Assembly (NCBI RefSeq): GCF_900091495.1
Contig: NZ_LT607413.1
Coordinates: 1,426,001-1,490,000, forward strand
DNA length: 64,000 nucleotides
From: Micromonospora echinospora
Lineage (GTDB): Bacteria > Actinomycetota > Actinomycetes > Mycobacteriales > Micromonosporaceae
Reading direction: 5' to 3'
Below the pieces are notes generated by a model that saw only the letters and a program-made list of their open reading frames with translations, ran no database searches and was not told the origin of the DNA. Of the stretch, positions 1 through 64,000 are shown piece after piece (the first letter of the stretch is position 1; the number at the start of each line of letters is the position of its first letter). A program made the position numbers and the translations under genes.

Positions 1-818
1 ACGGCGTGCGCCAGCTCGGCCAGCGGTCGGGTGGTGACCCGGGCCAGCCGCGCGGCGGCGAGCACGGCGAGGAGGCCGGCGAGCAGGACCGCGGCGACCA
101 GGGCGGCGTGCAGGCCCGGAGACTGGTCGCCGGGGACGGAGAGGACCAGGGGCAACGGCTGGCCGGGGGCCGGTCCGGCCCGGCGGACGTACCGCCCGTG
201 CCCGGTGCCGGTGACCCGGTCGTCGCCGGCCGGGGCGGCGGCGGCCAGCACCTCGTCGCGTACCCCGGTCGCCTCGGTGGTCTGCACGATGCCGGCGTCG
301 CCGGTGAGGGTGACCTCGACCCCGGTGACCGCGGCGAGCCGGGCCACGAAGCCGGGGTCGACGAGGTGGGCGGCGGCGACCCGGCCCAGCTCGGCTCCGG
401 CGCGGTCGCGCAGCTCCACCTCGGCGGTGAGCGCCCGCACCGGGCCGTCGAGCCGGCGGGTGCCGGCGCAGTCCAGCCAGGGACGCTCCGGCGCGCCGGG
501 CGTGGTGTAGACGGCCCGCCCGGTCACGTCGGTGACCAGGACGGCGGCGGCGAGTCCCCGGCTGACCACCTGGGTGGCGGCGCCCGCCCGGCCGACCGGG
601 TCCGCGCCGGCCAGCGCGACCGCGTCGGCGGCGGCACGCAGTTGCTGGCAGAGGGCGTCGACGGAGGTCCGGACGGCCCCGACGGCCAGTCCCAGCCGTT
701 CGGTGGAGCGCCGCTGGTCGACCGTGGCCAGGGTGGTGCCCACGAAGAACGCCCCGAGCAGGACCGGACCGAGCACCACCGTGAGGAAGGCTGCGGTCAA
801 CCGCCCGCGTAGCGTCAC
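1..818 (-). CDS. Membrane sensor protein with HAMP start, N-terminal part
   Basis: Incomplete: the frame is open from a GTG at 818 to the window edge (272 codons). The GTG follows a GGGGGA ribosome site. Translation by hand shows an N-terminal membrane helix (residues about 8-30), a roughly 200-residue extracytoplasmic region containing a 'VLVTDVTGRAVYTT' PAS/Cache-like stretch, a second helix (about 235-258) and then 'RLARVTTRPLAEL', which looks like the start of a HAMP linker. This is the layout of a membrane sensor such as a histidine kinase, diguanylate cyclase or phosphatase. The output domain lies outside the window, so the class is not known. It is divergent from the cyclo-ligase gene, 82 bp away. 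Confidence 0.7.
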   Translation of the reverse strand, partial: MTLRGRLTAAFLTVVLGPVLLGAFFVGTTLATVDQRRSTERLGLAVGAVRTSVDALCQQLRAAADAVALAGADPVGRAGAATQVVSRGLAAAVLVTDVTGRAVYTTPGAPERPWLDCAGTRRLDGPVRALTAEVELRDRAGAELGRVAAAHLVDPGFVARLAAVTGVEVTLTGDAGIVQTTEATGVRDEVLAAAAPAGDDRVTGTGHGRYVRRAGPAPGQPLPLVLSVPGDQSPGLHAALVAAVLLAGLLAVLAAARLARVTTRPLAELAHA

Positions 819-900
819 TCTTCCCCCGGAAGTATTACGCCCGATGCTGCGATGCTGACACAGCGGCACCGTTGGACGAGCGTTGCGTCAGGAGTGTTGC

Positions 901-1518
901 GTGACGGATTTTTCTGATGAAGCGGAAGCGGCCACCGGGACGAAGCGGCAGACCCGCGCTGACCTGCTCGCGCGCCGTCGGGCCCTGGGCGTGGCCGAGC
1001 GGGCCGCCGCCGCAGCCGCCGTCGGGGGCGTGCTGGTCGATCTGGTACGCCGGCTGCGTCCGCGCCGGATCACCGCTTACGTGCCGGTGGGCTCCGAGCC
1101 GGGCGGCGACCTGCCGGAGCTGCTGCGTGCGACGCTCCCGCCGGGGGCGGAGCTGCTGCTGCCGGTGCTCCGCGACGACCTGGACCTGGACTGGGCCGGG
1201 TACACCGGTCCGGGGGGCCTGGTCGCGGCGGGCCGGGGGATGCGGGAGCCGGCCGGCCCCCGGCTCGGGCGGGCGGCGGTGGCCGGGGCGGAGCTGGTGG
1301 TGGTGCCGGCGCTGGCGGTGGACCGGCGCGGGATCCGGCTCGGTCGGGGCGGCGGATCGTACGACCGGGCGCTGGCCCGGGTGCCCGCCGGGGCGTGGAC
1401 GGTCGCCCTGTTGCACGACGGTGAACTGGTCGACCGGTTGCCCGCCGAGCCGCACGACCGGCCGGTCCGGGCGGTGGTCACGCCGACCGGCGGGCTGCGG
1501 GAGTTGACCACACCTTGA
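901..1518 (+). CDS. 5-formyltetrahydrofolate cyclo-ligase
   Basis: 205 aa, usual length for the family. The enzyme converts 5-formyl-THF to 5,10-methenyl-THF using ATP, salvaging folate in the cytoplasm. The hallmark C-terminal phosphate-binding motif is present as 'GRGGGSYDR' near residue 155, preceded by 'VVVPALAVDRRGIRLG', which is typical. The GTG at 901 has a GGAG site 6-7 bases upstream; an in-frame TTG at 883 has no such site. The next gene is the FmdB/Ruc protein, the same order as Rv0992c-Rv0991c in Mycobacterium tuberculosis (recalled, not searched). Confidence 0.92.
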   Translation: MTDFSDEAEAATGTKRQTRADLLARRRALGVAERAAAAAAVGGVLVDLVRRLRPRRITAYVPVGSEPGGDLPELLRATLPPGAELLLPVLRDDLDLDWAGYTGPGGLVAAGRGMREPAGPRLGRAAVAGAELVVVPALAVDRRGIRLGRGGGSYDRALARVPAGAWTVALLHDGELVDRLPAEPHDRPVRAVVTPTGGLRELTTP

Positions 1519-1557
1519 CCGCCCCGGCTGGACGAACCCGGGTCGGATGACGCACCA

Positions 1558-1584
1558 TTGGCACTCGAACAGGTCGAGTGCCAA
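1558..1584 (+). promoter_or_regulatory. CIRCE operator (HrcA binding site)
   Basis: A perfect inverted repeat, TTGGCACTC-N9-GAGTGCCAA. It matches the CIRCE consensus TTAGCACTC-N9-GAGTGCTAA except for one symmetric substitution, and the spacer is exactly nine bases. It ends 27 bases before the GTG of the FmdB/Ruc gene, where a repressor would block transcription or act in the leader. CIRCE is bound by the heat-shock repressor HrcA, so the downstream gene is predicted to be heat inducible. hrcA itself is not in this window. Confidence 0.88.
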
Positions 1585-1611
1585 CAGGCCGTGCCAGATC
1601 CGGAGGAGAAC

Positions 1612-1995
1612 GTGCCCACGTACCAGTACGCCTGCACCGCGTGCGGCCACCAGCTCGAGGCGGTGCAGTCCTTCTCTGACGAGCCGCTGACCGAGTGCCC
1701 GGCGTGTACGGGTCGGCTGCGCAAGATGTTCAACTCGGTCGGCATCGTCTTCAAGGGCTCCGGCTTCTACCGCACCGACTCGCGCTCCTCGGGTTCGGAC
1801 TCGCTGACCGGCAGCAAGGCGGGCAAGTCCGACTCGTCGAACGGGTCGTCCGGCGGCGACTCCGGCTCGTCGTCCTCCTCGTCCTCGTCGTCCTCCTCCG
1901 GCACGACCGGCGGCAACGGCTCCGGCGGGTCGTCGGGCGGTTCCTCGGGCGGCTCGTCGGCGGCCAAGGCCCCCGCCGCCAGCTCCTCCTCCTGA
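1612..1995 (+). CDS. FmdB-family zinc-ribbon protein, Ruc-like redox chaperone
   Basis: 127 aa. The N-terminal 50 residues form an FmdB zinc ribbon with two CxxC pairs ('CTACG' and 'CPACTG'). The remaining 70 residues are almost only Ser, Gly, Asp and Ala, so disordered. This matches the layout of M. tuberculosis Rv0991c (Ruc), a redox-regulated chaperone reported to be HrcA controlled and to sit next to a cyclo-ligase gene (recalled from the literature). The start is the GTG at 1612 behind GGAGGAG; an upstream GTG at 1591 lacks a site. The CIRCE element just upstream supports a heat/redox stress role. The chaperone function is inferred from architecture and context. Confidence 0.85.
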   Translation: MPTYQYACTACGHQLEAVQSFSDEPLTECPACTGRLRKMFNSVGIVFKGSGFYRTDSRSSGSDSLTGSKAGKSDSSNGSSGGDSGSSSSSSSSSSSGTTGGNGSGGSSGGSSGGSSAAKAPAASSSS

Positions 1996-2196
1996 CCGCA
2001 CCGGCGGCGGCCCTGCCATAGCAGATCCACTCCGCCGCCGGGCGTCGTCCACAGGCACGCGGGTCGTCCACAGGCGGCCCGCGTCGCCGTTTCCCACCGC
2101 CTAACCTGCTGACCCGACGCGTTCCCGCGTCGACACGGCGACGACGGGGCCGGCTCGACCGCCCCGACGCCGCCACCACCGGTGAGGGAGGCGGGC

Positions 2197-2754
2197 ATGG
2201 GCTTCGGCCGCACGGTCGGCGAACGGTCACTACGTCCGGTCCGGTGGCCGGGCCGGCCCGGCGCGGGCCCGCTGCTGCGGGCGGGGCTCGTCGCCACGCT
2301 CCTCGGCCTGGCCGCCACCGTCCTGTACGCCCCGCCCGGCTGCGATCCGGCCCCCGGCGCGGCTCCCGCCGCGACGGCCTCCGCACCGACCGGTCCCGCC
2401 CCGGCCTCCTCCCCGGACGACGCGCCCCCGGTGGTGGCCGACGCGGGAACCGACGACCGGACCGGTGGGGCGCTTCCGCTGCCCGGCGGCACGGTCGGCG
2501 TGCCGGTACGCCTGGCCGAGCCGGCCGCCCTCGCCGTCGTCCGGCCGGGGAGCCGGGTGGACCTGCTGGCGCTGCCCGCCGCCGGACCGGCCACGACCGT
2601 CCTGCTCGCCTCCCGGGCGCTGGTCCTCGACGTGGTCGGCGCGGGTGACCTGGACGGCTCGTCCGCGCTCTACCTGGCGCTCGCGCCGCCACAGGCGGAA
2701 CGGGTGGTCGGGCAACCGGAGGGCAGCCGGTTCGCGGTCATCGTGCGCGGCTGA
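2197..2754 (+). CDS. Membrane-anchored SAF-domain protein (CpaB/RcpC-like)
   Basis: 185 aa. A short basic N-terminus leads to one membrane helix (about residues 30-50, 'AGLVATLLGLAATVLYA'), a Pro/Ala-rich linker with one Cys, then a domain starting near 'VGVPVRLAEPAALAVVRPGSRVDLLAL' that resembles the SAF fold of CpaB/FlgA-type proteins. Such proteins are often found near pilus assembly genes, but none is visible here. The ATG at 2197 is spaced 6 bases from GGGAGG; a GTG at 2182 is in frame but has no site. Family assignment is from pattern only. Confidence 0.7.
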   Translation: MGFGRTVGERSLRPVRWPGRPGAGPLLRAGLVATLLGLAATVLYAPPGCDPAPGAAPAATASAPTGPAPASSPDDAPPVVADAGTDDRTGGALPLPGGTVGVPVRLAEPAALAVVRPGSRVDLLALPAAGPATTVLLASRALVLDVVGAGDLDGSSALYLALAPPQAERVVGQPEGSRFAVIVRG

Positions 2755-2808
2755 CGCGGCCCGCCCGGTCCCGGTGCGGCGGATCTCAGTCCCGGTGCGG
2801 CAGGGGCG

Positions 2809-2988
2809 TCAGTCCCAGTGCGGCGGGCGCTCGGCGAGCAACCGGTCGTCGTTGTCGCCGGTGGCCTCGCCCCACCCCCGGTCGGTGTCGTCGGTGGTCT
2901 GTTCGGGCAGCACCACGAAGTCGTCGCCCAGGTCGACGACGCGGTCGTCGTCGCCGGGCGGGTGCGGCCGCCGGTCCTCCGTGCTCAC
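2809..2988 (-). CDS. Small acidic conserved protein (59 aa)
   Basis: Found by hand translation. A GTG at 2988 opens 60 codons ending in TGA at 2809-2811. The product is rich in Asp, with 'VVDLGDDFVVLPEQTTDDTD' in the middle and ending in 'DDRLLAERPPHWD'. The strongly acidic composition and Trp/Pro-containing tail recall short uncharacterised proteins common in Micromonosporaceae (recalled). No function can be given. It converges with the SAF gene, 54 bp apart, and the short spacer holds two copies of TCCCGGTGCGG. Confidence 0.6.
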   Translation of the reverse strand: MSTEDRRPHPPGDDDRVVDLGDDFVVLPEQTTDDTDRGWGEATGDNDDRLLAERPPHWD

Positions 2989-3156
2989 GAGCAGAGAGCG
3001 TAGCCGAGCGCGGGGCGACCGGCCCGGTGCCGGCCGGGTCGGGCACCGCTCCGGCCCCCACGTCGCCCCCGGCCCGGGTCACGCGGCCACCGCCACGGTC
3101 GTCTCCGCGAGCCGCGTCCCGGTGCCGCGCGCCGGCTCCCGGTAGCGTCGGACGGC

Positions 3157-3477
3157 GTGACGACGCCCCACGGTTCCGAGGACGACTACTGGCGTCGGCC
3201 GCCGGACGGCGAGCCCACGCCACCGCCGCCACCGCCGACGGCCACCCCGCCGGCCGGCGGCTACACCGGTCCCCCGCCCACCACCGCGCCCCCGCCGGGT
3301 TGGCGACCCCCGCTACACCTGCAGGCCCCGCCGCCGCGCCGGCTCCCACCGCAGGACGCGGACGCGCTGGACGCCGCCGAACAGCGGGCCCAGCGGGTCA
3401 CCCAGGTCGTGGGAGCGGTGGTCGGGGTGGTGCTGCTGGGGGTGATCTGCCTGATCTGCTCGCGGGTGCTGTTCTGA
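3157..3477 (+). CDS. Small proline-rich single-pass membrane protein
   Basis: 106 aa from a GTG at 3157. The first 65 residues are Pro-rich and disordered, then an acidic/charged stretch ('DALDAAEQRAQ') is followed by one C-terminal hydrophobic helix ('VVGAVVGVVLLGVICLICS'). This is a tail-anchored-like arrangement with the Pro-rich part in the cytoplasm. No family is recognised. No clear Shine-Dalgarno is seen, so the message may be leaderless. Confidence 0.6.
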   Translation: MTTPHGSEDDYWRRPPDGEPTPPPPPPTATPPAGGYTGPPPTTAPPPGWRPPLHLQAPPPRRLPPQDADALDAAEQRAQRVTQVVGAVVGVVLLGVICLICSRVLF

Positions 3478-3571
3478 GCGGCGCCCGACAGTAGCTCGCC
3501 CCGTCGGTCCGGGCCGCCTCGAACAGCTCCCGGGGCCACGGGTCGAGCCCGGGTGGGGGCGCCGGCCCCGG

Positions 3572-4054
3572 TCAGACCACGCCGTCCCAGACCGCGCGGG
3601 CACCCGTCTCGCCGGTCAGGTAGACGTAGACCGTCGCGAGCACGGCCAGGCCGACCGCCACGACCGTCAGCACCACCGGCAGCCAGGACGGCAGCGCCCG
3701 GGCGCGGGCCCGCCCGCTCGTCGCCAGCAGCAGCGCGATCGCCACGACGGCCAGCGCCACGGTGCTCCAGAGCAGCCGGTCGCCGTACGCGGCGTGGGTC
3801 TCGACCTGGGAGAGGATCTCCGGCGGGTAGCCGCCGTCCCGGAGCACTCGCTCGAACGCCTCGCCGGACTCGGTCGCCACCCAGGCGACCACCGGCGTCA
3901 CCACGGCCAGCGCCGCCACCGCCCAACCGAGGCGGTCACGCCACCGGGGCAGCACCCCGTAGGCGACGGCCAGCAGCGCCAGCAACGGCACGAACACCAC
4001 GACGGCGTGCACGACCAGGACGTGTCCCGGCAACCCCGCGACCTTCTCGAACAC
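3572..4054 (-). CDS. DUF2231 membrane protein
   Basis: 160 aa with four predicted membrane helices. The start has the DUF2231 signature 'GHVLVVHAVVVFVPLLALLA', in which a conserved His sits before helix 1. The role of the family is unknown; some members are predicted to bind haem or metals. The GTG at 4054 has GGAGG 6 bases upstream. It runs convergent to the small membrane protein gene and divergent from the Fur-type regulator. Confidence 0.75.
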   Translation of the reverse strand: MFEKVAGLPGHVLVVHAVVVFVPLLALLAVAYGVLPRWRDRLGWAVAALAVVTPVVAWVATESGEAFERVLRDGGYPPEILSQVETHAAYGDRLLWSTVALAVVAIALLLATSGRARARALPSWLPVVLTVVAVGLAVLATVYVYLTGETGARAVWDGVV

Positions 4055-4234
4055 CCGCCACCTCCGATGGTTTCGCGCCCCGCCAGCGTACGTTGCGCCC
4101 GGGTTCCGCCCGGATACACGCAGGCCGCCACCACACCGGTTCAATGCCACCGACGGTGACCTGGGGCTGTGGTCCGGGCCACGTGTCCCCGGAGGCCGCT
4201 CGCCGCCCCCGGGGCGGCGTGCTGTGATGCGTTC

Positions 4235-4663
4235 ATGTCCCGTGCCGAGGAACTGCTCAGGTCGAAGGGCCTGCGGGTCACCCGACCCCGGCTCGCCGTC
4301 CTGGACGTCCTCGCCGCCGGCGGGCACCTCGAGGTCGAGGAGATCACCCGGCGGGTCCGCGAACGGCTGGACTCGGTCTCCACCCAGGCCGTCTACGACG
4401 TGCTCGGCGCGCTCTCCCGGGCCGGCCTGTCCCGCCGGATCGAGCCGGCCGGCAGCCCCGCCCGGTTCGAGGCGCGGGCCGGGGACAACCACCACCACGT
4501 GGTCTGCCGGGGCTGCGGCGACATCGCCGACATCGACTGCGCCGTGGGCAGCGCCCCCTGCCTCGACCCGAACACCGCGCACGGCTTCGAGGTCGACGAG
4601 GCCGAGGTGACCTTCTGGGGGCTCTGCCCCGCCTGCCAGGCCCGCCGTCGCGCCGACGTCTGA
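4235..4663 (+). CDS. Fur-family transcriptional regulator
   Basis: 142 aa, standard length. A winged helix lies at about residues 5-75 ('GLRVTRPRLAVLDVL', 'STQAVYDVLGALSRAGL'). The dimer/metal domain carries 'HHHVVCRGCGDIADIDC' and a second 'CPAC', giving two CxxC-type pairs for a structural zinc, as in CatR/FurA and PerR-type proteins of actinomycetes. These often control catalase genes, but none is adjacent. The regulated metal or peroxide cannot be decided from sequence. The next gene begins 45 bases downstream on the same strand. Confidence 0.88.
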   Translation: MSRAEELLRSKGLRVTRPRLAVLDVLAAGGHLEVEEITRRVRERLDSVSTQAVYDVLGALSRAGLSRRIEPAGSPARFEARAGDNHHHVVCRGCGDIADIDCAVGSAPCLDPNTAHGFEVDEAEVTFWGLCPACQARRRADV

Positions 4664-4708
4664 TCCGGCGGGGGCGCGGCCCGTCCACGGGCGTGGCACT
4701 CTTGACCG

Positions 4709-5572
4709 GTGGAATCCGACGACCTCGGTCTCTTCGGTCCCGACTCGGTGACCTGGAAGGTGCACGAGGAACCCGTCCTTCTCGTCGCCGGCCTCCGGGC
4801 GCTCTACCTCCAGGCCCTGCACCCCCGGGCGATGGCCGGGGTGGCACAGAACAGCAACTACCGCCGCGACTCGTGGGGACGGCTGCTGCGCACCGCCACC
4901 TACGTGGCGACCACGATCTACGGCACCACCGCCGAGGCGGAGGCGGCCGGCCGCCGGCTGCGGGCTCTGCACGCCCGGCTCCGGGCCGTCGACCCGGTCA
5001 GCGGGGAACGGTTCCGGGTCGACGAGCCGGACCTCCTCCGCTGGGTGCACGTCACCGAGGTCGAGTCGTTCGTCACCACCGCCCGACGGGCCGGGCTGTC
5101 GTTGACCGACGCCGAGGTGGACGGCTACTACACCGAGCAGCGCCGGGCGGCGGCCCTGGTCGGACTGGACCCGGACACCGTCCCCGGCACCGCCGCCGAG
5201 GTGGCGGGGTACTACCGGCGGATCCGCCCGGAGCTGCGGATGACCCGGGAGGCGGCGGAGACCGCGCTGTTCCTCACCGCCCCGCCGCTGCCCGGTGGGT
5301 TCAGCCTGCCGGTGCGGCTCGGCCTCACCCTCGGCCCGCCCCGCTGGGCCTACTTCGGCGTCGCCGGTACGGCGCTGGGCCTGCTGCCCGGCTGGGCCCG
5401 ACGGCTCTACGGCGGTCTCGGGCTGCCCACCACCGCCCTCTCCGCCGAGGTGGGGCTGCGGGCGTTGCGCCTGGCGCTGGCCGCCGTGCCGCAGCGCTAC
5501 CGGGAGGGCCCGCTCCAGCAGGCGGCCAAGGCCCGCGCCGCCCGGCTCGCCGCCCCGGCTCTGCCGGGCTGA
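4709..5572 (+). CDS. MpaB-type oxygenase (DUF2236 / oxygenase-MpaB family)
   Basis: 287 aa from a GTG. The family signature is present: 'GPDSVTWKVHEEP' at the start, 'LRALYLQALHPRAMAGVAQNS', 'RTATYVATTIYG' and 'RWVHVTEVESFV'. The His residues in these blocks match the haem-ligand positions of latex-clearing-protein-like and MpaB-family oxygenases. Members act on diverse hydrophobic substrates and the substrate is not predictable. It probably shares a transcript with the Fur-type gene. Confidence 0.8.
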   Translation: MESDDLGLFGPDSVTWKVHEEPVLLVAGLRALYLQALHPRAMAGVAQNSNYRRDSWGRLLRTATYVATTIYGTTAEAEAAGRRLRALHARLRAVDPVSGERFRVDEPDLLRWVHVTEVESFVTTARRAGLSLTDAEVDGYYTEQRRAAALVGLDPDTVPGTAAEVAGYYRRIRPELRMTREAAETALFLTAPPLPGGFSLPVRLGLTLGPPRWAYFGVAGTALGLLPGWARRLYGGLGLPTTALSAEVGLRALRLALAAVPQRYREGPLQQAAKARAARLAAPALPG

Positions 5573-5602
5573 CGGGCCCGGCGACGCCCGCCTCCCGCCG
5601 GG

Positions 5603-6538
5603 TCAGTCGCCGGGGGCGGCTTCGGTGAGCCGCTCCACGGCGGACCACGGCTCCCGGCCGGGGACCTGCGCCCCGTCGGGGCAGGTCCGCCGGTAGTCGC
5701 ACCAGCCGCAGTGCGTGCCGGGGAGGGCGGGGAACGCCTCGTCGGGCTCGGTCCCGTCGGCGACGGCCCGCTCGGCGGCCATGATGTCCCGGGCGGTGTC
5801 CTCGGCCCGACCGACCTGCCGGGCGAGGGACTCGGGGGTGTGCTCGTGCGCGGCGACCGTGCCGGTCGGCAGGTGGTGCAGCTCGACCCGGCGGCACGGC
5901 CGGCGGAACACCCGCTCGGCGGCGTACGCGTAGAGGGCCAGCGCCTGGGAGCCCCGGGCGTCGTCGGCGTCCTGCCCGGCGCGGCCGGTCTTGTAGTCGA
6001 CGATGACCAGCTCGGGGCCGTCCGGGCCGGGGCGGGAGTCGATCCGGTCGGCGCGGCCGTTGAGCGCCAGCACGGCGGTCTTCGCCGCCACCGTCCGTTC
6101 CACCCCGACCGGCTCGTCGGCCGGGTCGAGGGTGTCGACGTACGCCTCCAGCCAGGACAGCGCCCGCCGGTAGGCGACCCGTTCCTGCTCGTCGTCGCGG
6201 TAGCCGTCGCGGACCCAGGTGCCCTTGAGCAGGGCGGCCAGCGCCTCCGGGCGACGCCGGTCGACGGGCAGGGCATACCAGTTCTTCAGGGCGGTGTGCA
6301 CGCTCGCGCCGAGCGAGTTGTGTGCCCACGGCGGCCCCTTCGGCGGGGCGGGACGGTCGACGTAGGAGTAGCGGTAGCGCCGGGGACAGTCGGCGTACGC
6401 CCCGAGCTTGCTCGGCGTGCAGACGAAGAGCCGCTCCGGCATGCCGGCGAAGCCGAGCTGCTCGGGCTCACCGGCGCGGGGGCGGGGGGCACGGCCTCCG
6501 GCGGCGCGGCCGGGCCGGTCGGCTGGGGAACGTCGCAC
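5603..6538 (-). CDS. RecB-family PD-(D/E)XK exonuclease with Cys cluster
   Basis: 311 aa as given. The nuclease core has 'LSxG-like' helix 'NSLGASVHTALKNW', then 'GRADRID' and 'ELVIVDYKTG', which are the PD-(D/E)XK metal and catalytic motifs. Near the C-terminus 'HCGWCDYRRTC', together with the early 'DCPRRYRY', gives the four-Cys iron-sulfur cluster of AddB/Cas4-like nucleases. Likely a DNA repair or processing nuclease. The GTG at 6538 gives the longest frame; an ATG at 6442 before 'PERLFVCTPSKL' is also possible because the first 32 residues are low complexity. Confidence 0.82.
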   Translation of the reverse strand: MRRSPADRPGRAAGGRAPRPRAGEPEQLGFAGMPERLFVCTPSKLGAYADCPRRYRYSYVDRPAPPKGPPWAHNSLGASVHTALKNWYALPVDRRRPEALAALLKGTWVRDGYRDDEQERVAYRRALSWLEAYVDTLDPADEPVGVERTVAAKTAVLALNGRADRIDSRPGPDGPELVIVDYKTGRAGQDADDARGSQALALYAYAAERVFRRPCRRVELHHLPTGTVAAHEHTPESLARQVGRAEDTARDIMAAERAVADGTEPDEAFPALPGTHCGWCDYRRTCPDGAQVPGREPWSAVERLTEAAPGD

Positions 6539-6657
6539 CCCGCGATCCTGCCATCCCGGTACGACAGGTCGGAAACCGGCGAGTCGGACGGGCGCCGAAG
6601 GTCGGCGGGGCCGCCGCGCCGGGCCGTCCCGGGCGGAGGGCCGGTGGACGGCGGGGG

Positions 6658-7272
6658 TCAGGCCAGGTCGGCGTACTGGGTCACGAAGGCGGCGATCGCG
6701 TCCGCGATGAGCTGCACGGCGATCGCGGCCAGCAGCAGACCGGCGATCCGGGTGAGCACCTCGATCCCGCCGGGTCGGAGCACCTTGACGATCCCGCCGG
6801 AGAACCGGAGCACGATCCAGACGGTGATCATCACCGCGACGATGGCCGCCGCGATGGCGCTGACGTCGGACGCGCCCTCGGCCTGCTGCACGAAGAGCAT
6901 CGTCGCCACGATGGCGCCCGGGCCGGCCAGCAGCGGGGTGCCCAGCGGCACCAGGGCGATGTTCGAGGTGGACTGCTGGCTGGGGTCGTCCGCCTTGCCG
7001 GTGAGCAGTTCCAGCGCGACCAGCACCAGCAGCAGCCCACCGGCGGCCTGGAGGGCCGGCAGGTCCACGTGCAGGTAGTCGAGGAGGGTCTGCCCGGCCA
7101 CCGCGAAGACCACGATCACGCCGAGGGCCAGCGCCACCGCCTGCCAGGCCGCCCGGTTTCGGTCCCGGGCCGACATCGGACCGGTGAGCGCGAGGAAGAT
7201 CGGCATCATGCCCGGCGGGTCGGTGATGACCAGCAGGGTCACGAAGACCTCTCCGAACAGCTTGGCGTCCAT
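6658..7272 (-). CDS. MarC-family integral membrane protein
   Basis: 204 aa with six predicted membrane helices. The family motif 'FVTLLVITDPPGMMPIFLALT' occurs at residues about 10-30, and 'LVPLGTPLLAGPGAIVATM' near the middle is the second conserved block with PLGTPLLAGPGA. The transport role of MarC proteins is unsettled. A 40-base gap separates its start from the stop of the PHP gene upstream, so the two may be cotranscribed. Confidence 0.88.
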   Translation of the reverse strand: MDAKLFGEVFVTLLVITDPPGMMPIFLALTGPMSARDRNRAAWQAVALALGVIVVFAVAGQTLLDYLHVDLPALQAAGGLLLVLVALELLTGKADDPSQQSTSNIALVPLGTPLLAGPGAIVATMLFVQQAEGASDVSAIAAAIVAVMITVWIVLRFSGGIVKVLRPGGIEVLTRIAGLLLAAIAVQLIADAIAAFVTQYADLA

Positions 7273-7312
7273 TCGATCACCGTAGCCACGCCCCGGGCGG
7301 GCCGCAGAAGTG

Positions 7313-8194
7313 TCAGTCCGAAACGACCGGGTCCACCCCGGTGGCCTGCGCGACGATCCGCTCGTACGCCTGCGGGCTGGTGACGTGGGCGCCCAGCCGG
7401 ACGGTCTTGTGCGTGCCGTGGAAGTCCGACGACCCGGTCACGACCAGCCCGAGCCGGTCGGCGAGGGCCCGGACGTGCTCCCGCTCGGCCGGCGAGTGGT
7501 CCTCGTGGTCGGCCTCCAGCCCGGCCAGGCCCGCCTCGGCCAGCTCGACGATCAGCTCGTCCGGCACGATCCGGCCCCGCCGGCTGGCCCGGGGGTGGGC
7601 GAAGACCGGCACCCCACCGGCCGCCCGGACCAACTCCACCGCCCGGAAGACGTCGATGTCGGGTTTGGGGACCCGGTACCGCCAGCCCAGCCACTGCGGG
7701 CCGAACGCCTCGGTGGTGGTCGCCACCAGCCCGGCCCGGATCAGCGCCGCCGCGATGTGCGGTCGGCCGATCGAGCCGCCGGCCGCCGCCGTATGGATCT
7801 CCGTCCAGTCCAGCTCGACCCCGTCGGCCCGCAGCAGCTCGACGATCCGCTGACCACGGATCTCCCGGGCGGCCCGCACCCGGGCCAGCTCGGCGGCGAG
7901 CGCCGGGGAGTCCGGATCGAAGAGGTACGCGAGCAGGTGCAGCGACACACCCGGCTGCACCCCGTTCCACAGGCAGGAGATCTCCGCGCCCCGGACGAGC
8001 GTGAGTCCCGGCGGCAGGGCCCGCAGCGCGGGCTCCCACCCGGCGGTGGTGTCGTGGTCGGTGATCGCCACCACGTCGAGTCCGGCCTCGGCGGCGGCCC
8101 GCACCAGCTCGGCCGGGGTCAGCGTGCCGTCGCTGGCGGTGGAGTGGGTGTGCAGGTCGATCCGGCGCGGGGCGGACGAGGGAGGCGGAGTCAC
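7313..8194 (-). CDS. PHP-domain phosphoesterase (RNase AM / YciV-like)
   Basis: 293 aa. PHP metal motifs are all visible: 'DLHTHSTASDG' near the start, 'ITDHDT', 'RGAEIS', 'VFAHPRA' and 'TGSSDFHG' near the end. This arrangement matches the family that includes 3',5'-nucleotide bisphosphate phosphatase and 5'-3' exoribonuclease AM, which trims 5S rRNA in E. coli. The exact substrate is inferred only. The start is a GTG at 8194. Confidence 0.85.
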   Translation of the reverse strand: MTPPPSSAPRRIDLHTHSTASDGTLTPAELVRAAAEAGLDVVAITDHDTTAGWEPALRALPPGLTLVRGAEISCLWNGVQPGVSLHLLAYLFDPDSPALAAELARVRAAREIRGQRIVELLRADGVELDWTEIHTAAAGGSIGRPHIAAALIRAGLVATTTEAFGPQWLGWRYRVPKPDIDVFRAVELVRAAGGVPVFAHPRASRRGRIVPDELIVELAEAGLAGLEADHEDHSPAEREHVRALADRLGLVVTGSSDFHGTHKTVRLGAHVTSPQAYERIVAQATGVDPVVSD

Positions 8195-8226
8195 GATCCG
8201 GACGCTACCGGCTGCGGCGACGCGGG

Positions 8227-8278
8227 CGACGGTCAGCGGGACGCCGCAGTGAGGCGACGACGGTCAGCGGGACGCCGC
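8227..8278. repeat. Short direct repeat at a gene end
   Basis: A 21-bp sequence occurs twice, at 8227-8247 and 8258-8278, with a 10-base spacer. The second copy covers the stop codon and last codons of the sigma-linked membrane protein gene, so the first copy is a duplicate of that 3' end. It looks like a small tandem duplication or slippage event. Confidence 0.8.
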
Positions 8279-9505
8279 GGCGACCAGCGCGGGGCGCAGG
8301 CCCGCCGGCAGCCCCGGCACCAGGGCCGCGATGGCCCGCGCCGGGTTCCGGTCCGGCTCGAACCGCACCAGCGTCCCGTCGACCGCCGGGTACGCGGCCT
8401 CGGCCGCCGGCCACACCGCCGGACCGGCCACCGCCGGCCCCACCGGACGGGTCACCGGCTCGGCGCCGAAGGCCGTGGCGAGATCGACCAGCAGGGCGGT
8501 GGTCTCGGCGGACCGGCTGTCGGCGGCGGCGTTCACCAGCAGCCACCGCCCGTCCGGGGAGACCGATCCCGGCCCGTCCCCGATCGCGGGCACCGGGCAG
8601 CCGGTGGCCGAGACGGCCAGGGCGCGGGCCGGGTCGAGCAGGGCCAGGCACGGCCGGGGCGACGCGGTGACCCGGGCGACCAGCCGTCCGTCCGGCAGCC
8701 GGCCGTAGACGTCGAGGACCCTGCGGTCCGCGCCGGCCTGGAAGGGGCTGCCGTCGGCCCGCCAGAGGGCGAAGCCGGCCCGGTCCGGACGCACCCGCAC
8801 CAGGACGTCGTCACCGACGAAACCGACCGGCGCCGCCGACTCGGGGACCGGGGTCCGCAGCCCCGGGAGCAGTTGACCGTTGACGACCGACGCGACGAGG
8901 AGTTCGGCCCCGTCCCGCCAGGCGAGACGCCGGCCGGTCGGGTCCACCGCCACCGCGTCCGCCCCGGCGAGCAGCACCCGTGAGGTGCCGTTGCCCCCCA
9001 CCGCCCAGACCGTCCGTCCGGCCGCGCCGGGTGTACCGACGAACAGCCAGCCGTCCCCGGTGCGCAGTCCCCGCTCGACCGGGCCGATCCCACCGAGGTC
9101 CGTTCCCCGGCCATCGACGACCAGGGTGGAGCCGACGACCAGCGACAGCCCCGCGAAGGCCGGCCCGTCGAGGCGCACCGACGGCACGGTCGACGTGGCG
9201 GGTGGTCCGACCGGGTCACCGAGCACCACGGTCGGGCTGGTGTAGCGCGCGCGGTCGGTGTTCAGCTGGGCCATGCCGGTGCTGACCGCCACGGTCGCGA
9301 CCGCGGCCAGGGCCACCCCGGTCAGGGTCCGTCGCCGTTGCAGCCGCTCGGCGCGGCGTACCGCCTGACCGGCCGGGTCGACCGCGAGCGGCCGGGGCGT
9401 GTCGGCCTGGCGGGCCAGGGTCTCCCGCAACGCCTGCTCCAGGTCCTCCCGCGCCACACGGAATGGACGCTGCGGACCACCCTGCGGGTTGTCGAGGCGG
9501 TTCAC
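8264..9505 (-). CDS. Membrane-anchored protein coupled to an ECF sigma factor
   Basis: 413 aa. A cytoplasmic part of about 60 residues ('REDLEQALRETLARQADTPRP') precedes one membrane helix ('TLTGVALAAVATVAVSTGMA'), then a 330-residue extracytoplasmic region. This region has repeated short beta units with G-D-G and 'DPTGRRLAWRDG' patterns, like a WD40/TolB-type propeller. The GTG start overlaps the stop of the sigma gene by four bases (GTGA), which indicates translational coupling. Anti-sigma or sensor function is the likely role. No zinc-anti-sigma HxxxCxxC motif is seen. Confidence 0.7.
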   Translation of the reverse strand: MNRLDNPQGGPQRPFRVAREDLEQALRETLARQADTPRPLAVDPAGQAVRRAERLQRRRTLTGVALAAVATVAVSTGMAQLNTDRARYTSPTVVLGDPVGPPATSTVPSVRLDGPAFAGLSLVVGSTLVVDGRGTDLGGIGPVERGLRTGDGWLFVGTPGAAGRTVWAVGGNGTSRVLLAGADAVAVDPTGRRLAWRDGAELLVASVVNGQLLPGLRTPVPESAAPVGFVGDDVLVRVRPDRAGFALWRADGSPFQAGADRRVLDVYGRLPDGRLVARVTASPRPCLALLDPARALAVSATGCPVPAIGDGPGSVSPDGRWLLVNAAADSRSAETTALLVDLATAFGAEPVTRPVGPAVAGPAVWPAAEAAYPAVDGTLVRFEPDRNPARAIAALVPGLPAGLRPALVAAASR

Positions 9506-10251
9506 CGATGCTCCCCGGTCGACGCGGGCAGCGGCGTGGCGAGCACCGGCGGACGGGCCGGGGACACGGGGGCCACCGGCCGGGACTCGACACCCGGGTT
9601 CCCGGGGGCGCCGGCCCCGGTGCCCGCGGCGGGTCGCGGCGCCACCGGCCGCGCCGGGGTACGCGGCACCGCGCGGGCCCGCGTCGCCGAGGCGGGCGGC
9701 CCGGCGGGTGCCCCGGTGTCGTCCGGGGTGGCCGCTCGGGCGGACAGGTCGAGGGCCTCCTCGTCGCCGAGCCGGCGGCGCAGCGTGTTCAGCGCCCGCG
9801 AGGTCTGGCTCTTCACCGTCCCGACGGAGATGCCGAGCAGTGCCGCCGTCTGCGCCTCGGAGAGGTCCTCGTAGTAGCGGAGCACCAGCACCGCCCGCTG
9901 CCGGGCCGGTAGGGCCCGCAGGTGCCGCCAGAGCAGGTCCCGGTCGAGCTGCTGCTCGATCTCGTCGGTGGCGGCCCGTTCGGGGAGCACCTCGGTGGGG
10001 CGTTCGCCGTGCCAGCGGCGTCGCCACCAGCTCGTCGAGGTGTTGACCAGCACCCGCCGGGCGTACGGCTCCACGGCGTCGATCCCGCCGTTGCGCTTCC
10101 ACGCCAGGTAGGTCTTGGTCAGCGCGGTCTGGAGCAGGTCCTCGGCGGTGGCCCAGTCCCCGGCGAGCAGGTAGGCGGTCCGTAGCAGGGCGCCGGAGCG
10201 GGCCGCGACGAACTCGCGGAACTCCTCCTCCAGGCCGTCCCTGCCGGTCAC
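9502..10251 (-). CDS. SigE-family ECF RNA polymerase sigma factor
   Basis: 249 aa. Region 2 is 'FVAARSGALLRTAYLLAGDWATAEDLLQTAL' and region 4 is 'LPARQRAVLVLRYYEDLSEAQTAALLGISVGTVKSQTSRAL' (shown here in short: helix-turn-helix around LLGISVGTVKSQ). This matches the actinobacterial SigE-like ECF group. After residue about 170 comes an 80-residue Pro/Ala-rich tail absent from most ECF factors. The start is a GTG at 10251 behind GGGAGGT. The partner membrane gene overlaps its stop. Confidence 0.88.
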   Translation of the reverse strand: MTGRDGLEEEFREFVAARSGALLRTAYLLAGDWATAEDLLQTALTKTYLAWKRNGGIDAVEPYARRVLVNTSTSWWRRRWHGERPTEVLPERAATDEIEQQLDRDLLWRHLRALPARQRAVLVLRYYEDLSEAQTAALLGISVGTVKSQTSRALNTLRRRLGDEEALDLSARAATPDDTGAPAGPPASATRARAVPRTPARPVAPRPAAGTGAGAPGNPGVESRPVAPVSPARPPVLATPLPASTGEHR

Positions 10252-10348
10252 CGCCCACCTCCCGCCCCTGTAGATGGCAGGCTGCCACGCCCGGAGGGCC
10301 GGGTCGACGGCAAATAGGTGCGTGTTCCTCCGATGTTCGGACGAACAC

Positions 10349-11224
10349 CTACGCCCCGTCGTCCGCCTTCGCCTCGTCGGCCTCCTTGCCCAACCGCGCC
10401 TCGACCGCCTGCGGTTCGTACATCTCCTCGACGACACGCAGGTAGAGCTCGTTCGGGTTGGGCAGGTTCTTGATCTCGCGGAGTGCCTGGTCCTGGCCCG
10501 CGGACTCCAGCACGAAGGTGCCGTAGTTCAGGGCCCGGCCGGTCGGGGTCTGCTCGTACTTCATGTCGGTGACCCGGGCCAGCGGCATCATCGCGACCTT
10601 GCGGGTGATGATGCCGTTGACCACCATGACCCGTTTGTTGGTCAGGATGAAGCGGTCGTACCACCAGTCCGCGACCTTCCACGCGACCCAGCCCATCACC
10701 GCGAACCAGAGCAGCACGGCGATGGTGGTCAGCGGCCCGATGTTCCGGTTGGCGAGCGCCCCGGAGAGGTAGCCGAGGACGAAGGTCGCGGCCACCCCGA
10801 TGAGGATCGGGGTGGTGAGGTGGATCCAGTGCCGCTTCCACTCGCCCCGGTACCGCTCGGTGGGGAAGAGGTAACGGGCCACCAGCGAGCTGGGCTCGTC
10901 CTCCAGGGGCAGCACCCGGCGCGGCGCCGAGCCGGCGGCGTCCGCCCGGAGACCGGCCAGCTCGTCGTCGGAGAAGACCGGCGGCTGGTACTCGGCCTCC
11001 GGATCGCGGACCCACGTGCGGCCGGAGCGGGCATCGTCCGGATAGGGCGGCCCGTCGACCGGGTAGCCGGCGTCGTCCGGATAGGACGAGCGCTCGCCGC
11101 GCTCCGGGCCGTAGCCCGGCGGCGGGTCGTCGTCCCGGTACCGGGGGATGGGCTCCGTGTCGCGCTCCCGGCGCTCCCGGTCGGGATCGTCGGGGTCGGG
11201 GGGCAGGCCGGAGGGGCTTCCCAT
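10349..11224 (-). CDS. Membrane protein with bacterial PH (bPH2) domain
   Basis: 291 aa. The first 105 residues are charged and Pro-rich. Two membrane helices follow ('LTTPILIGVAATFVLGYL' and 'PLTTIAVLLWFAVMGWVAW'). The C-terminal part, 'WYDRFILTNKRVMVVNGIITRKVAMMPLARVTD', is the usual bPH2 domain start. The function of these proteins in actinobacteria is unknown. The gene is followed downstream (minus strand) by the sigma factor after 97 bases, and starts 6 bases after the stop of the 52-aa gene, so these two form an operon. Confidence 0.8.
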   Translation of the reverse strand: MGSPSGLPPDPDDPDRERRERDTEPIPRYRDDDPPPGYGPERGERSSYPDDAGYPVDGPPYPDDARSGRTWVRDPEAEYQPPVFSDDELAGLRADAAGSAPRRVLPLEDEPSSLVARYLFPTERYRGEWKRHWIHLTTPILIGVAATFVLGYLSGALANRNIGPLTTIAVLLWFAVMGWVAWKVADWWYDRFILTNKRVMVVNGIITRKVAMMPLARVTDMKYEQTPTGRALNYGTFVLESAGQDQALREIKNLPNPNELYLRVVEEMYEPQAVEARLGKEADEAKADDGA

Positions 11225-11230
11225 CGCTGG

Positions 11231-11389
11231 CTAGGCGAACAGGTTGGTGAAGAAGTCGCCGAAGCCCTGCGCAATGTCCATGATGCCCCCGCCGAGCGAC
11301 TTGAAGACGTCAGCGGCGGAGTTGGGCTGGAACGCGATGAAGAAAATCAAGAACGCGACTCCGGCCCAGGTGAGGACCTTCTTGACCAT
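11231..11389 (-). CDS. Small membrane protein (52 aa)
   Basis: One hydrophobic helix near the N-terminus ('VLTWAGVAFLIFFIAFQP') is followed by 'SAADVFKSLGGGIMDIAQGFGDFFTNLF', an amphipathic segment. This small protein is familiar from Micromonospora and Streptomyces as an unnamed conserved ORF (recalled). The ATG at 11389 is preferred over a GTG-type extension at 11425. It is directly upstream of the bPH2 gene and likely cotranscribed. Confidence 0.7.
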   Translation of the reverse strand: MVKKVLTWAGVAFLIFFIAFQPNSAADVFKSLGGGIMDIAQGFGDFFTNLFA

Positions 11390-11522
11390 GACGGGCCCAT
11401 CCTCTCGCGCGGTGCCGGGTCCCATACCGCAGCGGCACCCAGAGTATCAGTCAGGTGTCGTACGGTGAATACTGCGTCAGTTCTCCGGCATTCCGGGAGA
11501 CTTGTCAAGCCTCGCTGCTTGA

Positions 11523-12218
11523 TCAGGCCTTCCCGTGCAGGTACGGAGAGGGCGCACCGTACACGAGCTCGGGCGGAGTCCACTCGGTCAGGTCGTGGAG
11601 GACGACGTCTTCCGCGAGGAGGTGACCCGCGCTCGCCGGCCAGGCTATCGCATGGAGCCACATTCCCCGAGCCTCTCCGGCGTACGCGCTTCGATCCGTC
11701 GAGGAATCGACGAGCCACAGTGGAGTGGGATGGCCGCCGACCCGGATCTTCGCGGTGGCCACGTGCCCGGGATGTCCCGGGCCGGGATCGGCCAGCGCCT
11801 CGGTGAGCCGGGGCCCCGGGTCCGGACCGGGTGTGCCGGCCAGGCGGGTGCCGAGCCCCACGCCGGGCTCCTCGGCGACGAAGACCACGTCGGCGGGGCC
11901 ACCGCCGAGCGGGGCGGGACCGGCGCAGGCGATCACGGTGGCCCGGACCCCGGTGCGGTCGTCGCCGGCCCAGCCCACTCCGGTCACGGTCCAGCCGGGC
12001 GGCAGCGGCCACGGGGACCAGAGGGGGACCGCCGGGGCGTCCCCGACCGGACCGGCCGTGATCCGCTCCACCACGCTCGACACGATCTCCGGACCGATGT
12101 GCTCCGGGACGTGCAACGGGGGGACCGGCCCGCAGGCCAGACAACGCGACTCGGTGTGCATCAGGTCCGGCCCCCGTACCGGTCCGCCACACCGCGGACA
12201 GCTCACCGAAACACTCAT
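11523..12218 (-). CDS. DUF6758-type zinc-ribbon protein
   Basis: 231 aa. An N-terminal zinc ribbon ('CPRCGG' and 'CLACG') is followed by conserved actinobacterial blocks 'VPLWSPWPLPPGWTVTGVGWAGDDRTG', 'VIACAGPAPLGGGPADVVFVAEEPGVGLG' (given in part) and 'PTPLWLVD'. These fit the DUF6758 family as recalled from Streptomyces. The biochemical role is unknown. The ATG at 12218 is chosen; a GTG six bases upstream is in frame. Confidence 0.75.
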   Translation of the reverse strand: MSVSVSCPRCGGPVRGPDLMHTESRCLACGPVPPLHVPEHIGPEIVSSVVERITAGPVGDAPAVPLWSPWPLPPGWTVTGVGWAGDDRTGVRATVIACAGPAPLGGGPADVVFVAEEPGVGLGTRLAGTPGPDPGPRLTEALADPGPGHPGHVATAKIRVGGHPTPLWLVDSSTDRSAYAGEARGMWLHAIAWPASAGHLLAEDVVLHDLTEWTPPELVYGAPSPYLHGKA

Positions 12219-12315
12219 ATCCACACGGTCACCCCGGATCGCCACCCCGTCAAGCGGAGCGGCCTTTTCGGTCACGTCCGGCCCCCGACCTGGTAACGGC
12301 CGGCAAAAGCACAGG

Positions 12316-12939
12316 TCAGCCCGGGGGCGGGCCGGCGTGCTCCCGGATCCAGGCGTGCATCGCGATGCCGCTGGCCACCCCGGCGTTGATCGACCGGGTC
12401 GAGCCGTACTGGGCGATCGAGAAGAGCTGGCCGCAGGCGGCGCGGGCCGCCTCCGAGAGGCCCGGCCCCTCCTGCCCGAAGAGCAGCACGCAGCGGCGGG
12501 GCAGCGTGGTGGTCTCCAACGGACAGGACCCGGGCAGGTTGTCGATGCCGACCACGGGCAGGCCCTGCCCGGCCGCCCAGGCGACGAACTCCTCGATCGT
12601 CTCGTGGTGCCGGACGTGCTGGTAGCGGTCGGTGACCATGGCACCGCGCCGGTTCCAGCGCCGCCGCCCGACGATGTGCACCTCGGCGGCGAGGAAGGCG
12701 TTGGCGTTGCGCACCACGGTGCCGATGTTGAAGTCGTGCTGCCAGTTCTCGATCGCCACGTGGAAGTCGTGCCGGCGGCGGTCCAGATCCTCGACCACGG
12801 CCTCCCGCCGCCAGTAGCGGTACCGGTCGACCACGTTGCGCCGGTCTCCCTCGGCGAGCAGCTCCGGGTCGTAGCGGGGGTCGTCGGGGGGATCCCCGGG
12901 CCACGGTCCCACGCCGACGTCGAGCTGGTCACCGGTCAC
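12316..12939 (-). CDS. TrmH/SpoU-family RNA 2'-O-methyltransferase
   Basis: 207 aa. All three SPOUT motifs are present: motif 1 'NIGTVVRNANAF', motif 2 'LLFGQEGPGLSEAA' and motif 3 'YGSTRSINAGVASGIAMHAW'. The trefoil knot in this region binds S-adenosylmethionine. The N-terminal 60 residues are charged and probably bind RNA. The target (tRNA or rRNA) is not shown by sequence. The GTG at 12939 begins 'TGDQLDVGVGP'; longer in-frame extensions are low-quality. Confidence 0.9.
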   Translation of the reverse strand: MTGDQLDVGVGPWPGDPPDDPRYDPELLAEGDRRNVVDRYRYWRREAVVEDLDRRRHDFHVAIENWQHDFNIGTVVRNANAFLAAEVHIVGRRRWNRRGAMVTDRYQHVRHHETIEEFVAWAAGQGLPVVGIDNLPGSCPLETTTLPRRCVLLFGQEGPGLSEAARAACGQLFSIAQYGSTRSINAGVASGIAMHAWIREHAGPPPG

Positions 12940-12971
12940 GCTGGCACAGCGTACGGTGCCCGCCCGCCGGC

Positions 12972-13499
12972 TCAGCGCAGACCCAGCGCCACTCCCAGCA
13001 GGTCGAGGAGACGCTGGTCGACCGGGCTGAGCGGGGCACCACCCGGGTCCGCCCGGCAGACCCGGGCCGCGACCGACTGCACCCACTGCCGGTACGCCGC
13101 CGAGTCGGCCGGGTCGGCGCGACGGCGGAGCACCCGGGTGGCCGTCCGGCAGTCGGCGAGCAGTACCACCGGGTCGGTCGGGGCCGGTCCACGGCGTCGA
13201 CGCCCCCAACCGGTCCGAGTGGGAGGAGCGGGTTCGTCGTGCCGGGCGTAGATGGTGGCGACCACCGCGCGCACCAGATCGCTGTCGAAGGCCCGTCCGG
13301 CGGCCACCGCTTCCAGTCCCGCGAGCCCGGCGGCGACGCCACGGGGCGGCCGGCCGGGGGCCGGGGCGGCGGCCACGGTCACGACCCGCCCGGGCAGCCC
13401 GGTCAGCAGGTCCCACTCGGTGGCGGAGTAGGCGGCGGTGGTCAGCGGGGCGGCGCGACGGCCGGCGGCGGGCGGCTCTCCGGCGAGGGAGTGGCTCAT
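12972..13499 (-). CDS. Conserved hypothetical protein
   Basis: 175 aa, soluble, rich in Ala and Arg. Noticeable blocks are 'YSATEWDLLTGLPGRVVTVAAA', 'GLAGLEAVAAGRAFDSDLVRAVVATIY' and 'LSPVDQRLLDLLGVAL' (a helical end). The pattern suggests a helical fold as in tellurite-resistance-like or DUF-type proteins, but I do not recognise a family. A GGAGG site precedes the ATG by 6 bases. It lies 32 bases upstream of the methyltransferase on the same strand, so it is probably cotranscribed with it. Confidence 0.65.
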   Translation of the reverse strand: MSHSLAGEPPAAGRRAAPLTTAAYSATEWDLLTGLPGRVVTVAAAPAPGRPPRGVAAGLAGLEAVAAGRAFDSDLVRAVVATIYARHDEPAPPTRTGWGRRRRGPAPTDPVVLLADCRTATRVLRRRADPADSAAYRQWVQSVAARVCRADPGGAPLSPVDQRLLDLLGVALGLR

Positions 13500-13587
13500 G
13501 GGAACCTCCGGCGCCAGCATATGCCGGCCACCGGGCGACCGGACGCCGGACCTCCCCGATGCGGCGGGAGCCGGGTGTCCGCCCGGG

Positions 13588-13728
13588 TCAGCGGGGTTCG
13601 GGACAGCTGGGCCGCTCCGGGTCGGCACCCACCGGGACGGACGCCGGCGCGCACTCCCGCTTGGGGACCATCGCCCGGCGGCGGAAGACGTAGACCAGGT
13701 TGCCGTCCTGCTTGCGTGCCCCGGGTCT
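13588..13728 (-). pseudogene. Orphan C-terminal gene fragment
   Basis: The minus frame 13588-13728 reads 'KQDGNLVYVFRRRAMVPKRE' and continues to 'PSCPEPR' and a stop. It looks like real protein (balanced composition, two Cys) but has an in-frame stop upstream and no start codon before the sequence begins. The best reading is the tail of a gene whose 5' part has been lost. The family is not recognised. Confidence 0.35.
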
Positions 13729-14257
13729 TCACGGAGGCCACGCCACCGGTCGCAACTGCATCCGGGGCCCCTCACGTGAGGGCGACGGCGTTCGGCACAG
13801 CCTGCCTTATCGAAGGTTAAGGCAGCTCCGAAGGGGTGCGGACGCAATGAGCGGCGGGGCCCTCCCCGGCACCCGCCGCCCACGCTCTGATGGGAAAGAT
13901 TCTGCCCCACGAGATGTAACACAGAACAGAGACGCAAGTCACATTTATCTTTTCGTTACAGTACGCAGAGTGACAGAGATCGACCGGAGGAGCGATCACC
14001 GCAGCTAGAATCCCCCCTTGTCAAGAGGGCGTCGATCACACGTCGAGCGACACGCTCGTCAATCTTCCTGGAAGCGCTCCCATCACCGCTTGTCACGCAA
14101 GTGCAGGCTGCAAGTGCAGATGGCACACCACCCGTTAACAGACGTGCTTCGATCTCACTGGCCAGGTGTGGAGTTTCGACACCACGCTCCCGGGAATTCG
14201 GGGTCACCCCACCTGGTTCCACCTGGCGTACGTAATCCGCGCTGATCGGAGACTGGA
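13729..14257. other. Gene-free region upstream of trxA
   Basis: About 530 bases without a convincing gene on either strand. The stretch 13890-13985 is distinctly more AT-rich than the surroundings and could hold promoters. At 14097-14119 the 10-mer GCAAGTGCAG occurs twice with 13-base spacing, which may be a tandem regulator site. Short ORFs on both strands here have no ribosome site and atypical composition. Confidence 0.5.
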
Positions 14258-14620
14258 ATGGCAACCGTTGAGCTGACCACGGCGAACTTCGACGAGGTGA
14301 CCGGACAGGACGGGATCGTCCTGGTCGACTTCTGGGCGGAGTGGTGCGGCCCGTGCAAGCGGTTCGCCCCGGTCTACGAGCGCGCCTCGGAGAAGCACCC
14401 GGACATCGTCTTCGGCAAGGTCGACACCGAGGCGCAGCAGGCCCTGGGCGCGCAGTTCGACATCCGGTCGATCCCGACCATCATGGCGATCCGCGACGGG
14501 GTGATCGTCTTCGCGCAGCCCGGCGCGCTTCCCGAGTCGGCCCTGGAGAACCTGATCGAGCAGGTTCAGGCGCTCGACATGGCGGACGTTCGCAAGAAGC
14601 TGGCCGAGCACCAGCACTGA
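14258..14620 (+). CDS. trxA: Thioredoxin
   Basis: 120 aa. The active site is 'WAEWCGPCKRFAP' with the cis-proline loop 'SIPTIMAI'. A classic thioredoxin fold of normal length plus a 10-residue C-terminal extension ('DVRKKLAEHQH'). It reduces protein disulfides in the cytoplasm with electrons from thioredoxin reductase, which is not encoded here. The ATG has GGAG 7 bases upstream. A strong hairpin follows the stop. Confidence 0.96.
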   Translation: MATVELTTANFDEVTGQDGIVLVDFWAEWCGPCKRFAPVYERASEKHPDIVFGKVDTEAQQALGAQFDIRSIPTIMAIRDGVIVFAQPGALPESALENLIEQVQALDMADVRKKLAEHQH

Positions 14621-14633
14621 CCCACCGCATCCG

Positions 14634-14661
14634 GCTCCGGACGGCCCGCGCCGTCCGGAGC
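14634..14661 (+). terminator. Hairpin after trxA
   Basis: A perfect 12-bp GC-rich stem with a 4-base loop, 13 bases after the trxA stop. There is no U-tract, as is common in high-GC actinobacteria. It probably ends or attenuates the trxA transcript. Confidence 0.65.
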
Positions 14662-14719
14662 TGTCGTGCGCCCGGGATCGGGTGCCTGCACGCGTGGTTG
14701 CAGGGCTGCGTGGTTGCGT

Positions 14720-14773
14720 GGTTGCAGGGGCTCCCTCCTACCGTCTGGTGACGAGGAGGGGTCCCCTGCAACC
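14720..14773 (+). repeat. 54-bp palindromic intergenic repeat, copy 1
   Basis: Begins GGTTGCAGGGG and ends CCCCTGCAACC, with CCTCCTACCG and GAGGAGGGG in the arms, so the whole unit folds as a long hairpin. Copies of exactly 54 bp also lie at 22276-22329 and 55884-55937. This copy is between trxA and the next plus-strand gene. Confidence 0.9.
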
Positions 14774-14851
14774 ACCTGACGACACGGCCCGCCAGGGATG
14801 GACGACGGAGGGATCCCCCGCGGCCGGAACATTCCGTATCGTCACCATCCG

Positions 14852-15292
14852 ATGGAGATTCTGACCCCGCAGGGCCGGGCGGTTCGGCTGGGCGCCACCG
14901 CGCTCGGGCTCGCGCTGCTGCTCACCGGCACCCTCGTCGGTTCCGACGACCACTTCCCGTTCGGGCCCTTCCGGATGTTCGCGACCAGCGACTCCTCCGA
15001 CACACCGGCTCCGGACACCCGGGTCGAGGGGATCGACGCGACCGGCGCGCTGATCGAACTGGGACAGGACGCCACCGGCATCCGCCGCGCCGAGATCGAG
15101 GGCCAGCGGAGCCGGTACGAGGCCGACCCGGAACTGCTCCGTGAGGTCGCCGACGCCTACGCCGACCGCCATCCCGGCGCGCCCGAGGTGGTCGAGGTCC
15201 GGATCGTGGTGCGCTGGCACGGCATCGAGGGCGGGCGCCCCACCGGCCGGCACGTCGACGAGACGGTGGTCCGGTGGGAGGCGGCCCGGTGA
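14852..15292 (+). CDS. Membrane-anchored protein paired with HTTM gene
   Basis: 146 aa. A basic start is followed by one membrane helix ('LGATALGLALLLTGTLVG'), then an external domain containing 'HFPFGPFRMFATS' and 'VVEVRIVVRWHGIEGG'. The 'FPFGxxRMFA' motif is known in proteins next to HTTM/VKGC-like genes (recalled). Its stop overlaps the GTG of the HTTM gene by four bases, so the two are translationally coupled and likely work together at the membrane. Confidence 0.75.
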   Translation: MEILTPQGRAVRLGATALGLALLLTGTLVGSDDHFPFGPFRMFATSDSSDTPAPDTRVEGIDATGALIELGQDATGIRRAEIEGQRSRYEADPELLREVADAYADRHPGAPEVVEVRIVVRWHGIEGGRPTGRHVDETVVRWEAAR

Positions 15293-16227
15293 CCGCCCTC
15301 GGCCGATGGCTGACCGAGGCGGTGCCGCGCGGCCGGATCGCCGCCTTCCGCACCCTGGTCTACCTCTTCGTCGCCGGTGACCTGGTCTTCTTCACCCCCT
15401 GGGTGCGCACCCACGCCAGCGTGCCGGGTGAGCTGTACCGGCCGCTGTTCGTCAGCCGGCTGCTGCACCTGCCCACCCCCACCGAATGGCTGATCACCGG
15501 GATCTTCTGGACGCTGCTCGCGCTCGCCCTGCTGGCCGCGACCGGCCGGGCCCCCCGCCTGCTCGGCTGGTCCGTCTTCGTGCTGTACCTGCACTGGATG
15601 GTCATCGCGATGAGCTACGGCAAGGTGGACCACGACCGGTTCGGCCTGCTGGTGGCGCTCGCCGTGCTCCCCACCGCCGGACGGGCACGGCACGGCGACC
15701 CGACCCGCACCGAGGCGGGCGGCTGGGCGCTGCGGGTGACCCAGATCGCCGTGGTCTGCACGTACTTCCTCGCGGCCTGGGCGAAGCTGCGCTTCGGCGG
15801 CCTCGACTGGATGACCGGCTCGGTGCTGGCCCGCGCAATCCTCCGGCGGGGCACCGACCTGGCCGACGTGATCGCGCAGGTGCCCTACCTGCTGATCGCC
15901 GCGCAGTTCGGGATCATGGCCTTCGAGCTGCTCAGCCCGGTGGTGTTTCTCGTGCCCGACCGGTGGCGCACGACGGTGGTCGGGTTCTTCTACTCGTTCC
16001 ACGCGGTCACCATGGCGACTATCACCATCTCGTTCGCGCCGCACCTGGTGGCGATGGCCAGCTTCCTGGCTCTGGAGCGGATCCGTCCCCTCGTCCTGCT
16101 GCGTCGGCTGGCCCGCCGAGGAGGCCGGACCGAGGCGGCCCCCGCGCGCACGACGGCGACCGGGCCCGACCCGGTGGTGGGCGATCCCGGTCAGGCGGTG
16201 GTGGGCGGGCCACCTGCCGGGCCGTAG
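15289..16227 (+). CDS. HTTM-domain membrane protein (vitamin K carboxylase-like)
   Basis: 312 aa with about seven membrane helices. 'RIAAFRTLVYLFVAGDLVFF' is the usual opening of HTTM proteins and 'YFLAAWAKLRFGGLDWMTG' with 'HWMVIAMSYGK' are the typical conserved His/Lys/Trp blocks. The HTTM fold is shared with vitamin-K-dependent gamma-glutamyl carboxylase, but the bacterial role is not established. The start is the GTG in the GTGA overlap with the previous gene. Its 3' end overlaps the convergent DCC gene by 37 bases. Confidence 0.85.
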   Translation: MTALGRWLTEAVPRGRIAAFRTLVYLFVAGDLVFFTPWVRTHASVPGELYRPLFVSRLLHLPTPTEWLITGIFWTLLALALLAATGRAPRLLGWSVFVLYLHWMVIAMSYGKVDHDRFGLLVALAVLPTAGRARHGDPTRTEAGGWALRVTQIAVVCTYFLAAWAKLRFGGLDWMTGSVLARAILRRGTDLADVIAQVPYLLIAAQFGIMAFELLSPVVFLVPDRWRTTVVGFFYSFHAVTMATITISFAPHLVAMASFLALERIRPLVLLRRLARRGGRTEAAPARTTATGPDPVVGDPGQAVVGGPPAGP

Positions 16228-16610
16228 AGCCGCTCCCGGGCCTCCTGCGGCAGCGAGCAGGCCGCCGTCCCGCCCGGCAGCCGGTGCCGGTTACGGGCCA
16301 CCCAGCGGTACACCGGCCAGGCCACGAGGCGCACCGGCGGCAGGCGCAGCACCGCACCCGCCGCCCGCCAGGCGACGGTGCTGGTGCCGAGCAGCCGGGC
16401 GATCGCGTCCGGTCCGGCCGCGCGACCGCCGTCCGCGCCGACCCACTGCACGGCCTCCTCGCACTCGGCGGCGGTCAGGCCGAGGGGTGCCAGCTCCGCG
16501 AACTGCCAGGGCAGCACCCGGACGTCGGTCGGGATACGCCGCTCGATGAACTCCGCGCACCGGGTGCAGAACGCGCAGTCCCCGTCGTAGACGAAGGTCG
16601 ACCTCTCCAT
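16191..16610 (-). CDS. DCC-family thiol-disulfide oxidoreductase (DUF393)
   Basis: 139 aa. The N-terminal 'FVYDGDCAFCTRCAEFIE' carries the DCC motif with a CxxC redox pair, and the rest matches DUF393 ('VRLVAWPVYRWVARNRHRLPGG'). DCC and HTTM genes are often neighbours or fused, implying a shared redox job at the membrane. Of two close ATGs, the one at 16610 is right: GGGGGAGG lies just upstream of the first ATG, at proper distance only from the second. Confidence 0.88.
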   Translation of the reverse strand: MERSTFVYDGDCAFCTRCAEFIERRIPTDVRVLPWQFAELAPLGLTAAECEEAVQWVGADGGRAAGPDAIARLLGTSTVAWRAAGAVLRLPPVRLVAWPVYRWVARNRHRLPGGTAACSLPQEARERLYGPAGGPPTTA

Positions 16611-16669
16611 GTGAACCATCCTCCCCCGGCCTCCGGGGTGCGCTGGTGCGGGGCCACTACCGTGCGGGC

Positions 16670-17395
16670 ATGCACGCGGTGATCACCCGAGCCCTGCGCC
16701 GCCAACGGATCACCGTGGTCGGCGCGGTCGTGCTGGGTCTGGCCTGGGGGCTCCTCGTCCGGGCGAGGAGTGACGACGGTCTGCTCACTGTCGTACCGAT
16801 GCTGTTGCTGCTGGTCGGCTCCGGGGTGGTGCTCTTCCGGGGCCCCAGCCGCGCTGCGCTGCGGGTGGACCCGGACGCGGTCGTGACGTACGCGCCACCG
16901 CGTGCCCCCGCGCCCTTCGCGGCCTTCGCCGTCGCCTGGCTCTGCTTCCAACTGGTCCGGTACGGCGGTGAGCGGGAACTCGGTCTGTTCCGGTGGCTGC
17001 TGGTCGTCGGCTCGATGGCGTTGGTCGTCTTCGTGGTGGTCGACCGGTGGCGACAGGTCCCGATGGTCGACCTCAGCCCGGAGGGCGTCGGCTTCGGACG
17101 ACCCCGACGCACGTTCTTCGTACCCTGGTCAGCCCTCGCGGCCGGGCAGCCGATCCTGCCGACGGCGCAGTCGCGTGCGCTCCGTCTGGTCCTGGCCCGG
17201 CCCGAACTGGTGAGCCGGGAGGGCGGCCGGCGGCGGCGGACGGACCGGGAGCTGCTGCCCACCCACGACGTGGACGTGGCTCCGGATTTCCTCGCCGCCG
17301 CGATCCGCCACTACCTCGACCATCCGGCTCACCGCCCGGCCATCGGCACGGTGGCGGAGCACGCCCGGCTCTGCCGGGCCCTCAGCGGGGAGTGA
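16670..17395 (+). CDS. Membrane protein with PH-like C-terminal domain
   Basis: 241 aa. There are four membrane helices in two pairs (about residues 15-60 and 80-125). After them comes a beta-rich part 'MVDLSPEGVGFGRPRRTFFVPWSALAAG', the sequence style of bPH domains, and a helical tail. No specific family is assigned. The ATG at 16670 is used; the GTG at 16646 is an alternative, neither with a strong ribosome site. It is divergent from the DCC gene, 59 bases apart. Confidence 0.6.
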   Translation: MHAVITRALRRQRITVVGAVVLGLAWGLLVRARSDDGLLTVVPMLLLLVGSGVVLFRGPSRAALRVDPDAVVTYAPPRAPAPFAAFAVAWLCFQLVRYGGERELGLFRWLLVVGSMALVVFVVVDRWRQVPMVDLSPEGVGFGRPRRTFFVPWSALAAGQPILPTAQSRALRLVLARPELVSREGGRRRRTDRELLPTHDVDVAPDFLAAAIRHYLDHPAHRPAIGTVAEHARLCRALSGE

Positions 17396-17417
17396 GCGAC
17401 GGGGCTACAGTCGGCTG

Positions 17418-17822
17418 GTGCGTACCGCCCAGCAGATCCTCGCCGACGCCGCCGTGATCGCCGTCGTGGGCGCGTCCCGCGACCCCCGCAAGGCCGCGCA
17501 CAGCGTGCCGGCCCAGATGCAGCGGTACGGCTGGCGGATCATCCCGGTCAACCCGACCGCCGACGAGCTGTTCGGGGAGCCGGTGTATCGGTCCCTGGCC
17601 GACATCCCGCACCCGGTGGACCTGGTCGACGTCTTCCGTCCGGCCGAGGACGCCGTCGAGGTGGTCCGCGAGGCGGTCGCCATCGGCGCGCCGGCGGTCT
17701 GGTTGCAGCTCGGGATCGTCTCGCCCGAGGCCCGCCGGATCGCCGAGGAGGCGGGCATCGACTACGTCGAGGACCGCTGCCTGATCGTCGAGCGGGCCGC
17801 CGCCGGTCTCACCCGCCGCTGA
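17418..17822 (+). CDS. CoA-binding domain protein (YccU-like)
   Basis: 134 aa. It is a stand-alone CoA_binding_2 Rossmann domain with 'AVVGASRDPRKAAHSVPAQMQRYGWRI' (first half), 'PVNPTADELFGEPVYRSLADIP', 'VDVFRP' and 'VWLQLGIVSPEARRIAEEAG' visible. The family binds CoA or nucleotides; its physiological role is not known. It starts with a GTG 22 bases after the preceding gene. Confidence 0.88.
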   Translation: MRTAQQILADAAVIAVVGASRDPRKAAHSVPAQMQRYGWRIIPVNPTADELFGEPVYRSLADIPHPVDLVDVFRPAEDAVEVVREAVAIGAPAVWLQLGIVSPEARRIAEEAGIDYVEDRCLIVERAAAGLTRR

Positions 17823-18348
17823 ACGACCGCCACGCGGGAGGCGGCACCGACGCGTCCAGCCTTCGGGGCCACCCGGGCTGAAAGCGGCCTGTGGCGGGAC
17901 ATCACCTGTCGGGGCCTTTTGGACCTGCCCCGCCCGTCGGACCACGCAGCCGGGGCGGCCCGATCCGGCCCGCAGCGGAAGATGACCTGACGGGCCCTTT
18001 GGAGCTGCCCCGTCCATCGGACCACGCAGCCGGCACCGCAGCGGGGTTGCCCTGCCGACGGACGCGAGCGCGTGTTGCCCCGTCTGTGCGGGCAGCTCGA
18101 CAGCGTCCCGTTAGGGACCCCACCGGGCCGCACGCGGGGCAGCGAGGCGCGGGTCAGAGCCCGCACTCCCGGAGCAGCCGCCGGGATCCACGGCTTACCG
18201 AGCGGCAACTGAACGTTCGGTCAGTACCTGCCCGGCATGCGGCCGGGCCAAGGTGACCGGTCCACGCATCCCTGTGAAAAGCTTCACCGCTACTGTTAGC
18301 GTCCGGCAGGAGAGACCGTTCCGCCAACGGGCGGCGAGGAGGGCAGTC
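17823..18348. other. Gene-free region with degenerate direct repeat
   Basis: 526 bases with no supported gene. The main content is a degenerate tandem repeat at 17895-18033. The 70 bases before the next gene are less GC-rich (around 18270-18300) and could hold its promoter. ORFs on the minus strand here encode only Arg/Pro-rich shadows of the repeat. Confidence 0.5.
17895..18033. repeat. Two-copy degenerate direct repeat
   Basis: Copies 17895-17953 and 17975-18033 share blocks GGACC/GAGCTGCCCCG and the exact 17-mer TCGGACCACGCAGCCGG, with 80-base spacing and one indel. The function is unknown. Confidence 0.75.
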
Positions 18349-18723
18349 GTGAGTTACCCGCCACCGTCCGGCCCGGGTTGGGGCGAGCAGCCGCACAAGG
18401 GCGACCAGCCACACTGGGGCGAGCAGTTGCCGTACACGCCGCCGCCCGGGTACGGGCAGTACGGCCCACCGCCCCCCAGCAGCGGAAACACGAACGTGAT
18501 GGCCATCCTCTCGCTGGTCTTCGCGTTCGTGTTCTCTCCGGTCGGCATCGTCCTCGGACACATGGCCCGTAAGCAGATCCGGCAGACCCACGAACAGGGC
18601 GAGCAGCTCGCCCTGTGGGGCCTGATCCTCAGCTACGTCTTCACCGGGCTCTACCTGCTGTTCTGCTGCGGGTGGCTCGGCCTGGTGGTGTGGGCCGGCA
18701 CGAACAGCGGCACCACCACCTGA
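18349..18723 (+). CDS. DUF4190 membrane protein
   Basis: 124 aa. A Pro/Gly/Gln-rich N-terminus with 'WGEQ' repeats is followed by two membrane helices. The loop 'SPVGIVLGHMARKQIRQTHEQGEQLALWGLILSY' has the DUF4190 signature (GxxLGHxARxQI). Such proteins are common in actinobacteria, with unknown role. GTG at 18349 is 5 bases after GAGGAGGG. A related protein is encoded at 19751-20293. Confidence 0.85.
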   Translation: MSYPPPSGPGWGEQPHKGDQPHWGEQLPYTPPPGYGQYGPPPPSSGNTNVMAILSLVFAFVFSPVGIVLGHMARKQIRQTHEQGEQLALWGLILSYVFTGLYLLFCCGWLGLVVWAGTNSGTTT

Positions 18724-18725
18724 CG

Positions 18726-19481
18726 TCAGCGGAACTGCGCCTCCCGGACGCTGTTCCCGCCGTCCACCACGAGCATCTGCCCGGTGATGTACGAGGCGGC
18801 CGGTGAGCAGAGGAAGACGATCGCGGCGGCCACCTCGTCGGGCGTACCGGGGCGGCCGACCGGGGTGCCGAGGCCGTGCCTGATCTCCGCCACGGTCGAC
18901 GCCGCGGTGTGGATGGTCCCCGGGGCGACCGCGTTGACCGTCACCCCGTCGGCGACCATCTCCATGGCCAGCGCCCGGGTCAGCCCGACCACCCCCGCCT
19001 TGGCCGCCGAGTACGCCGCCTCGGTCGGCAGGGCGTTGACCGCCCCGGCGGTGGCCGCGAGGTTCACGATCCGCCCCCAGCCACGCTCGGCCATCCCCCC
19101 GATGAACGCCCGGCTGCACAGGAACGCGGTGTTCAGGTTCCGGTCGATCTCCGTACGCCACTCGTCGTAGCTGAGCTGCGCCACCGGGCGGAGCACCTCC
19201 GGGCTGGCCCGGCTGGCCAGACCCGCGTTGTTGACCAGCACCTCCACCTCGCCGAGCTGCTCGGCGACGGCGTCGGCCAGCGCGCCGACCTCGGCCTCGT
19301 CGGTGAGGTCCGCGACGAATCCGGTGGCCCCGAGTTCGCTGGCCCGCTCGTGGATGCGCCGGGTCGTCGAGACGATGGCGACCCGGGCACCGAGATCGGT
19401 CAGCCGGCGGGCCGTGGCGTACCCGATGCCGTCCGGACTGCCGGCACCGGTCACCAGCGCCACCCGCCCGTCCAGTCGCAT
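18726..19481 (-). CDS. Short-chain dehydrogenase/reductase
   Basis: 251 aa. It has the SDR cofactor motif '[14 protein letters not shown]', 'NNAG' and the catalytic 'YSAAK', ending in '[11 protein letters not shown]'. The 'GSPDGIG' variant loop resembles FabG/FabI-like SDRs. The substrate is not predictable. An ATG at 19481 is taken as start; a longer frame to 19628 has a disordered Arg-rich beginning. It converges with DUF4190 gene one, with only 2 bases between. Confidence 0.85.
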
Positions 19482-19750
19482 GGTCACCGGCTCGGGCAGG
19501 GCCACCGGCTCGTCCTGGTCGGTCAGTGCCGCCGGGAGGGGGCCACGGCTCCGTCGGGCCGCCCCCGGACGGCTCACGTCCCGGCGGGATCGGCCGGAAC
19601 GGTCCGCAGCACGCGCGTCAATCGCCATGCCGCGATCCTGCCCGCTCGGCAGGGTCCGGGCAACGCGGCACCCGGTAACGCGATGTTCGGCTTTCGCCCG
19701 GGGTGACTACCCTGACGGCGCAGCCAGGACACGACGGAGAAGAAGACCTC

Positions 19751-20293
19751 ATGACTTATCCCCCGCCCTCGGAGTGGCAGGACCCGGCCCGGTCGGATCC
19801 GTCCTCCGCCCCGCCGCTCGACCCGACCCGGTCGATGGCCGATCCGCCCGTGCCGGCGCAGTCGACCGGGCCCGACCCGTACGCCCCGGCACAGCCCGTC
19901 GCCGACCCGTACGCGGTGCCCGCCTACACCGTGCCGGCGTACCCGGCGTCCGGCCACCCACCGGCGGGCTACGCGGCTCCGGCGGGCTACCCGCCGCCCG
20001 CGGGCTACCCGGTCTACCCGTACCCGCCGGCCCGCCCGACCAACAGCCTCGCCCTGGTGTCGCTGATCCTGTCCGTGCTGGGGGTCACCTCCTGCATCAC
20101 GGCCCCGATCGGCGCGATCCTCGGTCACGTCGCCCGGCGGCAGATCCGGGAACGGGGCGAGGACGGCGACGGCCTGGCCAAGGCCGGCATCATCGTCGGC
20201 TGGGTGCTCACCGGCCTCATCGGACTGGCGATCGTGGCCTACGTCCTGTTCATCGTCTTCGTGGTGTCCCAGTCGAGCAGCAGCACCTACTGA
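19751..20293 (+). CDS. DUF4190 membrane protein with Pro/Tyr-rich N-terminus
   Basis: 180 aa. The first 100 residues are repeats of P, A, Y and G ('YPPPAGYPVYPYPP'), then two membrane helices with the loop 'GAILGHVARRQIRERGEDGDGLAKAGII' giving the DUF4190 signature. The basic arrangement matches the gene at 18349, so the two are probably paralogues. The ATG at 19751 is preceded by GAGAAGAAG. Confidence 0.85.
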   Translation: MTYPPPSEWQDPARSDPSSAPPLDPTRSMADPPVPAQSTGPDPYAPAQPVADPYAVPAYTVPAYPASGHPPAGYAAPAGYPPPAGYPVYPYPPARPTNSLALVSLILSVLGVTSCITAPIGAILGHVARRQIRERGEDGDGLAKAGIIVGWVLTGLIGLAIVAYVLFIVFVVSQSSSSTY

Positions 20294-20351
20294 CCGGGGG
20301 CGGGTGCCGGCCCGGTGCGTCCGGGCCGCGCCCTCCGACCGTCCGGGCCGC

Positions 20352-21307
20352 TCAGGCGGTCGGCGGGGTGAAGGTGGAGGTCCGGGTCATCCCGGCGGCC
20401 CGCCCCTTCGCCGCGATCACCAGCGCCATCTTGCGGGACGCCTCGTCGATCATCTCGTCGCCGAGCAGCACCGCGCCGAGCCGGCCGCCGGCCTCCGAGG
20501 TGTAGTGCTGGTACGCGTCGAGGATCAGCTCGGCGTGGTCGTAGTCGGCCTGGGCCGGGGAGTAGACCTCGTTCGCGGCGTCGATCTGGCCCGGGTGCAG
20601 CACCCACTTGCCGTCGAAGCCGAGCGCGGCGGAGCGCTTCGCCACCTCGCGGAAACCGTCGACGTCGCGGATCTGGAGGAAGGGCCCGTCGATGGCCTGC
20701 TTGTCGTGCGTCCGGGCGGCCATCAGGATCCGCATCAGGATGTAGTGGTAGGGGTCGCCCGGATAGTCCGGGATGAGCGCGCCGACCGTCAGCGACCTCA
20801 TGTTGATCGAGGCCATGAAGTCGGCCGGGCCGAAGATGATCGTCTCGATCCGGGGCGACGCGGCGGCGATCTCGTCGACGTTGACCAGGCCGGCGGCGTT
20901 CTCGATCTGCGCCTCGATGCCGATCCGGCCGACCGGGAGGCCGAGCGTCCTCTCCAACTGGGTGAGGGTGAGGTCGAGCCACTGGACCTGGGCGGCGTTC
21001 TGCACCTTCGGCAGCATGACGCAGTCCAGGTTGGCGCCGGCCCCCTCGACCACGTCGATCACGTCCCGTACGTCCACGGGGTGGTGAGGTCGTTGACCCG
21101 GACCACCCGGGTCTTGCCGGCCCAGTCGCCCTCGTTGAGCACGGCGACGACGTTCTTCCGGGCGTCCGGCTTCGCCAGCGGGGCGACCGCGTCCTCCAGG
21201 TCGAGGAAGACCTGGTCGGCCGGGAGCCCCTGCGCCTTGCCGAGCATCTTGACGCTGGAACCCGGCACCGCCAGGCAGGACCGGCGGGGACGCCCGACTG
21301 CGGCCAT
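20352..21307 (-). pseudogene. CitE/HpcH-type CoA-ester lyase, frameshifted
   Basis: The N-terminal part (21307 down to about 21068, 'SCLAVPGSSVKMLGKAQGLP', 'VFLDLEDAVAPLAK', 'RVNDLTTPWTY') and the C-terminal part (from about 21067 to 20352, 'DVRDVIDVVEGAGANLD', 'IEAQIENAAG', 'FGPADF') are in different frames. Adding one G/C pair at 21067/21068 restores 'TTPWTYRDVRDVID' and a normal lyase of about 318 aa. These lyases cleave citramalyl-, malyl- or HMG-CoA-type esters with Mg2+, and the catalytic residues lie intact on both sides. AAGGAG precedes the ATG. It is either a real lesion or an assembly error. Confidence 0.85.
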
Positions 21308-21389
21308 CGACTGCACTCCTTTTCCCGTCCGACGACGACGGCGGACGTGACGACGCGGGGGCTCGGATACGTCACGGTAACCTCGCGCC

Positions 21390-22232
21390 ATGACGCGGGA
21401 GAACGCACCTGTGGAAGAGGTCACGCGGCGGCGACTGGTGGTGGTGACCGGTGCCAGTTCGGGGATCGGCCTGGCCGCCGCCGTGGCCCTGGCACGCCGG
21501 GGTGACCAGGTGGTGCTGGTCGGCCGCGACCCGGCCCGGCTCACCGCCGCCGGGGAGCGGGTACGGGAGGCAGGCGGCGAGCAGCCCGCCCTGTTCCGGG
21601 CCGACTTCGCGGTGCTGGACGACGTACGCGGGCTGGCCGAGCGGCTCCGCGCCGCGTACGACCGGATCGACGTGCTGGCCCACAACGCCGGTGCCATCGT
21701 GTTGCAGCCGGTGACCACGATCGACGGTTTCGAACTCTCCATCCAGGCGAACCACCTGGCCCCGTTCCTGCTGAGCAACCTGCTCCGGGACCGGATCGGC
21801 CGGATGGTGGTGACCGCGTCGGCAGCGCACCGCAGCGGCGCGCTCGACCCGGACGACCTGAACGCCGCCCTGCGCCGCTACCGCCCGATGCGTGCGTACG
21901 GCACCAGCAAGCAGGCGAACATCCTGTTCACCGCCGAGGCCGCGCGCCGGTGGCCGGATGTGCCGGCACACTGCTTCCACCCGGGCGTGGTGCGGACCCG
22001 CTTCGGCAACGAGAGCCGGCTGGTGGCGTTGGGCATGCGGATGCTGCCGTTCCGAAGCCCGGAGCGGGGCGCGGACACGCTGGTCTGGCTGGCCAACGAG
22101 GACCCCGCGCGGCTGGTCGACGGCGGCTACTACGCCGACCGGCGGCCCCGCCGCCCGCTGCCGAAGGCCGCCGACCGCCAGCTGGCCGCCCGGCTCTGGG
22201 AGGCCAGTGCGCGGGCGGTCGGCTGCGGCTGA
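21390..22232 (+). CDS. Short-chain dehydrogenase/reductase (retinol dehydrogenase-like)
   Basis: 280 aa. It has 'TGASSGIGLAAA', 'AHNAGAI' (a variant of NNAG), 'VTASAAHRSG' and the catalytic 'YGTSKQANILF', followed by 'HPGVVRT'. These blocks fit the extended oxidoreductase/retinol-dehydrogenase-like SDR group. It is divergent from the lyase gene with 82 bases between and convergent with the cysN operon, with the repeat unit in between. Confidence 0.86.
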   Translation: MTRENAPVEEVTRRRLVVVTGASSGIGLAAAVALARRGDQVVLVGRDPARLTAAGERVREAGGEQPALFRADFAVLDDVRGLAERLRAAYDRIDVLAHNAGAIVLQPVTTIDGFELSIQANHLAPFLLSNLLRDRIGRMVVTASAAHRSGALDPDDLNAALRRYRPMRAYGTSKQANILFTAEAARRWPDVPAHCFHPGVVRTRFGNESRLVALGMRMLPFRSPERGADTLVWLANEDPARLVDGGYYADRRPRRPLPKAADRQLAARLWEASARAVGCG

Positions 22233-22275
22233 GACAGAGTCACGTCCACGGGCTGAGGCGAACGGCGCTTGGGGT

Positions 22276-22329
22276 GGTTGCAGGGGGCCCTTCCTACCGT
22301 TTTCTGGTGAGGAGGGGTCCCCTGCAACC
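22276..22329 (+). repeat. 54-bp palindromic intergenic repeat, copy 2
   Basis: Same unit as 14720-14773 and same orientation, with the central CCTACCG-TTTTC. It sits between the convergent SDR and cysN genes, where it could act as a bidirectional terminator. Confidence 0.9.
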
Positions 22330-22347
22330 ACTGGTGGTTCGGGTGGT

Positions 22348-23652
22348 TCAGGTGGTTTCGACGATCATGGCGGCGGCGACGGTGCGGTTGGTGGCTTCGT
22401 CGATGATGATGAACCCGCCGGTGGTGCGGTTACGGCGGTACTCGTCAGCGAGCAACGGCACCGTGGTCCGCAACCGGACCCGACCGATCTCGTTGAGTTT
22501 CAACTCGGTCGCGGTGTCGTCACGGTGCAGAGTGTTGACATCCAGGCGGTAGTGCAATCCCCGCACGATCGCCCGCGCGGTGCGGGTGGTGTGTTTGATG
22601 GTGTACCGGCCGCCGATCTGCAACGGTCGGGTCTCGTCCATCCAACACACCATCGCTTCGATGTCCTGCGTCGGCGTGGGAGCGTTGTTCGGCCGGCAGA
22701 TCATGTCCCCACGGGAGATGTCGATCTCATCGGTCAAGCGGACGGTGACGGACATCGGCGGGAACGCCTCCCCGACCGGCCCGTCAGCGGTCTCCACCGA
22801 CGCGATACGGGAGGTGAACCCCGACGGCAGGACCATCACCTCATCACCCGGCTTCAACACCCCCGAGGAAACCTGCCCCGCGTAACCCCGGTAGTCCGTC
22901 ACCGTCGTGGACTGGGGACGGATGACGTACTGCACGGGGAACCGGACGTCGACGAGGTTCCGGTCCGACGCGATGTGCACATGCTCCAGGTGGTGCAACA
23001 ACGAGGGGCCTTCGTACCAGGGCGTGTTCTCCGAGCGGGTGACGATGTTGTCGCCCTTCAACGCCGAGATCGGCACCACCGCCAGATCCGGAACATCCAG
23101 TTTCGCGGCGAACGCGGTGAACTCGTCGGCGATCTGCTCGAACACCTCCTGGGACCAGTCGACCAGGTCCATCTTGTTCACACACAACACCAGATGCGGC
23201 ACCCGCAACAGGGAACACAGGAACGCGTGACGGCGGGACTGCTCAACCAGACCCTTCCGGGCGTCGACCAGAATCAACGCGAGATCCGCCGTGGACGCGC
23301 CGGTGACCATGTTCCGGGTGTACTGGGTGTGCCCCGGAGTGTCGGCGATGATGAACTTCCGCCTGGGGGTGGCGAAATACCGGTAGGCGACATCGATCGT
23401 GATGCCCTGCTCCCGCTCCGCCCGCAACCCATCCGTCAACAGGGCGAGGTTCGTGTACTCGTCACCACGAGCAGCCGAAACCGCCTCCACCGCCTCCAAC
23501 TGATCCGTGAACAACGACTTCGTGTCATACAGCAGACGGCCGATCAACGTCGACTTGCCGTCGTCCACACTGCCCGCCGTGGCGAACCGCAACAGGTCCA
23601 TCGACCGGAACGCGGAATCACTGTCGAGCAGCGGCATGGTGTCGGTGGTCAT
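22348..23652 (-). CDS. cysN: Sulfate adenylyltransferase GTPase subunit
   Basis: 434 aa. A translation-factor-type GTPase: G1 'GSVDDGKS' (residues 27-34), 'DTPGHTQYTRNM', 'NKMDLVDW', then beta-barrel domains. With CysD it couples GTP hydrolysis to making APS from ATP and sulfate. Unlike many actinobacterial CysNC proteins it stops at 434 aa and has no APS kinase domain. Its ATG overlaps the cysD stop by one base (TGATG). The three genes cysQ, cysD, cysN are the last of the minus-strand series. Confidence 0.96.
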   Translation of the reverse strand: MTTDTMPLLDSDSAFRSMDLLRFATAGSVDDGKSTLIGRLLYDTKSLFTDQLEAVEAVSAARGDEYTNLALLTDGLRAEREQGITIDVAYRYFATPRRKFIIADTPGHTQYTRNMVTGASTADLALILVDARKGLVEQSRRHAFLCSLLRVPHLVLCVNKMDLVDWSQEVFEQIADEFTAFAAKLDVPDLAVVPISALKGDNIVTRSENTPWYEGPSLLHHLEHVHIASDRNLVDVRFPVQYVIRPQSTTVTDYRGYAGQVSSGVLKPGDEVMVLPSGFTSRIASVETADGPVGEAFPPMSVTVRLTDEIDISRGDMICRPNNAPTPTQDIEAMVCWMDETRPLQIGGRYTIKHTTRTARAIVRGLHYRLDVNTLHRDDTATELKLNEIGRVRLRTTVPLLADEYRRNRTTGGFIIIDEATNRTVAAAMIVETT

Positions 23653-24566
23653 CAGAAGTAGCCCTCCCGCTTGCGGTCCTCCATGGCGGCCTCACTCACC
23701 CGGTCATCCCCCCGGGTCGCACCCCGCTCCGTGATCCGGGTCGCCCCGACCTCCTCGATCACCTTCTCCACCGTGTCCGCATCCGAGCGGACCGCAGCCG
23801 TACACGACGCGTCACCCACCGTCCGGTAGCGGACCCGCGCCACGAACGGCGTCTCCGACCCCCGGGGCTGGATGAACTCGTTGACGGCGTAGAGCATGCC
23901 GTCCCGCTCGATCACCTCGCGTTCGTGGGCGAAGTAGATCGACGGCAGGGCGATCCGCTCCCGAGCGATGTAGTGCCACACATCCAACTCGGTCCAATTC
24001 GACAACGGAAACACCCGAATCGACTCACCCGGATGATGCCGACCGTTGTACAACGACCACAACTCCGGACGCTGATTCTTCGGATCCCACTGCCCGAACT
24101 CATCCCGGAACGAAAACACCCGCTCCTTCGCCCGCGCCTTCTCCTCATCCCGACGCGCCCCACCGAACAACGCATCAAACCGATGCTTCTCCACCGCATC
24201 CAGAAGCACCGGAGTCTGGATCCGGTTCCGGGTGCCGTCCGCCGGTTCGGTGACCAGCCCCCGGACCAGCGCCTCCGGCACGCTGGCCACGATGAGGTGC
24301 AGGCCGAGTTCGTCGACCCGCCGGTCGCGGTACTCCAGCACCTCCGGGAAGTTGTGACCGGTGTCGACATGCATCACCGGAAACGGAATGCTCGCCGGAG
24401 CGAACGCCTTCTCCGCCAACCGGAGCATCACGATCGAGTCCTTACCCCCGGAGAAGAGCAGCACCGGCCGCTCCATCTCCGCCACCACCTCACGCATCAC
24501 GAAGATGCTCTCCGCCTCCAAGGCGTCCAGGTGGGTGGTCTGGTACTGCGCCGATCCGCCGTTCAT
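23652..24566 (-). CDS. cysD: Sulfate adenylyltransferase catalytic subunit
   Basis: 304 aa. It has the PP-loop 'SGGKDS' at residues 39-44, 'HVDTGHNFPE', 'FGGARRDEEKARAKER' and 'TELDVWHYIARE', all as in CysD. It forms APS together with CysN. The frame start at 24566 overlaps the cysQ stop (ATGA). Base composition is patchy: parts around 23940-24240 use more A-ending codons than neighbours, so a mosaic origin is possible. Confidence 0.96.
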   Translation of the reverse strand: MNGGSAQYQTTHLDALEAESIFVMREVVAEMERPVLLFSGGKDSIVMLRLAEKAFAPASIPFPVMHVDTGHNFPEVLEYRDRRVDELGLHLIVASVPEALVRGLVTEPADGTRNRIQTPVLLDAVEKHRFDALFGGARRDEEKARAKERVFSFRDEFGQWDPKNQRPELWSLYNGRHHPGESIRVFPLSNWTELDVWHYIARERIALPSIYFAHEREVIERDGMLYAVNEFIQPRGSETPFVARVRYRTVGDASCTAAVRSDADTVEKVIEEVGATRITERGATRGDDRVSEAAMEDRKREGYF

Positions 24567-25429
24567 CGGGATTCCTTTCCGAGCAGGGACGTCTGCGGTG
24601 CGGCCGTCCCGGCGGCGGCCGTCGACAGCTGCCGGCTCAGGGCCTCCAGCAGCGGCGCGGCCAGATCCGGACGGCAGACCAGCAGGTCGGGCAGGCGGGG
24701 GTCCACCTCGTTGTAGCGCAGCGCGGTCCCGTCGATCCGGCAGGCGTGGAAGCCAGCCGCGGTGGCGACCGCCACCGGGGCCGCCGAGTCCCACTCGTAC
24801 TGCCCCCCGGCGTGGATGTACGCGTCCACCTCACCGGTCACCACCGCCGCGATCTTCGCCCCCGCCGACCCCATCGGCACCAACTCCGCACCGATCTCCT
24901 CGGCCAGGTCGGTCAGGAAGGCAGGCGGACGACTCCGGCTCGCCGCCAGCCGGATCGGGCCGTCGCCGGCCTGGTCGGTGCGCGACCGCAACGGGAACTC
25001 CGTGGTCAACACGCGTCCCTGGGCGGGCAACCCCACCGCCCCGGCGATCAACCGGTGCGGGGTGGAGGCGTGCCGGTGCCAGAGCGCCACGTGCACCGCC
25101 CAGTCCGAACGGCCCTCCTCGGAGAACTCCCGGGTCCCGTCCAGCGGGTCGACGATCCACACCCGGTCGGCGTTCAGCCGGGTCGGCCCACCCCCCTCGG
25201 TGACCGAGCGGCGGGAGTCGTCGTCCTCTTCGGAGAGCACCGTGTCGGTCGGCCGCCAGCGTTCCAGCTCGGCGAGGAGGAACTCGTGGGAGGCCCGGTC
25301 GCCGGCCGCCTTCAGCGCGGCCGGATCGGCGTAACCGTGCTCGGCGCGTACCGCGAGCAGCAGTTCGCCCGCGCGGGCCGCGAGCCACTGGGCGAGCCCG
25401 CCGTCGGACTCCGGTGGGTTGATCGACAT
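24563..25429 (-). CDS. cysQ: 3'(2'),5'-bisphosphate nucleotidase CysQ (PAP phosphatase)
   Basis: 288 aa of the FIG/IMPase superfamily. Metal motifs are 'EEDDDSRRS', 'DPLDGTREF' and 'YEWDSAAPVAVATAAG'. CysQ-type enzymes hydrolyse PAP or PAPS and so remove the by-product of sulfotransferases. Location directly before cysD and cysN supports this over histidinol- or inositol-phosphatase roles. The ATG at 25429 has AGGAGGAG upstream; the long frame to 26593 is a shadow of the permease gene. Confidence 0.9.
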   Translation of the reverse strand: MSINPPESDGGLAQWLAARAGELLLAVRAEHGYADPAALKAAGDRASHEFLLAELERWRPTDTVLSEEDDDSRRSVTEGGGPTRLNADRVWIVDPLDGTREFSEEGRSDWAVHVALWHRHASTPHRLIAGAVGLPAQGRVLTTEFPLRSRTDQAGDGPIRLAASRSRPPAFLTDLAEEIGAELVPMGSAGAKIAAVVTGEVDAYIHAGGQYEWDSAAPVAVATAAGFHACRIDGTALRYNEVDPRLPDLLVCRPDLAAPLLEALSRQLSTAAAGTAAPQTSLLGKESR

Positions 25430-25467
25430 GTGCGCTCCTCCTGCGGGATCGGGGCCGGTGGACACGG

Positions 25468-26289
25468 TCACTGGACGGCCCGCCGGGTGAAGGACCGGAC
25501 GCTGAGCCAGGTCAGGGCGACCGCCATGCCGGTCAGCACCAGCACGCAGACCCAGGCCGGCATGTGCGGTACGTCGGGCAGCATCGCGCCCCGCACACCC
25601 TCCGAGACGTACGTCATCGGGTTGGCGGCGGTGACCACCTGGAACCAGCGCATCGACTCCAGGCGGGGCCACGGGTAGTGGATGCAGCCGGTCCAGATGA
25701 TCGGCGTGACGATGACCGAGAAGGTGACGTTGATCCGCTGGATCGGGAGGATGGTGGAGAGGGTCATCCCGATGCCGCCGCCGACCCACGCACCGAGCAG
25801 GGCCACCAGCAGGGCGGTCGGCAGGCCCTCCAGCCGCCACGGCGCGGAGCCGACCACCAGGGCCCCGAGCGGGTACATCAGGACCGCCGCGAGCAGGCCC
25901 CGGATGGTGGCGACCACCAGCTTGCCCACCGCGACCAGGCTGGTCGGAAGCGGCGCGAGCAGCCGGTCCTCGATCTCCATGGTGAAGCCGAACTCCTTCA
26001 CCAGCGGCAGGGCGGTGCTCTGCAGCGCGGTGGTGAGGGCGGCCAGCGCGATCACGCCGGGTAGGAAGAGGTTGGCGAACGACCGCTCGACGATGCCCTG
26101 GCCGCCGAGGATGTGGCTGAACACGAAGAGCATGAACAGCGGGGTCATGCCGACCTGGATCAGGATCACCCACAGCTCCTTGCCGGTGACCAGTAGGTCG
26201 CGGCGGAGCAGGGCGAGGAAGACCCGGCCGGCGGGTGGGCGGTTCCGGACCTCGCGGCGTACCGGGGTGGGGGTGTCGAGGGCGGTCAC
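25468..26289 (-). CDS. ABC-2 type transporter permease (DrrB-like)
   Basis: 273 aa with six membrane helices. It has the ABC-2 pattern 'RDLLVTGKELWVILIQVGMTPLFMLFVFSHILG' at the start and 'ANPMTYVSEGVRGAML' near the end. Paired with the ATPase just upstream, whose stop overlaps its GTG (GTGA). Such exporters carry lipids, drugs or polysaccharides. In this locus the likely cargo is the lipid or polyketide product. Confidence 0.9.
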   Translation of the reverse strand: MTALDTPTPVRREVRNRPPAGRVFLALLRRDLLVTGKELWVILIQVGMTPLFMLFVFSHILGGQGIVERSFANLFLPGVIALAALTTALQSTALPLVKEFGFTMEIEDRLLAPLPTSLVAVGKLVVATIRGLLAAVLMYPLGALVVGSAPWRLEGLPTALLVALLGAWVGGGIGMTLSTILPIQRINVTFSVIVTPIIWTGCIHYPWPRLESMRWFQVVTAANPMTYVSEGVRGAMLPDVPHMPAWVCVLVLTGMAVALTWLSVRSFTRRAVQ

Positions 26290-27431
26290 CGTGGGTCCCT
26301 TCCGGTGAGTTCGATGAAGACGTCCTCCAGGCTCGGCTCGCCGATGTGGATGTCGTTGAGCGCCGCCGACCGGCCGGTGAGCAGGGACAGCGTCGGGCCG
26401 AGCAGGTTGGCGGGGTCGGTGGCGAGGTGCAGGCGCACCCGGATCCGGCCCTGGGCGCCTGCGGCAGACAGGGTAGCGGTCGGCGCGTTCCCGTTGCCCC
26501 GGGCGCGGGCGGCGAGCTTCGCCAGCGCGCCCGGTCCCAACTTGGCGAGTGCGGCCCGACCCGCAGGGCCCAGGCCGGCACCCCGACCCGCACCGGCTGC
26601 GCCAGCCGCGCCGACGGGCAACGGCCGCCGTTCGGCCTTGCGTACGCCGTCCAGCTCGCGCAGCGCGGCGACGACCTCGTCGGCGTCGTCGCGGGCGGCC
26701 GGGGTGACCGTGAGATCCAGGATGGCCTGCCCGGCCAGGCCCCGCACGAGGTTCTGCGGGGTGTCCACGGTGAGCAGCTTGCCGTGGTCCACGATGCCCA
26801 CCCGGTCGACCAGGTTGGCCGCGTCGTTCATGGCGTGGGTGGTGAGCACGATGGAGACGCCCCGCTCGCGCATCTCCCGGATCCGGCTCCAGATCAGCAG
26901 CCGGGTCTGCGGGTCCAGCGCGTTGGTCGGCTCGTCGAGGAAGAGCACCTCGGGCTCGTGCATCCAGGCCCGCGCGATCATGAGCCGCTGCGCCATCCCG
27001 CCCGAGTACGCCTCGATCCGGCGGTCCGCGCGCTCGGCCAGGCCGAAGCGTTCCAGCAGCTCCTTCGCCCGTTCCTCGGCCTCGGGCCGGGGCACCCCGT
27101 GGTAGGCGGCGTGGTACAGGAGGTTCTGCCGGGGGGTCAGCGCGCGGTCCAGGTTGTTGTGCTGGGGCACCACCGCCAGGTGGGCGCGGGCACCGACCGG
27201 GTCCCGGCTGACGTCGACGCCGCCGACCAGGGCCCGGCCACCGGTGGCCCGCAGCCGCGTGGTGAGGATGCCGATGGTGGTCGACTTTCCGGCCCCGTTC
27301 GGCCCGAACAGCCCGAAGGTCTCGCCCGGCGCGACGGTGAACGACAGTCCGTCGACGGCGTTGGTCGTGGCCCGGGGGTAGCACTTGACGAGATCGACGA
27401 CCTCGACCGCCGGACCGTCTCTGCTGGGCAT
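26286..27431 (-). CDS. ABC transporter ATP-binding protein (DrrA/NodI-like)
   Basis: 381 aa. Walker A 'GPNGAGKST' (43-51), Q-loop 'VVPQHNN', signature 'YSGGMAQRL', Walker B 'VLFLDEPT' and the H-switch 'TTHAMND' are all intact. After residue 270 there is an unusual insert of about 55 residues rich in Ala, Gly and Arg before the C-terminal DrrA-like domain. It energises the permease encoded next. A site AGGAGA precedes the ATG, 39 bases after the esterase stop. Confidence 0.92.
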   Translation of the reverse strand: MPSRDGPAVEVVDLVKCYPRATTNAVDGLSFTVAPGETFGLFGPNGAGKSTTIGILTTRLRATGGRALVGGVDVSRDPVGARAHLAVVPQHNNLDRALTPRQNLLYHAAYHGVPRPEAEERAKELLERFGLAERADRRIEAYSGGMAQRLMIARAWMHEPEVLFLDEPTNALDPQTRLLIWSRIREMRERGVSIVLTTHAMNDAANLVDRVGIVDHGKLLTVDTPQNLVRGLAGQAILDLTVTPAARDDADEVVAALRELDGVRKAERRPLPVGAAGAAGAGRGAGLGPAGRAALAKLGPGALAKLAARARGNGNAPTATLSAAGAQGRIRVRLHLATDPANLLGPTLSLLTGRSAALNDIHIGEPSLEDVFIELTGRDPR

Positions 27432-27470
27432 GCCTTCTCCTGTTCTGGGGGTGCGGGGTGCCGGTCGGCG

Positions 27471-28559
27471 TCAGGAGCCGGCCGGTCGGGGGTGCGCGTC
27501 GAAGAACTTCCAGATCTCCGCGGTCGCGTCCAACGCGGTCGAGGGGGGTTCGAGGCCGAGGAGTTGCTCGGCGCGGGGGTTCGGCTTCCCGCCCGGCCAC
27601 TGGTGACCGGCGTCGGCGATGGTGATCAGGTCGACGGCGCGGCCCTGCGCGCAGGACGACGTCGACCGGGTCACCGGCCCGTCGGCACGCTCGGTCGGCG
27701 CGGCGCAGTCGTCCACCGCGCGCCACTTCGCCATCAGCTCGGTCAGCGGCGGCCCGTCGATCTTCACCGGGTTGCGTCCGGTGCCGTCGTTGTCACGCTT
27801 GCCCGGACCACCCCGGTACGGCATGGTCTCGTCACGCAGGCCGTGGATGTGCAGCACGCTGACCGGTGCCGGCGACGCGCACTCGCCGGCCAGCGAGGTC
27901 GCCACCGCGCCGACCGCGGCGAAGAGGTCGGTGTCGCAGGCCAGCCGGTACGCCAGCAGCCCACCGTTGGAGATCCCGGTGACGTAGGTGCGGGCCGGGT
28001 CCACCGGCATCCGGTCGCGGAGGGTGCCGACCAACGCCTCGACGAAGGCGACGTCGTCGACCCCCTGCCGGACCGGTTGGCCGCAGCAGTGTTCGCTGGC
28101 CGCCCAAGCCCGCTTCACCCCGTCCGGGAAGGCCACCACGAAGCCGCCCCGGTCGGCCTCCTCGGTCCAGCCGTACGCCTCCTCGGCCTGCTCGCCGGTG
28201 CCGGCCGCGCCGTGCAGCATGACCACCAGCGGCACCGGACCGGTCAGCTCCAGCGAGGCCGGCCGGTACAGCCGGTAGGTGCGTTCCCGACCGTCGACGG
28301 TGAGGGTGTGCGCGCTCGACCCGGTCGGCACGTCGGAGCCGGACCCGGGCGCGGTGGAGGTGTTCGGTGCCGGCGCCCGGTCGCCGTCGCGTCGGTCGTC
28401 ACGCCGGTCGGCGGTGCACCCGACGGCACCGGTCAGTCCGACCAGGGCGGCGAGGAACCCGGCGAGCAGGGACGGGGAGCGGAGCCGGCGGGTGCCACCC
28501 GGGGCACCCGCAGGACGGGAGGTCGTGGCCTCCCGGCGACGGGCAGTCAAAGGCATCAT
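27471..28559 (-). CDS. Secreted LpqC-type esterase / PHB depolymerase-like hydrolase
   Basis: 362 aa. A Tat-like or lipoprotein start: basic residues, helix 'SLLAGFLAALVGLTGAVGC' with a loosely lipobox-like AVGC, and a charged linker. The catalytic domain shows 'LVVMLHGAAGTGEQAEE', nucleophile 'GISNGG' and 'DAGHQWPGG' with the catalytic His. It matches the LpqC/Feruloyl-esterase family. An outside-acting hydrolase next to the exporter might process the exported product. Two adjacent ATGs (28559 and 28556) exist; the first is used. Confidence 0.85.
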   Translation of the reverse strand: MMPLTARRREATTSRPAGAPGGTRRLRSPSLLAGFLAALVGLTGAVGCTADRRDDRRDGDRAPAPNTSTAPGSGSDVPTGSSAHTLTVDGRERTYRLYRPASLELTGPVPLVVMLHGAAGTGEQAEEAYGWTEEADRGGFVVAFPDGVKRAWAASEHCCGQPVRQGVDDVAFVEALVGTLRDRMPVDPARTYVTGISNGGLLAYRLACDTDLFAAVGAVATSLAGECASPAPVSVLHIHGLRDETMPYRGGPGKRDNDGTGRNPVKIDGPPLTELMAKWRAVDDCAAPTERADGPVTRSTSSCAQGRAVDLITIADAGHQWPGGKPNPRAEQLLGLEPPSTALDATAEIWKFFDAHPRPAGS

Positions 28560-28698
28560 ATGCCCACTTTCACTGACAAATGTTCGAGGAGTGTCAGGAC
28601 TTGCCACGCACCGTGCAAGGACTCCGGGCGGGGTCGGGCCCCGGCGGTGGGGTCTGCGAGCGCAGCACCGCCGGGACCCGGTGAGGCGTGACGGGGCG

Positions 28699-30516
28699 TC
28701 AACGGCCCCGGGTGTCGTACCGGATGAGTTCCCAGCCACCCTCGGGCACGTCGTCGGTCGGGTCGGCCCGCAGGTTCATCGGGTTCGCCATGCCCAGGTA
28801 GAGCGTGGCGCCGTCGGTGACCATGTTGCGGATGCCGTAGTTGAGGTAGTTGCCGACACCGGAGTCGCTGACCACCTTCGCGGGCTCGCTGGCGGACTCG
28901 AAGACCAGCAGGTCGCCGCCGTAGACCGGCTCCGGCAGGGCCGGGTCGTCGTCGGCCGCCGCCGCCAGCGACGGAGCGCTGAGCGCCTCGGCGGCCGCCT
29001 CGACCGACAGGCCGGACATCGCGGCGGCCTCCTGGCTGAGTTCCTTGGCCAGGTAGCTCCAGTCCATCGTGCCGACGTAGAGCCGGCCGCCGGCCACCGC
29101 CATCTTCCAGGTGTAGTTCAGGTACGGGTTGCCGAAGCCGGACGAGCCGTACAGCGGGGTCTGTCCGGTGGAGACCTTCGCCCAGGCGCCCGCGCCGCCG
29201 TTCGCCGCCGGGTCGTACGCGGGCAGCTCGGCCGCGCCGTAGAGCAGCTCGACCTTCTCCGCCCGCTCACCCAGCCGCTTGCCCCGGTAGATGCTGATCG
29301 CCCGCTGGGTGTTCTGGATCGTCGCCTGCCTCGCCTCGTCGGTGGCCGGCGGGTAGGCCAGCAGGTGCTGCCTCGTGGCCTTCAGCGGCACGTGCATGGT
29401 GCCCCAGTAGAGGTACCCACGGTAGGAGACGAGACCGCCCAGACCGTAGCCGGCGGCCACCACGGGATCCGGCTCGTACGCGGAGACGTCCCAGACCTGC
29501 TGCCAGCTGTCCGCGTCCTCGGGGGTGAGGCCGGGCGCGCCCTTGGCGAGCACCGGGCTCGTCCAGACCGCGGCGAGCTTGCTCGGCGGGGCGGGCTCGT
29601 CGGCGGCGCTGCTCAACTCGCCGTCCGAGCCGGGCCAGGTGCTGACGGCGATCCGCCCGTCGTGGACGGTGATGTCGGCGGCCTGCGCCGGCAGGTTGCC
29701 GACGATCTGGAAGTTGAACGGGTCGGTCTTGCTGCCGACCCACCGCAGCACGTGACCGCGCAGCGAACCGTTCGCGCCGACGCCGACGCCCGCGTACAGG
29801 GCGTCTCCGGCGACCGTGAAGTGCCGGATGTTGCCGAACTCGGGGAAGTTCCGCGAGCCCAGGAAGGTGCCGGTGTCGGTGTCGAAGGCGAACAGGTTGA
29901 TGCTCTTGCCGATGGCCGGGCCACCGAGCAGGGCCACCCCGCCGAAGCTGCCGGCCGCCCGGATGCCGGTCGTGCTCCGCAGCCGGTCCGAGTGTTCCTT
30001 GGCCGCACCGGTCACCAGGGCGGTCTTCTCGGTGAGCTGCTTGGCCTTGGTGTCGTAGCTGTAGAACCGGGGCATCCGGTGGTCACCCAGGTATCCCGGC
30101 AGCTGCGGGTTGGTCTTGACGACCTGGCTCTCCTGGTACTCGCAGACCCAGTCGTCGTTGAGGACCGGTTCGTTGCTGCCCAACTGCCGTCCGCTGGTGA
30201 GGCAGTTGACGTTGGCGCCGGTGCCGAACCAGAGGTTCTCGCCGGCCCGGGTCATCCCCCACAGGTACCCCTGGTTCACCTTGGCCTGCCCCGAGGCGCA
30301 CGGCGGGCCCGCCGGGTACGGGAGGCCGACGCCCGCGAAGCACTCGTCCGGCTCGGCCTTCGCGATCACCTGCGGGTTCGGCTTCGGCTGGTGGTGCCGG
30401 TCGTCCTCGGCGGTCGGTGCGCCGAGCGCGGTTGCCGGGGCTGTCAGCGCGGCCCCGAGGCCCAGTACGGCGACGGCCGCCCAGAGCCGCCGAGAGTGGA
30501 TCCGGATGGGTTTCAC
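28699..30516 (-). CDS. Large secreted protein, propeller-like, unknown function
   Basis: 605 aa. A clear signal peptide ('RRLWAAVAVLGLGAALTAPATALGAPTA', Arg-Arg before the helix) leads to a mature part rich in repeats such as 'GTGANVNCL', 'GNIRHFTVAGDALYAGVG' and 'LYVGTMDW', where hydrophobic strands alternate with G/D turns, as in beta-propellers. Four Cys are in the N-terminal 110 residues. No catalytic motif is recognised. It lies between sulfotransferase and esterase in the same direction. I do not recognise the family. Confidence 0.75.
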   Translation of the reverse strand: MKPIRIHSRRLWAAVAVLGLGAALTAPATALGAPTAEDDRHHQPKPNPQVIAKAEPDECFAGVGLPYPAGPPCASGQAKVNQGYLWGMTRAGENLWFGTGANVNCLTSGRQLGSNEPVLNDDWVCEYQESQVVKTNPQLPGYLGDHRMPRFYSYDTKAKQLTEKTALVTGAAKEHSDRLRSTTGIRAAGSFGGVALLGGPAIGKSINLFAFDTDTGTFLGSRNFPEFGNIRHFTVAGDALYAGVGVGANGSLRGHVLRWVGSKTDPFNFQIVGNLPAQAADITVHDGRIAVSTWPGSDGELSSAADEPAPPSKLAAVWTSPVLAKGAPGLTPEDADSWQQVWDVSAYEPDPVVAAGYGLGGLVSYRGYLYWGTMHVPLKATRQHLLAYPPATDEARQATIQNTQRAISIYRGKRLGERAEKVELLYGAAELPAYDPAANGGAGAWAKVSTGQTPLYGSSGFGNPYLNYTWKMAVAGGRLYVGTMDWSYLAKELSQEAAAMSGLSVEAAAEALSAPSLAAAADDDPALPEPVYGGDLLVFESASEPAKVVSDSGVGNYLNYGIRNMVTDGATLYLGMANPMNLRADPTDDVPEGGWELIRYDTRGR

Positions 30517-30598
30517 ACTGTCTCGCTTTCGTGCCGGTTATCGAAAGACGGTTCCGGCCGGGACGGCAGAACCGTGGCTGGGGTTCGACGACGTCCGG

Positions 30599-31558
30599 TC
30601 AGCCGACCGGCTGACGGGCCCGGGACGGGTCGACGACCCGGTCGGCAACCTGCTCCGCCCACGTCTCCGGGTTGTCGAAGTCGAGGAAGCGGCCGAGCCG
30701 GCCCAGTTCGGCGACCGGGTCGGCGACCAGTTCCTCGTACCGCATCGTCAACAGGTGGGCCGGCTTCTCGTCGGCCAGCGCCTGCTCGGCCTGGGCCGCC
30801 ATGAACGCGCAGAGGCCGAGGTAGCGGCGCAGGTCCTGGCCGCGCTCGCGGAGCGCGTCGGCGGTCAGCCGGTGCGGCAGGAACTGCTCCATGTCCGCCG
30901 GCACCTCCTGGCCGGGCTGCACCCGGAACGGGTCCAGCCCGCAGCGGCCGAGGAACTCCACCCGGAGCTGGATGAGCTGGAACGACGAGTGCCGGCTCAT
31001 CGACTTCGCGGTCGGTTCCCAGTCCCGGGTCAGGTAGACGATCTTCGCCTCGGGGAAGCCCCGGAGCAGGTACGGCGCCACGTGGCTGGAGCCGCCGGAG
31101 CGTTCCACCCAGCGCTTCTTTCCGGTCAGCACGGCCAGCAGGTCCAGGAAGTCCTGGTGGTGCCGGGCCACGCTCTGCTCGGGGAAGTCGGGCACCCGCC
31201 GGCCCAGCTCGTCGAAGAGGGCGTCCGGGTCGTCGGAGACCTTCGACAGGGTGATCGCCAGGATCCGGGGCAGCTCGGTCATCCGGTCGCCCCACCGGCC
31301 GGTGGACGGGTAGTGCAGCTCCTTCGGGGGCAGCCCGATCCGGAACAGCGTGGACAGCTCCGCCTTGGGGCTGGACAGCACGTCCCAGTACTCCGCCCCG
31401 GTGATCACCTCGGCGCTGCGCGCCCAGGGCGCCACCGACATGAAGAACTCCTGGGCGGAGAGCGTGTCCGGCTCCTCCGCGATCAGGTCGGAGAGGAGCG
31501 TCGACCCACACCGTCCACTGCTGATGATGATCGACCGACCGGTGATCGGGGTGTCCAT
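30599..31558 (-). CDS. PAPS-dependent sulfotransferase
   Basis: 319 aa. The 5'-phosphosulfate loop is 'ISSGRCGSTLLSDLI' (about residues 12-26) and the 3'-phosphate block is 'AKIVYLTRDWEPTAKSMSRHSS', with the conserved Arg and Ser. These match Sulfotransfer_1/3 enzymes that move sulfate from PAPS to an OH or amine of a small molecule or lipid. A strong AGGAGGA precedes the ATG at 31558. An alternative ATG at 31588 overlaps the hydrolase stop (ATGA). The local cysDN and cysQ genes fit as PAPS supply and PAP removal. Confidence 0.9.
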   Translation of the reverse strand: MDTPITGRSIIISSGRCGSTLLSDLIAEEPDTLSAQEFFMSVAPWARSAEVITGAEYWDVLSSPKAELSTLFRIGLPPKELHYPSTGRWGDRMTELPRILAITLSKVSDDPDALFDELGRRVPDFPEQSVARHHQDFLDLLAVLTGKKRWVERSGGSSHVAPYLLRGFPEAKIVYLTRDWEPTAKSMSRHSSFQLIQLRVEFLGRCGLDPFRVQPGQEVPADMEQFLPHRLTADALRERGQDLRRYLGLCAFMAAQAEQALADEKPAHLLTMRYEELVADPVAELGRLGRFLDFDNPETWAEQVADRVVDPSRARQPVG

Positions 31559-31584
31559 CGGGAGTCCTCCTGCGCGTTGCGTGG

Positions 31585-32469
31585 TCATGAGGTGGTGGTG
31601 TGGTCGACGGTGAGCCCACCGGCGACGGTGACCCCGCGCTCGGCGGGCGTCCCTGCCCCGACCGGCAGCGCGCACTCGGCGGCCAACCAGTCGAAGACGT
31701 GCCGGCGTACCTGCTCGGGCTGGTCGATCAGGACGGTGTGCTTCTCGTCAGGTAGAACGACCGAGCGGGTCTGCGGAAGCAGCCGCCGGACGTTCGGGGC
31801 CAGTTCGTGCACCGCCGACCGGCCGCCGTAGAGGCAGAGCACCGGGCAGCCGACGGCCGCCAGCCGGTCGGCCGGCGGCAGCGCGCTGGTCGGCAGTTCC
31901 TCGGCGAGCGTGGTGGTGGTCAGCATCTGCCGGGTCTCGTCGGCCCGGCGGGCGGCGAGCCGCCCCCGCCGGACCCCGATCTCGGCCACCGTGCCCTCCC
32001 GGGGCAGGCGGTCGGCGACCCGGGCGAGGCGGACCTTCACCCGGGCCATCCACTCCGGGATGGGCGGAGCGGACTCGACCGCCACGATGCCGGCGACCCG
32101 GTCCGGGTGCCGCGCCGCGTACCCGAAGGCGATCGTGCCGCCGAAGGAGTTGCCGCAGAGCAGCAGCGGACCGGTCACGTCCAGCTCGGTGAGCAGTCCC
32201 GCCAGGTCGTCGACGAAGTCGGCGAGGGCGTACCCGGTGGCGGGCCGGTCGCTGCGCCCGTGCCCGCGCAGGTCGTACAGGACCACCGGGAACCCGGCGG
32301 TGGCCAGCGGCTCGGCGAGGGTGAAGTACCAGCTCGCCATCGTGTCCGAGGCCATGCCGTGGATCAGCACGGCGGTCGGCATCGACGCGGACCGGTCCGC
32401 CGGTGGCGGGTGGGGCGGGTCCAGGCGCTGCGCGTGCAGCGTGATCCCGTTCGCCCGAACCATGGTCAC
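31585..32469 (-). CDS. Alpha/beta hydrolase (possible chain release enzyme)
   Basis: 294 aa from the GTG that overlaps the ACP stop (GTGA); an ATG six bases in is possible. Motifs are 'LIHGMASDT', 'YDLRGHGRSDRP', nucleophile 'GNSFGG' (Ser about 108) and late His 'EKHTVLID'. Neighbours are ACP and sulfotransferase in one run, so a thioesterase-like role in release or transfer of the chain is plausible. It may instead hydrolyse a small ester. Confidence 0.85.
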   Translation of the reverse strand: MTMVRANGITLHAQRLDPPHPPPADRSASMPTAVLIHGMASDTMASWYFTLAEPLATAGFPVVLYDLRGHGRSDRPATGYALADFVDDLAGLLTELDVTGPLLLCGNSFGGTIAFGYAARHPDRVAGIVAVESAPPIPEWMARVKVRLARVADRLPREGTVAEIGVRRGRLAARRADETRQMLTTTTLAEELPTSALPPADRLAAVGCPVLCLYGGRSAVHELAPNVRRLLPQTRSVVLPDEKHTVLIDQPEQVRRHVFDWLAAECALPVGAGTPAERGVTVAGGLTVDHTTTS

Positions 32470-32780
32470 CGGGCGGCCACCTCGACCGTGCCGCCGGCCT
32501 TCGCGTCGAGCGCGTCGGCGATGTGCGTGACCAGGTGCCCGACGGTCAGGTCGGCGACGTTCTCCAGGTCCAGCTTGGCGACGAAGTGCGCGAAGTTGAC
32601 CGTGTCCCCGTACCGGGTCTGGAGCCGGCCGGCGAGCGAGACCACGTCGATGCTCTCCATGCCGAGCTCGTCCCGGAAGGTGGTGTCCATGGTGATCTCC
32701 TGGTCGGCCACGAAGTCACCGAGCACGGCGTGGATCATCTGGGTGATGTCGGCGAGGACCTTGGCCTGCGTCGCGGACAT
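32466..32780 (-). CDS. Stand-alone acyl carrier protein
   Basis: 104 aa. The phosphopantetheine site is 'ELGMESIDVVSL' with Ser43. Flanking helices are usual ('ITQMIHAVLGDFV', 'LTVGHLVTHIAD'). It lies 39 bases after the second synthase and its stop overlaps the hydrolase start, so it belongs to the same product line, for instance for a starter or extra acyl unit. The GAGC-type ribosome site at 'GGAGC' is present. Confidence 0.9.
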   Translation of the reverse strand: MSATQAKVLADITQMIHAVLGDFVADQEITMDTTFRDELGMESIDVVSLAGRLQTRYGDTVNFAHFVAKLDLENVADLTVGHLVTHIADALDAKAGGTVEVAAR

Positions 32781-32819
32781 GGGGTTGCTCCTTTGCGTTT
32801 CGACTGATCGGTGCGGGGG

Positions 32820-35800
32820 TCAGGAACGGGTTCCGCCGGGGGCGGTGGCGGGCTCCGGACCCCAGGTCCAGGCCACGACGTAGCGGCGGGGCGGCAGGTC
32901 GTCGGGGTTGGCGACCTCCCGGTGGCCGACCCGGTAGGTGCGACCGGCCGTCTCGACGGTCAGCGCCTCGTCGGTGGCCGCCCGGACGACGATCGGGTGC
33001 GGGCCGCCGGCCGGGCCGACGCCCTCCGCCTTGCCGACCGTCTCCCGGGCCGCCCGGAAGCGGGTCGCCCAGAGCTGCCGTCGGGCGGCGTCCGCGCCGG
33101 CCAGCGACGCCAGCAACGCGGTCTCCGCCGGGTCGAGCGCGCAGCCCGCCGGCAGGTCGGCGATCTCGGCGACGTCGATGCCGACGCCCGGCCCGCCGAC
33201 CGGCTCCCCGGGGGTACGCGGCTTCGCGATGGCCACGCCGATCTCCTGGCAGTGCGCCAGCGACACGTCGCAGTCGCGCCAGTCCCGGCCTTCCCGGGCC
33301 TGGACGAACGGGCGGCCCGACGGGTCGTTGCCGACGGTCAGCTCGATCGGGTAGATGTCGGTGTGGCCGTCCTCCCAGAGGCGGCCCCGGACGGCGTCCT
33401 TGGCCGCGATCCGGCCGAGCATCCACTGCTTGCGGGTCTTCGCCGGGTGCCGTTCGTACTCGGCGTTGGCGGCGCCGCCGAGGATGCCCCGCGCGGCCAT
33501 GCCCCGGGTGACCAGGTCGGTCCAGCAGTCGAAGGCCATCGTCCAGCCCTCCGGCTGGAACTGCGACATCGGGTACCGCTCCGGGAAGCGCTCCGCGACC
33601 CGGGCCTGCGGGTGGCTGTCGAAACGCCGGTCCACCGCGCCGTTGATCTGCGCCCAGACCCGCCCCTGGTAGCTGAGCTGGGTGTCCGCGACGAGTTGCC
33701 CGTCGTCGATGGAACGGACCCGGGCGACGCACTCGAACGCCCGCCCGGCCGGCGGGGGCGGCCCGAAGAACTGGACGTTCCGGAGGCCGACCGGCAGCGC
33801 CACGGTCCGGATCGGCTGCGTGGTGATCAGCCAGTTGCCGATGACCTGGAGCGCGTTGTCCAGCAGCGCGCCGGGCGGCACCGGGGCGGTCACGACGCCC
33901 CGCACGTGCATGTCGCCGATGGCGTGGATCGCGGTGACCCCCTGGAACCGGGGGCCGTGGAACATCAGCCGCTCGGCGTACATCTCGTCCGCGGGGAGCG
34001 TGGTCGGGCGCTCGGTGGCCGGGTCGTGCGTCCAGGGCTGCTCGGTCGGTTCCGGGTACGCGGCGCCCATCTCGACGGTGGCCCGGGCGTACGAGCCGAT
34101 CGAGCAGGTGTACCGGTTCCCCCCGGCCTCCCGCACGGTGATCTCGACGTCCTGGGCCGGTTCGGCGATCAGCCAACGGTTGAACTTGGCGTCGTGCACC
34201 TCGATCACCCGCTGGCCGGGGAGCAGCTGTTCGGCGGCGTCCATCATGTGCTGGACCAGGGCGGTCGCCGGCACCACCGGCCAGCGGTCCTCGATGTTCG
34301 GCCAGTCGTCCGGCTGCACGAAGAAGCAGTGGTCCCGCAGGTACGGCATGGTCTCGATGGACACCCGCAGGGTGACCCGACCGACCTCCCGGCTGGCGGC
34401 CGGGGCGGGGCGGGCAACCGGCGGGGTCGCCGGTCGCTGCGGCGCGACGGCCGGCGCGACGGGACGGGCGACCGCCGGGACGCCGGCCCGGGGCGGCGCC
34501 GGTGGCGCGGCGGACGGCGCGGTGCCCGGTCGGGGCGCGGCGGCCGGCGCGGCACCGGTGCGGGCGGCGGCCGGCGGCACGACGGGAGACCGGGGAGCGG
34601 CGGCCGGCGGGGTCGCCGGTGCGGCCGGACGCTGCTGGACGGGTGGGGCCGTGCCGCCCGCCCGGGCCAGCACGCTCGCCGTGCCCTGGGCGGTGTCCCG
34701 GAGCAGGGCGGCGAGTTCGGCGGCGGCCCGGGAGTGGCCGGCGAGCTGACTGAGCGCCGCCAGGGCCCCGGCGGTCTCACCGGTCGCTGCCGGTGCGGCG
34801 GGCTGGGCGGGCTCGGTCGGCGTCGCCGCGACCGCAGATCCGTTCCCCGGGGTGGGGAGACCGAGCATGCCGGCCGCGTCCTCGCCGAGCCGGACCAACG
34901 GTCCACCCAGGTCGAGCTTGATGGTCGGACCACGCTTGCCGGTGCCCACGGTGCTCTTCGCCACCGGGGCGCGACCGCCCGGGGTGGACAGGACGCGCAG
35001 GTCCGGCGACCCGCCCTCCACCCAGAGCGCGGTCGCCACCCGGCGGAGCTGGTTGAGCCCGCCCCGGTGCGAGACGTTCACCGGGATCGCCAGGTGGTCC
35101 TTGCCGCGCAGGTTGTCGTCGATGAGCGAGGCGAGCTGGCCGGCGCCGACCTGGAGGAAGACCCGGAAGCCGGCGTCGTACATGTTGGCGACGGTCTGCC
35201 GGAACCAGACCGGCTCCATCATGTGCCGGATGAACAGGTGCCGGACCTCGTCGAGATCGTCGGGGCACGGCGCGGCCAGGGTGCCCGACCAGATCGGGAG
35301 CTGGCTCGGCTGCACCCGCAGCCGGCCGAGCGCGTCGCCGATCGAGCGGAGCCCGTCGCCGAAGATCGGGGTGTGGAACGCCGACTTGAAGGGCAGCTTC
35401 TGGCAGAAGACGTTCCGCCCGCGCAGCACCTCCACCAGCCGGTCGACCTCGGCCTCCGGCCCGTTGACCACGCACTGCTGTGGGGCGTTGTCGTGCGAGA
35501 GCACCACCCCGGGGAAGTCCGGCAGCAGGGGCGTGACCTGGTCCGCCGCCGTGGCGGCGGCGGCGAAGACGTACCCGGAGATCTCCACCGACTCGGCGCT
35601 GAACATGGCGAGGAACTCGTCCATGCTGGCCCCGTCGGCCTGGCCGCTGACCGCGGCGGCGGTCCACTCGCCGATGCTGTGCCCGGCGACCGCGTCCGGC
35701 GTCACGTTCATCCGGCGCAGCGCCTCGTGCAGCATCTTGCCCACCTCGATCAGGCCGGCGCCGTGCTGCCCGAGGTCCTCCATCGACCAGGGGCGGTTCG

Positions 35801-37625
35801 GCATCCCGAAGTGGGCGGCCAGGTCGGTGGTCCGCGGGGCGAACTCCGCCTCCAGACCGGGGAAGACCGAGATGAGCTTGCCGCCGCCGGCCAGCAGCGG
35901 GTCCGGGGTGAACCAGATGTCCCGGCCGCCCCGCCACGCCTGGCCCCGGGCCACCGTCTTGCGGGCCACGGTGAGCAGCTTCTCGCTGGGGTTGACGATG
36001 CCGAGCCGGACACGTTCGGCGTCGCCGACCGGGCCGGGCGCGGCCTGGGCCCGCTCCGCGCCGAGCCGGCGTACCGTCGCGTCGTCGGAGGCGAGCAGTT
36101 CGGCCAGGGCGGCCGGGGTCGGCGCGGCGAGCCAGAGGACCTGGTCCGGCTCGTCCACCACGACCTTCCCGTCGGCCGTCGCGGTCAGCCCGGACGTCGG
36201 CAGGGCGACCCCGGCCGAGTCGGTCACCTGCTCGACGATCACGTGGGCGTTGATCCCGCCGAAACCGAAGGCGTTCACCCCGGCCCGGCGCGGACCGTCG
36301 CTCTCCCACGGCTGGGCGGCGGTGATCGGCGCGAACCGGGTTCCGGCCATTTCGGCGCGTGGGTTGTCGCAGTGCAGGGTGGGCAGGAGCACGCCCCGGT
36401 AGACGGCGAGGGTCGCCTTGATCAGGCCGGCGGCACCAGCCGCCGGCATGGTGTGGCCGATCATCGACTTCACCGAGCCGATCACCGGCTTCGGCCCGCC
36501 CCGGTACGCCCCGAAGGTCTGCCCGATGGTGGTCAGCTCGGCCGCGTCGCCGGTGGGGGTGCCGGTGCCGTGCGCCTCCAGCAGGCCCACCGCGTCCGGC
36601 GCGGTCGGGTCGAGTCCGGCCGCCGCCCAGGCCCGCTCGATGGCCAGCACCTGACCGGAGACCGCCGGGTTGAACATGCTCGCCGACTTGCCGTCGCTGG
36701 AGACCCCGCTGCCCCGGATCACCGCGTAGACCCGGTCGCCGTCGCGGAGCGCGTCGGCGTACCGCTTGAGCACCACGATGCCGGTGCCCTCGCCGATCAG
36801 CAGCCCGTCGGCGTTCGCGTCGAACGGCCGGATCTCGCCCTGCCGGGACAGCGCCCGGAGCTGGTTGAACACCGACCAGAAGCTGATGTCGTGCACGTGG
36901 TGCACGCCGCCGGCGAGCACCGCGTCCAACCGGCCGTTCTGGAGTTCGGTGATGCCCTGGTCGACCGCGATCAGCGACGAGGCGCAGGCCGCGTCGATGG
37001 TGTACGCCGGGCCGCGCAGGTTGAGCCGGTTCGCCACCCGGGAGGCGGCCAGGTTCGGCACCAGGCCGATCGTCCCCTCCGGCTGGTACGGGCCGAGCCG
37101 CTCGTCGAACTTCTTGCGGAGCATCTCCAGCCGGGCCGGGTCGACGTCCGGGATCAGCTCCCGGAGGATGCTGATGACCTGGCTGGACATCCGGACCCGC
37201 TGGGCGTACCGGGCCTGGGCGGGGCTGAGGATGCCGCCCCGGCCCAGGATCACCCCGACCCGCTCCCCCGACGGGAGCCGGTCCGGGCCGCCCGCGTCGT
37301 CGATGGCCTTCGCGGCCACCTCCAGCGTGATGAGCTGGTCGGGTTCGATCTCGTGCACCGAGGCGGGCATCACGCCGAACTTCAGCGGCTCGAAGGTGGC
37401 GTACTCGTCGACGAAGCCACCCCGCCGGCAGTACATCCGGTCCGCCCGGTGGGCCTGCTCCGGGTCGTAGAACTCCTCGTCCCAGCGGTGCTCCGGGACG
37501 TCGGTGATCGCGTCCACCCCGGCGACCAGGTTGCGCCAGTAGCTGTCCAGGTCGGCGGCGCCGGGCATGAGCGCCGCCATACCGACGATCGCGATCTGCT
37601 GGTCGGGCTTGGTCACGACGCTCAC
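32820..37625 (-). CDS. Iterative type I synthase B: KS-AT-DH-PPTase
   Basis: 1601 aa from a GTG overlapping the previous stop (GTGA). KS residues 8-465 has Cys214 ('DAACASSL'), His352 ('EAHGTGT') and His391, so it is a true condensing domain and not a chain-length factor. AT 585-860 has 'GHSIG' (Ser650) and 'SAFH', malonyl type. A Pro/Ala linker follows. A double-hotdog DH spans 1080-1335 with 'RDHCFF' (His1099) and 'DNALQ' (Asp1256). The last 230 residues look like a Sfp-type phosphopantetheinyl transferase ('KDAVRGR', 'GNDPSGRPFV', 'VGIDVAEI', 'RFRAARETVGKAEG'). The layout recalls PUFA synthases and enediyne synthases. Confidence 0.9.
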   Translation of the reverse strand: MSVVTKPDQQIAIVGMAALMPGAADLDSYWRNLVAGVDAITDVPEHRWDEEFYDPEQAHRADRMYCRRGGFVDEYATFEPLKFGVMPASVHEIEPDQLITLEVAAKAIDDAGGPDRLPSGERVGVILGRGGILSPAQARYAQRVRMSSQVISILRELIPDVDPARLEMLRKKFDERLGPYQPEGTIGLVPNLAASRVANRLNLRGPAYTIDAACASSLIAVDQGITELQNGRLDAVLAGGVHHVHDISFWSVFNQLRALSRQGEIRPFDANADGLLIGEGTGIVVLKRYADALRDGDRVYAVIRGSGVSSDGKSASMFNPAVSGQVLAIERAWAAAGLDPTAPDAVGLLEAHGTGTPTGDAAELTTIGQTFGAYRGGPKPVIGSVKSMIGHTMPAAGAAGLIKATLAVYRGVLLPTLHCDNPRAEMAGTRFAPITAAQPWESDGPRRAGVNAFGFGGINAHVIVEQVTDSAGVALPTSGLTATADGKVVVDEPDQVLWLAAPTPAALAELLASDDATVRRLGAERAQAAPGPVGDAERVRLGIVNPSEKLLTVARKTVARGQAWRGGRDIWFTPDPLLAGGGKLISVFPGLEAEFAPRTTDLAAHFGMPNRPWSMEDLGQHGAGLIEVGKMLHEALRRMNVTPDAVAGHSIGEWTAAAVSGQADGASMDEFLAMFSAESVEISGYVFAAAATAADQVTPLLPDFPGVVLSHDNAPQQCVVNGPEAEVDRLVEVLRGRNVFCQKLPFKSAFHTPIFGDGLRSIGDALGRLRVQPSQLPIWSGTLAAPCPDDLDEVRHLFIRHMMEPVWFRQTVANMYDAGFRVFLQVGAGQLASLIDDNLRGKDHLAIPVNVSHRGGLNQLRRVATALWVEGGSPDLRVLSTPGGRAPVAKSTVGTGKRGPTIKLDLGGPLVRLGEDAAGMLGLPTPGNGSAVAATPTEPAQPAAPAATGETAGALAALSQLAGHSRAAAELAALLRDTAQGTASVLARAGGTAPPVQQRPAAPATPPAAAPRSPVVPPAAARTGAAPAAAPRPGTAPSAAPPAPPRAGVPAVARPVAPAVAPQRPATPPVARPAPAASREVGRVTLRVSIETMPYLRDHCFFVQPDDWPNIEDRWPVVPATALVQHMMDAAEQLLPGQRVIEVHDAKFNRWLIAEPAQDVEITVREAGGNRYTCSIGSYARATVEMGAAYPEPTEQPWTHDPATERPTTLPADEMYAERLMFHGPRFQGVTAIHAIGDMHVRGVVTAPVPPGALLDNALQVIGNWLITTQPIRTVALPVGLRNVQFFGPPPPAGRAFECVARVRSIDDGQLVADTQLSYQGRVWAQINGAVDRRFDSHPQARVAERFPERYPMSQFQPEGWTMAFDCWTDLVTRGMAARGILGGAANAEYERHPAKTRKQWMLGRIAAKDAVRGRLWEDGHTDIYPIELTVGNDPSGRPFVQAREGRDWRDCDVSLAHCQEIGVAIAKPRTPGEPVGGPGVGIDVAEIADLPAGCALDPAETALLASLAGADAARRQLWATRFRAARETVGKAEGVGPAGGPHPIVVRAATDEALTVETAGRTYRVGHREVANPDDLPPRRYVVAWTWGPEPATAPGGTRS

Positions 37626-40600
37626 CAGCCCGACGCGGTGTAGACGACGGAGGTGTCGCTCGGCTCGGCCCAGGCCAGCTCACGGAGCAGGCTGAGCGCG
37701 CCCTCCTCCGGGTCGATCAGGCCGATGCCGCGGCGGGCGTACTCCCGGCTCAGCTCGGCGGTGACCATGCCGCCGTGGCCGGCGCCCGGGGCCCACGGGC
37801 CCCAGTGGACGGTCAGGCAGCGGATCCCGGTCTGGGTGGACCAGCGGGTGCCGATGGTGTCCAGGGCGTCGTTGGCGGCGGCGTAGTCGGACTGGCCCCG
37901 GTTGCCGTAGGCGGCGGCGATGCTGCCGAAGAAGACCACGAACTTCGGCTGGTCGGGCAGCTCGTCGAGACCGGCGAGCACCGCGCGGGCCCCGTTGACC
38001 TTGACGTCGAAGACCCGGGTGAAGGACGCCGGGTCCTTCTCGGCGATCAGCTTGTCCTCGATGATGCCGGCCGCGTAGACCAGGCCGTCGAGCCGACCGT
38101 GGTGCTGGTGGATCTCGGCGAGCAGGGCCTTCGTCGCGTCCGCGTCCCGCACGTCGAGAGTGTGGTAGCGCACCTCGCCGCCGAGTTCGGTCAGCTCGGC
38201 GATGGTCGCCTCGACCTCCCGGCCGGCCATGATGGCCTGCGCCCGGCGCTCGATCTCGGCCGGTGCGCGCAGCCCCTGCTTCACCAGCGCGGCGCGCAGC
38301 TCGGTCTTGTCCCGGGCGGCGGCCAGCGCCGCGTCCTCCGGACCCGCCGGCCTGGGGGTGCGGCCCACCAGCTCGATCCGGCACCGGCCGGCCGAGGCGA
38401 GGGTACGGGCGAACCAGGGGGTGATGCCCCGGGCCCCACCGATCAGGACGACCACCGACTCGTGGCTGAGGCCGAGCGCGGCGACCTCCGAGGCTCCTTC
38501 ACCGGCCGGGCCGGCACCCCGCGAGGCGAGCGCACCCAGGTCCACCTGGACCAGGTCGGCGACGTACCGCTCGTCGCCACGCCGGGCGACCACCGGGGGC
38601 TTCTCCTCGCCGACGGTCAGCAGTTCGTCGAGGAGCTGCCGGGCCAGGACCTCCGGTTCCGTCTCGACGTCCAGCTCGACGAAGCGGGCGGTCAGCTCCG
38701 GGTACTCCCGGGCGATGGTGCGGAACAGGCCGGGCATGCCGTCGGCGGTGCCGCCGGCCGCCGGGGCGCCGGCGCCGATCAACCAGCGCGGCCCGGTCGC
38801 CAGCACCCGCTTGACCAGCGGGAACACCGACGGCAGCAGGGGTCCTTCGGTGCGGGTGAGCCCGTCGAGCAACAGGAACCCGTCGAAGCCCTGGTCGGCC
38901 TGCTCGCTGTCGAGGACGCCGAGCTGGCCGCCCGCGCCGTGCTCACCGAGCAGCTCGGCCAGGTACGCCCCGACCGCGCCGCCACCGGTGATCAGGAACT
39001 GCTTGCCGGCGAGGAGTTCGGCGGGGTCGCCGAGGGACGCGGGCCGGACCGACTCCCGGGGCACCAGGCGCTTCGGCGGGATGCCGGGGTTCGCCAGTTC
39101 CTCGGTCGCGGCCGGGGCGGGGGCCGGCGCAGCCTCGACCGGGGCGGCCGTGGCGTTCATCTTCTGGTCGAGCCAGGTGACCATGGCCCGCACGGTGCGC
39201 GCCTTGACCAGGTCCTCCAGCTCCGACTCGTCACCCTCCACCGCGAGATCCAGCCGCGACGCGACCTCACCGGCCACCTCAGCCCGCTTGATCGAGTCGA
39301 TCGACAGATCCGCCTCAAGATCCAGATCCAACTCGATCAGATCCACCGGATAACCCGTCCGCTCACTGATCACCGCCAGGATCGCGGCCTGGAAGTCCGC
39401 CAACGACGCACCACCCGCCGGAGCAGCCGGGACGGCCGGAGCCGCGACGGCGGGCGCGGTGGCGACCGGAGCGGAGACCGTGACGGTGGCGGACATCTTC
39501 GCCTCGAGCCAGGTGACCATGGCCCGCACGGTGCGCGCCTTGACCAGGTCCTCCAGCTCCGACTCGTCACCCTCCACCGCGAGATCCAGCCGCGACGCGA
39601 CCTCACCGGCCACCTCAGCCCGCTTGATCGAGTCGATCGACAGATCCGCCTCAAGATCCAGATCCAACTCGATCAGATCCACCGGATAACCCGTCCGCTC
39701 ACTGATCACCGCCAGGATCGCGGCCTGGAAGTCCGCCAACGACGCACCACCCGCCGGAGCGGCCGGCGCGGCCACGGGTGCCACGGCGACGGCGGCCGGG
39801 GCGGCGGTGCTGCCCATCCGCTGGTCGAGCCAGGTGACCATGGCGCGGACGGTGCGCGCCTTGACCAGGTCCTCCAGCTCCGACTCGTCACCCTCCACCG
39901 CGAGACTCAGCCGCGACGCGACCTCACCGGCCACCTCAGCCCGCTTGATCGAGTCGATCGACAGATCCGCCTCAAGATCCAGATCCAACTCGATCAGATC
40001 CACCGGATAACCCGTCCGCTCACTGATCACGGCGAGGATCGCGTTCTGAAAGTCCGCCAGCGAGGGACCGGCCGGGGCGGCCGGCGCGGGTGCCGGCGGG
40101 GCGACGGGCGCGGGGGCGTACGTGGTCGCCGTCGCGGTCGTCGCGGACCCGCCGTTGGTGGAGACCGCCATCGCCGGGACCGGCGCCGGCTCGGCCACCG
40201 GGACGAACTGCGCCGGGGCGTACTGCACGGGCGCGGCCGGAGCCACCGCCGAGCCGTTCGGGTACCCGTCGGTCCGGTGCGGTTCGGCCGGCTGCCAGAC
40301 CAGGCGTCCGCCGCTGCCGCCGTCACCGAGGAAGGCGAGCATGATGTCCCGCTGCGAGGCGATCATGTCCCGGGTGGTCCGCAGGAACTCGCCGAGCAGC
40401 TCGCCCCGGATGTCCTGCACGACGTGCTGGACGGGGACGGGCGCGGGGGCTGCGGCGGGGGCGTGGGAGTGGGCACCGTTCGAGGGGCTCATCGGCAACT
40501 CCTTGACGATTCGGGGAGGGGTCATGCCGCCGGGGAGGCAGTCGCCGTTCTGGTCGCGGACGAGTTGCCCGTCGACCGTCCAGACCGGACGGCGGTTCGG

Positions 40601-43600
40601 CGCGGCGTCGCGGGGCCGGCCGCTGACCCGTCCGTGGAACAGCCAGTCGGTACGGACCGGCACGCCGGCGCAGGCGATCTCGCCGACCGAGATGAGGAAT
40701 CCGCGCAGTCCGTCGGCCGGTCCACGCTCGGTGGCGACGGCCCGGTACGGCCGGTCGCCGAGCACCGCCTTCACCAGCTTGCTGAGCACCTGGCCGGGGC
40801 CGACCTCGACGAAGGTGCGGGCACCGGCGGCGTACATGGCCTCGATCTGCTCGACGAAGCGGACCGGTTCCCCGATCTGCTCGGCGAGCTGCTGGCGGAG
40901 CTGGTCGAGGTTGTCGACGTAGGGGGCGGCGGTCAGGTTGGACCAGACCGGGATGCGCGGTTCGCTGATCCGCCGGTCGGCGAGCACCTCGGCGAAGCGC
41001 TCCACCGCGCCGGCCACCAGCGGGCTGTGGAAGGCGCAGGCAACCGGGATCAGCTTCGCCGAGACACGGGCCTCCTTGAGCGCCACCACCGCCGCCTCGA
41101 CCTTGGCGGTCGGGCCGGAGATGACGATCTGCTTCGGCGCGTTCCGGTTGGCGAGCACCACCTCGCTGGTCAGCCCGGCGCTGGCCAGCACCTGGGCGAC
41201 CTGCTCGGGCGTGGCGCTGACCGCGGCCATGGTGCCCGGGTCCTCGCCGGGGGTCGCGCCGAGGATCGCCGCAGCCCGCTCCCGGCTGAGTTCGAGCAGC
41301 GTACGGGCGTCGAACGCACCGGCGACGCAGAGTCCGACGAGTTCGCCGTAGCTGTGCCCGCCGGTCATGTCCGGCCGGACGCCGAGGCGGCGCAGCAGGT
41401 GGTCCACGGCGAGGCCGCCGATGCCCAGCACCGGCTGGGCGACCCGGGTGTCCCGGACCCGTTCCTCCTGCCGCTTGCGGCTGGCCGGGTCGAAGGCGGT
41501 CGGCGGGAAGAGCAGCTCCGCCGCGTCGCGGTCCAGTTCCAGGTAGTGCCGCAGCTCGGGGAAGGTGACGAAGAGTTCGGCGAGCGCGCCGGGGCGCTGG
41601 CTGCCCTGGCCGGGGAAGAGGAAGGCCACCTTGCCGGGGTCGGCGTCGTCGGCCGGTTGCACCAGTCCCTTGGCGGGGTCGTGCTCACCGGCGAGGGCCC
41701 GCCGCAGCAGGGTGTCCAGTTCGGTCACGTCCCGGGCGACGATCGCGACCCGGGTCGGTCCCCGCCGTCCGGCGGCCTCCCCGGCCACCTGGGCGGCCAG
41801 TTCGGCGAGGCGGCCGGGCCGGTCCCGGTCCCCGTCGGCGGCCAGCCGGTCGGCAAGCTGCACGATCGCCTGGTGGGCGGCGGCCCGGTCGACGCCGGGG
41901 AAGCAGAACAGTTCCGCCGGCCAGGTGCGCCGGGCGTGCCGGGGCTCCGGGGCGTCACCGTAGGCGGCGAGCACGGTGTGGAAGTTGGTGCCGCCGAACC
42001 CGAAGGCGCTCACCCCGGCGATCCGCTCCCGGGCCGGGGCCGCCCAGGGGCGGGCCTCGGTGTAGAAGGCGAACGGGCTCTGCTCCGGGTGCCAGGCCGG
42101 GTTGGGCCGTTCCAGGTGGATGGTCGGCGGGCGGATGCCGTTGTAGAGGGAGAGCGCCACCTTGATCACGCCGGCCAGGCCGGCGGCGCACTTGGTGTGC
42201 CCGATCTGCGACTTCACCGAGCCGAGCGCGCAGCTTCCGGGCTCCGCGCCGGCCTCGGCGAACATCCGGGTGAGCGTCTCCAGTTCGGTCCGGTCGCCGA
42301 CCACCGTGCCGGTGCCGTGCGCCTCGACCAGGCCGACCTCGCGCGGCGAGATGCCGCTGCGGCGGTACGCCCGGTCCAGGGCCCGGCGCTGCCCGTCCGT
42401 CCGGGGCGCGGTGAGGCCGAGGGCACGGCCGTCGCTGGAGCCGCCGAGCCCCTTGACCACCGCGTAGATCCGGTCGCCGTCCCGCTCGGCGTCGGCGAGC
42501 CGCTTCAGCACGATGCAGGTGACGCCCTCGCCGAGGGCGATGCCGTCACCGGTCGAGTCGAACGGCCGGGACCGGCCGGTCGGCGAGAGCGCGTGCGCGG
42601 AGGTGAACATCAGGTAGTCGTTGATGCCGTTGTGCAGGTCCGCGCCGCCGCAGATCATCATGTCGCTGTCGCCGCTGGCCAGCTCCTTGCAGGCGGCGTC
42701 CATCGCGGCCAGTGACGAGGCGCAGGCCGCGTCGATGGTGTAGTTGGGACCGCCCAGGTCGAGCCGGTTCGCCACCCGGCCGGCGATCACGTTCGCCAGC
42801 ACGCCGGGGAAGCTGTCCTCGGTGACCGTGGGGAGCAGTTCCTCCATCTCGGCGGGCACGTCGCCGAGGTACGCCGGAAGCATGGTGCGCAGGGTCTGCG
42901 CGTGGCCCATGTCGCTGCCGGCCTCCGCGCCGAACACCACGCCGGTGCGGGAGTGGTCGACTCCCGGGGCGTCGTACGCGTACCCGGCGTCGACCAGTGC
43001 CCGGTGGGAGATCTCCAGGGCGAGCAGCTGGGTCGGGTCGATGCTGGCCAGGGCGGCCGGGGGGATGCCGTAGCCGATCGCGTCGAACGGCACCGGCTCG
43101 ATGAAGCCGCCCCACTTGGAGACGCTGATCCGGCCGGTCTGCCCGGGGCCGACCTCCGGGGCGTAGTAGAGGTCGGTGTCCCAGCGCTGCGGGGGCACCT
43201 CGCCGACGGCGTCCGCGCCGCTGAGCACCGTACGCCAGAAGCTCTCCAGGTCCGGCGAGCCGGGCAGGATGCAGGCCATCCCGACGATCGCGATGTCCAG
43301 CGGCGCGGGGGCGTCCTCGACCTCGGCGGGCGGCGCCAGCCGGTCCCGGATCACGTCCAGGCTGTTCCCGTGGTACTCGCGGGCTCCCGCGCTGACCGAG
43401 TCGTGCAGCCCGGCGATGGTGGTCGCGCTGTCCCGCAGCACCGCCACCTGTCCGGCCATGAACATGCCCTCGGCGGCCTGCGTGTCCTCGTCGACCGAGC
43501 GCAGCGTGTCGCCCTCGCGGACGATGCCCTTGCTGGCGATCCGGGCCCGGCCGATGTTGAGCTTCTCGAGTTCCTGCCACGCCTCGCGGCTCTCCACCCC

Positions 43601-45265
43601 GGACTCGCGCAGCTCGTCGCGGACCCGGTGGAAGTCGTCGACGAACGGGGTGGGCAGGCACCGGGTGACGTGCCCGGGGGCGGTCTCCAGCAGCGCGGTC
43701 CGGTCGGCGGCGATCGCCTCGCGCTGGAAGAGCGGCTGGACCGCGTTGTGTTCCACCGCCTCGGCGGTGAAGAGGTACGCGGTGCCCATCAGCACACCGA
43801 TCCGCGCGCCCCGGCGGGCCAGCGGCGACGCCATGGTGGCGACCATCGCGGCCGAGCGGGCGTCGTGGATGCCGCCGGCGAAGAAGACCTGGAGCGCCGT
43901 GGCCGCGTCGGGTTCGGCGTCGAGGTACTCCTCAAGCACCATGAGCTGGGCCTCCCAGAGCGGGAAGCTGGCCCGGGGACCGGTGTGGCCGCCGCACTCG
44001 GCGCCCTCGAAGATGAACCGGCGGGCCCCGGAGCGCAGGAATTGCCGCAGCAGTCCCGGCGACGGGACGTGCAGGAACGTGGTGATCCCCTGCTGCTCCA
44101 ACGCCTTCGCCTGCGGGGGCCGGCCACCGGCGATGATCGCGCAGGCGGGACGCAGCTCGCGGATGATCTCCAGCTGCGCCTCGCGCACCTCCTCGGGGGC
44201 GAAGCCGAGCACGCCGACGCCCCAGGGCCGGTCGCCGAGCCGGGCGGCGGTCTCGGTGAGGATCCGGCGGGTCTGTTTCGCGCCGTTGAGGGCGAGCGCG
44301 ACGAAGGGCATGCCGCCGTCCTCGGCGACGGCGGCGGCGAAGCCGGGCTCGTCGCTGACCCGGGTCATCGGCCCCTGGGCGACGGGCACCCGGATGCCGA
44401 GGTCCACGGCCAGCGGCGAACCCGGCGCCAGCACCTCACCGGCGGCGTCGTCGGTGGCGGCGTCGAGCATCATGGCCCGGATGCCCCGGACGGCGGCGGC
44501 GGTGTCCGGCCAGCGCTCGGCGAAGACGCTGGCGAGCCAGCCGTCCTGGCCGATCGGCACCAGCTCGGAGTCCTCGTCGTGCGGGCCGCCGCGCCGGATT
44601 CCCCGGATCCCGTCGACCAGCACCGTCTCGGAGCCGTCCATCCGCCGGATGGCGCTCTGCACGTCGGTCGGCAGCTCGGACTCGGGCATCAGCGCGAGCT
44701 GGCTGTCCAGCACGACGCCGACCGCCCCACCGACCAGGCAGGCGGCCGCGGTGCGGGGGCCGACGCCACCGGCGACCCAGACCGGCAGGTCCAGGGTCTC
44801 GTCGGCGACGAGTTGCTGGAGCAGGACGAACGAGCTGAGGTCGCTGCCCCGCCCACCGGCCTCCATACCCCGGGCGATCAGGCCGTGGGCGCCGGCCTCG
44901 GCTGCGGCGTGCGCCTCGTCCCGGCTGGTCACCTCGACCAGTACCCGGTAGCGCGGGGCCACCTCGGCCACCGTCCAGGAGGAGTCCGAGGTCAGGACGA
45001 CCAGGTCGACCCCACCCGGCGCGACGCGTTCCACCTCGTCCACCGTGGCCTGGCACCCGGCCGGTACCCGTATCCCGAGCGGCCCCGACGACCAGGCGAC
45101 GGCCTGGACGAGCGCGCGCAGCACCCAGTCGTCGCCGCCCGCCAGGTCCAACACTCCCAACCCACCGCCGACGCGAGCGGCGGCGGCCAGTCGCGGGGCG
45201 GGCTCTACCGCGCCGCCGGGGTTGACGACCATGACGAGGTCGCGCGTGTACGTTGCAGTACTCAT
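37622..45265 (-). CDS. Iterative type I synthase A: NPD(x2)-KS-AT-ACPx3-KR
   Basis: 2547 aa. Residues 1-640 are two FMN TIM-barrel (NPD/PfaD-like) halves, of which the second has 'VPVAQGPMTRVSD' and 'GAECGGHTG'. KS 655-1105 has Cys848, His983, His1023. AT 1210-1515 has 'GHSYG' (Ser1305) and 'CAFHS' (malonyl type). Three ACPs carry 'LSIDSIKR' with Ser1772, Ser1879 and Ser1991, the DSIKR style being typical of PUFA synthases. KR 2085-2535 has 'GGARGI', Ser2448, Tyr2461 and Asn2465. The enoyl reductase is thus fused at the front and not separate as PfaD usually is. ATG at 45265 with GGGAG upstream. Together with synthase B it can do a full reducing cycle. Confidence 0.92.
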   Translation of the reverse strand: MSTATYTRDLVMVVNPGGAVEPAPRLAAAARVGGGLGVLDLAGGDDWVLRALVQAVAWSSGPLGIRVPAGCQATVDEVERVAPGGVDLVVLTSDSSWTVAEVAPRYRVLVEVTSRDEAHAAAEAGAHGLIARGMEAGGRGSDLSSFVLLQQLVADETLDLPVWVAGGVGPRTAAACLVGGAVGVVLDSQLALMPESELPTDVQSAIRRMDGSETVLVDGIRGIRRGGPHDEDSELVPIGQDGWLASVFAERWPDTAAAVRGIRAMMLDAATDDAAGEVLAPGSPLAVDLGIRVPVAQGPMTRVSDEPGFAAAVAEDGGMPFVALALNGAKQTRRILTETAARLGDRPWGVGVLGFAPEEVREAQLEIIRELRPACAIIAGGRPPQAKALEQQGITTFLHVPSPGLLRQFLRSGARRFIFEGAECGGHTGPRASFPLWEAQLMVLEEYLDAEPDAATALQVFFAGGIHDARSAAMVATMASPLARRGARIGVLMGTAYLFTAEAVEHNAVQPLFQREAIAADRTALLETAPGHVTRCLPTPFVDDFHRVRDELRESGVESREAWQELEKLNIGRARIASKGIVREGDTLRSVDEDTQAAEGMFMAGQVAVLRDSATTIAGLHDSVSAGAREYHGNSLDVIRDRLAPPAEVEDAPAPLDIAIVGMACILPGSPDLESFWRTVLSGADAVGEVPPQRWDTDLYYAPEVGPGQTGRISVSKWGGFIEPVPFDAIGYGIPPAALASIDPTQLLALEISHRALVDAGYAYDAPGVDHSRTGVVFGAEAGSDMGHAQTLRTMLPAYLGDVPAEMEELLPTVTEDSFPGVLANVIAGRVANRLDLGGPNYTIDAACASSLAAMDAACKELASGDSDMMICGGADLHNGINDYLMFTSAHALSPTGRSRPFDSTGDGIALGEGVTCIVLKRLADAERDGDRIYAVVKGLGGSSDGRALGLTAPRTDGQRRALDRAYRRSGISPREVGLVEAHGTGTVVGDRTELETLTRMFAEAGAEPGSCALGSVKSQIGHTKCAAGLAGVIKVALSLYNGIRPPTIHLERPNPAWHPEQSPFAFYTEARPWAAPARERIAGVSAFGFGGTNFHTVLAAYGDAPEPRHARRTWPAELFCFPGVDRAAAHQAIVQLADRLAADGDRDRPGRLAELAAQVAGEAAGRRGPTRVAIVARDVTELDTLLRRALAGEHDPAKGLVQPADDADPGKVAFLFPGQGSQRPGALAELFVTFPELRHYLELDRDAAELLFPPTAFDPASRKRQEERVRDTRVAQPVLGIGGLAVDHLLRRLGVRPDMTGGHSYGELVGLCVAGAFDARTLLELSRERAAAILGATPGEDPGTMAAVSATPEQVAQVLASAGLTSEVVLANRNAPKQIVISGPTAKVEAAVVALKEARVSAKLIPVACAFHSPLVAGAVERFAEVLADRRISEPRIPVWSNLTAAPYVDNLDQLRQQLAEQIGEPVRFVEQIEAMYAAGARTFVEVGPGQVLSKLVKAVLGDRPYRAVATERGPADGLRGFLISVGEIACAGVPVRTDWLFHGRVSGRPRDAAPNRRPVWTVDGQLVRDQNGDCLPGGMTPPRIVKELPMSPSNGAHSHAPAAAPAPVPVQHVVQDIRGELLGEFLRTTRDMIASQRDIMLAFLGDGGSGGRLVWQPAEPHRTDGYPNGSAVAPAAPVQYAPAQFVPVAEPAPVPAMAVSTNGGSATTATATTYAPAPVAPPAPAPAAPAGPSLADFQNAILAVISERTGYPVDLIELDLDLEADLSIDSIKRAEVAGEVASRLSLAVEGDESELEDLVKARTVRAMVTWLDQRMGSTAAPAAVAVAPVAAPAAPAGGASLADFQAAILAVISERTGYPVDLIELDLDLEADLSIDSIKRAEVAGEVASRLDLAVEGDESELEDLVKARTVRAMVTWLEAKMSATVTVSAPVATAPAVAAPAVPAAPAGGASLADFQAAILAVISERTGYPVDLIELDLDLEADLSIDSIKRAEVAGEVASRLDLAVEGDESELEDLVKARTVRAMVTWLDQKMNATAAPVEAAPAPAPAATEELANPGIPPKRLVPRESVRPASLGDPAELLAGKQFLITGGGAVGAYLAELLGEHGAGGQLGVLDSEQADQGFDGFLLLDGLTRTEGPLLPSVFPLVKRVLATGPRWLIGAGAPAAGGTADGMPGLFRTIAREYPELTARFVELDVETEPEVLARQLLDELLTVGEEKPPVVARRGDERYVADLVQVDLGALASRGAGPAGEGASEVAALGLSHESVVVLIGGARGITPWFARTLASAGRCRIELVGRTPRPAGPEDAALAAARDKTELRAALVKQGLRAPAEIERRAQAIMAGREVEATIAELTELGGEVRYHTLDVRDADATKALLAEIHQHHGRLDGLVYAAGIIEDKLIAEKDPASFTRVFDVKVNGARAVLAGLDELPDQPKFVVFFGSIAAAYGNRGQSDYAAANDALDTIGTRWSTQTGIRCLTVHWGPWAPGAGHGGMVTAELSREYARRGIGLIDPEEGALSLLRELAWAEPSDTSVVYTASGW
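39169..40065 (-). repeat. Three tandem near-identical ACP-coding units
   Basis: Units 1 and 2 are the same over 256 bases (39169-39424 and 39505-39760, offset 336). Unit 3 (39826-40065) differs by only a few bases. Codon use in the units is less GC-biased than in the linkers. This indicates recent duplication or ongoing gene conversion. Confidence 0.92.
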
Positions 45266-46090
45266 CGGGCTCCCACTTCGTTCGCGAGGGTCTCGCGTTG
45301 CGACGGGCTGGATCGGCCAAACCGCGAGTGACCAGATCCGAATTCGCATGAATCGATGTTGCGCTCCGTAACAAGCTAGTGGCAGGTTGTTGCCGAATGA
45401 TTAACGCCAGCCCGAACGTGAGACGGTCTCAGAATTCCTACCGAGCAGGCGGGATTTACCTCAACCGCTGCCAGGAAGAACCGACGAGAGCCGGTCGAGG
45501 ATCACTAGAGGCGCACCCGGAACGGGCCGCAAGAAGGTTGTTAATTACTCACGAAACAACTGGCCCGCGAGGGGCCTCATTGACGGGAGACAGTTGATGA
45601 ATCAACCTGTCTCAATATCCGGACGGGCTCTTGTCAGAGCGACCGGCAGCCGTGGACGATCCCTTTCCATCTCGTAGCCGCCATTCCCTATCGAATTGCT
45701 CTGACTTACGCGAGAGCGAGGTGAGGCACCCGGACGACCCGACGCCCTGACCAGCCGGACCAAGACGGCCCACCACCTGCCGATTCGGCCGGCCGAAGAC
45801 CCGCAGGAGCATCCCGGGACACCGGGACAGCGCCGCCCACCCCGCCTCCCACCTGATGACACGTGGCTCGTGTCACAGATCATCAGCCGACCGATTCGAC
45901 CCTTAACGATCGTTTTACCGCCACGTGTGGCGTTCGGCGGTTCGATCCGCCCCCGAAACTCGCCGCACCACCGTGGCAACACCCCCGCCACCAGCGCGAA
46001 TGCCAACCCTCCGGCCCCGACGGGATTGCCGGAGCGCGCTCGTGTCCAGGCGGCTAACTCTCATTACCTCTTTATGATCGGTGGTTAAAA
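45266..46090. promoter_or_regulatory. Divergent intergenic region upstream of the synthase operon
   Basis: 825 bases with no convincing gene. The part 45350-45620 is clearly richer in A/T than coding DNA here. It should carry the promoter of the synthase operon (minus) and that of the TauE/SafE gene (plus). No promoter hexamers are certain. It contains an imperfect palindrome at 45587-45613. Short ORFs on both strands lack ribosome sites. Confidence 0.6.
45587..45613. promoter_or_regulatory. Imperfect palindrome, candidate operator
   Basis: GAGACAGTTGAT-GA-ATCAACCTGTCTC, arms of 12 bp with one bulged base. It has no T-tract and lies 320 bases upstream of synthase A, so an operator for a dimeric repressor (for example TetR type) is as likely as a terminator. 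No regulator gene is adjacent. Confidence 0.5.
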
Positions 46091-47014
46091 GTGCGTAAAC
46101 TCATCATGCTCGCCCTGGTGGGCTTCGGTGCCCAACTTGTTGACGGCAGTCTCGGGATGGCCTATGGAGTGACATCCACCACATTGCTGCTCGCCATCAA
46201 CACCAGCGCCGCCAGCGCGTCCGCCACAGTTCACCTGGCCGAGATCGGCACGACACTCGTCTCCGGTGCCGCCCACTGGCGATTCGGCAACGTGGACTGG
46301 CGGGTGGTGCGCCGGGTCGGCGTGCCGGGAGCCCTCGGGGCCTTCCTGGGCGCGACCTTCCTCTCCAGCATCTCCACCGCGGCGGCCGCGCCGATCATGT
46401 CGCTGATCCTGCTCGCCCTCGGCCTCTACCTGCTGATCCGCTTCACCGTCGCCGGCCTGCCCACCGGCCGGGTCGGGCTGCCGCTGCGCAAGCGGTTCCT
46501 CGGCCCGCTGGGCCTGGTCGCCGGATTCGTCGACGCCACCGGTGGGGGCGGCTGGGGCCCGGTCGGCACCCCCGCCATCCTCGCCAGCGGCCGGATGGAG
46601 CCGCGCCGGGTCATCGGATCGATCGACACCAGCGAGTTCCTGGTGGCGGTCGCCGCCAGCCTCGGCTTCCTGCTCGGGCTCGGCTCGCAGAACATCGACT
46701 ACGGCTGGGTGCTCGCCCTGCTGCTCGGCGGCATGGCCGCCGCGCCGATCGCGGCGTGGCTGGTCCGGAAGGTCCCACCCCGGGTGCTCGGCTCGGCGGT
46801 CGGCGGCATGATCATCCTCACCAACGGCCGTACGCTGCTGCGCAGCGAGTGGATCGACGCCCCGGACACCGTCCGGTACATCTGCTACGCCATCGTGACG
46901 GTGGCCTGGGCGGCAGCCGTGGTCTGGTCGGTCCGGCAGTACCTCGCCACCCGGAACGAGCCGTCGCCCGCCCCCACCGAACGGGCCGGGCTGGCCGACG
47001 AGGTCAGTTCCTGA
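46091..47014 (+). CDS. TauE/SafE (TSUP) family permease
   Basis: 307 aa with about eight membrane helices in two repeats. Repeat starts are 'FGAQLVDGSLGMAYGVTSTTLLL' and 'GLVAGFVDATGGGGWGPVGTPAIL', the classic TSUP G-F-x-D-x-x-G-G-G-x-G pattern. TSUP proteins move sulfite, sulfonates, thiosulfate or sulfate-related anions. Being divergent from a locus with cysDN and a sulfotransferase, it may supply or export sulfur anions for the pathway. The start is a GTG. Confidence 0.88.
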   Translation: MRKLIMLALVGFGAQLVDGSLGMAYGVTSTTLLLAINTSAASASATVHLAEIGTTLVSGAAHWRFGNVDWRVVRRVGVPGALGAFLGATFLSSISTAAAAPIMSLILLALGLYLLIRFTVAGLPTGRVGLPLRKRFLGPLGLVAGFVDATGGGGWGPVGTPAILASGRMEPRRVIGSIDTSEFLVAVAASLGFLLGLGSQNIDYGWVLALLLGGMAAAPIAAWLVRKVPPRVLGSAVGGMIILTNGRTLLRSEWIDAPDTVRYICYAIVTVAWAAAVVWSVRQYLATRNEPSPAPTERAGLADEVSS

Positions 47015-47057
47015 CCAGGACCGGCCAGCACCTGAGGCCGGAGCGCACGCGTCGCCC

Positions 47058-47107
47058 CCGGGGTCGGGCCGGGTCACCCAGGTAGGCGGGGACCCGGCCG
47101 ACCCCGG
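47058..47107. terminator. Bidirectional hairpin between convergent genes
   Basis: A 17-bp stem with one bulged G and a 15-base loop, between the TauE/SafE and EamA stops. It is suited to end transcripts from both sides. Confidence 0.6.
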
Positions 47108-47147
47108 TGCCGCGCCCCAGAGGGGCGGCAGGGGCGCGGGCGACGCG

Positions 47148-48125
47148 TCAGGCCGGCGGCCCGGCCCGACCGGGCGGCGGCGGCCCCACCTCCCCGGGCA
47201 ACGGCACCGGCTGGGGCCGCCGGCCGGCCCGCGCCCCGCCCAGCACCACCACGACCGTGCCGGCCAGCAGCACACCCAGACCGGACAGGGCGAGCGGCTG
47301 CGGGAACTGCCCCAGCCAGAGCCAGCCGAGCAACGCCGCCCCCGGCACCTCCAGCAGGATCAGGACGCTGACGGTGGTGGCCGAGACCCGGCGCAACGCG
47401 TAGTTGAACATCGAGTGCCCGAGCAGCTGCGCCCCGGCGACCAGCGCGAGGATCACCAGCCAGGTGTCGCTGTCGTACCCGCCGAGCGGCACCCCGCCGG
47501 CCAGGCAGACCACCAGCAGGACGGCCGCGCAGACGCTGTAGCAGATCGTGGTGTAGGTGGTGGTGCTCAGCGTGGCGCGGGCCCGCTCGCCGAGGGCGGT
47601 GTAGCCGGCGATGAAGATCGCACCCGCGATGGCCAGCAGGTCGCCGGCGAAGGCCCGGCCGGAGACGGCGATGTCGGCGCCGCTGGCCAGCACCGCACCC
47701 GACACCGCGATGCCGATGCCGACCCACACCGTGCGCGGCAGCCGGCGGCCCTGCCAGCGGGCGATGAGCCCCTGCCACACCGGCTGGGTGGCGCCCAGCG
47801 CGGTCGCGGCGGCGACCGAGGTGAGCTGCGCGCTCGGCATCCACGTGGCGAAATGCGCCGCCAGCGCCACCCCGGAGAGCACGCAGTACCAGCCCTCGCG
47901 CCGCCCGGCGTCCGACGCCAGGATCCGGAACTCGGCGCGGCGGCGGACCAGCGACCACGGTGCGATGACACCGGTGGCGATGAGGTTCCGCCAGAAGGCG
48001 ATGGCCAGCGCGGGCGCGGTCGCGAACGCGATGAGCGGCGCCGACGAGGAGACCGCCGCGACAGCCAGCACGATCGCCCCGGTGGTCAGCGGGTCGAGGG
48101 GCGGATGCGGCGGTGACGACTGCAC
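47148..48125 (-). CDS. EamA-family (DMT) transporter
   Basis: 325 aa with ten membrane helices in two EamA halves ('LAIAFWRNLIATGVIAP', 'ATQPVWQGLIARW', 'LGERARATLST', 'LEVPGAALLGWLWLGQ'). The E-P-x-x-A segment is clear at 'ILLEVPGAALLGWLW'. DMT transporters export metabolites or amino acids. Which one is unknown. The C-terminus is Pro/Gly-rich. It starts with a GTG at 48125. Confidence 0.9.
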   Translation of the reverse strand: MQSSPPHPPLDPLTTGAIVLAVAAVSSSAPLIAFATAPALAIAFWRNLIATGVIAPWSLVRRRAEFRILASDAGRREGWYCVLSGVALAAHFATWMPSAQLTSVAAATALGATQPVWQGLIARWQGRRLPRTVWVGIGIAVSGAVLASGADIAVSGRAFAGDLLAIAGAIFIAGYTALGERARATLSTTTYTTICYSVCAAVLLVVCLAGGVPLGGYDSDTWLVILALVAGAQLLGHSMFNYALRRVSATTVSVLILLEVPGAALLGWLWLGQFPQPLALSGLGVLLAGTVVVVLGGARAGRRPQPVPLPGEVGPPPPGRAGPPA

Positions 48126-48326
48126 GGAGGACGATCCTCACACAGGGCCGGTCGGGGCGGGACGCGCGCACCGGACGCAGCCGGCGCCCGGTGGCCGAAC
48201 CGTCCTGCGGCGTCCGGTCACCGCCAGCCCTGCTCTGAGCTGGTCGACCGTACGCAGCAGCGTGGTAAGCCGAACCGTCCCGACCGGCGGGACCGGCGGA
48301 ACCAGCTCCGGTCGACCACGCCGGCG

Positions 48327-48842
48327 TCAGCGGCGGCGTACCCGGTGCAGGCGGAAGGGCTTACGGGTCTGCCGGACGGCGGGGGTCTCCCGGGGCGGTT
48401 CGGCAAGGGAGTCGTCCGGCAACGCGGACCCGGCGAGCGGCGTGCCCGCCGGCTCCAGCCGGTTCAACGCGCAGCCGTCCGTGGCCCACCGGCGCACCAG
48501 GTCGGTGACGGAGCCCGAGGCGTTGAGCCGCTTGCCGGCCACCGCCGGGGCGACCGTGGCCCACGGTTCGCTCTCCGGTTCCACCCGAGAGACCCGAGCC
48601 GGGAACGTCACGATCCGTCCGCCGTGGTCGCCCCGGAGGGTCACCTCGGCCTCCGTCGCCCCGGCCAGGCCCGGCGCCGTCTGCTCCCCCGGGCCGCTCA
48701 CCACGAACAGGGCGCCCTCCAGGGGTACGCACCAGAGCGCGAGCGCCGGACCGTCCGGCACCCGGACCCAGGCCACGGCGGCCTTCTTCAGCGCCTCGTC
48801 GACCAGGGGCGTGGCCGCCCGCCCCTCCACCTCGTCGCTCAC
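48327..48842 (-). CDS. Conserved actinobacterial hypothetical protein
   Basis: 171 aa from a GTG. It opens 'SDEVEGRAATPLVDEALKKAAVAWV' and continues with beta-rich blocks 'LWCVPLEGALFVVSGPGEQ', 'EVTLRGDHGGRIVTFPARVSRV'. The style suggests a split-barrel (FMN-binding-like) fold as seen in many hypothetical actinobacterial proteins. The last 45 residues are basic and disordered. Function unknown. Confidence 0.65.
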   Translation of the reverse strand: MSDEVEGRAATPLVDEALKKAAVAWVRVPDGPALALWCVPLEGALFVVSGPGEQTAPGLAGATEAEVTLRGDHGGRIVTFPARVSRVEPESEPWATVAPAVAGKRLNASGSVTDLVRRWATDGCALNRLEPAGTPLAGSALPDDSLAEPPRETPAVRQTRKPFRLHRVRRR

Positions 48843-48953
48843 ACCCGCAGATCCTGCCCTACGCCGCCCCCGGACGCCCGCCGGACCGCCGTCCGATCGG
48901 GGTCGACGGGGTACTTCAGGAGATCCACCTCACCGTCCACGTGGCCGGGCGGG

Positions 48954-49823
48954 TCAGCCGAGGAAGGGCGGAACGTTGATCTCGCCTCGGGCGACCGGCA
49001 TCACCTGGCCGCTGACCGTGGCACCCAGCGCGACGCCGCCGGCCGCGGTGACCGTGCAGGTCAGCACGGACGGACGGTTCAGCTCGTAGCCCTGTTCGAC
49101 GGTGTACGACGACCGCCGGTCACCGGGGAGCAGCCCGCTGGCGACCAGCCACACGCCTAGGCCGAGGGCGGCCGAGCCGGTGGCCGGATCCTCGGGAACC
49201 CCCATGCCGGGCACGAAGACCCGGGAACGGGCGGTTTGCGTACCGGCGTCCCAGGAGAAGACGCTGACATGCTCCACTCCGTACCGCTCCGCCGCCCTCG
49301 CGTCGACCCGGGCGCGGGCCAACGCGTCCGGGCGGACCGGCAGGTAGGGGAACTCCAGCCCGCAGCCGGCCACCCGGGGCGCCGGTCCGGCGTGGTCGGC
49401 GGCCCGCAGGCCGGTCACCTCCAGCAGCGGTTCCACGTCCAGTTCCGGTCCCAGCGTGGGCATCCCGCCGGACAGCGTGGCACCCGTCCCGGTCACCTCG
49501 ACCGGCAGCACCCCCGCCCCGCACTCCTGGGTGACCTGGCCCGTGTCGAACCAGCCCCGTCGGCACGCGGTCACCGCCGCCCCCACGCTCGGGTGTCCGG
49601 CGAAGGGCAGCTCCGCCGCCGGGGTGAAGATCCGGGCCCGGTACGTCGCGCCGACCTGGGTGGCGGGCAGCACGAACACCGTCTCGGAAAGGTTGAACTC
49701 CCGCGCGAGCGTCTGCATCTGCTCGGTGGCGAGCCCCTCCGCGCCGAACACCACGGCCAGCGGGTTGCCGGCGAACGGGCGGTCGGTGAAGACGTCCACG
49801 ATCTCGTAGGCCAAGGTCGACAT
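48954..49823 (-). CDS. PhzF-family isomerase/epimerase-like protein
   Basis: 289 aa. It has the PhzF start 'YEIVDVFTDRPFAGNPLAVVF', catalytic Glu in 'EFNLSETVFVLP', 'RIFTPAAELPFAGHPSVGAA' and late 'EDPATGSAALGLGVWL'. PhzF proteins have a diaminopimelate-epimerase fold and act in phenazine formation or as unknown isomerases. No phenazine genes are present, so its substrate is unknown. The ATG at 49823 lies 33 bases from the divergent CBS gene. Confidence 0.9.
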   Translation of the reverse strand: MSTLAYEIVDVFTDRPFAGNPLAVVFGAEGLATEQMQTLAREFNLSETVFVLPATQVGATYRARIFTPAAELPFAGHPSVGAAVTACRRGWFDTGQVTQECGAGVLPVEVTGTGATLSGGMPTLGPELDVEPLLEVTGLRAADHAGPAPRVAGCGLEFPYLPVRPDALARARVDARAAERYGVEHVSVFSWDAGTQTARSRVFVPGMGVPEDPATGSAALGLGVWLVASGLLPGDRRSSYTVEQGYELNRPSVLTCTVTAAGGVALGATVSGQVMPVARGEINVPPFLG

Positions 49824-49856
49824 GTTGATAGACACTAGGCGCATAGGCTGGTCGGC

Positions 49857-51215
49857 GTGAGCACGCCGACCCGGGTCTACATCGCCCGACTCGCCGGGGT
49901 GGCCGTCTTCGACCCGAACGGCGACCAGGTGGGGCGGGTACGCGACGCGGTGGCCCGGCTCCGGCCGACCAACCGCCCGCCCGAGGTGGTCGGACTGGTC
50001 GCCGAGATGCCGATGCGCCGGCGCATCTTCCTCTCCATCAACCGGGTCACCTCGCTCGACGCGGAGGCGGTCGTCCTCGGCACCGGCACGCTGAACCTGC
50101 GCCGCTTCGAGAAGCGCCCCAACGAGCTGCTGGTCCTCTCCGAGCTGCTCGACCGCCGGGTGCACCTCGATCCGAACGGCCAGGCCGGCACCGTGGTCGA
50201 CGTGGCGATGGAGTGCTACCGGGGCGGTGAGTGGTCGCTCAGCCGGGTGGCGGTCCGGGAGCAGAGCGGGCGGCTCACCCGCCGGGGGCACCTGCACCAG
50301 GTCGACTGGGAGAAGGTCCGGGGCCTCACCGGCTTCGCCGACACCCGGGGCACGGCCAACCTCCTCGCCGTCCTGGAGGACATGCGCCCGGCCGACCTCG
50401 CCAACGCTCTTCAGGACCTGCCCGACCTGCGCCGCAACGAGGTGGCGGCGGCCCTGGACGACGAACGCCTGGCGGACGTGCTCAGCGAACTGCCCGAGCA
50501 CGTCCAGGTCGAGATCCTCTCCGCCCTGGGCCGGGAGCGTGCCGCCGACGTGCTGGAGGAGATGGACCCGGACGACGCCGCGGACCTGCTCAACGAGCTA
50601 CCCCCGCCGGAACAGGACGTGCTGCTCGACCTGATGGAACCGGACGAGGCCGACCCGGTACGCCAACTGCTGAAGTACACCGCGGGCACGGCGGGCAGCG
50701 TGATGACCTCCGAGCCGGTCATCCTCCCGCCGGACGCGACCGTCGCGGAGGCGCTGGCCCGGATCCGGGAGCCGCAGCTCTCGCCCGCCGTGGCGGCGCA
50801 GGTCTTCGTCGCCCGGGCCCCGATGACCACCCCGACCGGGCGCTACCTGGGGATGGTGCACTTCCAGCGCCTGCTCCGGGAGCCCCCGGCCGACCTGCTC
50901 GGCGGCGTGGTGCTCAACGACATCGACCCGCTGCGGGAGACCACCCCCCTGCCGGAGATCACCCGCCGGATGGCCACCTACGACCTGGTCGCCATGCCCG
51001 TGGTGGACCGCAACAACCGGCTGGTCGGCGCGGTCACCGTGGACGACGTGCTGGACCACTCCCTGCCCCGGGACTGGCGGGACCGGGACGCGGCGGCGGA
51101 CCTCTCCGACGCATCGGACGTGGACCTGCCCGCCGCACCGGACGTGAGCCTGCCCGGTGGGCCGTTGCCCGGAGCGCCGGCCGGGGACCGGCTGACGGAC
51201 GGTGGGCATGGCTGA
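49857..51215 (+). CDS. MgtE-N/CBS domain protein without transmembrane part
   Basis: 452 aa from a GTG. An N-terminal PRC-barrel-like part ('VYIARLAGVAVFDPNGDQVGRV', 'GQAGTVVDVAMEC') precedes an MgtE N-domain with repeated Asp-rich helices ('LADVLSELPEHVQVEILSALG', 'EEMDPDDAADLLNELPP'), then a CBS pair ('GSVMTSEPVILPPDATVAEAL', 'LVAMPVVDRNNRLVGAVTVDD'). No membrane helices follow, so it is not a full Mg2+ channel. A sensor or regulatory role is likely. Its end overlaps the DUF1003 gene by eight bases. Confidence 0.85.
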   Translation: MSTPTRVYIARLAGVAVFDPNGDQVGRVRDAVARLRPTNRPPEVVGLVAEMPMRRRIFLSINRVTSLDAEAVVLGTGTLNLRRFEKRPNELLVLSELLDRRVHLDPNGQAGTVVDVAMECYRGGEWSLSRVAVREQSGRLTRRGHLHQVDWEKVRGLTGFADTRGTANLLAVLEDMRPADLANALQDLPDLRRNEVAAALDDERLADVLSELPEHVQVEILSALGRERAADVLEEMDPDDAADLLNELPPPEQDVLLDLMEPDEADPVRQLLKYTAGTAGSVMTSEPVILPPDATVAEALARIREPQLSPAVAAQVFVARAPMTTPTGRYLGMVHFQRLLREPPADLLGGVVLNDIDPLRETTPLPEITRRMATYDLVAMPVVDRNNRLVGAVTVDDVLDHSLPRDWRDRDAAADLSDASDVDLPAAPDVSLPGGPLPGAPAGDRLTDGGHG

Positions 51216-51780
51216 GCAGCGCCGCGCCGAACGGCTGGACCAGCCGGCGGAGTCCCGCAAGATCAAGCTACCCCGGTTCGACCCGGAGGCGTTCGGACGC
51301 TGGTCCGAGGGGATCGCCCGGGGCATGGGCACGGCCAACTTCATCGTCTACATGACGGTGGTGATCGCGGCCTGGTTCGGCTGGAACACCCTGGCCCCGG
51401 CCCACCTGCGCTTCGACCCGTACACCTTCACCTTCCTGACCCTGGTGCTGAGCCTCCAGGCGTCCTACGCGGCCCCGCTGATCCTGCTCGCGCAGAACCG
51501 GCAGGCCGACCGGGACCGGGTCTCGCTGGAGGAGGACCGCCGCCGCGCCACCGCCCAGAAGGCGGACACCGAGTACCTCGCCCGGGAGATCGCCGCCCTG
51601 CGGATCGCCATGGGCGAGGTCGCCACCCGGGACTTCCTCCGCTCCGAGCTGGCCCGACTGGCCGAGGAGCTGGACGAGGCACAGCAGCGCCGCCACCGGC
51701 TCGAACGCCGGCAGCAGGAGAAGTCCGGCCAGCGCCCCGAACCCCTCGACGAGCCCCGGGACGAACCGGACGCGGGCTGA
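51208..51780 (+). CDS. DUF1003 membrane protein
   Basis: 190 aa. Two helices ('FIVYMTVVIAAWFGWNTLA', 'FTFLTLVLSLQASYAAPLILLAQNRQADRDR') are flanked by basic and charged stretches; the 'LSLQASYAAPLILLAQNRQ' block is the DUF1003 signature. A long charged coiled coil ends the protein. DUF1003 is often encoded after MgtE-CBS proteins. The ATG at 51208 is chosen; a GTG six bases upstream is in frame. Confidence 0.88.
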   Translation: MAEQRRAERLDQPAESRKIKLPRFDPEAFGRWSEGIARGMGTANFIVYMTVVIAAWFGWNTLAPAHLRFDPYTFTFLTLVLSLQASYAAPLILLAQNRQADRDRVSLEEDRRRATAQKADTEYLAREIAALRIAMGEVATRDFLRSELARLAEELDEAQQRRHRLERRQQEKSGQRPEPLDEPRDEPDAG

Positions 51781-51906
51781 CCGCGTACCCGGTGCCGCCG
51801 GAACCGCTCCGGCCGACCGGACAGGGGCACACGGCGGGCCGCCGACTCGCTCACACCGCCCCCGCTGCCCGTGGTCACGAAGGGTCGCCGACGTAGCATT
51901 GCCGGC

Positions 51907-53055
51907 ATGTCAGCACCCGTCAGCACCGTCTCCGACGCCGTCCAGGCCGCGCTGGCCACCGTCGACGACCCCGAGATCCGCCGGCCGATCACCGACCTCG
52001 GCATGGTCCGCTCCGCGGTCGTCGGCGACGACGGCGTCGTCCGGGTCGAGCTGCTGCTCACCGTTGCCGGCTGCCCGCTGAAGGAGAAGCTGCGCGCCGA
52101 CATCACCGCCGCCGTCGGGGCGGTACCCGGGGTCACCGGTGTGGAGATCGAGTTCGGCGTGATGAGCCCCGAGCAGCGGCAGTCGCTCCAGGCGAAGCTG
52201 CGCGGCGGCGGCGCGACCGAGGAACCGGTCATCCCGTTCGCCCAGCCCGGCTCCCGGACCCGGGTGTACGCGGTGGCCAGTGGCAAGGGCGGCGTCGGCA
52301 AGTCCAGCGTGACGGTCAACCTCGCCGCGGCGCTCGCCGCCCGGGGGCTCTCCGTCGGTGTGGTCGACGCGGACATCTACGGCCACTCGGTGCCCCGGAT
52401 GCTCGGCGCGGACGCCCGTCCGACCCGGGTCGAAGACATGATCATGCCGCCCCAGTCCCACGGCGTGAAGGTCATCTCGATCGGCATGTTCACCGCCGGC
52501 AACGCCGCCGTGGTGTGGCGCGGCCCGATGCTGCACCGGGCGTTGCAGCAGTTCCTCGCCGACGTCTACTGGGGCGACCTGGACGTCCTCCTGCTCGACC
52601 TGCCCCCGGGCACCGGCGACGTGGCGATCTCCCTGGCCCAGCTGCTGCCGAACGCGGAGATCCTGGTGGTCACCACCCCGCAGACCGCCGCCGCCGAGGT
52701 GGCCGAGCGGGCCGGTGCGATCGCCCTCCAGACCCACCAGCGGGTGGTCGGTGTGATCGAGAACATGTCCTGGCTGGAGCTGCCGGACGGCTCCCGGATG
52801 GAGGTCTTCGGTTCCGGTGGCGGGACGACCGTGGCCGAGTCGCTGACCCGGACCATCGGCGCGCAGGTGCCACTGCTCGGGCAGATCCCGCTGGACACCC
52901 GGGTCCGTGAGGCCGGCGACGCCGGCACTCCGATCGTGCTGGCCGAGCCGGCGGCCCCGGCTGCGAAGGCGCTGGACGCGGTCGCCGACCGACTGGCCGT
53001 ACGCCGTGAGTCGCTGCTCGGAAAGCCCCTCGGGCTCAAGCCCGCCGGCCGCTGA
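51907..53055 (+). CDS. mrp: Mrp/ApbC iron-sulfur cluster carrier P-loop ATPase
   Basis: 382 aa. It has an N-terminal MIP18/DUF59 domain ('VDDPEIRRPITDLGMV'), then deviant Walker A 'GKGGVGKSS', 'DADIYGHSVP' and 'LLDLPPGTGD'. In most Mrp proteins a CxxC follows later; here the region reads 'GVIENMSWLELPDGSRMEVFG' without CxxC, as is typical for actinobacterial members. The enzyme loads or carries Fe-S clusters. Followed by a strong hairpin shared with the convergent tatB. Confidence 0.93.
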   Translation: MSAPVSTVSDAVQAALATVDDPEIRRPITDLGMVRSAVVGDDGVVRVELLLTVAGCPLKEKLRADITAAVGAVPGVTGVEIEFGVMSPEQRQSLQAKLRGGGATEEPVIPFAQPGSRTRVYAVASGKGGVGKSSVTVNLAAALAARGLSVGVVDADIYGHSVPRMLGADARPTRVEDMIMPPQSHGVKVISIGMFTAGNAAVVWRGPMLHRALQQFLADVYWGDLDVLLLDLPPGTGDVAISLAQLLPNAEILVVTTPQTAAAEVAERAGAIALQTHQRVVGVIENMSWLELPDGSRMEVFGSGGGTTVAESLTRTIGAQVPLLGQIPLDTRVREAGDAGTPIVLAEPAAPAAKALDAVADRLAVRRESLLGKPLGLKPAGR

Positions 53056-53108
53056 CCGACGCCACCTGACCCCCGCCGTCTCGCGGTCCGGGGGTCAGGT
53101 GGCGTCGG
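53056..53108. terminator. Perfect 20-bp hairpin between mrp and tatB
   Basis: Bases 53056-53075 pair perfectly with 53089-53108, with a 13-base loop. The right arm contains the tatB stop and last codons. It can end both convergent transcripts. Confidence 0.8.
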
Positions 53109-53499
53109 TGTCGAAGCTGCGGGGCCGGGGCGGCGTGGCGGCCGGGGCGGGTCCGGAGCGCAGGTCCGTCGCGGCGGCCACGTCCTTCAGCTCCTGGTGC
53201 ACGCCGGTGACGTCGGTGCGCAGGTCGTCGTAGATGCCCTGCAACGGCTTCCGGATCGCCTGCTCGTCCTCCTCGCTGAGCAGGTGCTTGCGGATGAACG
53301 CCTTGGGATGCAGGTCCTCCAGCTGGATGTCGGTGCCCAACTCCCGGCTCAGGTCGGTGGTGGCATTCCGGGCCATGTTGCGCAGGTTGCGCACCATCCG
53401 CAGGCCGTCGCTGATCACCGCCGGCAGCCGGTCGCCGAAGATCAGCAACGCGAGCAGCAGCAGCGCACCGACCTCGAACGCGCCCAGGTTGTCGAACAC
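53095..53499 (-). CDS. tatB: Sec-independent protein translocase TatB
   Basis: 134 aa. One N-terminal helix ('VGALLLLALLIFGDRLPAV') is followed by an amphipathic helix ('DGLRMVRNLRNMARNATTDL') and an acidic/charged tail, as in actinobacterial TatB. GDxLP replaces the usual GPxxLP hinge. It forms the Tat export complex in the inner membrane; TatA/TatC are not nearby. The GTG at 53499 has GGAGG upstream. This gene and htrA lie on one strand, 74 bases apart. Confidence 0.88.
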   Translation of the reverse strand: MFDNLGAFEVGALLLLALLIFGDRLPAVISDGLRMVRNLRNMARNATTDLSRELGTDIQLEDLHPKAFIRKHLLSEEDEQAIRKPLQGIYDDLRTDVTGVHQELKDVAAATDLRSGPAPAATPPRPRSFDTDAT

Positions 53500-53573
53500 G
53501 CGCAACCTCCTCCTCGGCATCTGCGGGCAAGCGTACGCACGCCGGAGGGCTTCCGGGAGGGGGTGGCCGTCGC

Positions 53574-54953
53574 CTACTTGGCGTCTGCGGCGAGCGTCAC
53601 CGATGCGCTGTCCAGGGACGATCCACGCCGGTACTCGACCGTCACCACCGAACCGGGGGCGAATTTGCGGACCAGGGCGATCAGGTCGGTGGGTTCGGAC
53701 AGCGGACGCCCGGCGAGCCGGAGGATCACGTCCCCGGCCTTCAGCCCGGCCCCGGCCGCCGGCCCGGAGGGCTCGACCGTGACCAGCCGTACGCCCCCGG
53801 TGCCGGGGGCCGCACCCGGTCCGGGCACCTCGGCGCCGATCACCGTGCGGCGGGCCTTGCCGGTGCCGATGATGTCCTGGGTGATGCGCTTGGCCTGGTT
53901 GATCGGGATGGCGAAGGCGAGACCGATGTTGCCGGCCTCCTGCCCGTCGGAGACCAACGACTTGATCGTCGAGTTCACCCCGATGACCCGCCCCGCGCCG
54001 TCCACCAGCGGGCCGCCGGAGTTGCCGTGGTTGACCGCGGCGTCGGTCTGGATCGCCGCGTAGTAGCGCACCGGTCCACCCGGCTCACCGGCCCGCATGG
54101 TCCTGTCCAGGGCGCTGACGATGCCGGCGGTGACCGTGTTCGCCAGGGAGAGCGGCGAACCGATGGCGAGCACCGGGTCGCCGACCGCGAGGGCGTCCGA
54201 GTCGCCGAACTCCACCGGCCGCAGCCCGGTCCGGGCGACCTTGATGACAGCGATGTCGGATTCCGGATCCTGACCGACCAGGGTGGCCGGGGCCGAGGAA
54301 CCGTCGTTGAAGATCACGGTCGTCCGGCCGTTGCCGCCGGCGACCACATGGTCGTTGGTGATCACGTGGCCGTCGGCGCTGGCGATGAAGCCCGAGCCCT
54401 CGCTGGTGCCGGCGGCACCACCGACCCGGACGGTGACCACGCTGGGCAGCACCCGCGCGGCGACCCCGGCCAGGGAATCGGGCTTGCGCTGGGCGGCCAC
54501 CGGCGGGTCCTGCGACTGGGCCCCGAGCACCGTCCCGCCCACGCCACCGCGCACCGCGAACGTGTAGCCCAGTGCCCCGCCGAGCGTGCCGGCGAGCAAC
54601 GCGGAGACCACGGCGATCAGCAGCACCTGACGCAGCACCGGTCGGCGGGGCGTGTCCGGGTCGGCCACCGGCTCCGGTTCCGTCCCCGGTACCGGCACGG
54701 CCGGCAGCACCACGGCGGTGGGCGCGGCCGGGTCCCGCCACGGGTCGGCGAGCGCGTCGGACCACCACGGCGAGGTGGTAACTGTAGTGGGGTACGACCC
54801 GCCCGCACCGTGCGTCGGTGCCCCGTACGCACCGCCCGCGCCGTTCGTCGGCCCCCCGTACGCACCGCCCGTCGGCGCTCCCCCGGCCACCGGTGGCCGC
54901 GTCGGCGCGGAGTCGTTCGCGGCGGGCCGGCGCCAGTCCCAGCCGTCGGTCAC
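53574..54953 (-). CDS. HtrA/DegP-type serine protease with PDZ domain
   Basis: 459 aa. A cytoplasmic Gly/Pro/Tyr-rich part (about 120 aa) and one membrane helix ('LIAVVSALLAGTLGGALGY') precede the trypsin-like domain: 'TNDHVV' (His), 'DPESDIAVIKV' (Asp) and 'GNSGGPLV' (Ser). A PDZ domain ends the protein ('PSGPAAGAGLKAGDVILRL'). It degrades or refolds envelope proteins outside the membrane. GTG at 54953 has GGGAGG 8 bases upstream. Confidence 0.93.
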   Translation of the reverse strand: MTDGWDWRRPAANDSAPTRPPVAGGAPTGGAYGGPTNGAGGAYGAPTHGAGGSYPTTVTTSPWWSDALADPWRDPAAPTAVVLPAVPVPGTEPEPVADPDTPRRPVLRQVLLIAVVSALLAGTLGGALGYTFAVRGGVGGTVLGAQSQDPPVAAQRKPDSLAGVAARVLPSVVTVRVGGAAGTSEGSGFIASADGHVITNDHVVAGGNGRTTVIFNDGSSAPATLVGQDPESDIAVIKVARTGLRPVEFGDSDALAVGDPVLAIGSPLSLANTVTAGIVSALDRTMRAGEPGGPVRYYAAIQTDAAVNHGNSGGPLVDGAGRVIGVNSTIKSLVSDGQEAGNIGLAFAIPINQAKRITQDIIGTGKARRTVIGAEVPGPGAAPGTGGVRLVTVEPSGPAAGAGLKAGDVILRLAGRPLSEPTDLIALVRKFAPGSVVTVEYRRGSSLDSASVTLAADAK

Positions 54954-55190
54954 GTCGGTGCCTCCCAGTCCGTCCCGAGCCCCGTACGCCGGGGGCGGGC
55001 CGGCGGCACCGGCCCGGCCGCGACGGACGGGATCACCATCCAGGATTGCACGGATGCCCGGACCCGGGTCGGCGGTCGTACCGGCGAACACCACACCGAC
55101 CCGACCGCGTGGCTGCGCCCCTCGACCGTCGCCTCTAGGCTCATACCGCGAATCCGCCCCGATTCACTCCCGCCGCCCCGGAGGTGCCCC

Positions 55191-55841
55191 ATCGCCACGG
55201 CCGCCAGTTCCGGCAGTTCGACGGCGCAGGCCCTGCATTTCGCCGAGTCGTACGTCGCCGAGGACATCGTCCTGCGCACCGCCCGCAGTCTCGCCGAGGA
55301 GGTGGGCGTCGACGCGGTGACCACCGGAGCCGGCGCCGCCCTGCGGCTGCTCGCCGCCGCCGGCAGCGCCCGGGCGGTGGTGGAGATCGGCACCGGCACC
55401 GGGGTCAGCGGCATCTGGCTGCTGCGCGGCATGCGGGCCGACGGCGTGCTCACCACCATCGACGTGGAGATCGAGCACCAGCGCATCGCCCGCCGGATCT
55501 TCGCCGAGGCCGGCTTCCCCGCGGGGCGTACCCGGATCATCACCGGTCGCGCCCTGGACGTGCTGCCCCGCCTCGCCGACGGCGCGTACGACCTGGTGTT
55601 CGTCGATGCCGAGGTGACCGGGGTGAGCGCCTGCGTGGAGGCCGCGCTGCGGCTGCTCCGCCCGGGCGGGGTGCTCGCCGTCAACGGCGCGCTGGCCGGC
55701 GGGCGGATCGGCGACCCGGCCGCCCGCGACCTGGAGACGGTGACCCTGCGCGAGGCCATGAAGGCCCTCCGGGAGTCGGACGAGTGGGTGCCCGCCCTGC
55801 TCCCGGTCGGCCACGGCCTGCTCGCCGCCATCCGCTGCTGA
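55191..55841 (+). CDS. O-methyltransferase (SAM-dependent), apparent ATC start
   Basis: 216 aa. Family blocks: 'SGSSTAQALHFAESYVAED' at the start, SAM site 'VVEIGTGTGVSG', 'DVLPRLADGAYDLVFVDAE' and 'LLRPGGVLAVNGAL'. It is the small actinobacterial O-methyltransferase that usually stands near htrA and the sigma/anti-sigma region. No ATG, GTG or TTG is in frame next to the family's N-terminus. An ATC lies 6 bases after GGAGG and is taken as start. It could also be a point change of ATG. Confidence 0.82.
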   Translation: MATAASSGSSTAQALHFAESYVAEDIVLRTARSLAEEVGVDAVTTGAGAALRLLAAAGSARAVVEIGTGTGVSGIWLLRGMRADGVLTTIDVEIEHQRIARRIFAEAGFPAGRTRIITGRALDVLPRLADGAYDLVFVDAEVTGVSACVEAALRLLRPGGVLAVNGALAGGRIGDPAARDLETVTLREAMKALRESDEWVPALLPVGHGLLAAIRC

Positions 55842-55883
55842 CCGCCCCACCGCCGCCCGCTCCATCCGCCACCGGCTCCGGGT

Positions 55884-55937
55884 GGTTGCCGGGGTCCCCT
55901 CCTCATCGAAAAACGGTAGGAAGGGCCCCCTGCAACC
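55884..55937 (-). repeat. 54-bp palindromic intergenic repeat, copy 3 (inverted)
   Basis: Reverse complement matches copy 2 (22276-22329) at most positions, including the CCTTCCTACCG and GATGAGGAGGGG parts. It lies between the convergent O-methyltransferase and aminopeptidase genes. Confidence 0.9.
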
Positions 55938-55959
55938 AACCGCACCGGCAGCCGACGAC

Positions 55960-57426
55960 TCAGGCCAGCGTCGCCAGCCAGCGGAGCAGACCCCGGACGC
56001 CCCAGCCGGTGGCGCCCTTGGCGAGTTCCCCGTTCGAGTCGGACGACCAGGCGGGCGCGGACATGTCGAAATGCACCCAGCGGTCCCGCAGGTCCCCGGT
56101 GAACTCCCGCAGGTACAGGGCGGCGACCACGGAGCCAGCGCCCCGGTTCGGGGCGCTGTAGAAGTCGGCCAGGTCGCTGCCGAGATACTCCACGTAGTCG
56201 CCCACCAGTGGCATCCGCCAGGACCGCTCGCCCGCCTCGGCGGCGGTGGAGACCAACGCCTCGGCCAGCCCGTCGTTCTCGGTGTAGAGCGCGGCGGTCC
56301 GCGAGCCCAGCGCGATCGAGTTCGCCCCGGTGAGCGTGGCCAGGTCGACCAGCACGTCGGGGGCGAGCCGGTCCACCGCGTACGCGAGCGCGTCGGCGAG
56401 CACCAACCGTCCCTCGGCGTCGGAGTTGGTGGACTCGCTGGTCAGCCCGCCGTAGTGCTGGATCACGTCACCCGGCCGGAAGGCCGAGCCGGAGACCATG
56501 TTCTCGGCCAGCGGCGCGAGGGCGGTGACCCGGACGGGGAGGCGCAGCGCGGCGGCCCCGAGGGTCGCGGCCACCACGGCGGCGGCCCCCGCCATGTCCT
56601 TGCGCATCAGCTTCATGCCGGACAACGGCTTGATCGAGATGCCGCCGGTGTCGAAGGTGATCCCCTTGCCGACCAGCACCACGTGCGTCGTCGCGCCGGC
56701 CGGGTGCCAGCCCAGCTCGACGAGGCGGGGCCCCTTGGCCGAGCCGCCGCCCACGGCGAGGATGCCGCCGAAGCCCGCCTCGGCGAGCTCGTCGGGCTGC
56801 CAGACCCGCAGGTCGACCTCGGGCAGGTCGGCGGCGAGCCCGGCGACCTGGTCGGCGAACCACTCCGGGTTCTTCACCGACGACGGCATGTTGGTCAGGT
56901 CCCGGGCGAAACAGGTCATCCGGGCGGTGGTCCCGGCCGTGTCGAGCGCGGCAGCGTACCGCTCCGGCTCGGCGACCGCGATCTCCAGTCCGGTCAACGC
57001 GGGGGTCGAGCCGGCGTCGGTCAGCCGGAACCGGTAGGACGCCAGCAGCGCCCCCTCGGCCAGGCCGCGTACCGCCTCGGCCGGCGCGTCGGCCGGCAGG
57101 GCCACGGTGGCGGTGCTCTGTTCCGCGAGGGCACGCACCAGCGCCGCCCCGGCGGCCCGCCAACCGGTTTCGTCGCCGTCGCCCACGCCGAGCAGCAGCA
57201 GCCGTACGGGGGTGGCCAGGGGGCGCAGGTGGATCCGGGTCTCACCGGCGGCCCCGGTCAGTGCCGCCGCCGGCACCAGCGCGGTGGCCTCCGCGACCAG
57301 GTCGTCGGAGAGTGTTGCCGCCGTCGGGACCAGCGCCGCCGGGGCGTCCGTCCCCTCGACGCTTCGGACAGGTAGGACGAGGGTGTCGAACCGGTCGGGA
57401 CCGGTCACCAGGCGGATGTCCAGCAC
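55960..57426 (-). CDS. pepA: M17 leucyl aminopeptidase
   Basis: 488 aa. The M17 motifs are 'VLVGKGITFDTGG', 'MRKDMAGAAAV', 'NSDAEGRLVLADAL' and 'LATLTGANSIALG', giving the two-metal site and the catalytic Lys/Arg. A hexameric cytosolic enzyme of peptide breakdown. The start is a GTG at 57426 with GGAGG 10 bases upstream. Its promoter side holds two hairpins from the DUF3117 transcript. Confidence 0.94.
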   Translation of the reverse strand: MLDIRLVTGPDRFDTLVLPVRSVEGTDAPAALVPTAATLSDDLVAEATALVPAAALTGAAGETRIHLRPLATPVRLLLLGVGDGDETGWRAAGAALVRALAEQSTATVALPADAPAEAVRGLAEGALLASYRFRLTDAGSTPALTGLEIAVAEPERYAAALDTAGTTARMTCFARDLTNMPSSVKNPEWFADQVAGLAADLPEVDLRVWQPDELAEAGFGGILAVGGGSAKGPRLVELGWHPAGATTHVVLVGKGITFDTGGISIKPLSGMKLMRKDMAGAAAVVAATLGAAALRLPVRVTALAPLAENMVSGSAFRPGDVIQHYGGLTSESTNSDAEGRLVLADALAYAVDRLAPDVLVDLATLTGANSIALGSRTAALYTENDGLAEALVSTAAEAGERSWRMPLVGDYVEYLGSDLADFYSAPNRGAGSVVAALYLREFTGDLRDRWVHFDMSAPAWSSDSNGELAKGATGWGVRGLLRWLATLA

Positions 57427-57465
57427 GCTTTGCCGTACCTCCAGGGATTCTCAGGACACGAAGAG

Positions 57466-57495
57466 CCTGAGCCACCGGTGTACCGGTGGCTCAGG
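57466..57495 (-). terminator. Hairpin downstream of DUF3117 gene (distal)
   Basis: A perfect 14-bp inverted repeat CCTGAGCCACCGGT with a 2-base centre. It follows the second hairpin on the minus transcript and probably terminates it before pepA. Confidence 0.7.
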
Positions 57496-57508
57496 TTCTT
57501 CCGGACCA

Positions 57509-57532
57509 CCCGGGCGGCGGACGCCGCCCGGG
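57509..57532 (-). terminator. Hairpin downstream of DUF3117 gene (proximal)
   Basis: A 10-bp stem CCCGGGCGGC with a 4-base loop, 11 bases after the DUF3117 stop. Tandem with the hairpin at 57466-57495. Confidence 0.65.
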
Positions 57533-57543
57533 CCACTCCTCCA

Positions 57544-57711
57544 TCAGCCGGCGGCTGCCTTCAACGCGTCACCGAGCGCGTTGGCCTCGTCGGGAGTCAT
57601 CTCGACGACGAGCCGGCCACCACCCTCCAGCGGAACCCGCATGACGATGCCCCGGCCCTCCTTGGTGACCTCCAGCGGACCGTCGCCCGTCCGCGGCTTC
57701 ATCGCCGCCAT
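57544..57711 (-). CDS. DUF3117 small protein (55 aa)
   Basis: Starts 'AAMKPRTGDGPLEVTKEGRG' and continues 'RVPLEGGGRLVVEMTPDEANALGDAL', which is the highly conserved DUF3117 sequence present in almost all actinobacteria. Its function is unknown. GGGGAG is 6 bases before the ATG at 57711. A monocistronic unit ended by two hairpins. Confidence 0.9.
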   Translation of the reverse strand: MAAMKPRTGDGPLEVTKEGRGIVMRVPLEGGGRLVVEMTPDEANALGDALKAAAG

Positions 57712-57888
57712 GTTGTCTCCCCTCAGACCTACACCAGGGTCGGTGGGTTGCCCCACAGCCACTACGCGTTAAACCCACCACGCGCCGACGCGCGGTGCTG
57801 ACCAACGATTTTCCCTGATGAACACCGCCGGACCCAAACCGAAGCAGCATTGATGTAACAGCGTCTAGCATATCCCGAGTAGGCCTGT

Positions 57889-57903
57889 CACAATGTGCGG
57901 TCA
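57889..57903 (+). promoter_or_regulatory. Possible leaderless promoter for the PaaX gene
   Basis: CACAAT at 57889-57894 lies 8 bases before the ATG at 57903, which has no ribosome site. This is the spacing of a -10 box for a leaderless mRNA, which are common in actinobacteria. No clear -35 is seen. Confidence 0.4.
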
Positions 57904-58721
57904 TGCAGGCACGGTCGGCACTCTTCGACCTGTACGGCGACCACCTCCGTCCCCGGGGCGGCCGGGCACCGGTCGCCGCCCTGGTCAAACTGCTCGCACC
58001 ACTCGGTATCGCGCCCCCAGCCGTGCGTACCGCGGTCTCCCGGATGGTGCGACAGGGCTGGTTGGACCCGCTCCGACTCGCCTCCGGACCGGGCTACGCG
58101 ATCACCCCGAAGGCGGCCCGCCGACTCGACGAGGCCGCGTCCCGGATCTACCGCACCGCCCGGACCGGTTGGGACGGCCGGTTCGACCTGATCGTGCTCG
58201 ACGCGCCGAGTGGTCGCCGGGAGCGGCAGCGACTCGCCACGACCCTGCGTTTCCTCGGCTACGGCACCCTCGACGAACAGACCTGGATCGCCACCCGGGC
58301 GGCCGAGGACACCGACGCCGTGCTGGCCGAGGCCGGCGTCCGGTACGAGCGGTTCAGCGCCGCCCACGCCGCCGGCACGCCGGGCGCGGTGGCCATGGTC
58401 CGTCGCGCCTGGGACCTCGCCGAGATCGGCCAGGCGTACGAGGACTTCGTCGCCGAGCAGCGCCCCCTGCTGGCCACGGTCAACGCACGCAGTGGCGACG
58501 AGGAGGCGTACGCGGCACGATTCCGACTGGTGCACGCGTGGCGTACCTTCCTGTTCAAGGATCCGCAGTTGCCCCCGGCCCTGCTGCCCGAGCGCTGGCC
58601 CGGCACCAGCGCCGCCAGTTTCTTCGACCGACACGCGGCCCGGCTCCGCCCGGCCGCCGACCGGTACGTGGAGCAGTGCCTCGAACTGGGCCACCGCGCC
58701 GTACGACAGAAGGGTCGTTAG
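57903..58721 (+). CDS. PaaX-family transcriptional regulator
   Basis: 272 aa. The N-terminal winged helix begins 'QARSALFDLYGDHLRPRGGRAPVAALVKLLAPLGI' (shown in part), with 'AVRTAVSRMVRQGWL' as recognition region. The middle ('DEQTWIATRA') and C-terminal domains ('YEDFVAEQRPLL', 'FRLVHAWRTFLFKDPQLP') are those of PaaX, the phenylacetyl-CoA-responsive repressor. Other paa genes are absent here. The enoyl-CoA hydratase gene follows 4 bases after the stop. Confidence 0.88.
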   Translation: MQARSALFDLYGDHLRPRGGRAPVAALVKLLAPLGIAPPAVRTAVSRMVRQGWLDPLRLASGPGYAITPKAARRLDEAASRIYRTARTGWDGRFDLIVLDAPSGRRERQRLATTLRFLGYGTLDEQTWIATRAAEDTDAVLAEAGVRYERFSAAHAAGTPGAVAMVRRAWDLAEIGQAYEDFVAEQRPLLATVNARSGDEEAYAARFRLVHAWRTFLFKDPQLPPALLPERWPGTSAASFFDRHAARLRPAADRYVEQCLELGHRAVRQKGR

Positions 58722-58725
58722 ACAC

Positions 58726-59517
58726 GTGACCGAGCCGCTCCTGGTCGACCGCACCGACGCCGTCGTCACCCTGACGCTGAACCGCCCGACGGCCATGAAC
58801 GCGCTCGACGTCGCGCTCAAGGAGGCCCTGCGCGACACCCTCGCCGAGCTGGAGACCGACCGGACCTGCCGGGCGGTGGTGCTCGCCGGCGCGGGCGGGC
58901 AGTTCAGCGCCGGCCAGGACCTGCGGGAACACGTGGAGACCCTGGAGTCGACCAAGGGCGACCCGTTGGCCACGGTCGGCGCGCACTACAACCCGATCGC
59001 CGCCCGCCTGGCCAACCTGCCCAAGCCGGTGGTCGCGGCGGTACGTGGCATGGCCGCCGGCGCCGGAGCGTCGCTGGCCTTCCTCGCCGACATCCGGATC
59101 GGTGGGCCGAGGACCAAGTTCCTGATGGCCTTCGCCAAGGTCGGGCTGGCCGCCGACACCGGCGCCTCCTGGACCCTGCCCCGGCTGGTCGGTCACGCCA
59201 AGGCGGTCGAGCTGCTGATGCTGGCCGAGCCGGTGGGTGCCGAGGAGGCCCGGCAGCTGGGGCTGCTCAACCAGCTCGTGGCGGACGACGAGCAGGTGCT
59301 GCCGACCGCCCAGGAGCTCGCCGCCCGGCTGGCCGCCGGCCCGACCGTCGCGTACGGGGCGATCAAGCGCCAGCTTTCCATCGCCGACGCGGGCACGCTC
59401 GCCGACGCGCTGGCCGCCGAGGCGCAGGCGCAGACGATCTGCGGGGGCACCGCCGACCACCGCGCCGCCACCCACGCCTTCGTGCGCAAGGAGCAGCCGG
59501 TCTACGAGGGGCGCTGA
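58726..59517 (+). CDS. Enoyl-CoA hydratase/isomerase family protein
   Basis: 263 aa from a GTG. Crotonase motifs are 'LNRPTAMNALD', 'GGQFSAGQDL' (oxyanion hole), 'KPVVAAVRGMAAGAGASLAFLADIR' (in part) and 'KVGLAADTGASWTLPRLVG'. Asp in 'ADTG' and lack of a Glu at the first acid position are as in PaaG-type isomerases. With PaaX upstream, a role in phenylacetate or aromatic-CoA breakdown is likely. Confidence 0.9.
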   Translation: MTEPLLVDRTDAVVTLTLNRPTAMNALDVALKEALRDTLAELETDRTCRAVVLAGAGGQFSAGQDLREHVETLESTKGDPLATVGAHYNPIAARLANLPKPVVAAVRGMAAGAGASLAFLADIRIGGPRTKFLMAFAKVGLAADTGASWTLPRLVGHAKAVELLMLAEPVGAEEARQLGLLNQLVADDEQVLPTAQELAARLAAGPTVAYGAIKRQLSIADAGTLADALAAEAQAQTICGGTADHRAATHAFVRKEQPVYEGR

Positions 59518-59547
59518 GCCTCCCGCCCGCCCCGTCGGGCGCTCCCG

Positions 59548-59601
59548 GATCGGGGCAGGTCGGGCCCGACCCGGCGCGGGGCACCCCGACCTGCCGCGAT
59601 C
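59548..59601. terminator. Hairpin between convergent genes
   Basis: A 17-bp stem with one mismatch and a 20-base loop, between enoyl-CoA hydratase and the SDR. Likely bidirectional terminator. Confidence 0.6.
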
Positions 59602-59616
59602 AGAGTGGGTCATGAG

Positions 59617-60369
59617 TCAGCGGGCAACGTAACCGCCGTCGATCGGGACGGTGTGGCCGGTGATCCAGGCGGCGTCGTCGGAGGCGAGGAAGGCGACCAC
59701 CCCGGCGATGTCCTCCGGGGTGGGGATGCCGGGCTTCGGGTTGAACGACTCCATCTCCCGGCGCATCTGCGCCGGGTCCGGGGCGTTCTCGATGAAACGC
59801 TCGACCAGCGGGGTCATCACCACGGTCGGGGCGACCGCGTTGATCCGGATGCCGCGCGCCGCGTACTCGACGGCCGCCGACCGGGTCAGCCCGACGATCC
59901 CGGCCTTGGTGAAGGTGTACGGCGAGATGTTCTCCTGGGCCGCCAACGCGGTAGTCGACGAGGTGTTCACGATCGCCCCGCCACCACCGTGCAGCATCGC
60001 CTCGATGCCGTACTTGAGCACGTGGAAGACACCGTCGCCGTTGATCCGCCGGACCCGCTCCCAGTTGTCCAGGTCCATCTCGTGCAGTGGCTGCTGTTTG
60101 CCGTCGATGCCGGCGTTGTTGAAAATCACGTCGATCCGGCCGTACCGCTGGACCGCCTCGGCGACGCCCTGCTCGACCGAGCTGGCGTCACCGGTGTCGA
60201 CGGTCACCGCCACGGCGTCCGGCAGCTCGGCCGCGACCCGTGTGGCACCTTCGGTGTCGATGTCGGCGATCACCACGCGGGCCCCCTCGGCGGCGAACCG
60301 CCGGGCGGCGGCGGCCCCCAGCCCGGACGCGCCACCGGTGACGAAGACGACCCTGTCCTGGAACCGCAT
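59617..60369 (-). CDS. Short-chain dehydrogenase/reductase
   Basis: 250 aa. It has 'VTGGASGLGAAAARRF', 'ADIDTEG', 'NNAG', 'VNTSST' and 'YTFTKAGIVGLTR', the last with Tyr and Lys of the active site, and ends 'TGHTVPIDGGYVAR'. A classic SDR of the FabG type. The substrate is unknown. The ATG at 60369 follows GAGGGGG; the frame extends to 60393 but with no site. Confidence 0.9.
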   Translation of the reverse strand: MRFQDRVVFVTGGASGLGAAAARRFAAEGARVVIADIDTEGATRVAAELPDAVAVTVDTGDASSVEQGVAEAVQRYGRIDVIFNNAGIDGKQQPLHEMDLDNWERVRRINGDGVFHVLKYGIEAMLHGGGGAIVNTSSTTALAAQENISPYTFTKAGIVGLTRSAAVEYAARGIRINAVAPTVVMTPLVERFIENAPDPAQMRREMESFNPKPGIPTPEDIAGVVAFLASDDAAWITGHTVPIDGGYVAR

Positions 60370-60474
60370 CGGCGCCCCCTCTTCCCGCGCCACGCGCTTC
60401 CGGCGCGAGGCCGCGTACTGGGAAGCCGGCGACGCGCCGGCTCCGCACCGGCCCGTTACCCGCGCCGCAGGACG

Positions 60475-61068
60475 CTAGTCGTCCTCCTCCGGGTCCTGGT
60501 TGGCCTCGGCGCCCAGCACGAACGCCTGCATGGCCAGTTCGTCCCCGCTGGGCGAGACGTACGCGGGCAGTTCCCGGGGGCCCAGCTCGTGCACGTACGA
60601 CCAGAAGATCCGCACCGCCTCGGCCGGGTTGGCCGCCTCGATCGGCAGGTCCAGGCTGACCAGCCAGGTCCGCCGGGGCGGCGGTGGCCCGAGCCGGTCG
60701 GCCAGGCCACGCCACCGGTCGACGGCGAGCGGGGTGACCGGGCCGTCGAGCACCAGCCTGTCGACCGGCAACGGCTCGTCGAAGACCCGCCGGGCGTACG
60801 TCACCACCAGCGGCGTCTCCGCGTCGTCGGCGCCCGGGTCGTCCGGGTCCGGTTCGGTCCCCACGCCGGCCTCGACGCGGCCGAGGGCGACCAGCGACGG
60901 CGGTTCCCCGTCGACGACCACCGCGACCGGGTCGCCGGGAACCGGCCGGTGCGCGGTCTCCAGCCCGGTCAGCTCCAGCGTGTCGTGGTGGACCAGCCGC
61001 TCGGCGTCGTACCGGTCGGCGGGCAACAGCACCGCCCAGGCGCGGTCGGTGTCGGTCATGTCCGTCAT
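60475..61068 (-). CDS. Conserved hypothetical protein
   Basis: 197 aa. It opens with 'DRAWAVLLPADRYDAERLVHHDTLELTGLE', continues 'PGDPVAVVVDGEPPSLVALGRV', recalling EVE/PUA-type modified-base readers, and later 'VRIFWSYVHELGPRELPAYVSPSGDELAMQ'. The EVE link is a guess from the layout. It begins 4 bases after the stop of the tag gene, so the two form an operon. Confidence 0.65.
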   Translation of the reverse strand: MTDMTDTDRAWAVLLPADRYDAERLVHHDTLELTGLETAHRPVPGDPVAVVVDGEPPSLVALGRVEAGVGTEPDPDDPGADDAETPLVVTYARRVFDEPLPVDRLVLDGPVTPLAVDRWRGLADRLGPPPPRRTWLVSLDLPIEAANPAEAVRIFWSYVHELGPRELPAYVSPSGDELAMQAFVLGAEANQDPEEDD

Positions 61069-61072
61069 CCCA

Positions 61073-61663
61073 TCACGCCGCCGGGGCGAGGACGACGTGA
61101 CAGCCGGCGAGGTGGTCGTCGACCATGCCGGTGGCCTGCATCAACGCGTACGCGGTGGTCGGCCCGACGAAGCGGAAGCCGTGCTTCTTGAGCGCCCTGG
61201 CCAACGCGGTCGACTCCGGCGTCACCGCCGGCACGTCGGCCAGCCGGCCGGGCCGGATCGACCGGGCGGGCGGCGCGAAGGACCAGAGCAGCGCGGAGAG
61301 CCCCTCGGGCAGGTCGAGCGCGGCCCGCGCGTTGGCGATCGCCGCCTCGATCTTGGCCCGGTTGCGGACGATGCCCGCGTCGCCGAGGAGTCGGGTCACG
61401 TCGGCCTCGCCGTAGCCGGCGACGGTGGTGATCCGGAAGTCGTCGAAGGCCCGCCGGAACGCCGCGCGCTTGCGCAGGATGGTCAGCCAGGAGAGGCCGG
61501 ACTGGAACGCCTCCAGCGTGATCCGCTCGTAGAGCGCGTCGTCACCGCGCAGCGGTCGGCCCCACTCCCCGTCGTGGTAGGCCGCGTAGTCCGGGGTGCC
61601 GGCACCCCAACCGCAGCGGGCCAGCCCGTCGGCACCGGTCACCAGGTCGTTCACGGCATCCAC
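61073..61663 (-). CDS. tag: DNA-3-methyladenine glycosylase I
   Basis: 196 aa. Motifs: 'RCGWGAGTPDYAAYHDGEWGRPL' with the zinc-binding Cys/His, 'YERITLEAFQSGLSWLTILRKRAAFRRAF' and 'VDDHLAGCHV' near the end. It removes 3-methyladenine from DNA in base-excision repair. The ATG at 61663 is used; a GTG at 'NDLVTG' is possible. It is cotranscribed with the EVE-like gene. Confidence 0.95.
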   Translation of the reverse strand: MDAVNDLVTGADGLARCGWGAGTPDYAAYHDGEWGRPLRGDDALYERITLEAFQSGLSWLTILRKRAAFRRAFDDFRITTVAGYGEADVTRLLGDAGIVRNRAKIEAAIANARAALDLPEGLSALLWSFAPPARSIRPGRLADVPAVTPESTALARALKKHGFRFVGPTTAYALMQATGMVDDHLAGCHVVLAPAA

Positions 61664-61717
61664 CGTAGGTCACCCTGCTCCGGACCGTTGCCTCGGCCCG
61701 CCGGGCTGTCCCTTCGA

Positions 61718-62566
61718 TCAGGCGATTCCGCCATCGCGCGCCGAAACGTCCTCAGCCTCGACCGGCCAGTAGCGGGTGCCGCGCACGATCTCGAGAACCG
61801 ACAACATGGCGCCACGCAGTGCCGGGGTAACCGCAATGGCGCACCGTGATCGAGTTGAGTGTGGGCTTCCGTCAGCATCCATGACGACCGCACCTGCTTC
61901 GTGCGCGATGACGGCGCCAGCCGCGGTGTCCCATGTTCCGTTCCAGATGCTGATGCTGGCATCGAGAGAACCTTCTGCGACGAAGGCCAGTTCGATGGCC
62001 GTCGAGCCCAACCGGCGCAGCCCCTGGGCGCGAGTGGTCAACTCGCGATCCAGCTCCCGGCACAACAGATCATCGATCTCCGGCTGGGGTCCGCCGTAAT
62101 CGGTGAGCGCAACCAACGCCTTGGACAGATCGGCCGTCGCGGAAACCCGTAGACGCGCACCGTCGCGATAGGCACCGCCAGCACGCGTGGCCCAGTACCG
62201 ACGCGCGAGGAACGGCACTGCGATCACGCCGAGAATCGGAAAGCCGTCGTGCACCAGGCCAAGCGAGATCGAGCTCAGCGGCAAACCGTGGCTGAAATTG
62301 GTGGTGCCGTCGATGGGGTCGAGCACCCAGTAGGTGTCGGGGTCACCCACTGCGCCGGTCTCCTCGCCGAGAAAGCCGATATCTGTGGCCCCCTGGGACA
62401 ACGCGGCGTGCACGAGGCGTTCGACGGCGACGTCGACATCCGTCACGATCTCGTGGGCGTCCTTCTGCCGAACAGCGGTGAAGGGATTTGTCAGGACATA
62501 GTCGACTGCCTTGTCGATGGCGTCATGCGCGACCGGCAACAGCGCATCAGGATCAGGCCGTGGCAT
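61718..62566 (-). CDS. Inositol monophosphatase-family phosphatase
   Basis: 282 aa. Metal motifs are 'GEETG', 'DPIDGTTNF' and 'WDTAAGAVIAHEAGA'. These fit SuhB/IMPase or histidinol-phosphatase HisN-like enzymes. The 'NFSHGLPLSSISLGL' block is typical of IMPases. Composition is lower in GC than the left neighbours, suggesting transfer. The ATG at 62566 is used, with a TTG at 62578 as alternative. Confidence 0.9.
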   Translation of the reverse strand: MPRPDPDALLPVAHDAIDKAVDYVLTNPFTAVRQKDAHEIVTDVDVAVERLVHAALSQGATDIGFLGEETGAVGDPDTYWVLDPIDGTTNFSHGLPLSSISLGLVHDGFPILGVIAVPFLARRYWATRAGGAYRDGARLRVSATADLSKALVALTDYGGPQPEIDDLLCRELDRELTTRAQGLRRLGSTAIELAFVAEGSLDASISIWNGTWDTAAGAVIAHEAGAVVMDADGSPHSTRSRCAIAVTPALRGAMLSVLEIVRGTRYWPVEAEDVSARDGGIA

Positions 62567-62614
62567 GAGCTGACGCAACTAAGTATCCCTGTCCTTTTCC
62601 GGCAGACACAGCGC

Positions 62615-62773
62615 TCACTCGCCGCCTCCTGGGGTGCCGATCTCGATCATCCGCTGCACCGAAGCCGGCGCCCGCACCGCGACGTCAGGATCCACATGTA
62701 CCTCGTCGGTCCCGTCGCGCAGTGCCCGCAGCAGAGCAGCCGGCATGACCATCTTCGTGAACCGGAGCGTTCC
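62615..62773 (-). pseudogene. Remnant of quinolinate synthase NadA C-terminus
   Basis: The frame ends '[15 protein letters not shown]', '[11 protein letters not shown]' and '[15 protein letters not shown]', which resembles the last 50 residues of actinobacterial NadA (recalled pattern: K-M-I-T-P-A-A-L-L, V-D-P, Q-R-M-I-x-I-G). The catalytic core and Cys ligands are missing, and the sequence before residue 31 of the frame does not look like NadA. So it is a broken gene end next to acquired DNA. Confidence 0.5.
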
Positions 62774-62985
62774 CGAGAGCCAATGCTCGCTTGGCCTTCC
62801 TGCCGGCCAGCATCGCTGCTGGTCAGTTGTACCGGCGGTCCTGTGGCCTGTCAACGAATCCATTCGTCGTCACGACGCGGTCACGGACGGTGCGGCAGGG
62901 CGAGGGCCGACGCAGGGCGAGGCTTCCGACAAGACGGCGGTGGCCACGTCTCGTGAGCGCCGGCGCCGGGAGGCCCAATCCTGCC

Positions 62986-63909
62986 TCAGCCATCCTGGTG
63001 CCAGAGAAATGGCGCCCACAGCGCTCGCGAGGATCCCGTGCGCAACGTCCTGACTCTGTTGCCGAGCTCCTGCCCCGCCCTTTCGTCCTGCCCCGCATTC
63101 TGCGCGAGCCAGGTGACCATCTCGACTTCCAGGACATCCGCCATCAGGTCGTAACCAGGCCAGTCGAGCACGTCGAAGCCGTAACTGTCCGCGAACTCCC
63201 GATACTCGCCGACCGAGTGCCATCCGAGCCGGTCGTAGTAGAGCGCGGCGGGTACGAGATCCAGCTCGCGCGGCCCCACCGCCACTGTGCCCAGATCGCC
63301 CAGCACCGGCCTGCCACGGCGATCCCGGAAGACGTTGCACACATTCGCGTCGCCATGGACGACACCCGGCCGGAGTGCGAACGCCAGCCGTGTGTACCTG
63401 TTCGCCAGTCGGTCCAGCAGAGCACCGATGAACAACTTGTCCTCGTTGGCCAGCGCCGTCGCGTTCGCGAGAAAGCGATGCGCTCGGCGGAACGGGTCCG
63501 CACGCGGCATCGCGACGTCGGCAGGCGGTTCCAGAGCGTGCAACTGCCGGAGCAGGGACGCCAACTCCGCCGGGGTGCCGTAGCTGATCTCGTCTCCCAC
63601 CGACTCCCACAGCGTCACGAAATGGTCGCCGACGCGCAGCGGCTGAGCTATCTCAAGCGGACGAACCGTGGGAACCGACGTCCCGGCCAGCCATCTGGCG
63701 ACCTTGATCTCTCGCTCGGCCTCGGCCGCGCGCGCGTCCCCCCGCCCGACTCGCGCCACCACAGTTCGCGCGGAAAGCCAGAAAACCGCGTTCTCACCGA
63801 GGCGGATCAACTCCCCGCCGGAGGTGCACACGTGATTCGTCGAGCACGCCTCCCGCAGAATCAGCCACGCGCGCTCTGCGTCGAATGAGTCGTTCGGGAC
63901 CCGTGCCAT
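62986..63909 (-). CDS. Aminoglycoside phosphotransferase-fold protein (APH family)
   Basis: 307 aa. Kinase-like motifs: 'WLSARTVVARVGRG' (Lys-like strand replaced by Arg), 'EREIKVARWLAGTSVPTVRP', catalytic 'VVHGDANVCNVF' and 'VLGDLGTVAVGPRELDLVP' in the DFG place. This is the APH/choline-kinase fold used on small molecules. The true substrate is not known; a resistance role should not be assumed. The ATG at 63909 has AAGGAG 8 bases before it. Its composition is like the IMPase gene, below the average GC of the window. Confidence 0.85.
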   Translation of the reverse strand: MARVPNDSFDAERAWLILREACSTNHVCTSGGELIRLGENAVFWLSARTVVARVGRGDARAAEAEREIKVARWLAGTSVPTVRPLEIAQPLRVGDHFVTLWESVGDEISYGTPAELASLLRQLHALEPPADVAMPRADPFRRAHRFLANATALANEDKLFIGALLDRLANRYTRLAFALRPGVVHGDANVCNVFRDRRGRPVLGDLGTVAVGPRELDLVPAALYYDRLGWHSVGEYREFADSYGFDVLDWPGYDLMADVLEVEMVTWLAQNAGQDERAGQELGNRVRTLRTGSSRALWAPFLWHQDG

Positions 63910-64000
63910 AAAACGCTCCTTGTCGGTTCGCCACGCTTCCGCGATTTCGCCATGCGCACGCGCATCGCGTTGCCGCGAGGGCAACGCTCAGGGTCACGTC

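Follow-up and report, generated by a model that had tools for sequence, protein, structure and literature searches.

Whether the genes of a locus in Micromonospora echinospora, in which iterative synthases lie beside a sulfotransferase, secreted proteins, an exporter and sulfate-activation genes, act together on one exported sulfated product is the question addressed here. The window analysed is a stretch of 64,000 nucleotides (G000:C1:1426001-1490000) from a genome consisting of a single contig of 7.78 Mb (G000). Twelve contiguous minus-strand genes occupy 22348-45265, from the ATG of synA at 45265 to the stop codon of cysN at 22348, in the order synA, synB, ACP, abh, ST, sec605, est, ABC ATPase, ABC-2 permease, cysQ, cysD, cysN; neighbouring genes overlap or are separated by short gaps, the largest being 139 bases (between sec605 and est) and 82 bases (between ST and sec605). 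The coordinates bear out the twelve-gene run, its order and both gaps as given in the first-pass annotation, and, sec605 apart, Pfam and NCBIfam profiles agree with its domain and family calls for the twelve genes, with a weak phosphopantetheinyl transferase (PPTase) and a score below cut-off for the CysQ model. That annotation overlooked the divergent TauE/SafE permease gene at 46091-47014 (plus strand; PF01925, 140.4 bits), a further set of cysQ, cysD and cysN at a distance of about 65 kb, and a second synthase-ST locus within the same genome.

The synA gene (37622..45265, minus strand) encodes a PfaA-like iterative synthase with the architecture NMO/ER-KS-AT-ACPx3-KR, recognised from Pfam domains, the NCBIfam PfaA model and ACP motifs, of which there are three of the form LSIDS. 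The synB gene (32820..37625, minus strand) encodes a KS-AT-DH protein with a putative C-terminal ACPS-type PPTase (Pfam; seven-member alignment), and its KS Cys214, AT Ser650, and DH His1099 and Asp1256 are kept throughout the seven-member alignment. Together they contain KS, AT, KR, DH and ER domains and tandem ACPs in a PfaA-like order, which places them among PUFA-synthase-like secondary lipid synthases. Two closer identifications were discarded: synA as an omega-3 PfaA equivalog, for which its 1002.2 bits fall below the NCBIfam cut-off of 1010.1, and a sulfolipid-1 synthase Pks2, for which the score is 432.9 bits against an equivalog cut-off of 2400. The PPTase end of the window synB (32820-33440) scores 17.9 bits, below the cut-off of 25, whereas the same end reaches 36.4 and 41.8 bits, above the cut-off, in the two relatives that were scanned; a search for a PDB sequence match to this end gave none. 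The domain may be decaying in the window, perhaps because another PPTase serves. A stand-alone ACP (32466..32780, minus strand; PP-binding, 33.8 bits) follows synB.

Next to the ACP, abh (31585..32469, minus strand) encodes a thioesterase-like alpha/beta hydrolase (Pfam Abhydrolase_1), for which a catalytic triad of Ser108, Glu132 and His244 is proposed; all three residues are conserved in 31 of 31 sequences from sulfotransferase-bearing (ST-type) clusters, and Glu132 is replaced by Asp in two of nine sequences from the glycosyltransferase-bearing (GT-type) clusters described below. The ST gene (30599..31558, minus strand) encodes a PAPS-type sulfotransferase matching Sulfotransfer_3 at 54.4 bits (cut-off 27), with a fold nearest to that of the CurM sulfotransferase and a GRCGST motif, invariant across 40 sequences, that presumably forms the loop binding the 5'-phosphosulfate. 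Family match, conserved loop and fold together identify a PAPS-dependent sulfotransferase.

The sec605 gene (28699..30516, minus strand) encodes a secreted 605-aa protein with a signal-like N-terminus by eye and no family match in Pfam or NCBIfam, whose structure model, with its propeller matches, indicates a beta-propeller. Further sec605 relatives lie outside both clusters of the genome, at G000:C1:58196-59599 and 2467669-2469495, the latter split into two matches. The est gene (27471..28559, minus strand) encodes a type 1 scl-PHA-depolymerase-like (PHB-depolymerase-like) esterase (NF050058, 176.6 bits, cut-off 150), which looks secreted or lipoprotein-like from its sequence by eye. A DrrA-like ABC transporter ATPase (26286..27431, minus strand; Pfam and NCBIfam) and an ABC-2 permease (25468..26289, minus strand; profile match) are followed by a cysQ-like 3'-phosphoadenosine phosphatase (24563..25429, minus strand; Inositol_P, 96.8 bits), which reaches 90.3 bits against the CysQ model (cut-off 228.8), the sulfate adenylyltransferase small subunit cysD (23652..24566, minus strand), which exceeds three NCBIfam cut-offs, and the large subunit cysN (22348..23652, minus strand; TIGR02034, 562.4 bits, cut-off 336.1), which is without an APS kinase domain. 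APS kinase is not encoded in the cluster; PAPS can be supplied by a 572-aa protein encoded elsewhere in the genome (G000:C1:3194940), which contains an APS kinase domain as well as a sulfate-adenylyltransferase-like part. Sulfate uptake is a possible function of the divergent TauE/SafE permease.

Linkage between the synthases and the sulfotransferase was assessed in 121 genomes of the family (the window's own and 120 drawn), searched with ST, the SynB C-terminus (522 aa) and sec605. ST was present in 27 genomes at E <= 1e-40, comprising 24 strong matches (best E <= 1.1e-129) and three weak ones; the SynB C-terminus was also present in 27, comprising 24 strong (best E <= 4.6e-213) and three diverged at 40-43% identity; and sec605 was present in 24 at E <= 1e-60. 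The strong matches to all three fell in an identical set of 24 genomes from 11 of the 44 sampled genera (Fisher test of co-occurrence ~7e-26, ignoring shared ancestry); since these genomes are related, the co-occurrence does not represent 24 independent events. ACP and abh directly precede ST in every one of the 25 strong ST loci, a figure that includes the second locus of the window's genome, and synB precedes ACP-abh-ST in all of them (23, plus G107 and G142 on further reading), so that the proposal of the synthase pair and ST as one unit stands. Weak ST matches within the family (G079, G099, G115 and a second in G133; 33-34%) had no adjoining ACP or abh and were dropped. A search of 197 genomes across the class at E <= 1e-60 found ST in three, namely the window's genome, G012 and G245, and viral contigs contained no relative. 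The ST of G245 (L222, G245:C1:4128000-4147900; 39%), the nearest in this sample that lies beyond the family, sits behind a 1956-aa ORF that is PKS-like by eye, with no other cluster gene matched in 3.9 kb.

The genes downstream of ST are conserved to differing degrees. Of the 24 strong genomes, 22 have sec605 within the cluster, while in G124 and G133 it is on another contig and not placeable; est lies in the cluster in 21, being unmatched in G053 and not placeable in G124 and G133; both genes are upstream of synA in G107 and G121. The ABC-2 pair is downstream in 13 of the 24 clusters and is not beside the other 11. A secreted protein with the genome profile of the synthases and ST, and an exporter in 13 clusters, agree with the earlier suggestion of an exported product. 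At least four of 18 same-genus genomes (G006, G008, G012 and G018, the last without cysQ) share the full gene order, including TauE ahead of it, as do named Micromonospora genomes, which goes beyond chance; G013 has a cluster variant without matched ABC and cysQDN. In a scan of named genomes, which gave 87 relatives and from which 80 loci were retained, ST-type loci occurred in Micromonospora, Actinoplanes, Couchioplanes and Pseudosporangium, and ST followed abh in all ten that were long enough (L031, L032, L034, L035, L037, L040, L041, L044, L049, L050); L033, L036 and L038 stop short of the ST position. TauE is upstream of synA in eight genomes, the window's included (G000, G006, G008, G012, G018, G031, G039, G066), and in the same place in five named loci (L032, L034, L035, L037, L038), and was unmatched upstream in seven of seven other ST-type loci: G053 (less than 2 kb upstream read), G063, G082, G089, G108, G132 and G146.

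A sister group of clusters indicates what may vary at the ST position. Nine GT-type loci were found (L039, L042, L043, L045, L047, L048 and L190-L192), three in genomes of the family (G084, G091, G104) and the others in Streptomyces (L039, L042, L048), Acidiferrimicrobium (L043), Stagnimonas (L045) and Solimonas (L047). Like the window, they have the synA-synB core, a lone ACP and abh, some with an ABC transporter nearby; in all nine, a UDPGT-type glycosyltransferase beside ACP and abh replaces ST, no ST being matched, and no sec605 or est of the window's family was matched in the stretches read. Glycosyltransferases were assigned by Pfam in L039, L043 and L045 and by tblastn in the others; no glycosyltransferase of the UDPGT kind was matched in 22 ST-type loci. 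The three diverged synB matches of the family sample (G084, G091, G104) are of the glycosyltransferase type, and all nine GT-type sequences group in a single clade (support 1.000) in an unrooted tree built from 41 SynB C-termini. A single exchange at this position, in either direction, explains how the two genes are distributed, and the slot looks, from gene content, like a choice of head group, either sulfate or sugar. Hydroxyls are common acceptors for both sugar and sulfate, so the common core would most simply make a hydroxylated chain.

The sulfate-activation genes have a narrower distribution. Dedicated cysD-cysN lie downstream in seven of the 24 strong clusters (G000, G012, G031, G039, G077, G097, G132), cysQ alone, without cysDN, in G066, and in four further genomes (G085, G119, G139, G146) the sole cysN copy and ST are about 13-16 kb apart and are separated by prs, rplY and pth; cysQDN is absent from the stretch read in the other 12 (the G124 contig ends early). 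The ST-type clusters of four genomes of genus g41 (L179, L183, L184, L185) adjoin prs-rplY-pth, together with the only cysN copy, and contain two or three tandem sec605 copies. The cluster cysN of G031 (L168) matches only as pieces in different frames, through either a pseudogene or assembly errors. In G132, cysD-cysN lie directly 3' of est, with neither ABC nor cysQ present, apparently through a separate recruitment, and cysN gives four equal-score matches on four contigs. A search for the same gene order in relatives, set beforehand, thus retained the link between synthases and ST, but found cysQDN to be often independent of it, and the placing of cysQDN in the pathway survives only in part: where cysDN is dedicated it is usually an extra copy, but most clusters are without it. 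The presence of dedicated cysDN in seven and of the exporter in 13 of 24 clusters makes both cysQDN and the exporter optional, accessory parts.

Among 36 genomes, all nine that have cysDN in the cluster, G132 excepted, carry two cysN copies, and each of the 26 others carries one. The second cysQ-cysD-cysN set of the window's genome, beside pth, rplY and prs, is read as the housekeeping copy. Alignment of the two sets (window 22348-25429 and L010:14069-17209) gives a patchwork in which the two are identical over stretches of 107, 174, 188 and 284 bases and diverged in between, with 60-base bins at 42-75%. Same-genome copies are sisters in the cysN tree in eight of nine genomes, the G006 copies grouping with a close relative's copy, and they pair in the cysD tree in eight of nine, the exception being G012 (some copies are partial). 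As the cluster position of cysDN is common to these genomes, the two copies are best read, from sequence comparison, as having undergone concerted evolution by gene conversion; the alternative is repeated independent duplication.

The product of the cluster is, on balance, predicted to be a lipid or polyketide that is O-sulfated and exported. In this reading, SynA and SynB would form an iterative PUFA-synthase-like machine making a long acyl chain with at least one hydroxyl, which the lone ACP and abh would take over and release; ST would then transfer sulfate from PAPS onto the hydroxyl, the likely acceptor, where it would be retained, and the sulfated product, as the presumed cargo of the exporter, would outside the cell meet the sec605 beta-propeller and est. 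In one lineage, TauE would bring in sulfate, ABC-2 would act in export, and the duplicate cysQ-cysD-cysN would supply APS and remove PAP. This reading is favoured because strong ST, synB and sec605 matches share their 24 genomes and ACP-abh-ST are adjacent in every strong locus, because the same arrangement recurs in two loci of one genome with STs that are 58% identical, and because the glycosyltransferase occurs without matched ST in every GT-type locus and in none of the 22 ST-type loci. It is also favoured by the exporter in 13 clusters and sec605 in 22, by the second cysN copy wherever cysDN is in the cluster (G132 apart), and by the APS kinase domain protein that can give PAPS.

Several observations count against an O-sulfated product, among them the nearest folds of ST, the absence of cysDN beside most clusters and of ABC beside 11, and the low-scoring PPTase domain of the window. 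The main rival, judged unlikely, is prompted by the closest structures to ST in VIA-align being the CurM and OLS sulfotransferases, and makes sulfate a leaving group: ST would sulfate a beta-hydroxyacyl-ACP, and hydrolysis by abh with loss of CO2 and sulfate would give a terminal alkene. Sulfate is lost in the pathways of curacin (CurM) and of the cyanobacterial olefin synthase (OLS), and there as here ST adjoins an ACP and an alpha/beta hydrolase. In the window, however, ST and abh are separate genes, rather than fused behind a KS-AT-KR-ACP module, and no FAAL or terminal KS-AT-KR module was seen in the cluster; abh also occurs in ST-free clusters. Its Glu132 is present, as in most of those clusters, and the CurM thioesterase ranks 27th of 215 for abh.

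ST could also act on another substrate (for example a glycan, a small alcohol or part of the cell wall), with the synthases contributing no more than an acyl part or membrane lipid and sulfation taking place away from the chain. The ST family covers many acceptors, the matches listed by Foldseek include STF9, TPST and heparan sulfotransferases, and Actinoplanes missouriensis requires two other sulfotransferases to form sporangia, a process for which a sulfated polysaccharide is proposed (PMC13390465). That ST stands right behind ACP and abh in all 25 loci, that no glycosyltransferase was matched in ST-type loci, and that the swap with a glycosyltransferase would point to the chain as acceptor make such a role quite improbable. 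A slim chance is given to cysQDN and ABC being mere neighbours of a cluster that settled beside sulfate-activation genes serving general assimilation. Many clusters are without ABC and cysQDN, and those of the four g41 genomes lie in a prs-rplY-pth-cysQDN region with the only cysN copy, but in the window's lineage the cluster holds an extra copy, which overlaps or adjoins the genes beside it and keeps its order in nine genomes; the apparently separate recruitment of cysD-cysN after est in G132, and the association of TauE with the same lineages, also argue against chance proximity.

Several known systems resemble the cluster in part. Mycobacterial sulfolipid-1, an exported lipid, is made by a type I PKS (Pks2) and a PAPS sulfotransferase (Stf0), a pairing also present in the window, and heterocyst glycolipid synthases combine a PUFA-like iterative synthase with a glycosyltransferase to give a glycosylated long-chain alcohol. 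The PfaABCD omega-3 PUFA synthase shares the tandem ACPs and the PfaA likeness of synA, whereas the window synA is below the PfaA cut-off, its ER and the PPTase are fused, its ACPs are three in number and the synthases are linked to ST. The Type L secondary lipid synthase clusters, which are PUFA-synthase-like and include actinobacterial members, share the KS, AT, KR and DH set and a PfaD-type ER at the 5' end, as described in the available part of Shulse and Allen 2011 (PMC3098273); their equivalent of SynB is KS-CLF-DH2-AT, in contrast to KS-AT-DH-PPTase in the window, where the ER is fused to synA and ST, sec605 and est are added, the comparison being by description rather than by sequence. 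No paper describing the window's cluster was recognised in the open-access literature, covered mostly by listing, and the word 'sulfotransferase' is absent from the main text of PMC13291983.

The chances appear roughly even that these clusters define an undescribed class of bacterial sulfolipids across Micromonosporaceae, with a head group set by interchangeable ST and glycosyltransferase genes, a new family of secreted beta-propellers found only in the cluster-bearing genomes of the sample, and private, gene-converted cysQDN in some lineages. The fixed ST gives a handle on the function of actinobacterial PUFA-synthase-like clusters, whose products are described as uncharacterised in the part of PMC3098273 available, and predicts a product labelled by 34S or 35S in many culturable genera. 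The exchange of sulfate for sugar predicts that both cluster types make one kind of hydroxylated chain and differ in the head attached to it. The sec605 protein adds a secreted family with a genome profile identical to that of ST, and cysQDN is a clear example of supply genes that were duplicated into a biosynthetic cluster and seem to evolve in concert with their housekeeping counterparts.

The second synthase-ACP-abh-ST locus of the window's genome (L011 and L014, G000:C1 about 6077000-6096000) was without matched cysQDN or ABC and has sec605 and est upstream of synA; a Mutator-family transposase lies near it (L011:7068-8351).
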